Assembly (NCBI GenBank): GCA_009602725.1
Contig: WELB01000030.1
Span: 24,520-67,626, forward strand
Length of the DNA stretch: 43,107 nt
Direction of reading: 5' to 3'
Source: Spirogloea muscicola
Lineage: Eukaryota > Streptophyta > Zygnematophyceae > Spirogloeales > Spirogloeaceae
The stretch's first letter is position 1, and each line of letters begins with the position of its first letter. The notes below the pieces were generated by a model, which ran no database searches, had not been told where the DNA came from, and was given only the letters and a program-made list of their open reading frames with translations. Shown here piece after piece: positions 1 through 43,107 of this stretch. Position numbers and translations under genes: made by a program.

Positions 1-182
1 GGGGACCCACTTCCAGGAGCCCAGCATCTCTGATCTGCGGCTGCTTAGCAGGGGTTACTGAGTGTCTCGTAGCAGCTTTGTTTCTGTTACTTAGCGCTTC
101 CCCTGGCCCCCTTCTCGTATTCTGTTCATTCTTTTTCGGGCTGGTTGTTCCAGCCCCTATTCTCAATGGGCGAGCACTTTCT
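1..182 (+). mobile_element. Family A RLE-type non-LTR element, 3' end, cut by the window edge
   Basis: Bases 2-61 encode the last 19 residues of the family A protein, ending in the signature SISDLRLLSRGY and a TGA stop. A 3' UTR of about 120 bp follows. It contains the stem-loop GGGCTGG-TTGTT-CCAGCCC at 138-156 and ends near 182 in GAGCACTTTCTTCT with no poly(A). The same stop-to-terminus arrangement recurs at 389-552, 15469-15916, 22165-22376, 31080-31285, 36245-36452 and 38300-38745. Only the C-terminal tip of the RT-endonuclease protein lies in the window. Confidence 0.75.
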
Positions 183-248
183 TCTCTACGGGGTATTCTC
201 ATTTCTGGGCTGGCCGATAACGAAGAGGAGATACTCTTCACAGTTGAG

Positions 249-316
249 AGTGACGGCTGCGGTTGGCCAGCCCAGGAAAAAAGAAGAAGTGGCACTCCCA
301 AAAGGGTGAACAAATC
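249..316 (-). mobile_element. Family D 3' tail fragment
   Basis: Read on the minus strand this resembles the last bases of the family D tail, ending in GGGAGTGCCACTTCTTC, and then abuts a further GGGCTGG-containing hairpin half. No coding sequence is attached. It matches the ends of the fuller D copies at 20010 and 29265, so it is probably an extremely 5'-truncated insertion or a rearranged piece. Confidence 0.45.
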
Positions 317-363
317 AATGTCAGCCATCGCCACCTACCTGGAAGAGTCCGTCCTCCTCCTTG

Positions 364-577
364 AGGCGAGGGAGGTGGGTTCCTTGCCCAGCATCTCTGA
401 TCTGCGGCTGCTTAGCAGGGGTTACTGAGTGTCTCGTAGCAGCTTTGTTTCTGTTACTTAGCGCTTCCCCTGGCCCCCTTCTCGTACTCTGTTCATTCAT
501 TTTCGGGCTGGTTGTTCCAGCCCCTATTCTCAATGGGCGAGCACTTTCTTCTTGCGCGGAACCCACCTCCCTCGCCT
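364..577. repeat. 20-bp perfect inverted repeat bracketing a family A copy
   Basis: AGGCGAGGGAGGTGGGTTCC at 364-383 is the exact reverse complement of 558-577. The 174 bp between the arms hold the family A C-terminus and 3' UTR. The inner parts of the arms resemble the sequence just upstream of the conserved C-terminus in other A copies (ACCCACCTCCAGG), so the structure may derive from a fold-back or head-to-head rearrangement of A sequences. Confidence 0.7.
389..552 (+). mobile_element. Family A 3' end, second copy
   Basis: The C-terminal codons for SISDLRLLSRGY and a stop are followed by the family A 3' UTR, with the stem-loop at 505-523 and the terminus GAGCACTTTCTTCT. It is nearly identical to the copy at 1-182. 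A perfect 20-bp inverted repeat (364-383 and 558-577) brackets the copy, which an ordinary LINE insertion would not produce. Confidence 0.7.
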
Positions 578-594
578 AGTTCGTATCTCTCAGG

Positions 595-838
595 TCACGA
601 TCCGCTGTGCTTCCAGGCGATTGCTTTGCATCGCCGGGCTGGTCGCGCCCTTGCAGCAGCCTCGGATTTGCGCAGCGGGGTTGCTCTTCCTCCCCTCAGC
701 TCATCTGACTTCCTACTGCTGACTCGGGGGTATTGAGGGCGCCCTGTCTGCCTAGCCTTTGGCTCCGTCATGAACACCTGTATGCATCTGGCTGGCAGTT
801 TACAGCCGATTTTTTAATATCAGCAGCCGCTTTCCTAC
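595..838 (+). mobile_element. Family B 3' end
   Basis: An in-frame stretch encodes the family B C-terminus (ALHRRAGRALAAAS ... SSDFLLLTRGY) with the stop at 734-736. The B-specific tail continues to about 838, where it ends in CAGCAGCCGCTTTCC. The tail carries GGCTG (790-794) and CAGCC (803-807), a shorter version of the stem seen in the other families. The same tail lies at about 15170-15290 and 17280-17390 on the minus strand. The copy is strongly 5' truncated and non-coding in practice. Confidence 0.7.
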
Positions 839-2116
839 TCAACCTGCCTCGGTCGCCACTCTCCCGCTGCCCTTCCCGCTGCGCGGACGGCGAGCCCGCG
901 CCCTGCGCGCCTCCTACTCACCATCACCTCCAAAGTCGTAAGGTCTGTCAGAGGAATGTCTTGGAAGAGCTGTTTTGTCAGGCCGCTCCTGTCGTGCCCC
1001 AGCCCCACCGCGCCCCTCGCTTCTACACCCCTTCGCTCCGGTGGCTGGCCTCGCCATCTCTCTGCCCTCTTTGGTGCAGCCATGTCTCCGTGCTCCCCTG
1101 TCAGCTCTCTCCGAGAACATCGTATTGCCTCGGCTTCTGTAACTGCTTCTCGCTTCTTCCAACAACAGCTTGCTCGGCACTGAGCAACGTGTAGTGGCCT
1201 CGTCTGCCGCCGCAGCTTCTGCTCTTCTTCCACTTTCCTACTTCCCCACGGTCCACGCGGTCGCTGCATGGGCAGTTTCAGCTTCGCTGAAGGTCAACCC
1301 TTGAGGGGCTGAGCACACCTGCCTAGCTATGAGCCACTAGATCAGCCAGGACCACACTTCTATTAGGATCATGGCACCAACTTAGCTGGAAAACCTGGCA
1401 ACTAGGAGAAAGCTTACACTGTGATGTCCAGGTCCTTGCCCAAAACTACTGTCAACTGTGGCATGCTGTTGTGGCTAGATTTGTCTGCCAAGATGCCTGG
1501 TTAGCTCCCCACTGAAGCAAAATATCACAGATGAGCATGTTACGCACAATATGCATGGTGAAACATTCCTCCTACCAAGTCAAAACACTCATGAGATGTT
1601 CATGTTCTGTACTCATGACCAGCTCCTCTCTCATGAATTAAATGTCATCGCTTTGTCCCATTACACGAGTCGGAAGAAGTGCACAGCCTCAGGCTCACTA
1701 GTAGTAAGAGCCGATGCAAAGCCATGCGCATGAGTATTGGTCTTCTGAAATGCCTTCTGATTTACCCTTATTACATTCACCGATTGTAATAAGATTGGTG
1801 TTGTTGTCTCTTCTAGTCGTCACTTGTCATCACAAGCTCAGTCTCGTGACTCGAGTGGCTGAAGTATTGTCGATCTTAACAGGATCCAAATGGAATCCAC
1901 AGTGGACATCATTTAGATGTCATGCTGCAATCCTAGTGCTTGGGAGGAACCATGTCGCTGTGCTAGTGCAGCATGATGAAATGTGATATTCCTCATTGTA
2001 ATATCAGTGAGCTCATGATGCGCATAGCTGCTCAATGGACCACGATCTCAAGCTTGGCATCGTGATTAACAGGACAGCAGGCAGGTGCAACTGAACAATG
2101 TGAGCAGACGATGCCA
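839..2116. other. Region without a recognised gene
   Basis: From 839 to about 1270 the sequence is GC-rich with overlapping open frames on both strands. The minus frame at 835-1269 is basic and low in complexity and resembles nothing I know. From 1280 to 2116 the sequence is AT-richer with frequent stops, and I see no exon pattern or retroelement tail. It may hold 3' UTR or introns of the minus-strand gene at 2117-2746. Confidence 0.4.
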
Positions 2117-2673
2117 TCACGTGTACGGAGGTGCTGCGTAGGCTCGAGTGGCGAGATGCAAAGCAAAGAACCACGATTGCAGTAGGAAGCCAACGGCAGC
2201 AGCAAGCAACAGGTACTGCCTGGCTGCGGGTGACTGCAGCCTGTGCAGGACAGCGGCATCTCTTGTCTTGGAGCCATCTACGTTCAGCTGCACAGTTGTT
2301 TCCTTCGCAGACACCGGCGTATCTTCTGGCGAATCTGGCACAGGCTGAAACTCCTCAGTCGTGGAGATGGCTGTCGATGCCAGTGTATCTTGCGGCTCGT
2401 CAAGGTAAGAGCCTCCGAGCAGTCCCCGTTTCTCGCTGCTCGCAGCCGCCAGGGCCAGTGCATGCTTGGAGCCGGCGCTTCTGGAGCGGAGCAGGCCGGC
2501 CGGCGGTGGCGGCGTTGGCGGCCTGCCGCCAGGCGCTGCCCTCGCACCGCCGCTGGGACGGCTCACCGCAGGGCTTCCCTGCAGCCTTTGCTCGCTACTG
2601 CGGCGCATGATGGCGGGTCCTGGCTTGCCCGATCGGGCCTGGACGCTCTGCCGGCCGCTTTCAGCCGGCGGCA

Positions 2674-2710
<37 letters not shown>

Positions 2711-2746
2711 TTGTCGTGCTGCAGGCGGCTGCGAAGGCGGTAGCAT
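2117..2746 (-). CDS. Proline-rich protein with a single C-terminal membrane segment, function unknown
   Basis: This 209-codon frame starts at an ATG (2746-2744). The N-terminus has a run of 11 prolines encoded by a GCC/GGC repeat, followed by a low-complexity Ser/Pro/Ala/Arg region to about residue 90. An acidic stretch (about residues 110-150) follows, then a hydrophobic segment near residues 178-200 (LLLAAAVGFLLQSWFFALHLA) and a short tail. This would suit a single-pass membrane protein with a long soluble N-terminal part. It reads in the same direction as the mutase gene and lies downstream of it. I recognise no family. It could instead be the first exon of a longer gene, because it ends just after the membrane segment. 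Coding status rests only on length, a good ATG and a GC-rich upstream region. Confidence 0.45.
2666..2710. repeat. (GGC)n trinucleotide repeat
   Basis: About 12-13 near-perfect GGC units. Read on the minus strand they encode the proline run of the protein at 2117-2746. Such tracts are prone to length change. Confidence 0.85.
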
Positions 2747-3348
2747 GCAGGCGGGAGGCCAGGCCCCGTCACATCAAGCGGAGGGGGAGGGAGGGGGATA
2801 GTGGCCCAAGGGAAGAGGCGACTTTGTAGTCCAGAGCAGCGCCCGGGGAGGGGAGGAGGCCAAGGGGGAACTCTCTCGGATACAGAAATTTGGAGTGCCA
2901 AAGCGGCCGCGCCGTCTCGTCGCCAAGCCCCTCGCCGCCAGCGCCGCCCGCCGCCGCAGACGCCGCCGACCCTGGCGGCGGCCGGGCGCACGGCCGTTGA
3001 CGCGCCGCCAGTGCCACTGCTCGCTGCGTCGACATGAGTGGCGATACATGATGCCGTTTGCACACCCCGCGCTCAGAAACTGAGAGATAGATTGCTAGTA
3101 ATGAAGACTTTTCGTGGTCCATAATTCTACATTGATCCCACTTTCATGGTATGTCAAAATTCCCAGTCTTGGCCGGCCTACTGGCGGACTCCTCACAAGC
3201 CGGCGCCCCAAGCGCCGCCCCAAGGACGCCAAGCAAGGTTGCAGTCCTCTGCAGTTGAGAGCCTAACGAGTAGAGAGCCGTTCGACGTGGCCATAGTACT
3301 TCGCTCAGGCGGCTCGAAGCGCGACCAATTCTAGTGGTCGCGGCAAAG
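2747..3348. other. GC-rich spacer between the mutase gene and the proline-rich gene
   Basis: The part from 2747 to about 3040 is very GC-rich and probably holds the promoter and 5' UTR of the minus-strand gene at 2117-2746. The part from about 3050 to 3348 would be the 3' UTR of the mutase gene. Overlapping frames here are low-complexity GC artefacts. I see no RNA gene. Confidence 0.4.
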
Positions 3349-6300
3349 TCAGCAGGCTGTTGTGCTTGCAGGGCCCTTGCTGTCATCCAGGCCACTCATG
3401 AGTTTCGCCAAGATGCTCTTTGCGCACTGAGGCACTGGTGTGCCTGGGCCAAATACTAATCCCACGCCATGTTGATATAGGACCTCGTGGTCCTGCGGAG
3501 GGACAACACCACCTAGGACCACGAGCACGTCATCCATGCCATGCTCCTTGAGGGCTTTCATCAATGGAGGGATCAGGGCTTTGTGCCCCGCTGCCTGTGA
3601 TACACACCCATAAACAGATTGTTATGTTGAACATATTGTCATATGTAGGCCATGAGTAGCACCAAAGCAAGCACACTACAAGCCTTGAGGAGGCTCCCTG
3701 CTTGTGCAGTCACCGCTGACATGTGCCTTTCTGCTAAAGACAATCCATGACAATCCATTTGTAGCAAGAAGTCTGTGAAATGGACCTGCGAGCTGATGCC
3801 AACAACGTGCACATCTGCTACCATAGCGCTGCGGGCCACCTCTTCCGGTGTCTGGAACAAGGGCCCAATGTCAACGTCAAAGCCCATATCAGCAAGACCC
3901 GTGGCTATCACCTGCACCAACACAAGAGGGGCAACCTTGCCATCAGCCTTATAGGGGACGGAGCTGTACAACAATAGTCACACATACAGCATGCTGTACG
4001 GGAGCATCGGTCGCCCATCACTCGTCCTGCCCCTCCTTAGCAAGTGAGACGTGTACTGCTCAACCAAGCAGCTACCAAACTCTTCGTTGGGTCGTGCTGA
4101 GTAAGCTAAAGGTTTGGCATGTGTCCATCTGAGCTGGAGACAAGCTACCTTGGCTCCTCGGTCATGACCATCTTGGCCCACCTTTGCAACCAGAATGCGA
4201 GGCCGCCTTCCAGCCTGTTCCAGGAACTTCTCCACTTCACTCATCACCTCTGCAATCTCCACTTCGTTATTGCCAAATTCACCGCTGCAAATGGTGATGC
4301 CATAGTTTATTTCAGACTCCGGAGTGGCTACTTAAGCGTGAAATTTCCACATGTAGCTTGGGTACTGCAAGAAAGTTCAGCAACCTGAGCAGTGGGTCAC
4401 CACCACAGGCTGTCCGGGTCACTGAATCGCTCAAACGAGGCTGTCTTGTGAGCTGAATGATTGCAGAAAGGAAGTTTCCGTGCGCAAGAGTTGCATGTGC
4501 AGACACGCCTCCTGGGCCAACATTCACCTGTAGGATCCTGCAGCCACGTGTGTTGGCGCTTTGTGACGACCCCAGGCTTTCTCCAGAGCATACGTGATCT
4601 CGCCAACGGTGCAGCGTGCCTTGGCTGCCTCCACAGCCAAGTGCAGGAGGTTTGCACCTCTCACCTCCCTCCTAGCTTCTGTTGTCAAGGCCTCCATTGC
4701 TGCGTGCACCCTGCATGTTGCTAGGTATGAAACCAGATATTAAGAAATTTGCAAATTGCAGAGCACAAAATGGACATTACATTTTATTGAGCTTGAGCAC
4801 CCTGGACAAGAACACCACGATGTTTGACCCGCTTCAGTGCTGAGTAACAGCTGGCCTTAAAGCATCTCTGAGACTCCATGCAACTTGACAGGTACAGTAC
4901 CCTGCCGGCTCTTTGGATTTTCTTTACACCCTCTAAGCTGCGTAGCAGACAACCTTAAGCCTTGCACATCTTGGCTGACTGCACTACGCAGGTTTCAGCA
5001 GACTCCATCTAAAACAAGTGGCTCATACAAGGACCCACTGAAATGCAAACAGCCAACAGCTTGGAGAAGCACATCAGCCAGTTCACTGAGAGTCTATGCT
5101 GGCCTCTGCTATCAAGCAATCATCCATCCTAGTCCTAATACATCGGCTCTCCACTCACACGACTAAATACACACCCACAGATTGCTTACCGATGCTCGTC
5201 TCTGTTTAACCGCAGGAGTTCCAGCCGCTTGACTTGGGCTTGAAGGACTGACGCATTGTCTATGCTCCGAATCTCCACACCTTCCTCCTTGTCAACCTGA
5301 TACTTGTTCACACCCACTATCACCTCCCGGCCAGAGTCGATCCTTGCCTGCAGTCAGCGCCAGCAGTTTGTGTGTTGCAGGAGCAGCTGTCACGCATCTG
5401 AGCACACTGCCGCCTGGTACCATGCTTCCTGCCTCTCAGTGGAAGAACTTGCCCTGCGTAAGCACTTAATGTGTCTACAACTCCTTTGTTGTTGCCAGAT
5501 TGAGAGCGTTGCCATGAGTGAAGCATGCCTGGATTGCATGCCTGCCATGAGAGCGTTGCTATGAGTGAAGCATGCCTGAATTGCATGCCTGCCAGCTCTC
5601 ACCTGCTTCCTGGCTGCACACTCCTCTATTCGGAGCTTGGGTAGGCCCGAAGCGATGGCTTTTGTCATCCCTCCAGCCTCCTCCACCTCGTTCACGATTC
5701 TCAAGGCTTCAATCTCCAAGTCTGACGTGAGGCTTTCCATCATGTACGATCCACCCCAGGGGTCCGCAACCTGGTGGTCAGAATGCGCACTCTAGATCAT
5801 TCTCAATATCAAGATAGAAAGGGCTTCTCCAGGACTAAGAAACATGCCTTAATTCCAATCTCGGAACGTAATGCATGAGCTGACGGACATGCAGAAAAGA
5901 GACACTGGCAACAAGTGTGGCGCAATGTTGCTGCAACGTACACGCGTCAGACCAGCCTCATGTTGAAGTATGAGCTGGGTGTTGCGAGCAATCCTTGCGC
6001 TCAAGTCTGATGGTAAGGCCATAGCCTTCAAGCACGTGTCAGACTGATCCCAGATTAGAGACCAGCAACTTTGTTGGCGATGCGCAGCCGTGTGTGACTT
6101 CAATTAGAAGTTCTATGACTTCAAACGAAGCAGACATCAAGGTTGGTATGTGAGTCACTCCTACAGGTCTGGGCACCACTGTCGATGCTACAATATCCTC
6201 ATTCCTCTCTACTTAGTGCTTCCATGACATGGAGAGTCTGCAACCTTGATGGCCTTGACTAGGAGGGCCTGCAAAACTAGCTTGTGGACATGTACTTTGT

Positions 6301-9300
6301 GCATGCAATCTGCTTACTTCGTCAAACGAGTTTGTGTGAAGAGACTGGGTGCCACCAAGCACAGCCGCCATCGCCTCCACTGTTGTCCGGACGATGTTGT
6401 TGAACGGATCCTGCTCTGTCAAGCTATAGCCTGAAGTCTACCACCACAAGAACTTACATTTCACAATCTTCACTACAATGCCATTCACAGTACTGCACTC
6501 AAGCTCTAACGTCTCTCAAGAGGGTCTAAGTCACGCTGTATTTCAAATATTTGCAAGGACAACAGATATATAGGTGGAGGGTGGTTAATTGCAAGATGTG
6601 GAGGCAGGGGTCACATGGAGGTCAGAGTAGTGTCATAATAACACTCTCCTTACTGCATACCTGGCAGTGTGTTCGGAGGACCATGGATCTTTGGTCCTTA
6701 GGATCAAACTTTTCCTGCTTCATTGCAAGTCGATCAGCATGACGGCAGTCAATAGCTGCACAATCACTGAATTTCATGCCAAAGGGTTGATTCTAAGTGT
6801 GAGGCGTCAGTGAGCACCTTGACGAGCTTTGCCCATAAGCGCCTAGCAGCTCGCATCTTTGCAATCTACACAACGCCATAACAAGCGAGCCAACATAAGA
6901 ATAATGTAGTCCAACACAAGGAAGAAAAAAGTATCCAGCTCCAGAAGAGGTTGTTACCACCAGAGTAGCAGCTTCATCGCTAATAACCATCAATGTCAAT
7001 TTAGAGACCTGGAATCCGACAAAGTCTCTCTTACAGCAGATAGAGCAGGAGCATGAAGAGTGAAAGCCAGAGACACACTCAGCAGCCCCGAGGCCTTTGA
7101 TGACATGACACAAGTATGTTGCAGCAGTATTGGGGGACCTAGCAGAGCTCTCACTTCAAAGTAAAAGTCCATGCCAATGGCCCAGAAGAAGGAAAATCGA
7201 GGTGCCACTTCGTCCACACTTAGGCCCGCTTCTTGAGCGCATCGAACGTAATCCAGGCCGTCGGCAATCGTAAAGGCAAGCTCCACAGCACTGGACTTGC
7301 CCAAGAGCAAACATCAGGTAGTGCAGCCAGTTGCGTTAGCGGGTAGCGTGCATGTTGCAGGATGGAGTGAACATCATGACTGCCATTTGCTTGCAAGAAA
7401 GACAGCAGTGCAGCAACTGTGAGCAGTGTCAGACTCACAGCATGTACTTAGTGAGTCTGCTTGTATCCGTAGGTCAATGCCTACCCACCAGTCTGCGCCA
7501 GCCTCTTGCATGTGATAACCAGAGACAGAGATGGAGTTGAAGCGAGGCATGCGCTGCGCACAGTACTGCATGATGTCGCCCACGATTCTCATGGAGGGCA
7601 CTGGAGGATAAATGTACGTGTTCCGCACCATGTACTCCTTGAGGATGTCATTCTGAATGGTCCCTGCGAGCTGCTCGGATTGTACTCCTGCAAAAGGATA
7701 CAGCAGAATGACTGGCTGAAAGACCTACAGATGCCTATTGAAGATGCAGGTTGTGGTTTTCGTTGCGCGAGCAAGTATGAAAGTCAAAAAAAGTGTGTGC
7801 CAATTTGCCAAGCAGAGCAAGCCTGTTGGGTTGAAGAAGTTGGACTCTTGTCATGTGTATGTCAACCTCACCTGACGTGCAAGTTCTGAGTGTGAAGAAG
7901 CCCTAGAAACAGCAATTCAGAGGAAAATTGTTGAGCTGGAGGCAAGACTCTAATTAGCGACAAGACAAGTGACTAGACAAGATCTCAGTGACATTGTCAA
8001 GACAGCCAGGGGGGAGGTGGAATGGCGGCAGGAGAGACACCTCACCGGCCTCCTCGGCAGCTGTGATGAAGAAGGCCAGGACAGGCAGCACAGCACCATT
8101 CATGGTCATGCTGACGCTGATATCCGCCAGAGGGATGCCATCAAACAGTACCTTCATGTCCTCTACAGAGTCGATGGCCACACCCGCCATGCCCACATCC
8201 CCAGCAACACGGGGGTGGTCCGAGTCATACCTGGCATGTGGGAAGCCAAGAGAACAGGGTGAGGGCCAGCCAGCAGCATTCATGTACCGCAGTGGCGCGA
8301 CTGCGAAAGACGTTGCTATAAGATAGTGCCTATAGACAGTATGACGACTAACACAAAATCATCAAGGAAGGAATCTGCTGCGATGCCAACCCACGGTGGG
8401 TGGCGAGGTCAAATGCGATGCTGAGGCCCTTCTGCCCTGCCGCCAAGCTCCTGCGGTAGAATGCATTGGACTCCTCTGCAGTGCTGGATGCAGCAGGTCG
8501 AAACAATGACAGGTCATGTGCTGGCCGGAAAGCCCAAGCTTGTCAGTGAATCCACGCAGCATGCTTGATTGCTAACCTTATAGACAAGCGTCGTAGACAT
8601 CGCATGAGCCTGTCCGGCGACATCTGAAGCTTCTATATCTAGAAGCTGACTCTCACACAAAGTGGCCGATACAGGCTCCAAGTTTCCGCATAAGCACTTG
8701 TGCTTAAGTGCGTAAGTAAATGACTTGAGTGATTCCCCAGTATATGGTACAAAAGCACACAACAGGAGCAATCCACCATTGAGTGGAGGCATCAGCGAGC
8801 ATGCCTGTAGCCGGCATACTGGCGGATGGTCCACGGCCGGCCGGTGTACATGGAGGCGTACGGTCCCCGCGTGTAGGGCCACACACCCGGCATCTCCACG
8901 GCCGCGCCCTGCTCCCTGCTCAGCACATCGGCGGCCATGTACACGGGCTTGATATAGATGCCCTGTTGCCAGGAATAGGTATGACCACCTTCATCTGTCA
9001 GGTACTTAGTAAGTGCAGCTTTCGAGTGCTGGGTTCGAGTCCAGCGCCTGCAGTCCATGGTGGACTCAGTGGACTTAGTGGATACCCCAGAAGCCAGCTA
9101 AGGGAATGGGACTCAATGCGGAAGCCATGGCATGGGGGCTGAGAGCAAGCAGGCAACTCGCGCCGCCGCCAGGCAGAGGGACGGCTGTGCCGTCGGCGCA
9201 CATGACCTCGAGAGAAGTGGCCGCGAGCTTGTCCCACGGGTCAGCGCCCTTGATCTCCCGCCGCGCCCGGTCCTTCCACTGCTGCAGTGCCCCACTGGCA

Positions 9301-9678
9301 GCGGCCGGGGAAGGCTGCGGCGCCAATGGCGGCCCTCCGCGTCCCGCAAGGGTGCTAGCGGGCCGCCAAAGGCCGGCCAAGCTGCCGGCACAGCAGGCGC
9401 GGACCTGCACAGGAGCCTTCGCCGGCTGTCAGGCCTGGCGATTGCCACCGGCCCGGCGGAGAGACGCCAGGCCCGCTTAGTCCTGCTTGCCAGCACTGAA
9501 CCTTAGACCATGGCGCTGCCGTTGATTTTAGCCACCGCAGCCGCCGCCAGCGCAGCCGCTTCGCAGTGTGGGATCCGAGCACGAGTCCCCTCTGGTCCAG
9601 TCTCAGCGGCGCACACACCGCTACGGCGACGGCGGCGGCGGCGCGGCGCCCGCCGTGGGGCCAGTGGAGGATGGCCAT
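3349..9678 (-). CDS. MCM: Methylmalonyl-CoA mutase, adenosylcobalamin-dependent, about 17 exons
   Basis: It interconverts (R)-methylmalonyl-CoA and succinyl-CoA, the last step of propionyl-CoA use, normally in mitochondria. Exons (minus): 9678-9502 (tentative), 9404-9207, 8962-8805, 8483-8391, 8230-8046, 7687-7489, 7290-7155, 6865-6818, 6714-6661, 6437-6318, 6025-5942, 5770-5603, 5347-5190, 4710-4528, 4284-4149, 3911-3786, 3594-3349. All joins keep frame and give about 822 aa (human enzyme about 750) that align end to end with the family. Visible motifs: [20 protein letters not shown] (substrate barrel), [11 protein letters not shown] (catalytic His), SLHTNSFDE, and the C-terminal B12 domain with GQDGHDRG, whose lower axial His is the codon at 4166-4164. 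The intron after 8805 has a GC donor (AG|GC). The N-terminus is uncertain: exon 2 has no in-frame ATG, so I place the start at 9678, giving a long basic, Ala-rich leader suited to mitochondrial import. No internal stop was seen. Confidence 0.93.
5502..5595. repeat. 47-bp tandem duplication in a mutase intron
   Basis: The unit beginning GAGAGCGTTG at 5502 is repeated at 5549 with a 47-bp period and only a few differences. It lies inside the intron between exons 5770-5603 and 5347-5190 and stops just before the donor, so splicing should be unaffected. Confidence 0.8.
8391..8804 (-). other. GC-AG intron in the mutase gene, with its downstream exon
   Basis: The exon ends GGCTACAG at 8805 and the intron begins GC (8804-8803). 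The acceptor is CATCCAG, with the next exon starting at 8483. Only this join restores the conserved QYAGYSTAEESN segment, with the Ser codon split AG|C. No GT donor nearby gives the same protein. Confidence 0.8.
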
Positions 9679-9724
9679 GCCCCCCGCCCGTCAAGGAAGG
9701 CCAAACTCTGACGGCGGCGCCACC

Positions 9725-9758
<34 letters not shown>

Positions 9759-9968
9759 AGATGAGAGACCCGAGCCCTGGAGAACTCAACCAAACCCTGA
9801 TTTGTGAAACCCTAAGATCCAAGAGTCGCCGCCGCCGCCGCCGCCGCCATTGCCGCTGCCGCGGCCGCCGNGGCGCGCCCTCCGCCGCCGGCGCCGCGCC
9901 CGGCAGCGCCTTCCGCTGCGCGGCGGAGGCCCGGAGCGGACGGCCAGCGCTGGGGCCTCCAAGCTGGA
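9679..9968. promoter_or_regulatory. Divergent promoter region between the mutase and Der genes
   Basis: Only about 290 bp separate the proposed start of the minus-strand mutase gene from the ATG of the plus-strand Der gene, so both must be driven from here or from overlapping first exons. The spacer is extremely GC-rich and holds two GC trinucleotide tracts (about 9726-9759 and 9826-9849) and an unresolved base at 9871. I see no TATA box. The spacing grows to about 560 bp if the tentative first mutase exon is wrong. Confidence 0.6.
9726..9849. repeat. Two GC-only trinucleotide tracts in the divergent promoter
   Basis: A (GCG)n tract of about 11 units lies at 9726-9759 and a (CCG)n tract of about 8 units at 9826-9849. 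They are opposite in base sense on the plus strand and separated by about 66 bp of ordinary sequence. The unresolved base at 9871 just downstream suggests that the region is hard to sequence. Confidence 0.8.
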
Positions 9969-12900
9969 ATGCAGCAGCTGCTGCGCCGCGCACTGGCCGC
10001 GCTCTCGCCAGCAGCGCTGCGATCGGAAGCAACGGCAGCAACGATGACGTCAGGAAGCAAAGGCGCTTCGCCGAAAGGGCAGCGCGGCGAGCTTGCCGCT
10101 GAGATGGGAGACCAGAACGTGGCAGCCGAGCAAGGTGGGGGCTTGTCCCGCAGCTCATGGGCGGCGGAGCAGCGCCGGCGGCGCACACAGGCGGCGCTGC
10201 CGGCGGTCGCGCTGGTGGGGCGCCCCAACGTCGGGAAGTCCACGCTGTTCAACAGGTGCCGTAGCCCGGGCGACGCCCAGCACCTTCCACAACCCAGCCT
10301 GCCTGCCTGCCCTCCTCTTGGCCTGCACTGTCTGGATTACTACGGTGGTTCACCTTGGAAGGCATTGCTCCGACAAATAGAAGCTGTCATTCAATTTAGA
10401 ACAGAGAGTAAAGTTCCAGTCAATAAAGCTCTGACATTCAATAACTTGAATGTCTGACCTTTTCACAGCACTTAGTACAGCCCAACCCCTTCACATTAGG
10501 CTGTAGACCCTGGTAAGTCACGTTCCAAGCCCTGCTCTCGGACCTTACTTGAGATACCTTGTTTACTGAGGTCACTTGAAAGACCGCTACAGTCGCTTGC
10601 CTGCAGGCTGACACGCCGGCGGGAGGCTCTGGTGGCCGACACGCCCGGCGGGCATGTGACGCGGGATGTCCGCGAGGGCGTTGCAATGCTGGGCGGCCTC
10701 CACTTCCGCGTGCTGGACACCGCTGGCTTGGAGCCGACGACCGAGCCCGACAGTGTGCTCTCCCGCGGTGCAACACTCACCAGGAGCACGCTTCGGTGTT
10801 GTGCCGCCGCGCTCCTCCTTGTTGATGGCAGGTGAGTGCTGGCTGCTGCCGCACTGCATGGCACCGCCGCCTGTACTACTGCTGCTACTGCCTTTGTAAT
10901 ACAGCTGTTCATGCGAACTTTTCAGGACCGGTGTGCTGCCAGCCGACCTGGAGGTGGCCGCCTGGCTGCGCTGCAATGCGCACCCCAGCATGCACCTCGT
11001 TGCGGTGGTCAATAAGGCCGAGGGCTTTGGCGATGCCATCCTGGCGGCTGTCGGCGAGGCGCATGCTCTGGGCCTTGGGGAGCCGCTAGCAGTCTCGGCT
11101 GAAACAAGGGAGGGCCTTGGTGACCTTCACGACCGCCTCGCCAGCGTTCTGGAGGCAGCCAAGCGCAAGCAGCTGGAGGCTGTGGATGGAGGTTGCGCCA
11201 AGCCGGAGATTTCTTGTGTCAGTCCACCGCTTGCAGATTGTCAGGGCTTCCCTGGGCGCATGTGGCCAGCCACATCTGACTCCAAGATGTGGCTAAGAGT
11301 CACGCCATGTCCTGCTGTGTATACTTCAACAGGGGCTCTGGCCGATAATGTGGATGTCAGCGAGGCCACCGGCGGTGCCACTGACGAGGACGATGAGAAG
11401 GTGGAGGGTGGAGCTATGAAAGCTGAGGGTCTCACTGCAGCTGCTCAGAAGCTGCCGCTCCAGCTCGCAGTGGCGGGCCTCACCAATGTGGGCAAGTCGA
11501 CGCTTGTGAACTGCATGCTGGGTGAGGAGCGCGTGCTCACTGGGCCTGAGCGTGGCCTCACACGCGATGCCGTCCGTCTCTGCTTTGAGCACCAAGGCCT
11601 GCCCATTTGGCTGGTGAGCAGTTCTTTTAAAGCTCTCAAAGTGCTTGACATGGTGCTTTATCTATCTGCTTTATACTGCTTGCTCACCTTAAGAGCTTCT
11701 GCTTAAAAAGGTTGACTATTTATATTCTATGTTTGATCCAGATGTGAAGACTTGTGGAAACTCGCCATCCATCGTTGTCCTGTCTCTGGTACTTGCAGCA
11801 GCCAAGTGACATGCTTGCACCTGGATGATGACTAGCATGCTCGCTGGGGCAGGTTGACACGGCAGGGTGGATGCAGCGAGCGCGCCTGACGGACAAAGCT
11901 ACATCGCTGGCGGCCATGGATGCCAAGCGCAGCCTGTTGCGCGCGCATGTTGTGCTCTTGGTTCTGGATGCAGTGGAGGCAAGACCACTGCTTCTTGCCA
12001 TTTAAAGATCTGATTTGGAGCTAGGTTCTGCCTCTTACCAACAACAGGGGGCTTTGCTCTTTGTGCCAGTCCTTCTAGCAGTGTGGTGCCAAGTCTCGAT
12101 TTGTCCTTGTTCTGATGGGCACAGTATTGCACCTTGCTTGACAGATTATGGCGGCAAGGAGGGCCCTGAAGCGAGCAGAGGTTGCTCTCGCCAGGTGGGC
12201 AACACAGGAGGGCCGAGCGCTCGTGATAGCTGTGAATAAAATGGACGCCCTTGCCCCCGTGGAGCAGGCAGCTGCAAGGAAAATGCTGGTGAAGGCTGTG
12301 CCACAGGAGGTCGAAGCTGCACTTCCGCAGGTATAGGAGAATAAGTCATTATTCCGGTTCACAGGGTCAAGCTGAAGTGTGAGGTTCAGTTAAGAGGCAA
12401 GAGATGCTGAGTTCTGCCTCACCTTGCTGATTCTGCTGTGAGCAAGGTCATGGCAAGGCCATAAGCAGATGCAGCCATTAACTACGAGCATCAATCGATG
12501 AGCCTGGCAGGTGGCTGGCATCCCCATTTTGTACTTGTCCGCCAAAACCGGTGCCGGCCAGAACAAGCTGATGCCGGCCATCATGCTGGCCTATGAGAGG
12601 TGGTGCACTCGCCTACCTACGTCTCGATTGAATCGCTGGTTGCTCAAGGTGTGCCTCATGTTCTTTAAAAGAGGCTGAAAGGCATTTATGACTTCCCCTT
12701 GAGTCTGTTTTAAACGTCAGCAGGCTGTAGGCTTGTCAGATACATCTGTGTGGATTGTGGCCAAGAGCTGATATTGTTTCTCCTTAGTAAATTGCCAGCT
12801 GCAATAGAGTGTATCATGCCAGCCTGCACGTTGACCAGCTCCACTTGCATCACATGCCTTGGAGAGTAGTAGCTTAACATTGCCGTACATACGGTGAACA

Positions 12901-13177
12901 CGTGGTGCAGCCGCATCTCCTTGATGTGTTCTTGAGGGGTACATGTCTTTGGTGCTATCAGATTACAGCCCGGACTTCTGCGTCACAAGGCCATGCAGCA
13001 AAAATCCGCTACCTGACTCAGGTGAAGGCCCGCCCGCCCACATTCGTGGCATTCATCTCCGGCAGCAGTGACCTTGCCTCCACGGAGCTTCGGTCCATGG
13101 CCTCTGCCTTGAGGGAGGATTTTGACCTCGGTGGCATACCTGTTCGGGTACTCCAGCGACAACATGCGAAGGCCTAA
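9969..13177 (+). CDS. der: Der/EngA-type double GTPase, organelle-targeted, 7 exons
   Basis: A ribosome-assembly GTPase that in plants and algae acts in the plastid on the large subunit. Exons: 9969-10255, 10607-10831, 10926-11613, 11853-11978, 12145-12330, 12511-12648, 12962-13177. All joins keep frame and give 621 aa. The first about 70 residues are Ala/Arg/Ser-rich and fit a transit peptide. GTPase domain 1 has GRPNVGKST (G1), DTAG (G3) and NKAE (G4, Glu instead of Asp). Domain 2 has GLTNVGKST, DTAGW and NKMD. The C-terminal KH-like domain has TQVKARPPTF and ends FDLGGIPVRVLQR. Domains 1 and 2 are joined by an acidic linker of about 80 residues in exon 3, part of which may be an unspliced intron. 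The intron after exon 4 has a GC donor (GTGGAG|GCAAGA); keeping the V-E pair fits the family better than the GT five bases earlier. The gene is divergent from the mutase gene. Confidence 0.93.
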
Positions 13178-14869
13178 AGGCAATCGGTTAAAGATATGCC
13201 ACTTACTGCATAAAGTACATGGAAGGATGTCAGCAACAAGGAGGTCGTGGCAGCTTCTCAACGCGCAACATTGATTGTGATCTGAGCGTGCTTGAATGCG
13301 TCAGTCCATCATCGATGGTGGATAATGGAAACTGTCGCAGGTAATCCTGATGGGGAAGAGGCTGCTGCCACAGTTGCAGAGGCCTACACCACAGTAGGAC
13401 TTTTAGTGATATTAACATTGTGAAGGAATACAGGGCTGTATTCCAACTACAGTGCACAAAGTCCCCTGCAAAGGCATCTGTGGAGCTGCTTTGTTGCAGA
13501 GGCCTACCAGTGCACAGGAGCTTGAAAGTCAACTTAGGTCTTGCGTGCAAACCTTCTGCTCCTCTTGTCCTCAAGCTATATACTATAGAGACACCAGCCA
13601 CTGAGCGACACTTGGTGGGCGCCACAATGCTAGGTAAATCTCGAGGGTTGACAGGAGCAGCTGTTTTGAACACCCTGCTTTGGCCTCCCTTCTGCACATA
13701 CTGTGAGTGTGCAGGAAGCAAGGAGCAATCTGCTGGCTGACGAAGCCCTTCCCTTACAACTTGGAGTTGATTAGTACATCTGTGTACTCTGCCACTTCGC
13801 CATCCAATGACTCCTCACTGCGTCTCATCCTTTGCAAGCTTTGTCATACATGGTTTTGCACCTTTACTTAAAGAGAGCACGGAATTTTGGAAAGTAGCTG
13901 ATGAGGGCTGCCATTGTTGCAGAAGGAGGGCGTCAAGAGCATTATGCAATTTCTATCACAGTCGTAGGAAGGAAACAGACTTGAAGTTCCTCGCCTGGTT
14001 GAATGGAGGTTTAGCAGAGGTGAGCAGACAGAGATTCAGCTGTTGCTATAACGCCAAAAGCAGTGTCAACTAAGGCACAAGCGCATGTGTTTGTACTGGT
14101 GCTACCACTTTGAACAAGGGGCGCTGCAGCTCTTTGCCGATCCCGTGTGTGCTGACTGCATGTCCACATGCAATATTCTCTCCGTTTCAGGTAGCTGTGG
14201 CAGATACGACACCCTCATTCACTCATAGGCGCACTTGGGCTAAGCGCTGTGCATGCAAGTGGCAGCTGGCATCCCAGAAGAATTCAGTTGCTGAGATGCC
14301 TGGACCAGTATGAAAAAGTCGAAGCTAGGCAAGGGGAGTCAACTAGATCAGCGAGGGGTCGTCTTTCCGAGAGCTGAAGAGGGGGACTGGGAAACCTCAG
14401 TCCCTCTCTAGAAAGCTGAGCAGTTGGCCTCCCTTTTATGGCTTTTCAAGTCATTATCGACTGCAGTGGCTTGCAATGATCACCCCAAAGAAAGTGGGCC
14501 GTCACACGCTTGCAGAACGACTCCTCAAAACCGAGCTGCACATTACAGCGGCGGTGGCAAACTCAAGCTGCAAATGATACGCTCCATAATGTTGGTGCAC
14601 CTCACTGCTAGGAGGTTTTCGTGGCATCTGGTGGAAAAACAACTGTGCTGTGTGGACAGCTGTGTGGACAGCGGCGGCAAGGAACAGGGGTTTGGCAGGC
14701 CAGCTCGGTCGCTGCTGCAGCCCCGGGTTGCCAGCGGACAGAGAGCTGTCTGCCTTGCGCAAGTAAGCGCTCAGTGCAGGGAGCGCCTGTCGAATGCTGG
14801 CTAAGCGCCTATAGACGTAGGGCGGAGGTACTTCAGCACTAATACCTGAGGAGGGCGAGAATTAGCTCT
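13178..14869. other. 3' flank of the Der gene, no further gene recognised
   Basis: The first few hundred bases should be the Der 3' UTR. Open frames at 13230-13721 (-) and 14424-14804 (+) have no recognisable domains and no convincing splice structure. There is no retroelement tail until about 14870. Confidence 0.4.
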
Positions 14870-14994
14870 TCTAAACCCGTGATTGACCCGTGGTTACTGA
14901 GCGGGTCAATCTGCTGTAGGTTATGTAGGTCTTCAGATGTGCTTGCCTTTGTACTTGGCCGTTTGGCCTTCGTTTGTTTCAAATACACGAGATA
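14870..14994 (+). mobile_element. Family F-like element, 3' tail with stop-codon stem
   Basis: The sequence encodes ...LTRGY and a TGA stop. The perfect inverted repeat TTGACCCG (14883-14890) and CGGGTCAA (14902-14909) encloses the stop codon in its loop. The tail then has a TTGGCCGTTTGGCC palindrome and ends TTTGTTTCAAATACACGAGA. The copy at 24062-24205 (-) ends identically, so this is a real 3' terminus. There is no poly(A). Confidence 0.7.
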
Positions 14995-15468
14995 TTCTCT
15001 TTTAGAGAAGGCGATGGCTGTGATAAGCCATAAGCTCAGAACGAAAGGACGGGGACTGGACAATGAGCGAGAGGGGCCGCCCGTTCGCTGCAGAAGGGCG
15101 GCATGGCTGCGGCTGGGAGGGGGATTGGCGGCAACCGCACTCAACCGCTGAAAGGCAAGGCGGCCGAGGTTGGGAAAAAAGAATGCGACTGCTGCAGTTG
15201 AAAGAGCAGCTGTGAAAGCCAGCCAGATGCATACAGGTGTCCTTGACGGAACCACAGGCTAGGCAGACAGGGCGCTCTTAGTACCCTAGGGTCAGCAGTA
15301 GGAAGTCAGATGAACAAAGGGGAGGAAGAGCAACCCCGCTGCGCAAGGCAGAGGCTGCTGCAAGGGCGCGACCGGCGCGGCGGTGCAAAGCAAGCGCTTG
15401 GGAGCGCTGGAGGGACAGAATCGCAAGCGATAGGACACAAGACCCAATGGCAGCGAGCCTCCAGAAAG

Positions 15469-15916
15469 AAGAAAGTGCTCGCCCATTGAGAATAGGGGCT
15501 GGAACAACCAGCCCGAAAAAGAATGAACAGAGTACGAGAAGGGGGCCAGGGGAAGCGCTAAGTAACAGAAACAAAGCTGCTACGAGACACTCAGTAACCC
15601 CTGCTAAGCAGCCGCAGATCAGAGATGCTGGGCTCCTGGAAGTGGGTCCCCTGGCCAGAGCCAGAGGCAGCAGCGAGGGCTCTGCCGGCACGAAGGTGCA
15701 GCGCCCGGGCCATGGACCTCTGCAGCGAGACGGCCAGGCGCATTCGATACACTTGCGCCAGCGACCCGGCTGCAGGGAAGTCAACCGGCTCCCCATGGAA
15801 GCGCCGGGCGATGGTGTGGCGGGCGAGCTGGGTGAGCAGCTCGAGCCACCGAGCGCCCAGCGCCCCATGTGTGTCGATGGCCAACGGGAAGAACTCGTCT
15901 TCCCGCGGATGAGCAA
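15469..15916 (-). mobile_element. Family A copy inserted into the family B element, with 8-bp target duplication
   Basis: A 448-bp 5'-truncated A copy that begins in the endonuclease domain (REDEFFPLAIDTHGALGARW). It runs intact through LQRSMARALHLRAGRALAAAS and SISDLRLLSRGY to its stop, then has the A tail with the stem-loop at 15496-15514. CCAGAAAG occurs at 15461-15468 and 15917-15924, and the B sequence resumes on either side, so this is a target-site duplication of at least 8 bp. Confidence 0.8.
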
Positions 15917-17279
15917 CCAGAAAGTGCTGCACCCCCTTCCCGGCGCCGCTGGTCAGCTTGAGAGGCCAGCAGCGAAACTAAAGAAGACCACCAACCCCCG
16001 TAACACCCGTGGATGTCCATGGCCAGGGGGTAAAAGGTCTCACCCGCCGGGTGGTCCTCGTACTTGTGCAACTTCGTCTGTTCGGCCACCTTGACAGCAT
16101 AGCCGGTCTCAGAAGTTATGGGGCCCTTCTTCTTGAAGCTGTCGGTGTCCACGAGGAGCCGCTTGCCACCTCCGAAGGGAGCACTTTCTTTTTCCCAGGG
16201 AAATGCTAGCCAGATCGACACGCCTCGTCCGAGGGACCACGTTGCGGAGCGGGACGGGCATCACTCCGGTGCTCTTCAACGCCACTTGATATCCCACCTC
16301 CTTGACGATGCCATACATCGCATCCCATAGGAGGTTGTGGGAACCCATGCGCTACCTGCCTTTGGCACACCTGAGCATGTTGTCACCCATGAGCAATGCA
16401 TCATGCTCAATAAGCCCACATTCACATCGGGTTACCCTGCCAAGCACATGGGATGGTAAGCCAAGACGGCGGCGCATAGCATCGCAAAACAAAGCATTCT
16501 CCATCCGCAAGCCCGCATGCAAAGGCAAAGCGCGGAGCCACTCAGACGCTCCCAGAGACGAAACAGATAGGAGCCGGGCCTGGCCTCGAGCATCTCCTTG
16601 GAGAAGACTCCGGAGATGCTCCAGTGGTTGCTCGTCTGCAGCATGGGAAAACCGCGATTGAGCCTCAACATCAAAGACGTCAGCCCAGGCAGCAATATTA
16701 ACAGGCTCATTCACCAGAGGCGGGTATGCGGCAAGGAGGTCCTGTTGGCATGCTTTGATAGTCACTTGGAAAGTCAGACTCCCCTGAACCGTAACTGATG
16801 TGAGGCGCCAATATACGTTGTTGCTCAAGGAGGAATCGTCCTGATATGGACGAAGCCACCTGAGCCCAGCAGCCAAGGTATGCTGGTCTGCACAAGCGGA
16901 CTAAGGGGCGACAACCAAGCCCACCGTGACGTATGGGCCGCGTACATTGCACCAGTGCTGCTGGAGACTGCTCTAGGAGTGGGTGAGCAATCAGATCAGT
17001 AAGGCATCGCTGAAGCATGACATCAATGGATGCATAGACAGCATCCAAAGTGACCGAAGGTGGGACCGTTCGCATTAGGTAACACGGCCGCTGGGCCACA
17101 CTTCTGGTCAACGGCAACTGAGAGTCTCCAAGGGTGGGGAGCTCTGGCAGGACCTGCATATATCCTTGGAGACAAGCAAGGACAGCACCATCCGGAAAAG
17201 ACGGGTCCCCTACGGGCACTGCCAAGTACCTCAAGCCGCCCTCTGGAGTCTGACGAGATGTAGGCAACAAGGGAAACAG

Positions 17280-17610
17280 GGAAAGCGGCTGCTGAAATTA
17301 AAAAATCGGCTGTAAACTGCCAGCCAGATGCATACAGGTGTTCATGACGGAGCCAAAGGCTAGGCAGACAGGGCGCCCTCAAACCCCCGAGTCAGCAGTA
17401 GGAAGTCAGATGAGCTGAGGGGAGGAAGAGCAACCCCGCTGCGCAAACCCGAGGCTGCTGCAAGGGCGCGACCAGCCCGGCGATGCAAAGCAATCGCCTG
17501 GGACCGCTGTAGGGACATAGACAAGCGCATACGGTAGCAGGACACAAGACCCAAAGGCACCGAGCCACCGGGAAGGGCTGCACCCCGTTCCCGGCGCCGC
17601 TGGTCAGCTT
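17280..17610 (-). mobile_element. Short family B copy nested inside the larger family B element
   Basis: The reverse transcriptase frame of the host B element stops matching after NGIPLSQ and resumes at about 17270 with TPEGGLRYLAVPVG. Between them lies a second B C-terminus (YRMRLSMSLQRSQAIALHRRAG ... SSDFLLLTRG) and its tail. Boundaries are approximate. A possible imperfect target duplication is CCCTCTTTCT/CCCTGTTTCC. Confidence 0.7.
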
Positions 17611-18612
17611 GAGAAAGAGGGATGCCATTGGGGGACCTGGCGGAGCAGTTGGCAGGATAGACCCCAAGCCCGATGAGCTGGAGCTGGCGCTGACGCGTGC
17701 CGAAAGCTCGCAGCACCTCCTCTGGGTGGCCGAGGAGCGTAGTATCATCCGCATATTTCGGGAGGATAACGCCAGGGTGAGCGCTGGTGAGCGCTCGCCG
17801 TGTTGCGCAAAGCACGGTGATGCGCCAGAGCGAAGAGGAACCCACCCATGGGATCACCTTGAGGTGTCCCCGTCTTTGACTGCAGAACAGCCAAAGAATT
17901 CCTTGCCCCCTACAACAATGCAGATGGCGAGCCATACATGCAGCGGAAGTGAGGGAGGAGGGTGGGAAAGTACTGCCTTAGCTCCTCGGCAATAGCCTGC
18001 CGATCCTCGGAGTGGGAAGCATTACGTACGTCCACGCTCAAGGCCAGCCAATGGGGTTGACATCCATGGCCACTCGTACCCGTGCACCAGGGTCTCAGCA
18101 CCAGCACGCATCCCAGCCCCAAACTGGTGGGCTTGGAAGTGCGCCTGGGCATCGTCCTGGATCTGCATGATTAGGGTGCGCCCCACGAGGCGCGCCAGAA
18201 TCTCCCCCATCGAGATAGGACGCACTCCGCCATTGTCTTTCTGCAGAGCAATGACATTGCTTGTGCAGAGGACTGCGCCTACACAATGGGTGAGGTATCC
18301 ACGCGCAACCTGTTGTGCAAATCTATGCAACAGATCGACGTCCTCCGAGTCGTCCTCCCCATACAGCTCCCGCAAGTGCTCAAAGAGCATGCCTGATGGA
18401 CCCCCCGGCGAATGCCTTGCGGCTTCTCACAACCGCCCGACGGAAGACAGCCGGGTCCAGGTCCACTAATTGAGCAGGCGTGTAGCTCTCCATCAATGTA
18501 TCAAAATGACGAGGTTGGAGAGGGAGGCCAGGTGGGGGCGAGGAGGCCGCCGGGCAGATGTATGTTCGGTGAAGGTGCGCTAGAGCGGGCAAGTACGAAG
18601 GCAAGTAAAGGC

Positions 18613-18705
18613 GCGTGCTGCTAAGAGATGGAGTGACTTGAGTGGAGTGGTAAGTAAGAAGGCAAAGCACATTGACAGCTGTACAAGCTGCAATGCGGAC
18701 TCGCC
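18613..18705 (-). mobile_element. Family F tail fragment
   Basis: On the minus strand this resembles the F tail (GTCAATGTGCTTTGCC ... CCATCTCTTA), as at 27890-28000. It abuts the visible 5' limit of the family B element, and no coding sequence is attached. The sequence from 18706 to about 19050 is a spacer with no recognised gene. Confidence 0.5.
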
Positions 18706-19051
18706 CAAAATCCACGGGATCAGCACGTGTGGAGCCTTTTATATTGATTGGTTATCGATATTACATCCGACCGCATTTTGGGTCAGCGCGTTTGGCCCCC
18801 TCAAATCTTGTCAACTGTCTTCGTGCTGGCTTGTTACAGCCCTTGTCCCCATTGGAAGAGCCACTGGATGAGCTGGATGGATGATGGATGAGCCACTTTC
18901 TCTCATAGCTATAGGAAGGGCTGTGACGGGCCCTGCGACGGCAGCAGCGGCGGCGTCGGCGGGGGCGGCGGGGGGCTGGGCGTCAGAAGGATGGAGTGTA
19001 ATGAGTGATGGAGGGCAAGAGCGGCCAAGAACAAAGAAGAAGCGGCTCTCC

Positions 19052-19790
19052 CAATGGCAGCTCATATGCTCAGGTGCGCATGGGGCGGGGAGCGGACCGG
19101 AACACACGACCTGCTCCGGAACGCCATTTTGGCATCTTCGTCGAGGCGGGTCACACCGTGGCGCTCGAGTACTCCAGCATCATGCCCCCGACCGCTGGGG
19201 CGGATGGCCGCCTCCACATCCGGCACGCCGATGTCGTTGCCAGCGCGCTTGGCGGGGGCCCTCGGCTCATTGCCAACGTTGTCACGACTGACTGTTTTGA
19301 TTCCAGAGCGCCAAACGCTCGTCGGAGGAGGCGAACTACGCAGTCCGCCAAGCGGTGGGCGCAAAGGAACGGAAATACTCGGATCACCCCGTGGGAGACG
19401 AATTTGTCCCACTCGCCGTTGACGTACACGGAGCCCTTGGCACAAAATGGCTTGACCTGCTTCATCGCCTTGCGCGGCGTGCAGCGGCCAGCCGCCACGG
19501 GCAATGTCGCCGGGTCCCTCGCTCAAGTCTTCCGAATGCGCTTGGCCATCCCTTTGCAGCGGTCCCTTGCCTTCGCGGTTCACTTGCGCAGGCCGTGCTT
19601 TGGTGGCGGCCTCCGGCTTCCGTCAGGGCGACATCTTTCCGCCTGCCAGACTTGCATCTCCTGACTAGAGGTTACTGAGAGTCCCTTTGCTGATGTCTTA
19701 GTCTCTCGCACTCCGGCTCCTTCAGACCTTGTCCATGCTTTTGGGCTGGCCTCTCCCAGCCACCAGTCAATCTGGCCGCGCTTTTTGGCA
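19052..19790 (+). pseudogene. Family G endonuclease-domain fragment with 3' tail
   Basis: It starts inside the zinc knuckle (AAHMLRC) and continues through GTHDLLRN and VALEYSSIMPPTAGADG. The endonuclease core follows: ADVVASALGGGPRLIANVVTTD and, after a frame change near 19330, KERKYSDHPVGDEFVPLAVDVHGALG. It ends DLHLLTRGY with the stop at 19676-19678. A second frameshift lies near 19530. The tail has the stem GGCTGG (19744-19749)/CCAGCC (19756-19761) and the family G terminus CACCAGTCAATCTGGCCGCGC. Other G tails lie near 21255 (-), 28690 (+), 36183 (+), 37870 (+) and 38785 (+). Confidence 0.75.
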
Positions 19791-20009
19791 GGGGCTGGGA
19801 AAAGCCAGCCCGAAAAAGAATTGACAAAGGTTCGAATGGGCCAAATGACGGAGGGGCCTAAAGCGCTGAGCAGCTACATAGGGGCCGAAGATGCTACGTC
19901 AGACGGGGGGGTGGATGGACCACTCAGTAGGTACGAGGGAGGAGCCTCAAAACCGACAGACTAGCTGCCGGAAAAGTATCCCCCTGACGAAAGCCGGAGG
20001 CCGCAGCGA
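19785..20009 (-). mobile_element. Tail-only fragments of D/G type
   Basis: A minus-strand stem-loop (19792-19811, GGGCTGG and CCAGCCC arms) lies only 30 bp from the plus-strand family G stem-loop, giving two facing tails. From about 19880 the minus strand resembles the 3' part of a D element (the region upstream of the tail), and no domain is readable. Confidence 0.5.
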
Positions 20010-20765
20010 AGAAGTGGCACTCCCAATGGGGGCAAGGGCTGCGAAAAGCCAGCCCAAAAAGAGTTCACAAAGGTTCAGAGGGGCCTAAGAGCGGTGAGCA
20101 GCTACAAAGGGGCCTGAGGATGCAATGGTAAAACAGGGGGAGGATGGATCACTCAATAAGTACGAGTGAGGAGCCTCAGATCCGACAGACTAGCTGCCGG
20201 GAAGCATTCGCCCTGACGAAAGCCAGAGCCCGCAGCGAGAGCACGGCCAGCTCGCAGATGCAGAGCGTGGGCCATGGACCGCTGCAGGGATACAGAGAGG
20301 CGCATCCGATATACCTGAGCCCACGAGCCCGCGGCGTTGAAGTCGGCTGGCTCGCCGCGTCTGCGGGACACAGCCCGCCGCGCAAGCCTAGCCAATAGGT
20401 CAAGCCACTGGGACCCAAGAGCCCCGTGCACGTCCACCGCCAAGGGGACGAACTCGTCGGCAGGTGGGTGATCGGAGTGCTTGGCCGCCTTGCAGCGAGC
20501 GGCCTTCGAGGCAGCGTGGCCGGCCCGCGAGGCAGAGAGCCCCAGGTTGGAGCGGTCGACCACATCGGTGGTGACTACATCGGCTATGATCCGCGCGCCA
20601 CCTCCCGGCGTGGACGCCACCAGGTCCACACGACGAGTATGGTGTCCGTCAGCCCTCTCGAGGATGGGCATGACCGAGGCGTTCTCCATCGCTACCGTGT
20701 AGCCCGCCTCCTGAAAGATCCCGAACATAGCATCACGCAAGAGGTCGTGCGCAGCTGTTCGTTCG
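20010..20765 (-). pseudogene. Family D copy with open endonuclease domain
   Basis: On the minus strand the frame is open from the end of the zinc knuckle (RCATGGERTAAHDLLRDAMF) through the RLE core (TRRVDLVASTPGGGARIIADV, then KAAKHSDHPPADEFVPLAVD). It continues to LQRSMAHALHLRAGRALAAG and the stop after LSDLRLLTRTY at 20153. The D tail contains GGGCT/AGCCC arms at 20036-20055 and ends in GGGAGTGCCACTTCTTC near 20010. It is 5' truncated: the reverse transcriptase is missing, so it cannot move on its own. Upstream it is fused to a second D fragment. Confidence 0.8.
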
Positions 20766-21000
20766 CCTCCAGTGGCGCAGCGAGAGCACGGCCAGCACGC
20801 AGATGCAAGGCGTGGGCCATGGACCGCTGAAGGGAGACTGACAAATGCATGCGATACCTTGGGCCCACGAGCCAGCGGCGTTGAAGTCAGCCGGCTCACC
20901 TCGCCTGCGGGACACAGAGACAACGCGCCGCGCAAGCCTGGCCAGCAGGTCGAGCCACTGGAACCCGAGAGCCCCGTGCACGTCCACGGCAACAAAGAAG
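20765..21000 (-). pseudogene. Second family D fragment fused to the D copy at 20010
   Basis: It encodes VDVHGALGFQWLDLLARLARR and GEPADFNAAGSWAQ, then a shifted frame, up to a point homologous to RAGRALAA. There it joins directly to the zinc-knuckle end of the next copy. The junction near 20765 shows a short overlap (CTGCG), suggesting microhomology-mediated deletion between tandem D copies. Together with the copy below it forms part of a 442-codon open frame that is not a real protein. Confidence 0.65.
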
Positions 21001-21016
21001 AAGTGCTCAGAACGAA

Positions 21017-21231
21017 GGCGAGCACGTCACGTAGGACGGCGCTGTAGGGCCGGGGCGGAGCCGGGCCGGGCCGGGAAGGGAAGGGGCTCGACCATTGAGG
21101 ATAGGGGCTGGAAAAGCCAGCCCAAAAAAGAATGGAGGCGAGCACGTCACGTAGGACGGCGCTGTGGGGCCGGGGCGGAGCCGGGCCGGGCCGGGCCGGG
21201 AAGGGGCTCGACCATTGAGGATAGGGGCTGG
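21017..21231. repeat. Tandem duplication with a 120-bp period, rich in GGGCC
   Basis: GGCGAGCACGTCACGTAGG at 21017 recurs at 21137, and ATAGGGGCTGG at 21101 recurs at 21221, both with a period of 120 bp. Each unit has a run of GGGCC/GCCGGG repeats and the beginning of a minus-strand retroelement tail. Only the first unit keeps the complete stem-loop (21105-21123). Confidence 0.85.
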
Positions 21232-21296
21232 GAAAGGGGAAGCGGCTGGGAAAAGAGGAAGCGCGGCCAGATTGACTGGTGGCTGGGAAAGGCCAG

Positions 21297-21347
21297 CCCA
21301 AAAGAATGGACAAAGTCTGAACTTTGAACTTTGTCCATTCTTTTGGG
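21297..21347. repeat. 20-bp perfect inverted repeat at a head-to-head tail junction
   Basis: CCCAAAAGAATGGACAAAGT (21297-21316) is the exact reverse complement of 21328-21347, with an 11-bp spacer. Each arm is the T-rich sequence that precedes the stem-loop in the element tails. The left arm belongs to a minus-strand G-type tail (stem 21281-21298). The right arm has no stem-loop after it and leads into the family E copy. Confidence 0.9.
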
Positions 21348-22012
21348 TTTTTGGACGTGGTCGCTACCCCGCGGGGCGGTGGGCCTCGTCTGCTCTTGGA
21401 CGTGGTACTGATCGACGCATACAAGGCTGGCGCACCAACGTCAACCGTGTCTGACTGGGCCACATCCAGCGCGGAGCGCAAGAAGGAGCGGCACTACCAT
21501 GATCATCCTCGAGGGGACCATCTTTACCCGTGTGCCATGGATATCTATGGAGGCTACGGCGTGAAATGGTCCTCCCTGATCCAGCATCTGGCCCGGCTGG
21601 TTGATGCGCGTCGACGAAGTCGGGGGGGCAGCTTGGGCCACTCCAGCATTCCGCAGGCCTTAGTTGCATATTATAGAATGCGGCTCTCGCTTAGTTTGCA
21701 GCGCTCGCAAGCATTGGCTCTTCATCAACGTGCAGGGCGCGCTCTAAGTCAGGCCTTCGGCTTTTGTGGCGGCGCTCCAGCTCCCCAAGTTAGCTTGTCA
21801 GATTTGTTTGTGCTCACCCGTGGGTACTAATGTCATCTTAGGTACCTTAGATTAGGTCTCCGTATTATGTAGCATTGCTTAGTCTGCACTCGACTCTGCC
21901 TGAACAATGTATTGGCTTGAATTGGCCTCCCTTTCAATTCATGCGCCCCGCGCGCCTTCTCTCTTTGGGTTGGCTTTGCCAGCCCCTCTTCTCAATGGGC
22001 GAGCACCTTCTT
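21340..22012 (+). pseudogene. Family E endonuclease domain with 3' tail
   Basis: It encodes DVVATPRGGGPRLLLDVVLIDAY... with KKERHYHDHPRGDHLYPCAMDIYGGYG and YYRMRLSLSLQRSQALALHQ, ending LSDLFVLTRGY with the stop at 21828-21830. The frame is open throughout, but the reverse transcriptase and zinc knuckle are absent. The tail has GGGTTGG/CCAGCCC arms at 21967-21985 and ends CAATGGGCGAGCACCTTCTTCT near 22016. That terminus is shared with family A, although the coding parts differ clearly. Confidence 0.75.
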
Positions 22013-22014
22013 CT

Positions 22015-22150
22015 AAGTCTGAGGGAGCCTGAGTGCGAACGACTAGGACTAAGACATCAGCCAGGGAACGCTCAGTAACCTCTAGACAGGAGATGCAGGT
22101 CCGAGAAGCTAGCTGGCGGAAAGACGTCGCCTTTTTCAAACCGCGGGAAA
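22015..22150 (-). mobile_element. Family G C-terminus fragment
   Basis: On the minus strand it encodes GDVFPPASFSDLHLLSRGY and a stop, followed by the start of a G-type tail. It matches the C-terminus at 19620-19700 and is severely truncated. Confidence 0.6.
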
Positions 22151-22164
22151 AGCCAGCCCAAAAA

Positions 22165-22376
22165 AGAAGAAGGGCTCGCCCATTGAGAATATGGGCTGGA
22201 ACAGCCAGCCCAAAAAAGAATGAACAGAGTACAAGAAGAGGGGGGGGGGAAGCCAGGCGAAGCCCTAAGGCGAAGCAGCAGAAATGACAAGCACACAAGA
22301 AAAAACAAAGCAGCTACTAACCACTCAGTAACCCCTGCTAAGCAGGCGCAGGTCGGAGAGGCTATGCTCCAAAAAA
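22165..22376 (-). mobile_element. Family A copy, 3' end
   Basis: The minus strand encodes SLSDLRLLSRGY and a stop, followed by the A tail with stem-loop arms at 22193-22199 and 22205-22211 and the terminus GGGCGAGCCCTTCTTC near 22165. Confidence 0.65.
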
Positions 22377-22439
22377 GAATGAACCAAGTACGAGAAAAGT
22401 CAGGGGAAGCACTAAAACAAACAAGGAGGTGGGCGCACC

Positions 22440-23725
22440 TCCGCCTCCGGGCGAATGGGCGGCCTGGGCTGCCGGTCACTTGAATAGACGGGGCAGGCAG
22501 CCTTCGTCGGTTGCTGGCACCAGGTTGCCTCCCTCCTCCCCTTGCGCTTGCCTTGTCTGGCGGGCCCTGCAGCCGAGGTGGAGGAAAGGCTCCTTCGCAT
22601 TCCAAGTGCAATTGAGGAGCATCCGGGAGTCAGCAATCTGCTCCTGCCCCTCCCTGCAAACCCTCCTCACCCCCTTCTCAGCGCTGGCCCAAGCACCGGA
22701 CAAAGCGGCACACGCCAGACTCGTTGCTGCAGTTGAGAACGAGCGTCGCAAGTCGCTGAGGACGATGCCAGATAGCAGGACCAATCAAGTAGTCTGGCAC
22801 GTCTCACATCGCTCGCAACAACTGGGGCAACACACTGGCTCACAACGCACGCCATTCACAACGCATTCAGAATCAGCCCCGAGGCATTCCGGACGCTTCT
22901 CCCGCTGTTCCTCGGCCTACCCACGACCTGCCTGATTGGAGTAACTCAGTGTGAGTGCGGCTTCCGTGCGGAGGGCTGAGACCTTGCCACCCACATGCTG
23001 CGGTGTATTACAGGCCCTGAGGTGGTGGGCGTCCACAACCTCCTACAGGACGCCCTGGCGGGCCTGATGCGCAACGCCGGCTACCGCGCCACTGTGGAAG
23101 TAAACAATGTATTGCCCATTACCACGGCTTCTCAGGGACGCCATCACCGTCGCACCCTGGACATTGTGGGTGTACAACCTGGCGGTGGCCCACGCGCCTT
23201 GGTGGATGTGGTGGTGACGGAGGCATACAAGTGTTCCGCTTCGATGCACACTGCTGGCCACGCAGTGGGAGGTGCTGAGCAGCGACAGCTCCGAAACTAC
23301 TCTGACTACCCCCGCAGCCATCACCTCCTATCGGCGGCAATCGACACATTCGGCTGCATGGGCCCTCGCTTCCACACCTTACTGCAGAATATTGCAAGCT
23401 TGGCTTACGCTCGACGTGGGGATATGCTTCCATCTCAGATGAGCATGCCGGCAGCCTACTTGTCATTCTTGCGTCGTCGAGTGTCAGCTTGTCTGCAGCG
23501 AGCTCAGGCTCATGCATCAGAAAGCTGGTCGAGCCTTAGCTGGTAGCTCAAGAGCTTGTCAATTGCCGTCCGGTATTCGGGCGTCAGTTCGCGACCTCTA
23601 TGTGCTGACTCGTGGTTACTGAGCGGGTCAGCTTAGCAGCAGGTGACGTACTTTTGTCAATGTGCTTGCCTTTGGACGTGACCATACATGGCCCTCCATC
23701 TCTAAACACACACGCATTTCTGGCG
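22440..23725 (+). pseudogene. Family F element: thumb, zinc knuckle, endonuclease and 3' tail
   Basis: It begins in the C-terminal part of the reverse transcriptase. The zinc knuckle CECGFRAEG-stop-DLATHMLRC follows, with an in-frame TGA near 22978. An open endonuclease frame runs on (VHNLLQDALAG; TLDIVGVQPGGGPRALVDVVVTEAYK; LRNYSDYPRSHHLLSAAIDTFGCMG; LRRRVSACLQRAQAHA). A frameshift near 23515 precedes the true C-terminus RDLYVLTRGY and its stop at about 23619-23621. The stop lies in the loop of a stem (CTGACTCG at 23605-23612, CGGGTCAG at 23624-23631). The copy is 5' truncated and dead. Its upstream edge GAATGGGCGGCCTGGGCTGCC also occurs near 27880 (-). Confidence 0.8.
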
Positions 23726-23829
23726 GGCCGGGGCGACGCACACCAGTGGATAGAGTAGAAGCCAGTTCTATGAGCTTCCCCTCTGCTTTTGTCCATTCCT
23801 TTTTCCCGGGCTGATCGATCACAGCCACC

Positions 23830-25200
23830 GCCCTCCACTGGAAGTGTACCTCTCCTCTTGTTCACTCCTCTGGCATTCGACAGTGTGAATGTGGCCATCG
23901 CTCGGAGGACGAGATCTCGCTGGCAGCTCACACGCTTCGATATTGTGAGGGATGTGAACGTAATGCCTACCACAATCTGAGAGACATTATGTGTGGCTTA
24001 GTGCGAGAGGCAGCTTACCATGCGGCCATGGAGGTGCCGGGCATCATGCCAAAATTCTCGTGTATTTGAAACAAAAAAAGGCCAAATGGCCAAGTACAAT
24101 GGCAAGCACAGCTAGATAAGTACATCAACCATAGCAGATTGACCCGCTCAGTAACCACGGGTCAATACATAAAGGTTGTTAATTGATGCCTGAAAGCTGG
24201 TACTCACAGAAGCGCGGCAGACCTTACATCAGGCGTCTAGATGTGGTTGCCAATCCCCCGAGCGGTGGGCCTCGTCTCCTCCTCGACGTCGTTTTGACCA
24301 AAAGGTTGGTGACAACGTGGATATGCGTTTCCCCGCCAAGGTGGTTGACCCCGCACCGATGAGCTTCATGGTCCTGTGATTTCTGAGGAGCCTGGCATAT
24401 GGTAAGTCCTCGTCACGGCGCAACTTGTGGATCACGTGCTCGTCCGCAATAGTCTTACTTGGTGCTTGGTCCCCATGGGTAGTGCGCATAGCAGATTGCA
24501 TGTAAGTGAGCCAGTTACTAGTGCTCCATACTTGCAAGTTTTCATGTTGAATACATCCAATTGAGGTGTCCTGCAACAGCTCAGACTGTTCACACCAACA
24601 GAGCATGACCAGGTGCTTGCATGCCACATTAGAAGCCAATGAGGTAATAACCCCAAACATATGACGTATCCTGCGAGTCCGTCGACTCTGCGAACCCCAC
24701 AAAATCGAAGTCGCAGCAGGGCACGCGGTCGGCACGGCGGCCCGTGGCACGGAGCGCAAGTATGCCGATCATCCTGCTGAAGATGAGTCGCGGCACTCGC
24801 GATTGACGTGCACGGGGCATTCGGCAGTTGCTGGCTGGACCTTCTGCAGCGGCGTGCCCGGCAGGCCATCGATCGTCGTCCGGGTCAGCAAGGAAAGCTG
24901 CCCGGCTTCACGCTGCCGGGTCGTCTGCCCAGGTATCCGAATGCGGCTGTCTGTCTCCTTCCAACGCTCCCTGGCTCACGCAGTGCACTTGCTGGCAGGC
25001 CGCGCTATGGCTGCAGCTTGTGGGTCTCGTCGGGGTGCCTCTTCCAGCTGCGACTTACTCCGAGTTGCTGCTGCAAACTCGTGGTTGTAATGCTCCCATC
25101 TGCTGTAGTCTCGTGCATCGCTGTTTGCGGACGCCTTTCGGCTATTCGGACCTTGTCCGTCCATTTTGGGCTGGCCTTTCCCAGCCCCTGCCTTCTTCAG
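23830..25200 (+). pseudogene. Family E-like element, interrupted twice
   Basis: The zinc knuckle is intact (CECGHRSEDEISLAAHTLRYC, about 23885), and the reading continues AYHNLRDIMCGLVREAAYHAAMEV. It stops near 24060 at an inserted minus-strand tail and resumes near 24215 with RRLDVVANPPSGGPRLLLDVV. It stops again near 24310 and resumes near 24740 (KYADHPAEDE; DVHGAFGSCWLDLL; RMRLSVSFQRSLAHAVHLLAGRA) with frameshifts. The tail stem-loop is at 25168-25187. The 24310-24735 insert is not recognised. Confidence 0.65.
24062..24205 (-). mobile_element. Family F-like tail inserted in the E-like element
   Basis: The minus strand reads LYVLTRGY and a stop. The stem TTGACCCG/CGGGTCAA (24139-24146 and 24158-24165 on plus) surrounds the stop, then a GGCCATTTGGCC palindrome follows, with the terminus TTTGTTTCAAATACACGAGA. 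It is the twin of the copy at 14870-14994. Confidence 0.7.
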
Positions 25201-25779
25201 AAGAGCTACTTCTCTAACCTGCAACGACTATGAAAATACTGCAAAGCACAGTCCTTGCATCTATATGCATATATACCTGGAAGTGATGTACACGTCTAGC
25301 ATGCATCTGGCTTAAAATGTTGGGCACGTAGTCGCTCTGACAATGGTCTCGCGGCCAGGAAGCGTTTCTTGGATTCTTCTTCAGATAAGGTCTCTCAACG
25401 CAATAATGGCTCACAGGACACTTCCAATTGAGACTGGGAGGCTGTCTATTAGTGGATACTCAAGCACGTCAAGAGCCAGGGTGACCTGGTCGAATTTATA
25501 ATCTGGGGTGAGTTGATGGTGGCCCCTTGTTGCTTGCCCTTCTATGACTGCCCACATCTTCCTAACAAACTTTTTGAGATAAATTTGTACAGTGAGTAAA
25601 ATCGAAAGAAGCAGCTGACATTGTCACAGTCAGGTGCTTTATTTATAAGCTACTCTCCAGCTGCTTCAGAATGAGCCTCCACAGCACTGGCTTAACTGGC
25701 AGCTAGCCTTTTTCTCAATATTTATGGGACTATGCTCAGATTTGCTGCCTACATACAACGTCGCGACAAGGTTATGCAC
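25201..25779. other. Spacer without a recognised gene
   Basis: AT-richer sequence downstream of the minus-strand TBL-like pseudogene. It may contain that gene's former 3' flank. I see no retroelement tail or open frame of note. Confidence 0.35.
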
Positions 25780-27120
25780 ATTAAGAGTCTGTGCCGTGCT
25801 ATTACTGAGGCCAGTCCCAGCTGGACATATGCACATTACCCTCTAGGTCTGGCTCCCTGTCACGTGAGTGCTGTAATGGATAGGAGGAAAGTGTGTGTTG
25901 TATTCACTCTTGGCCACCATACCCCATCGACACAATTATGCTGCAATTGTCGTATGTGTAGTGTCAAATGCAGGCAGCCGCATTGTGTCCATGTTGGCCC
26001 AGTGTGTACAGTCAGTCACGTTCTTCCTTGAGAAGGCCATGCATATCGCATTGATCTGCTCTACAGGCACGTCCTCCTCCATGGCCACCCTCCAAATGAC
26101 GTTATTTCGCCACTGCTTAACGAAGCAATCAGGAAGCCCTTCGAAGTTGCGTAATCGATCTGGGTATATTGAATAGGAAAAAGCCTGTGGATATCAGCAA
26201 CTCAATCACAGGGCTGACTTTTGCATGCTCTCTTGGAAAGAAGCATGCGTCGTTGTGCCTGTATGTAATGAGGAGATTATTTGTCACTCCTTAATCTAGT
26301 CATAAATCTTTGATCGTTCACACTATATTTCTTTGATGGCACAAAAACATGCTGATTCTTCGGCAGAAACTACAACCTTTGTAAGTGGGAAGTACCTTTG
26401 CGTGCTCAATATATACGCGTTGTTTTTTGCGACTTAACCAGAACATGGAACATTTACTAGCTCTTACCACGCATGCTATGGATGTAGGTGCATTAAGACG
26501 ATGCCTGTGGGCTTTTGAAGAACGAGAAAAGCTCTTGGATTTTCATGAGCGAGTCTCAGGAGCAAGAATGCATGCTTGTGACAAACGTGCAGGAGTAGCT
26601 CAAGATATGCCTTCAGGTTGAAGTGGAGATATACTTCTCTGCATCCAGCACTTTGTGTTCGAGAAGAGGCATGAACAAGATTGCCGGCAGGACCAGGTGA
26701 CAGACCGTGCCTAACGCAACCGTGGTGCAGGATGACAGAGAGAAATGTTTGCCTCGGTAGCATTTGTATGGAAATCTCACGGGTGAGGGTGTATACCGCT
26801 CTTGCTGGCGGGAATGCCCTCGGCCGAGGGCCTCAGGCGCACTTTGCGTTCATAGATTCGATGATTCACGGAATTCTGCAATTCACACTACGTATCGCAT
26901 TCCGCTGCGTTTTTCATCATTGCAAGAGCCAAGACATCCGTTGTTGAGAGTTGTCCTGGGGTTCCATGCTAAAGTAGTGCTGCGGCATGGTGTTGCAAAA
27001 GAATTCCACATGATTTGTCTTCTTGTTGAGTCTGGCAATTCACTCAGCGGCGACATACATGTCATGTCGCTGCCGCTTCACCTGCTTATTGTTGTAGTGC
27101 AAATCAAGGTTGAGAATGAC
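25780..27120 (-). pseudogene. TBL/PMR5-like PC-esterase pseudogene, third copy
   Basis: Two exons are recognisable on the minus strand. The upstream one starts after CTGCAG near 27119 and encodes VILNLDLHYNNKQVKRQRHDM then VAAE-stop-IARLNKKT and MPQHYFSMEP. It corresponds to the 33995-34246 exon of the plus-strand copy. It is then interrupted by a 5.8S rRNA segment and resumes near 26775 with ATTTCCATACAAATG. The last exon starts at 26112 (WRNNVIWRVAMEEDVPVEQI) and keeps the DxxH signature DCTHW (Asp codon 26013-26011), then has a stop after TTIAA. Two in-frame stops and the rRNA insert show that it is dead. The GDSL exon is missing or lies beyond the F fragments at 27260. Confidence 0.85.
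26793..26954 (-). rRNA. 5.8S rRNA-derived segment inserted in a pseudogene exon (non-functional)
   Basis: Read on the minus strand from 26954, the sequence follows 5.8S rRNA almost end to end: CTCTCAACAACGGATGTC, GCGATACGTAGTGTGAATTG, CAGAATTCCGTGAATCATCG, TGAACGCA and CCTCGGCCGAGGGCA. About 15 more bases (to about 26780, TACACCCTCACCC) resemble the start of ITS2. The GATACGTAGTGTGAATTGC form is the green-plant type, not the fungal one. Several differences are C-to-T or G-to-A (for example CTTGCAATG where CTCGCAACG is usual), consistent with decay. It lies alone, without 18S or 26S sequence, in the middle of a protein-coding exon. It is a relic, not an rDNA unit. Confidence 0.92.
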
Positions 27121-27259
27121 CTGCAGTGAAAGTCGTTTCCACGAACGCCTCAGCCTGTGCCAGAGGGGGTGGCGGGTCGACTCGACATAGAGCCTTGGCA
27201 ACCAGAGTCAGCTCACAAGCCAGCGCTTGGGAGGTGACAAGAGTCAAAAGGTAGTCGGG

Positions 27260-27890
27260 AAACAGCTCTCTTTGTAGGGCGCGATGGCTGTGAAAGGCCA
27301 GCCCACCACTTTAGGGCTAGTGGAAGATTGCAGCATATGCATAGCGAGGGATTTGCCTTTCGTACGAAAGCCGCACCCACAGTAACAGACTCCGATCAGG
27401 CAGTGTGAGGGGCAGGCCAAGACACGTAGGAGGAGCGTTGGATAGGCCTCGGGGCTGTTCTTGAAGGCCTTGTGGATGACATGGGTAGTGAACCAGTCAG
27501 TGGCCCCAGGTGTTGCAAGAGAATTGAGTCGTCCCAGACTCCTTGAGTAATTTCTAACTTCAGGCATCCTCCTCAGCGCCTTGTGACGCTCATCTTCGAC
27601 TGCAGCAATGATTTTAGCCTGTGACCTTTGTCCGGTTCTTGGGCAAGCCCTTAAAAGGGAGTGAGGAGAGGTTGCAAGGAGGAGAAGGAGCAGGTTGCTG
27701 ACGGATTGCGGATGCTCCTCAGTTGCGCTTGAGTTGGGAAGGATTCTTCCTCCACCTCGGCTGCAGGGCCAGCCAAACAAGGGAAGCGTAAGGGAAACCG
27801 GAGGGCAACCTGGTGCCAGCAACCCAAGAAGGCTGCCTGCGCCGTTCATTTTATTTACCGGCAGCCCAGGCCGCCCATTCGTGTGGGAAG
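27260..27890 (-). pseudogene. Family F reverse transcriptase/zinc-knuckle fragment
   Basis: The minus strand encodes the same C-terminal reverse transcriptase region as 22440-23000, with AKIIAAVEDERHKALRRMPE, TTHVIHKAFKNSPEAYPTLL and a zinc knuckle CGCGFRTKGKSLAMHML in which the final Cys is lost. It ends abruptly near 27290, before the endonuclease domain. Its upstream edge is fused to the 3' terminus of the next F copy. Confidence 0.7.
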
Positions 27891-28560
27891 AAAACGTGTG
27901 TATTAAGAGATGGAGGGCCATGTGTGGCCAAGTACAAAAGCAAGCACATTGACAAATGTACGTCACCTGCTGCTAAGCTGACCCGCTCAGTAACCACGAG
28001 TCAGCACATAGAGGTCGCGAACTGACGCCCGAAAACCGGACGGCAATTGACAAGCTCCTGAGCTACCAGCTAAGGCTCAACCAGCTTTCTGATGCAACGC
28101 ATGAGCCTGAGCTCGCTGCAGACAAGCTGACATTCGACGACGCAAGAATGACAAGTAGGCTGCCGGCATGCTCATCTGAGCTGGAAGCATATCCCCACGT
28201 CGAGCGTAAGCCAAGCTTGCAATATTCTGCAGTAAGGTGTGGAAGCGAGGGCCCATGCAGCCAGAAGTGTCGGTTGCCGCCGGTAGGAGGTGATCGCTGC
28301 GGGGGTAGTCAGAGTAGTGCCGGAGCTTTCTCTGCTCAGCACCTCCCACTGCGTGGCCAGCAGTGTGCATCGAAGCGGAACTCTTGTATGCCTCCGTCAC
28401 CACCACATCCACCAAGGCGCGTGGGCCACCGCCAGGTTGACCACCCACAATGTCCAGGGTGCGACTGTGATGGCGTCCCTGGGAATTCTTGGTAATGGGC
28501 ATTACTTTGCTTATTTCCACAATGGCGCGGTAGCCGGCTGGAGGATGGCCAGCGCCAGCT
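27890..28560 (-). pseudogene. Family F endonuclease domain with 3' tail
   Basis: The minus strand reads GYRAIVEISKVMPITKNSQG, RTLDIVGGQPGGGPRALVDV, LRHYSDYPRSDHLLPAATDT and LRRRMSACLQRAQAHALHQ. The C-terminus RDLYVLTRGY and stop then appear in another frame. The stop-codon stem (27978-27985 and 27997-28004 on plus) and the F tail reach about 27890. Compared with 22440-23725 the domain order on the strand is permuted (tail first, then the upstream part at 27260), so these are two copies side by side. Confidence 0.7.
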
Positions 28561-29264
28561 ACGAATCTCCGAGGTGAGGAAGGGAAAGGGAAGGGATGCC
28601 TGCCAGGAGGGGAGGGGGGGTAAGGCGCCAGGAGGATGAAGGTGAGGGGAAGGATGGGTGTTGTAGCAGGGAGCCAGGGTTTGCAGGTTCCCAGCCACCA
28701 GTCAATCTGGCCGCGCTTGCTTTTGCAGGAGGGAGGTGCCTTGTATAGCTCGCCCACCATGTCCGTTGGGGCGTATGTCCGCTGCAGGTAGCCAGCCGTT
28801 GGCTGATGCAGCGAGTGAAGATTGTGAACGCCAACTGCCAATCTCCATGGAGAGGGAGGAAAGGGGGGCCATTTTGTTGCTGCAGTCGTTCACTCAGATT
28901 CTCCACTTAATAATGTGCCGGGGGACTACTGGAGGTGTTCGGAAAAAAGTAAGCTCATCCGAATGGGCGGGAGAAGTGGCTCTGCCGAAAGGGGTAAGGG
29001 CTGTGAAAAGCCAGCCCGAAAAATTCTGACCAGGTCCTAGGTCCCAGGCGGCGAGTGAGTCCGCCACCGGCCACAAGAAAGACTCCCCAGAAAGGAACAT
29101 CCCTTCTTCAAAGGTCAGCCCAAAAAAGTGGACAAGGTCCAAGACGAGAAACTCCGCCGGGGCCGGAAACGAAGGCGAGGATCTCTCAAAACGGCCGATG
29201 TTCTGGGAAAAGGCCAGCCTATCAAGAGTCCGTTGTCACCACGTCCAAGATAAGGTGCTTCCCG
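28561..29264. mobile_element. Cluster of tail-only retroelement fragments
   Basis: The region contains a G-type terminus near 28690 (CACCAGTCAATCTGGCCGCGC) and a D-type stem GGGCT/AGCCC at 28998-29017 (-). Partial T-rich stem halves lie near 29113 and 29205 (-). No protein domain is readable. It looks like several very short insertions on top of one another. Confidence 0.5.
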
Positions 29265-30650
29265 CTAGCAGAAGTGGCACCCAATGGGGGCAAGGGGCTG
29301 CGAAAAGCCAGCCCAGAAAGAATTGCGAGAGGTTCGGAGGGGCCTACAAGCGTTTAGCAGCTACAAAGGGGCCTGATGGTGCTATGTCAGAACAGGGGGA
29401 GGATGGATCACTCACTTACGAGTGAGGAGCCTCAGATCCGACAGACTAGCTGCCGGAAGACTATCCCACTGACGAAAGCCGGAGGCCGCAGCGAGAGCAC
29501 GGCCAGCACGCAGATGCAGAGCGTGAGCCATGGACCGCTGAAGGGATACTGACAATTTCACACGATGCACTTGAGCCCACGAGCCAGCGGCGTTGAAGTC
29601 AGCCGGCTCACCGCGCCTGCGGGACACAGCGCGCCGCGCAAGCCTGGCCAGCAGGTCGAGCCACCGGGACCCGAGAGCCCCGTGCACGTCCACGGCCAGG
29701 GGAACGAACGCATCTGCAGCCGGGTGGTCGGCGTGTTTGGCCGCCTTGCTGCGAGCGGCCTTCGCCGCAGCATGGCCAGCCCGCGAGGCAGAGAGCCCCG
29801 GGTTGGAGCCGTCGACCACATCAGTGGTGATCACGTCAGCGATGATGCGCGCGCCGCCGCCCGGCGTGGACGCCACCAAGTCGACACGGCGCGTGGGGAG
29901 TCCGTCGGCCCTCGGGAGGATTGGCATGACGGAAGAGTTCTTCATCGCCACCGTGAGCCGGCCTCCTGAAAGATGCCAAACATCGCATCGCGCAAGAGAT
30001 CGTGAGCCGCTGTACGTTCGCCTCCAGTGGCGCAGCGGAGGAGATGTGCCGCCAGCTCCGCCGGGTCCGTCGACAGAACCCCACATCCACACTGCAGCAC
30101 GCCCAGCAGGCAGGGCGGGGGGAGGCCCATCTGACGGTGGGTGGCCGTACGGAACAGCTCATCCGGCATCCTACGGGCGTCGTAAAGGGGGAGCGCGGAG
30201 AGCCAGGCTGCCGCGCCGGGGGAGGAGGCCGACAGCAGCCGAGCATGGCCGCGCACGTCGGTTGCAGGGAGGAGCTGCAGCGTGGCCGTGAAGGACGCCT
30301 TGTCGACTGCCGCCATGTAGCGCGCCTGCGCTTACGAGTCGGTGGTGTGGGCGAGGTAGGCAAACGGGACCACGCTCTCTGCAAGGGCAGGGTGCTCCGC
30401 AAGTAACCCGTCCTGAGCTGAGCGGAGCGCCACCTGAAAAGGCAACGAGCCGGTCGCCATCTCCACCACAACCTGCTGCAACAGGGGCCGCCCATCATGG
30501 AGGAAGCGCTGCGCCATCGACGTGGCGACCTGGGCCCAGCTGCCAAGGAACGCTGGCCTGCAGACGCGCGCGAGCGAGCGGCAGCCGAGGCCACTCTGGC
30601 CAGGGGGCAGAGTGGCCTGGCCAACCAGTGGAGTGGCCACAAAAGGTCGA
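29265..30650 (-). pseudogene. Family D element, best-preserved copy, 5' truncated
   Basis: Reading on the minus strand: thumb region (GQSGLGCRSLARVCRPAFLG, MAQRFLHDGRPLLQQVVVEM), then a connector broken by one TAA (30331-30329) where related copies read LRAQARFM. The zinc knuckle CGCGVLSTDPAELAAHLLRC and GGERTAAHDLLRDAMFGIFQ follow. A 1-base deletion near 29957 precedes TRRVDLVASTPGGGARIIAD, KAAKHADHPAADAFVPLAVD and ASLSDLRLLT. The D tail stem is at about 29295-29314. Only two clear lesions in about 1.2 kb make it the youngest-looking long copy. No YADD-bearing palm is present. Confidence 0.8.
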
Positions 30651-31079
30651 CGCGGCGGGCTAACAAAGCTTGGAGAAGATGCGAAGGGGCCAGAGATTCA
30701 AGTAAGCTCGTCCAACGGGGGCGAGGGTAGTGAAACACCGAAAGTATCTGGCGAGTTCCGAAGGAGCCGGGGAAATGGGCCAGGACCACTCAGCTACTCA
30801 CCTGGACCACTACGGATGTGTGCTCAATAGCCGCCAGTACCTCCAGGTCGCTGATGACCTGCGCTTTTGTGACGTGAGCCGTTCGATGGCACGCACGCAT
30901 CGGACGGCCGGGCTGCGGAGGCCCACGGCGGCCCCCATCTGGCGGGACTGGCCGCAAGTCCGAGCACGAAATCGGGGCCACAAGTGCCGGCCCACCCAAG
31001 TCAGCCTCGGGGCTCGGGGGCCCGTCTCCAGCCGCTGGCGCCTGGGAGAAGGGCCGCCTCGTCCGGCCTTCAGCATTCC
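30651..31079. other. Spacer without a recognised gene
   Basis: GC-rich sequence with an open plus frame (30730-31152) that runs out of frame into a family A C-terminus. No domain is recognised, and I treat it as non-coding. Confidence 0.4.
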
Positions 31080-31285
31080 TCTGGCCAGGGGACCCACCTC
31101 CAGGAGCCTAGCATCTCTGACCTGCGACTGCTTAGCAGGGAATACTGGGTGATTCGTAGCTGCTTTGTTTCTTTTTGAGCTCGTCTTTCTTAGTGCTTCC
31201 CCTGGCCCCCTTCTTGTACTCCGTTCATTCTTTTTTGGGCTGGCTGTTCCAGACCCAATCCTCAATGGGCGAGCCCTTTCTTCTG
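31080..31285 (+). mobile_element. Family A copy, 3' end, stop codon lost
   Basis: It encodes HLQEPSISDLRLLSREYW: the usual TGA after the final Tyr is TGG here. The tail follows with an imperfect stem (GGGCTGG at 31237-31243, CCAGACCC) and the terminus GGGCGAGCCCTTTCTTCT. Confidence 0.7.
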
Positions 31286-31399
31286 GGTTCTCTGGCCACA
31301 TTCTTCTGGTGTGCCCGTGGATACTGATTGGAGGTTCAATGAGCGTCAGCTCGCAAAACCACACAGAGCAGTTTCGTGTTCTTTCACTTCCCGGTCTTT

Positions 31400-31794
31400 T
31401 CGGACGTCAGAAGAACTGAGCTCTGCCAACGGGGCAGGGGCTGGTAAAGGGCGGCCCAGGAGGCACGGACAAGGTCCGTGGGGCCCAAAGGCGCCAGACC
31501 ATTGTGGTCTCAAGTTGTGATCTTTATATATAGCTGTGGGGTTTTGGCGCCTTCCGACCTTGTAGGGTCCATCTTCTCGGCAGCGAGGAGGTGGCTCTCC
31601 CAATAAGGGCAAGGGTGGCGCCGCGGCGGGCGGCGGCGGGCACGCGCCGGGCGGCGGCGGGCNAAGAAGAAAGTGCTCGCCCATAGAGAGAGGGGCTGGC
31701 AAAAGAATGGACAATGTCCGCAGGCCTCAAAGGCCAGAAGAAGGGCTCGCCCATTGAGGATATGGGCTGGGAGGCACGCCTTTTGCCCCCCCCC
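31400..31794 (-). mobile_element. Tail-only fragments upstream of the first TBL-like gene
   Basis: Two minus-strand A/E-type termini lie here: AGAAGAAAGTGCTCGCCC near 31664 and AGAAGAAGGGCTCGCCC near 31738. Each is followed by only the start of a stem (GGGGCTGG). A GC-rich stretch with an unresolved base at 31663 separates them from 31400-31600, where nothing is recognised. Confidence 0.5.
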
Positions 31795-32038
31795 ACCAGG
31801 CGCACGTGGGCCGCCGACGCCCGGCCGGCCCCACGCACCGTTGCACCGGGATCCCGGGGGGGGCCCCGCCGCACTGAGTGAGACAATTGGCTCTCCCCAC
31901 TGGGCCCCACTCCCGCCGCTCCCCTTCTCCGCTCCTCGCCATTTCTCGCGCCGCCTGCCCGGCCAGCCCCGGGCCCGGCCCCCCGGCCGGGCCGCTAAGC
32001 GGCCCTGAGCACCCCCCCGGCCGCAGCCGCCGGCCACC

Positions 32039-34770
32039 ATGGCAGCGGCGGCGGCGCCCGGCGCCTCCGCGCGGCGGCTCGCCGTCGCGCTCCTGGCCTT
32101 CGCGCTCTCCTGGGCCTCCTGCGACGTCTCTGGCGGCCCGCCCCCAAGCTCGCAGCTCCGGTGGCCCCCATGCCGGTCACCTCCACGCTCCATGGCGGCA
32201 ATGGCGGCCGTGGCGCGCTGCCTGCCGCCCCGCAGCCTCTGCGGACACACCACCCGAGGCCGGCATCCGCCGCCGCTCCTGCGCCCGGCGCGGCTTGTCC
32301 TTGCCCTCCTTAACCGCGCCGCCGCCGCCGCTGCCGCCCGCCTTCTGGCACCGGCAGGCCGCCCACTGGGTGCCGTGACCGTGAGCCCTGCCCGTCGTCG
32401 ACCGATCATGGCCTCCTTTCGGCGGCGACAGTGGAAACGGCGGCGGCGACTCGCTGAAGCAGATGAAGGAGGCGGTGGCAGCGCGCCGAGGGCCTACCGG
32501 TGGGTGAATGCGACCATTACTAAACGGAGCAAGCTCTGCAACTATGGAAACTTCGCGCGGCGGCACACTGAGTGGCGGTACATCCACACAGACGGCTCGC
32601 GGACCTTCAATGCCATCGACCTGGCCCTCGTGAGAGCCGAGCGGATCCTTGCCTCAGCCACCACGGCCAGGACCCATCGCAACATGCGCGTCAGCCTCCC
32701 TGCCTGATCCAGGGCCACCTCAGTCACCTGTTTGACGCGCACTTTGTTGCTTCGCACAGCTCCACCGCTCATTGACGAACCTCTGCTGCGCCGCGACTGG
32801 CGTGACAGCTGCTAAGAGGCAAGAAGGTTGCGTTCGTTGGCGATTCACTCACTGGCCAGCTCGTGGCGAACTTCATATCGTCACTGCAGAAGAACGGCTA
32901 CAAGGACGTGGTCGGCTGCGGCACAAAAGTGTGGGCTCCTTCAACTTGCACTGCGGGCAACCTGGCTTGCATGGATCCTTCGAGGAACTTCGAACCCCTA
33001 GCTGAGCGCCTGATATCTGCAGCCGTGAGGCTACACCTTGGCATCATTGCGAGCAGGGTCAAGGAGCACCGCTGAACACCTCCTAGAGAATAAGCCTGAG
33101 CCCAGCTGTCTCGCTGCTTCCAAGGTGTGGCAGCTCGTTCAGGCCTGCAAGTGAATTGACTTTGCCTCATTGTTCCTGGAGTGAAGCTGGTTCTACGACG
33201 TGAATCCAGATGACACCATGGAGCAGATGCTGGCCAAGTCCTCCAATGTCCTGGACCCCGTCAAGAAGCCCTCCTCACTCAGGGAGGAGACAGTGCTCGG
33301 CGGGCCTTTTTAGAATGCCACCTGGACCTGTTGGCGAGTTACTGCACCTTTTATGTCTCTTTCCTGCACATGCAGTCACTGAGGCCAGACTCCCGTTACA
33401 TCTGCGTCTCTGAGCTGCATCTCACCACTGGCTGCAAGAAAACTGCTCTCATGTTGCGAAGCTGGCATGTGCTGCCAAGGGAAGGCAATGCATCGACTGC
33501 TGAGAGCCTCGCTGAGTGCACAGCTTGCAGATATTCTGTTCATCTGCAGCATGGGCAACAGTTCAACTCTGCCGCAGACAGTCTCTGTTCATGTCAGTCT
33601 TAACTGTGTCCTTCTCTGCACAGCAATGTCAGCATCAAGCTTGAAGTACTCATCACTTTACCAACTTGACCATTTGCAGCCTTCCATATGCTTCCCAGCA
33701 TTTATAAGTGGCCTGGCATGAACACAGTCCCAGCCCAGCTCGAGTACATTGCCCAGAAGTCTGACGTGGTGAGCACCAGGTATGAGCTTCTGCGACACTT
33801 GCCATTGTCTCGACTTGCAATAATGTGCTTTGAACAAGTTTGTATGAGAGGCACCAAGATTGAGCTTCTGCAACTTGCCGCTGACGCCCTTTAGTATAAG
33901 CAGTTGTAGAAGCAATCCAAGACAAAGTAGAGAAGTCCAAGCCTTCACTCCAAGCGTGTGTTTGACGGCCACAGGAGCTTCTATCTTGCTGCAGGTTAAA
34001 CTCAATATTGGACTGCACTACCAAAAGTGGCAGGTAAAGGGCCTCCGGCACGATATGCATGTAGCAGCCGAGTACCTTGCGCGTTACAACACAAAGAAGA
34101 ACCGCGTGGGGCTTTTTCGCGAGACCTTGCCGCAACACTTTTTCAGCCTCAGTGGCAGTGGCATCTTCCCTTTTCCATACAAATTCCCAGAGAATGCCAC
34201 CAAGGCAGACCTTGCAACCTGCCACCCTGCACCTCGAGTGCATCAGGCAAGTTTTGCTCTCTCTCCCTGCCAATGCGTGACAGCTCGGCCACGCAATTGC
34301 ATGACATAAGAGCAACACTGCAAAGAGAGGCAAGATCCAAGCAATGTGTGATGGAGTGCTGACATGCAGCTCTACCATGATGACAGCAGTGTCAGTTTAT
34401 GCTGACCAAATGAGTCACTTCTTGTGTGATCTCTGAGCAGTGGCGAAATGATGTCATGTGGGAGGTGGCCATTGAGAAGCAGGTACCAGTGCAGCAGATC
34501 TTCCATCAGATGGACATGCACGGCTTTCACGGGATAAATCCTAGAGCTACTGACTGTACGCACTGGGCCAACCTGGACATAACGTGGCTGCCTGCATTCG
34601 ATACCACATACACCGCCATAGCGGCAGGAATGTGCCGGTGGCAGATGCTGGCCAAGAGCGATTGTGACAACCACTTCCCTGCCGTCCATTACAGCACAGT
34701 GCGACACCGAGAGCCAGACCTTGAGGGTGCTGTGCACATGTCCAGCTGGGATTGGCCGCGTCAAGAGTAA
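32039..34770 (+). CDS. TBL/PMR5-like PC-esterase (wall polysaccharide O-acetyltransferase/esterase type), copy 1, possibly broken
   Basis: The family modifies wall polysaccharides in the Golgi/secretory path. The ATG at 32039 opens an Ala-rich N-terminus with a hydrophobic segment (RRLAVALLAFALSWASC, about residues 12-28) suited to a signal anchor. The GDSL exon begins at about 32809 (LRGKKVAFVGDSLTGQL; Ser codon 32845-32847). A middle part has WFYDVNPDDTMEQMLAKSSN from about 33190. Exon 33995-34246 (84 codons, NIGLHY...FRETLPQHFF) joins exon 34441-34770 (109 aa and TAA) in phase, the latter with the DxxH motif DCTHW (His codon 34561-34563). The donor at 34247 is GC. A TAG at 33311-33313 sits where copy 2 has GAG (PFENATW), so the gene may be inactive unless splicing avoids it. 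The exons between 32707 and 33995 are not resolved. I recognise the family, not the member. Confidence 0.7.
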
Positions 34771-34858
34771 TAGCACAGGTTAGCTGGGTGGAAGCCCACT
34801 TCAACATTAATTACAGGTTCTCATTGCTCGGAGGTCCTTAAGCCACTCGAGGGAAGGC

Positions 34859-34863
34859 TGTAA
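34859..34863 (+). terminator. TGTAA, possible green-algal polyadenylation signal
   Basis: TGTAA lies 89 bp after the stop of the TBL-like copy 1, and the same pentamer is kept at 41963-41967 after copy 2. UGUAA is the common poly(A) signal in chlorophytes. Being only five bases, it could be chance. Confidence 0.35.
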
Positions 34864-36182
34864 CAAGAATGACTACGACCTCCTCTTTCAGCAAGTGGCA
34901 ACCCAGAGCACAGAGCTACTTCAGTGAGCATGCCCGGTGATGCTCACCTATGACGACAGCCTCTTCATCTTGTGCAACTTGCCTTGCCCAACTAGCTCAA
35001 GCAACATACAATGCATAAGGTGATTGTACTTTTGTACAGCAATTGTACCCAGCAAATTGTGCTGCAACGTAGCACTCTATTCTTTGTAGAGATATTGAAG
35101 ACAATCAAGTGACATTGCTCGGCTTTTCAGCCAAGGGGATGGAGAGTGTACGAATTGAGAGGTTTGGAATTTGCCTGGGGGGTCCCATTTGAGATTTCTG
35201 AAAAGATGTTGTACTTCATTCTGCGGGGCTGACCACGAACACATGCCTTCGTTTCTTTCTCTTCTTCCTTGTTTCTTTGTTCTCATCTGTCTCCAGCTAT
35301 CTTACTTGTCATGAAACAGTCCCTTGATAATACCCACCTCTGTTGCGTATGCCATCATCAGAAGCAAGCGACGCCCCTGTATGGATCATATATATGCAGT
35401 GCGACTATGTATGAAGCTATGGATGTCTATGGTCAATTACATAGGATAGAAGTATTAAGGGCGTGGCGAATTTGCAATTAAAGGTAGGTCACCTAATGCT
35501 TAGCTAGGCGTAAGCTGCAAGGCTAAGAGAAGCAACTGCTGGGTATGGCCTAGCTGTTTTCAGACTCCCGTGAGGCAGCGATGGGCCCCGGCATTGCCTT
35601 CCTCTGCTTGGGCGAAGTAGCTACCTGAGGGCTCCCACATCGTCAGATGGCGCGGTCGACGTGAGCCAGGCTCCAGCCATTCATCGCTGGTCTTGGCAGA
35701 AGAGTAAAGCGTCGTTTCTTAGACCTTCCAATACTATCACACAGCATGGCCTACATGGACGGAGTTGCGCAGACTTTTGCAGCCCCAGGTCGACGAAGGG
35801 GAGGCAAGGCACTGCCGTAGTGCCAAATGCACGATTGAAAACGTAGGCCAAGCGAATGGGGTGGTGTTGGTGAGGAGCAAGAGCAAAGCCGGATTATTAA
35901 TAATGAATGTGTTGATATGCTGAGCCAGTGTATAGCGCAGCCGCTGACGCAGCCTACTGGGCCTGTATGAGCTCTTCCTTGCAGGTTGCCTCGGCTCATC
36001 GGATCCTCTCCAATCTGAGGCAATCGGGCCTCTCCTGTGCGCCCTAGCTGTGGCTGCGCCCACCCAAAGGTGAGCGTGTAATAGTCTGATATGCGTCTGC
36101 GGCCGTGAGCGGGTCTGCGTCTGTGCTGCCGAGGGGGGGCGGTCTGCTGGTCCTTCGGAGACCTAGGCACTTCGGGGGCCTT

Positions 36183-36452
36183 TCAGACCTTGTTCATTGC
36201 CTTTGGGCTGGCCTCTCACAGCCATTGCTTCTCTTGGAAGTGCTTATTTGCTCTGGCTCTGGCCAGGGGACCCACTTCCAGGAGCCTAGCACCTCTGATC
36301 TGCGGCTGCTTAGCAGGGGTTACTGAGTGTTTTGTTGCTGCTTTGTTTCTTTTTGTGCTTGTCTTTCTTAGCGCTTCCCCTGGCCCCCTCCTCGTACTCT
36401 GTTATTCATTTTTGGGCTGGCTTTTCCAGCCCCTATCCTCAATGGGCGAGCA
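36183..36452 (+). mobile_element. Family G tail followed by a family A 3' end
   Basis: At 36183-36235 there is a G-type tail (CAGACCTTGTTCATTGCC, GGGCTGGCCTCTCACAGCC). The A C-terminus follows immediately (THFQEPSTSDLRLLSRGY, stop at 36324-36326), and its tail has the perfect stem-loop 36414-36432, ending CAATGGGCGAGCACTTTCTC near 36452. From 35736 to 36182 nothing is recognised. Confidence 0.65.
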
Positions 36453-36599
36453 CTTTCTCTATTCTCTTTTCTTTTTCGTCGTCCTTACGGAGAGGGGCCA
36501 TCGGCCCCTTGGACGAGATTCTTCTTTAGTGGAGAGGGGCGAACGCTCAGCCGAGGACACCGACTGGGGAGGACAATGACGGGCCAGCCGAAATGAGAA

Positions 36600-37325
36600 G
36601 CGGCCCTTTCTAAAGGGGGCGAGGCCTGTGAAGTGCCAGCGCACAAATGACAGAAAGATGGGAAGAAAGTGGCTCTCCCAAACCCAAGGACCCAAGAATA
36701 AGCAGCTATTCAAAGGATGAAAAGGAAGACTCTTCCAGTAGAGGGCGATGACTGAGATTGACCAGCCCAGAAAAGCAATGAGCAAACTTCGTAAGGGCCA
36801 GAAAAGCGTCAATGCACACAGCGTCTCAAGTGGCCTTTGGGTGCTCAATAACCTCAATTGAGCACCCTCAGGTCAGGGAAACTAGTCTCCGGGTAGCGGG
36901 TCTCCTGGCCAGAGCCAGAGGGTGCAGCCAAACCGCGACCGGCACACAGATGCAACGCGCGTGCCATGGACCGCTGCAGCGAGACTGACAGGCGCATAGG
37001 ATACACCTGGGCGAGAAAGACTGCCATGTTGAAGTCAGCTGCTCCCCGTGGTAACGTCGGGACACAGCGCTGCGCGAGAGCCGGTGCAGGAGCTCCAGCT
37101 ACCGAGCGCCGAACGCCTCGTGACCATCGATGGCTACGGGGAAGAAGTCGTCCTTCCCCGGATGGTCAGCAATTTCGGATCCTTGGTCCGGGCGTCACTG
37201 CCAGCGCATGCCCTGCTTTGGAGGCAGAAGAAGTGGCACTCCCAACTCCTTTTTTCAATGGGGGCAAGGGCTGCGAAAAGCCAGCCCAAAAAGAATTCAC
37301 AAAGGTTCAGAGGGGCCTAAGAGCG
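36600..37325 (-). mobile_element. Fragmentary minus-strand elements, including a C-terminal endonuclease piece and a D tail
   Basis: Around 36860-37180 the minus strand encodes DHPGKDDFFPVAIDGHEAFG, LELLHRLSRSVVSRRYHGEQ and a broken C-terminus, closest to family A. At about 37245-37325 there is a complete D tail (stem 37268-37287). Between 36600 and 36860 only stem halves are seen. All are non-functional. Confidence 0.55.
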
Positions 37326-37329
37326 GAGT

Positions 37330-37869
37330 GGCAGAGAGAGTGGGTTAGGCGGTGTCGAAAGCGTCGTCACCACATCCGCAGTCAGGCGCGGTCGACCAGC
37401 CGGTGGAGTGGCCAGTAGGTCGACTCGCCCGGCGTGAAGGCCGTCGCCCTCCTGTAAGCGATAAGTCCTTGACGGCCACCGTGAAGCCTGTCTCCACAAA
37501 GGTGCCGTGCATGGCATCGCGGAGGAGGTCGTGAGCCACCGTCCACGCGTACGTCGGAGGACGTTGTGAGTCAATTCCGCGGCCTTCCGCTCATCGTAGT
37601 CGCACTGAACAACCGCTGAGGCAGGGCGGCGCAGACCAAGGAGCCGATGGACGGCTAGCCGGAAGGCTTCGTCCGCGATTAGGCGCGCGTCACTGAGGCG
37701 GAGGGCCACGCCGCTGCCTCAGGTGAGAAGGCCGACCGCGCAGTCGAGCGAATTCCCTCAGGTCGGGCTCCGAAAGCAGCTGCAGGGCGGTGGCGAAGAC
37801 CACCTTGTCCAGCTCGGCTGTGGTAGCACACTTGATTGTCAGGTCGGCGGTGAGCGCGAGATGCCCTGT
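37330..37869 (-). pseudogene. Degenerate zinc-knuckle and endonuclease fragment
   Basis: The minus strand reads ATTAELDKVVFATALQLLSE, ALRLSDARLIADEAFRLAVH and LLGLRRPASAVVQCDYDERK, where the zinc knuckle has lost Cys residues. AHDLLRDAMHGTFVETGFTV and GRVDLLATPPAGRPRLTADV then follow in shifted frames. It ends at a D tail without the conserved K...Y...PLA segment, so the 3' half of the endonuclease is deleted. Confidence 0.6.
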
Positions 37870-38299
37870 CAGACCTTGTCCATCCTTTGGGCTGGCCTCT
37901 CAGAGAGATTGGCGCGCCGGGATGCGGCCATTCCGCCGCAGCGGTCGGAGGCATGATGCTGGTATTCTCGAGCGCCACCGTGTAAACGGCCTCGACAAAG
38001 ATGCCAAACATCGCATTCCGCAGCAGGTCGTGTGTTCCTGTCCGCTCCCGCCCAGTGCGCACCTGAGCATGTGAGCTGCCAGTGATGCCGCATCTGAACT
38101 GCGCTCTCCGCACTCACACTGCTGCACTCCACTGAGGCAGGGTGGGTGGAGGCCGAGGAGGCGGTGCACCGCCGTATGGAAAGCGTCATCGGGCATTCGG
38201 AGCGCGTCGTGGATCGGCAGGGCAGACAACCAAGCTGCCGCCCCTGGTGAGGATGCCGAGAGCAACCGCGCCCGCCCCCGGAGGTCGGCCGATGGCAAG
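37870..38299 (-). pseudogene. Family G zinc-knuckle fragment with an opposite-facing tail
   Basis: The minus strand has RGRARLLSASSPGAAAWLSA, an intact zinc knuckle CECGERSSDAASLAAHMLRC, then after a frameshift GTHDLLRNAMFGIFVEAVYT and ENTSIMPPTAA. At 37875-37912 a plus-strand G-type T-rich tail and GGGCTGG stem half faces the other way. Confidence 0.6.
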
Positions 38300-38745
38300 A
38301 AAAAGCTCGCCCATAGAAGAGAGGGGCTGGCAGAAGCCAGCCAAAAAAGAATGGACAAAATCCAAAGAGCTACAGGAGAATCACTCAGTAACCTCTGCTA
38401 AGCAGCCGCAGGTCGGAGATGCTAGGCTCGTTGAGAAGCGGCGGTTGAAGTGGGTCCCCTGGCCAGAGCCAGAGGCAGCAGCGAGGGCTCTGCCGGCACG
38501 AAGGTGCAACGCCCGGGCCATAGACCTCTGCAGCGAGACGGCCAGGCGCATTCGATACACTTGCGCCAGCGACCCGACTGCAGGAAAGTCGACCGGCTCC
38601 CCATGGAAGCGACGGGCGATGGTGTGGCAAGAGCCCCATCGCCGTGGTGAAGGAGGCCGCATCTAGCTCTGCCATGAAGCGAGCTTGTGCCCGGAGGTCG
38701 GCCGTGCGCGCGAGGTGCGCGAACAGGACGGCCCGTGGCACCAGG
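38300..38745 (-). pseudogene. Family A copy with internal deletion
   Basis: The minus strand reads FAHLARTADLRAQARFMAEL ... TTAMGLLPH and then jumps to HTIARRFHGEPVDFPAVGSL and YRMRLAVSLQRSMARALHLR, so the zinc knuckle and endonuclease core are deleted. The C-terminus SLASPTC/LLSRGY is frameshifted. The stem GGCTGG/CCAGCC lies at 38325-38342, and the terminus at about 38305. Confidence 0.65.
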
Positions 38746-38757
38746 GCGGGGTTACTG

Positions 38758-38781
38758 AGTGCCTCGTGGGCACGAGGCACT
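38758..38781. repeat. Perfect palindromic hairpin overlapping the end of an element
   Basis: AGTGCCTCGTG (38758-38768) pairs with CACGAGGCACT (38771-38781) across a 2-base loop. It follows GGTTACTGA, the usual end of an element protein, and precedes a G-type tail (GGGCTGGCCTCTCACAGCC). Confidence 0.85.
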
Positions 38782-39229
38782 TTCTATTCGGGCTGGCCTC
38801 TCACAGCCACCAGTCAATCTGGCCGCGCTTTTCTCTTTCCATTCGGAGCGCATTTCTTGCGAAGGGCGCCAGGGCGCCGGGGGGCGGCCGCCGGCGGCCG
38901 GCGCGGGCCACGGGCGGCTGGCGCAGCGGGGGCGCAAGCCGCGGCCGGCGCCTCCCCTCCACCTCCTCTCCTCCGCCGGGGGCACCTTGTCGATTACGAT
39001 CAAGCTGGCCCCTTTTGGGAGAGCCAGTTCTGTCCGCCGGGGATACCTGGGCCGCCGACGCCGGGGCCGGCCCCACCCCACCGGTGCGCTGAGGACAACG
39101 GGGAGGCGCCCCACCGGGCTCACTCCCGCCGCCTTTCCAGCCGGCTACAGCCATTCCACGCGCCGGCCGCCCCTAGCCCGCCCCGAGCACTGCACCCCGG
39201 CCTGGCTGCTGGACCCTACCGTGCCCGCC

Positions 39230-41879
39230 ATGGCGGCGCCCGCGCCCAGCGCCTCCGCCCGGCGGCTCGCCTTCGCCCTCCTGGCCTTCGCGCTCTCCTG
39301 GGCCTCCTGCGACATCTCTGGCGGCCCGCCGTCGAGCTCGCGGCTTCGGTGGCCGCCGTGCCGGTTGCGTCCTCGCGTGGCGGCCGTGGCGGCCGTGGCG
39401 GCCGTGGCGCGCTGCCTGCCGCCCCGCAGCCTCGGCGGACTTATTCCGAGGGTCGGCATCCGCCGCCGCTCCTGCGCCCTGCGCGGCTTGTTCTTGCCTC
39501 CCTCGGACGCGCCGCCAGCATCGCCGCAGCCCGCCTTCTGGCACCTGCGGGCCTCCCAGCGAGTGCCGTGGCCGTAAGACCTTCCCGTCGTCGAAGAATC
39601 ATCACTTCTGTTGGGCAGCGGCAGTGGAAACGGCGGGGGCGATTCGCTGAAGCAAATGAAGGAGGCAGTGGTGGCGCGTCGAGGAGCTACCAGTGGGTGA
39701 ATGTGACCATTACTGACGGAGCAAGCCCTGCAACTTTGGGAACTTTGAGCAAAACCTTGCCTCCGCCACCAAGGCCAGGTACCGCCGCGACATGAGCGCC
39801 GGCCTCCCTGCCTGATCTGGGGCCACCTCAATCACCTGTTTGACGCGCACTTTTGTCCTGCCTCGCACAGCTCCACCGCCCATTGACGAATCTCTGCTGA
39901 ACTGCGACTGGCGTGACAGCTGCTAAGACGTAAGAAGGTTGTGTTCGTCGGGGACTCACTCACTGGCCAGCTCGTGGGAAACTTCATATTGTCACCGCAG
40001 AAGAATGGCTACAAGGACGTGGTCGACTGCGGCACAACAGTCTGGGCTCCTTCGATTTGAACTGCGGGCAGCCTGGCTTGCATGGATGCTTCGAGCAACT
40101 TCGAACCCCTAGCTTGGCGCCTGATATCTGCAGCCGTGAGGCTACACCTTGGCACCACTGCGAGCAGGGTCAAGGAGCACCGCTGAGCACCTCCTAGAGA
40201 AAAAGCCTGAGCCCAGCTGTCTCTCTGCTACCAAGGTGTGGCGGCGCGTAAGGCCTGCGAGTGGACTGACTTTACCTCATTGTTCCTAGAGTGAAGCTGG
40301 TTCTACGACGTGAAACCAGATGACACCATGGAGCAGATGCTGGCCAAGGCCTCCAATGTGCAGGACCCCGACAAGAAGCCCTCCTCACTCAGGGAGGAGA
40401 CAGTGCTCGGCTGGCCTTTTGAGAATGCCACCTGGACCTGCTGGCGAGGTATTGCACCTTTCATGTCTCTTTCCTGCATAATGCAGGCACTGAAGCCAGA
40501 CTTCCACTACATCTGGCTCTCTGAGCTGCTTCTGACCACTAGCGGCAAGGAAACTGCTCTGCTGTTGCGAAGCTAGCATGTGCTGCCAAGGGAAGGCAAT
40601 GCATCGACTGCTGAGTGCCCAATTGTGTGTGCAGCTTGCAGAGTTTCTTCACCTGCAGCATGGGCAACAGTCTTAATCTGCCACAAACAGTCTCTGTCTT
40701 ACTCTGTCTTTACTGAGCCCTTATCTGCACACCATTGTCAGCATCAAGCTTGAGGTACTTATCACTTCACCAACTTGACCTCCTGCAGCCTTCCATATGC
40801 TTCCCAGCATTTATAAGTGGCCTGGCATAAATACATTTCCAGCCCAGCTCGAGTACATTGCCCAGAAGTTTGATATGGTGAATACTGGGGATGAGCTTAG
40901 GCAACTTGCTGCTGTCTCGACCTGCAAGTATGTGCTTAAACCAATTTGTGGGAGTGGCAACGGGGTTGAGCTTCTGCAACTTGACACTGACGACCTTTAT
41001 ACATAAGCTGTTGTAGAGGCACTCCAAGACAAAGTACAGAACACTAACCCTTCAATTCAAGCATGTATTTGACGGCCACAGTAGCTTCTATCTTGCTGCA
41101 GGGCATCTTCAATATTGGATTGCACTACCATAATTGGCAGGTAAAGGGCCTCCGTTATAATATGCACATATCAGCTAAGTACATACGCGTTACAGCACAG
41201 AGAAGAACCGCGTGGGGCTTTTCTGGGGGACTTTGCCGCAACACTTTTTCAGCCTCAGTAGCAATGGCATCTTCCCTTTCCATACAAGTTGGCAGAGAAT
41301 GCCACCAAGGCAGACCTTGTAATCTGCCACCCTGCACCTCGAGTGCATCAGGTAAGCTTTGCTCCCTCTCGCCCTGCTGGTGTGGGGCTACTTCCGCCAC
41401 GCAAATACATGACATAGAAGCAACGCTGCAAAGAGAAGCCAGAATCCAGCAATTGTGTGATGGAGTTGCTGACATGCACGCTGTTCCATGATGGCAGCAG
41501 CATCATTTCATGTTGACCCGATGAGTCACTTTTTGTTTGGTCTCTGAGCAGTGGCGAAATGATGTCATGTAGGAGGTGGCGATCGAGAAGCAGGTGCCAG
41601 TGCAGCAGATCTTCCATCAGATGGACATGCACGGCTTTCACGGGACAAATCCTAAGACTACTGTACGCACTGGGCCAACCTGGACATAACGTGGCTGCCT
41701 GCACTCGATACCACATATACCACGACAGCGGCAGGAATGTGCCGGTGGCAGATGCTGGCCAAGAACGACTGTGACAACCACTTCCCTGCCGTCCATCACA
41801 GCACAGTGCGGCACCGAGAGCCAGACCTTGATGGTGCTGTGCATTTGTCTAGCTGGGACCGGCCGCGACAAGAGGAATA
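39230..41879 (+). pseudogene. TBL/PMR5-like PC-esterase, copy 2, broken
   Basis: It has the same layout as copy 1: ATG at 39230, a hydrophobic N-terminus (RRLAFALLAFALSWASC), a GDSL exon (KKVVFVGDSLTGQLVGNF; Ser codon 39956-39958), a middle segment (WFYDVKPDDTMEQMLAKASN, WPFENATWTCWRGIAPFM open at 40310-40576), then the two 3' exons. Lesions relative to copy 1: a 1-base deletion near AGTACATACGCG (about 41180), TAG at 41570-41572 where copy 1 has TGG, a 4-base deletion near 41657 that removes the Asp of the DxxH motif, a TGA at 40058-40060, and a 1-base shift near 39445. The intron donor after 41351 is GT where copy 1 has GC. It is almost certainly a pseudogene. Confidence 0.8.
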
Positions 41880-42510
41880 GCACAGGTCTGGGTGAAAATC
41901 CACCTCAACATTGACCACAGGTTCGCATTGCTTGCAGGTCCTTACGCCACTCGATGGAAAGCTGTAATAAGGACTATCACTGCCTCCTTTTTCAGCAAGT
42001 GGGAATCCAGAGCACGTAGCTACTCCAGTGAGCATGCCTGGTGATGCTCACCTATAAAGACAGCTAGTGACGGCCTTATCATCTTGTGCAACTTGCCTTG
42101 ACCAACTAGCTCAAGCAACATACAAATTCCCAGGCGAATGTACAGTTGTAAAGTAATCTCAGCAGTTCGTGCTGCAAGCAAGCAGTTCATGCTGCATACA
42201 AGTTGACCGCAGTTCAGTAATATTGCTCCGCTTCTCAGCCAAGGGGATAAAGAGGTTACGAAGTTAGAGGTTGACATTTTTCCTGGGGGCTCTTTCGAGA
42301 TTAGATTAATGTGGAGATATCGTAGTCCGTTCTGCAAGGCTGACCGGGGACATACGCTTTCTTTCTTTTTTGGCCACACATGGCCTCCCCATCTCTTAAT
42401 ACACGTCTTTTTCCTTCCTTCCTTTCTCTTCTTACGTTTTTCTTATTTAACTTTCTCCAGGTGTCCTACTTGTCAATAACACAGTCCCTTGATAACACCC
42501 ACGATTGACT

Positions 42511-42742
42511 ATTGTTCCATGCAAAGTGCCGCTTCTCCTGCTCCGAGTTACTCTGATCTGCTGTTGCTCACACGTGGATACTGAGCAGCCATCTGCATCT
42601 CCCTCTGCACCGTCTTGCACATTGTAGTGTAGTCCTTTTTCAGCACCTCTTTCTTTGGCTTTGAATATTGTCCATTCTTTTTGGGTTGGCTTTGCCAGCC
42701 CCTCTTCTCAATGGGCGAGCACCTTCCTTCATTGTTCCATGC
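42511..42742 (+). mobile_element. Family E 3' end with 12-bp target-site duplication
   Basis: ATTGTTCCATGC occurs at 42511-42522 and again at 42731-42742. The 208 bp between encode the C-terminus SYSDLLLLTRGY and a stop, followed by a tail with GGGTTGG (42683-42689)/CCAGCCC (42695-42701) and the terminus CAATGGGCGAGCACCTTCCTTC. The matching place in segmental copy 1 (about 35340-35360) has a single related sequence and no element. No poly(A) or other 3' repeat is present. Confidence 0.9.
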
Positions 42743-43107
42743 CATCACCAGAAGCAAGGAATCCCCTGCTTTGGTTGAGAAACATGCAAGTTAGTATGAA
42801 GGTTTTGATCTGTTTGGTCAATCACCGAAAGTATTAGGGGCACGCCAATACTCAAGTAAGGTAAGTCACGCAATGCTATCGTAAGCTGCAGGAATTACGA
42901 AAGTAACCGCCAAGTACGACCTTGCTGTCACCAAACTCCCGTGAGCTAGCGATGGGTCCCCTCGACATTCTCTGCTTTGGGCGACTTAGCTAGCTGAGGG
43001 CTCCCACTTCTTCTAATGGCGTCATTGATGTGAGCCAGGCTCTAGCCAGTCATTGCTGGTCTTGGCAGAAAAGTACATCGTCGTTTGTTAGACCTTCCGG
43101 GGGGGGG

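Follow-up and report, generated by a model that had tools for sequence, protein, structure and literature searches.

A conserved 3' hairpin in one branch of an RLE-encoding LINE group, a probable recognition tag of the reverse transcriptase

The window, i.e. the whole 43,107-nucleotide stretch of DNA analysed here, carries on both strands the retrotransposon tails and coding regions collected in Table 1; the family letters used (A, D, E, F, F2, G, H, HJ, J) are independent of those of an initial annotation of the same DNA. All 15 stems described in that annotation are present, and the tails run in the direction given there, with a T-rich motif, the hairpin, about 20-30 nt and a pyrimidine tract. 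These stems are real and greatly exceed chance: the window contains 11 perfect GGCTGG-N3..8-CCAGCC stems, the expectation from shuffles being 0.11, and none of 100 shuffles reached 11. A covariance model of 19 window tails found 31 window matches at E<=1; of these, 27 reach E<=0.01, comprising the 19 training tails, which match by construction, and 8 additional ones.

Table 1. Tails and coding regions in the window
Feature	Positions	Strand	Stem
Lineage-I tail, family A, after 5'-truncated A copy	122-185	+	138-156
Lineage-I tail, family A	489-552	+	505-523
Lineage-I tail, family A, after C-terminus SISDLRLLSRGY*	15467-15530	-	15496-15514
H-type tail after frame-shifted H copy	19727-19786	+	19744-19761
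Shortened D-like tail, facing the H-type tail 19727-19786 head to head	19775-19827	-	19792-19811
Family D tail	20007-20071	-	20036-20055
Family D coding region for the RLE C-terminus, 205 aa, last residues LLTRTY	20156-20770	-	
A-like tail	21076-21139	-	21105-21123
H-type tail-only copy	21251-21315	-	21281-21298
Family E coding region for the RLE C-terminus, with stop codon	21351-21830	+	
Family E own 3'UTR and 3' end (...GCGCGCCTTCTCTC), without GGGCTGG stem	21831-21966	+	
Family J tail remnant, host of E insertion	21967-22014	+	21967-21985
A-like tail	22164-22227	-	22193-22211
Family F RLE coding fragment; library homology stops at 23728, before the stem at 23809	23094-23543	+	
Divergent lineage-I-like tail	23792-23856	+	23809-23826
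Divergent lineage-I-like tail	25152-25216	+	25168-25187
D-like tail-only copy	28969-29033	-	28998-29017
Family D tail after longer D copy (homologous over about 1.3 kb upstream)	29267-29330	-	29295-29314
A-like tail	31221-31284	+	
Divergent lineage-I-like tail; A-like copy starts about 36251	36189-36253	+	36206-36223
A-like tail	36398-36461	+	36414-36432
Family D tail, insertion after stem	37226-37303	-	37268-37287
Lineage-I tail	38297-38359	-	38325-38342
H-like tail-only copy	38774-38838	+	38791-38808
Family J tail after C-terminus SYSDLLLLTRGY*	42667-42730	+	42683-42701

The tails are the 3' termini of copies from one abundant group of LINEs that encode an RLE and have a single long ORF. Within the long ORFs lie an RT and, at the C-terminus, a domain closest in fold to R2 endonucleases. 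PF00078, the RT domain, scored above cut-off in all six element ORFs scanned (L007, L008, L009, L010, L174 and L175). Separately, the best RVT_1 matches, by reading, presumably resemble Ty3/gypsy LTR elements. The AF2 model of the family F C-terminus, of moderate quality (mean pLDDT 67), matches seven R2 entries with Z 12.8-15.0, the next row being at 7.5, and Foldseek returned six R2 chains with E 1.8e-6 to 9.2e-4. No APE family of Pfam was found at E<=1 in the five long open frames of F, E, F2, G and H or in one partial frame of D, in a scan where most matches above about 0.1 are removed by the filters of HMMER. The RLE-type assignment of the initial annotation is thus borne out by the RT, the R2-like endonuclease fold and the lack of an APE match. 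At the N-terminus, the zinc finger zf-C2HC_2 is matched in F at E 4e-4, below cut-off, and Cys/His motifs resembling it are read by eye in E, G and H. A CCHC-like motif, C-x1-C-x11/12-H-x3-C, precedes the endonuclease in F, E and D.

Within the last 60-70 nt, lineage I (families A, D, H and J) has the T-rich motif TTGTCCATTCTTTTT and a near-invariant GGGCTGG-loop-CCAGCCC hairpin; a subfamily with TTGTTGAT deviates from the T-rich motif (L087, L110 and L163). The hairpin is restricted to this one branch, and its presence, its conservation and this restriction are direct observations; family G has a related hairpin. The lineage-I hairpin is common to D and H even though their RT regions are only 65% identical. 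Comparison of 21 pairs of seven families or subfamilies revealed 95% identity in the arms, 82% in the 16 nt upstream, 64% in the loop, 62% downstream and 54% in the preceding 60-nt UTR, so the stem is constant and the loop is family-specific. Among 51 distinct lineage-I tails, pairs 2-6 are formed in 48-51, and pair 1 is T-A in one H copy and G-A in most H copies. No compensatory, two-sided change was seen at pairs 2-7 of these tails, whose arms are too invariant to inform, or at any of the six pairs of stem 1 in the window alignment of 19 rows. The initial annotation had named missing covariation in the stem as an outcome that would refute it, and this is the outcome seen here, although pairs this close to invariant are unable to reveal covariation whether or not it exists. 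Because two-sided changes at pairs 2-7 are absent, the pairing is conserved and unproved by covariation, and it is from conservation that the putative RNA pairing is argued. Only in A, J and HJ do the last 72 nt fold clearly better than shuffled sequences (z -2.2 to -3.6), with z -1.45 in D and -0.2 to -1.2 in H; the tails of E, F and G fold no better than shuffled (z -1.1 to +0.6). An outer stem between the T-rich motif and a downstream GGGCGAG, which is possible in A and J, was rejected as a common feature: over 14 tail classes and 97 distinct tails the own-class mean was -5.02 versus -5.04 on permutation, and 52% of the permutations were as good. A hairpin common to all lineages was also considered, given GGCY..RGCC in E, F and G, and is left as a suggestion, the MAFFT alignment being ambiguous.

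The hairpin had been described as shared across families with clearly different proteins, which holds for A, D, H and J and fails for E and F, and as following the stop codon of several families, which is not confirmed for all of them, given the other 3' ends of the latter two. A stem before the 3' end is present in none of 27 E-type copies, and one within 40 nt after that end in 2 of 27. E-type copies elsewhere end in ...GCGCGCCTTCTCTC and continue into differing DNA. The coding region of the window E copy, 21351-21830(+), belongs to a stretch that agrees with L017, another E copy, at 99% as far as base 21965, and its exact 3' end, 21963-21966, is ambiguous in a T run. Since both the E homology and the E element's own end stop before the stem at 21967-21985, that stem belongs to the lineage-I (J) tail into which E inserted, a nested insertion that is observed directly. 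By reading, the F copy ending near 23728 likewise lies ahead of the stem at 23809, which is not part of it. The impression from the window of a module common to all families comes from nested insertion, and the E copy illustrates how such an insertion can mimic a shared module. The F2 copy L010 was examined as a case of tail acquisition and rejected; it is taken as a neighbouring insertion because the flank of another F2 copy, L164, differs.

Short copies with differing 5' ends are directly observed. Seventeen tails were sampled from the 25 listed on contig C3, so that little of the genome is covered. Upstream of them, homology to element loci breaks off at scattered distances of 39-424 nt (median 120), each single value being a minimum, as nested and truncated copies are among the library sequences. 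The tail-only copies mostly look like extreme 5' truncations, one of the readings offered in the initial annotation, with which this scatter is in agreement. No discrete non-autonomous family was seen in the 17 tails, nor a common boundary that would mark a SINE-like body with its own 5' end. A SINE-like, parasitic nature of the tail-only copies, with a body and promoter of their own, would suit the many copies without coding sequence, and it has a precedent in Chlamydomonas, where, as the available text of PMC3747384 states, SINEX elements and RandI LINEs have 3' tails in common; the scattered ends of upstream homology in the 17 tails make it most improbable here.

The surroundings of the tails were considered with regard to a different role, in which conservation of the tail would preserve a site for sibling elements to insert into rather than an RT recognition tag. 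Element homology is enriched in the 3' flanks (77 of 117 versus 27 of 91 control 60-mers, a few of the matches being overlapping loci of the sample), and the window E copy sits in the T-run of a J tail. Nevertheless, the 73 of 118 flanks that could be placed in sibling loci lie at scattered coding and UTR points, partly beyond the element, with no single site prominent among them, and a further stem in the 70 nt that follow is equally rare for tails (7 of 124) and controls (9 of 227). We therefore consider a target role very unlikely. The CT-rich tract was at first read as a target site. In 23 nested insertions with an empty sibling site, the tract is 85% pyrimidine versus 48% in the sibling and is the richer in 20 of the 23, so at least part of it is added with the insertion. 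Matches were obtained for 83 of 118 flanks; in another 37 of these the match begins no later than base 4, where the sibling has the tract or the loci overlap, and in 23 it begins beyond base 14, and neither group is decisive. The exact 3' end is uncertain because the tract is partly added and partly present in the host sequence.

Tail classes agree with protein classes in the sample, by inspection, with the exception of visible nested insertions and of HJ, a subfamily in which an H-type protein is combined with a J-type tail. The sequences of HJ make a clear case for genuine tail exchange. Three copies with different flanks were found. Over the last 300 nt of coding DNA their identity is 0.78-0.91 with eight H copies and 0.66-0.72 with two J copies, in which a few non-element codons may be included at the upstream ends; over the first 31-32 nt of the UTR it is 0.88-0.94 with H1, and over the distal UTR 0.80-0.91 with nine J copies and 0.65-0.79 with H. 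A 35-base junction sequence, of which only 8 bases lie on the H side, where several of the 3-mismatch matches differ, has 110 matches with up to 3 mismatches, and the control has none; 33 places among the matches listed are without mismatch. In a comparison of 38 of 150 H matches with 24 junction places, picked by eye, the junction lies 26-54 nt after an H-type coding match in five cases. AU tests on the coding tree do not settle the placement of HJ (with J, p 0.095; with H, p 0.143), and the chimera therefore rests on the identities, the shared junction and the copy number. Judged from these, at least one H/J chimera is amplified to dozens of copies. The exchange might have run in reverse, HJ retaining a J-like tail of old date and the remaining H subfamilies gaining theirs (ACCAGTCAATCTGG...) later, as the H T-rich motif still complements the downstream part of the J type and GGGCGAG is common to A, J and HJ. 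This is unlikely, for HJ is closer to J in the distal UTR than in the coding DNA compared with two J copies, which points to a later transfer.

Overall, we judge it likely that the stems are the 3' ends of one RLE LINE group, that the hairpin of one branch is probably an RT recognition tag kept mainly by descent, and that tail-only copies are mostly truncations. The hairpin would probably serve the element's own RT, as in stringent-type LINEs, through RNA binding and target-primed reverse transcription of the tail, and the H/J chimera may have arisen by nested insertion followed by read-through. Of the two origins initially proposed, descent would account for most tails, which follow the proteins, and exchange for the one clear case of HJ rather than for the families in general. 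The constancy of the stem and the family-specific loop imply that a stem-reading enzyme could accept several tails. Frequent tail exchange, with one enzyme mobilising several RNAs in trans and the hairpin acting as a public tag, would fit this feature, the amplified HJ chimera, and the better pairing of the H T-rich motif with the downstream part of J than with its own. It is a doubtful reading, given the agreement of tail and protein classes outside HJ, the other tails of E and F, the 17 tails devoid of a discrete non-autonomous family, and the zebrafish L2 ORF2s, each of which strictly recognises its own tail according to the available text of PMC4176376. Trans-mobilisation by one enzyme is possible and is not required by the data. 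We tentatively entertain a narrower form, to which we would give somewhat less than one chance in four: lineage-I LINEs may read the common stem and tolerate the loops, the H enzyme moving J-tailed RNA (or the J enzyme H RNA), while nested insertion keeps making enzyme-tail combinations of which HJ is one success. If so, the tails of lineage-I families would be exchangeable parts.

Conserved 3' tails and tail sharing are already known for LINEs and SINEs. Literature searches, over titles and the starts of abstracts, returned no paper on RLE non-LTR elements in algae and, for chimeric or swapped LINE tails, none on the subject by title; absence from print is not implied. The present elements, with RLE-type copies in the thousands, a stem that stays constant beside family-specific loops and an amplified cousin-tailed family, offer a natural experiment on LINE RNA choice. 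Like the early-branching, RLE-encoding R2-type LINEs, they have one long ORF with an RT, a putative Cys-His motif before the endonuclease and a C-terminal R2-like endonuclease. The spacing of the motif in F, E and D is in contrast to the CX2-3CX7-8HX4C reported for RLE LINEs in the available text of PMC5678591, and, unlike those of R2-type LINEs, the insertions lie in differing sequences, often sibling copies. A green-lineage host, an RLE and 3' tails common to LINEs and short partners are shared with Dualen/RandI and SINEX (PMC3747384, in part); the host is assigned to the green lineage by its chlorophyll a/b protein genes. In contrast, Dualen encodes an APE plus the RLE, as stated in the text seen of PMC4640811, and RandI has 3' repeats of (ATT)n or (CTATTT)n in place of a CT-rich tract, as given in the part of PMC3747384 that describes them. 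A 3' hairpin near the RNA end is also found in the stringent tails of ZfL2-1/ZfL2-2 and of UnaL2, which PMC3747384, in the section available, places in the L2 clade. In ZfL2 the tail-binding region lies between EN and RT, in contrast to the C-terminal RLE and putative binding here, while the constant stem with a family-specific loop resembles the bipartite recognition proposed for ZfL2 (both from the accessible portion of PMC4176376).

The 3′ tails of one branch of LINEs encoding a restriction-like endonuclease (RLE) carry a real and well conserved module, which is mainly inherited and has undergone one demonstrated exchange between families. This module is a GGGCTGG-loop-CCAGCCC hairpin present in families A, D, H and J (lineage I), and a related hairpin, GGCTGG..ACAGCC, is observed in family G. 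All 15 stems claimed by the initial annotation were located in the window; a perfect 6-bp stem occurs 11 times against 0.11 expected by chance, and a covariance model built on 19 window tails returned 27 window matches at E ≤ 0.01, including 8 outside the training rows.

The further claim that all families share the module was not borne out, as E and F end otherwise. The 3′ end of E reads ...TTGGCTTGAATTGGCCTCCC...GCGCGCCTTCTCTC and that of F ...TTGGCCACACATGGCCTCCC...ACACGCATT. None of 27 E-type copies has a GGGCTGG stem ahead of its own end and two have one within 40 nt beyond it, locus L033 being left out of this count because its E tail is that of a neighbour. The impression gained from the window is partly the product of nested insertion. 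The window copy of E, whose exact end is ambiguous between 21963 and 21966, retains 99% identity to another E copy through base 21965, and the stem starts at 21967; the apparent combination of E plus stem is thus an E copy inside a J tail. Elsewhere, at 21297-21345, a minus-strand tail is followed immediately by an inverted copy of TTTGTCCATTCTTTT, forming a small palindrome.

Reverse transcriptase is carried by the open frames of F, E, F2, G and H (1,267-1,521 aa, stop-to-stop) and by that of D (833 aa, stop-to-stop). Pairwise identity of this region is 49-65% among F, E, G, D and H, and 82% between F and F2. The C-terminus of F, modelled from the last 263 aa in an alignment of 17 genome copies, matches R2 endonuclease domains with Z of 12.8-15.0, the next row scoring 7.5. 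RLE LINE groups, as named in PMC4640811, are CRE, R2, R4, NeSL and HERO; the same paper assigns both RLE and APE to RandI/Dualen. In contrast, no APE family was found in the scanned open frames of F, E, F2, G, H and D. The Cys-His motif ahead of the endonuclease, C-x1-C-x11/12-H-x3-C in the C-terminal regions of F, E and D (L007, L008 and L009), differs from the published RLE-LINE spacing CX2-3CX7-8HX4C. In the genome, the C-terminus [LV]TRGY with its stop codon, searched as a degenerate pattern of 18 bases, has 6,531 matches versus 12 for the reversed control. Two F elements, L007 and L011, are 99.9% identical across 3,984 bp, which suggests recent activity. Inspected by eye, their 5′ flanks resemble tail ends, of type H in L007 and of type D in L011.

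The sample joins two sets of 80 copies: contig C1 contributed the first 80 of its 82 listed matches to the C-terminus pattern, and the other set was chosen from protein searches (50 with H as query, 10 with D, 9 with E, 7 with F and 4 with G). Since these searches scored 150 of 8,464-21,510 first-look candidates, copy numbers are lower bounds. The tail analyses use the 124 of 160 copies with a complete tail by criterion, some of these tails being the property of a neighbouring element; the remaining 36 are truncated, masked or unclassified.

Among 51 distinct GGGCTGG tails, pairs 2-6 of the stem are formed in 48, 50, 51, 51 and 51, pair 7 in 38 and pair 1 in 19. The covariation proposed as a check on the stem did not appear: variation at pairs 2-7 is one-sided only, with no compensatory change in these tails or in the window alignment, and pair 1, T-A in one H copy versus G-A in H copies, is likewise one-sided within H. 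Pairing of the arms is neither proved nor disproved by covariation. The arms are nevertheless the best-conserved piece of the tail region, 95% identical among seven families or subfamilies versus 82% for the 16 nt upstream, 64% for the loop, 62% for the downstream part and 54% for the preceding 60 nt of UTR, as would be expected of a recognition element. An outer stem around the hairpin was discarded after a permutation test.

In the coding tree, families D, A, J and H lie on one side and the outgroup E on the other. By inspection, tail classes match protein classes except for visible nested insertions and one chimera, HJ; of the proposal that families exchange tails, this one case stood, and otherwise the module is mainly inherited. 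HJ is seen in L111, L115 and L136, which differ beyond the tail. It joins an H-type coding end and the H-like first 31-32 nt of the UTR, through an unassigned stretch of ~13 nt, to a J-like remainder of UTR and tail of ~98 nt. The identity pattern changes over from H to J at the junction: the coding part is 0.78-0.91 identical to eight H copies versus 0.66-0.72 to two J copies, and the distal UTR 0.65-0.79 to H versus 0.80-0.91 to nine J copies. A junction 35-mer, only 8 bases of which are H-side, has 110 genome places at ≤3 mismatches (33 without mismatch among the places listed) and none for the reversed control. The junction lies 26-54 nt downstream of an H-type coding match in five cases, an illustration, not a rate, from 38 of 150 H matches and 24 junction places chosen by eye. 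A short J copy would have inserted into the H 3′UTR, its tail becoming the new end of the RNA; this is the likely origin of HJ and, like the direction of the H/J exchange, one that we infer.

Stringent LINEs bind a 3′ hairpin; for zebrafish L2, PMC4176376 proposes a general stem contact plus a specific loop contact. The constant stem and family-specific loops of lineage I would suit such a scheme, and HJ, whose H protein is paired with a J loop, offers a natural test of it.

For the tail-only copies, contig C3 listed 25 tail matches, of which 17 were taken; matches within ~6 kb of another, and the final two, were skipped. Upstream of the tail motif, homology to element loci continues for 39-424 nt (median 120) and breaks off at scattered points, in keeping with the extreme 5′ truncation suggested earlier; truncation in the course of target-primed reverse transcription would fit. 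None of the 17 tails showed a SINE-like body. In Chlamydomonas, tails common to SINEX elements and RandI LINEs are described in PMC3747384.

The first seven bases past the tail are 76-93% pyrimidine versus 46-60% at bases 9-20. In 23 cases with an empty site in a sibling (85% versus 48% pyrimidine) the tract is mostly missing there, which indicates that insertion brings in at least part of it, perhaps as a terminal repeat from slippage; a further 60 flanks with matches were indecisive on its origin. Nesting is frequent, since element homology occurs in 77 of 117 flanks (a few being overlapping loci within the sample) versus 27 of 91 control pieces. The 73 of 118 flanks that could be placed in sibling loci mark scattered insertion points, and a second stem within 70 nt past the tail is no commoner than in controls (7/124 versus 9/227).

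Further features of the window, and element loci exemplifying visible nested insertion
Feature	Window position	Strand	Remarks
5.8S rRNA match, full-length	26798-26952	(-)	Rfam, 126 bits
Direct copies of ~2.5-kb region	32258-34780 and 39451-41887		listed pieces 82-93% identical
Visible nested insertions, examples			L033, L041, L048, L082, L123, L131, L158

The window had no other Rfam match at gathering scores, hence no SSU or LSU adjoins the 5.8S match, which is thus an isolated rDNA fragment. The ORFs tried from the ~2.5-kb repeat gave no Pfam match. At least 15,088 of the 43,107 window bases are matched by the element-locus library. The genome holding the window (153.1 Mb, 471 contigs) contains chlorophyll a/b protein genes, and is therefore that of a green-lineage phototroph. 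Six near-identical LTR-retrotransposon-like loci with long open frames (L001-L006) were also observed, which from their sequence we take to be Ty3/gypsy.
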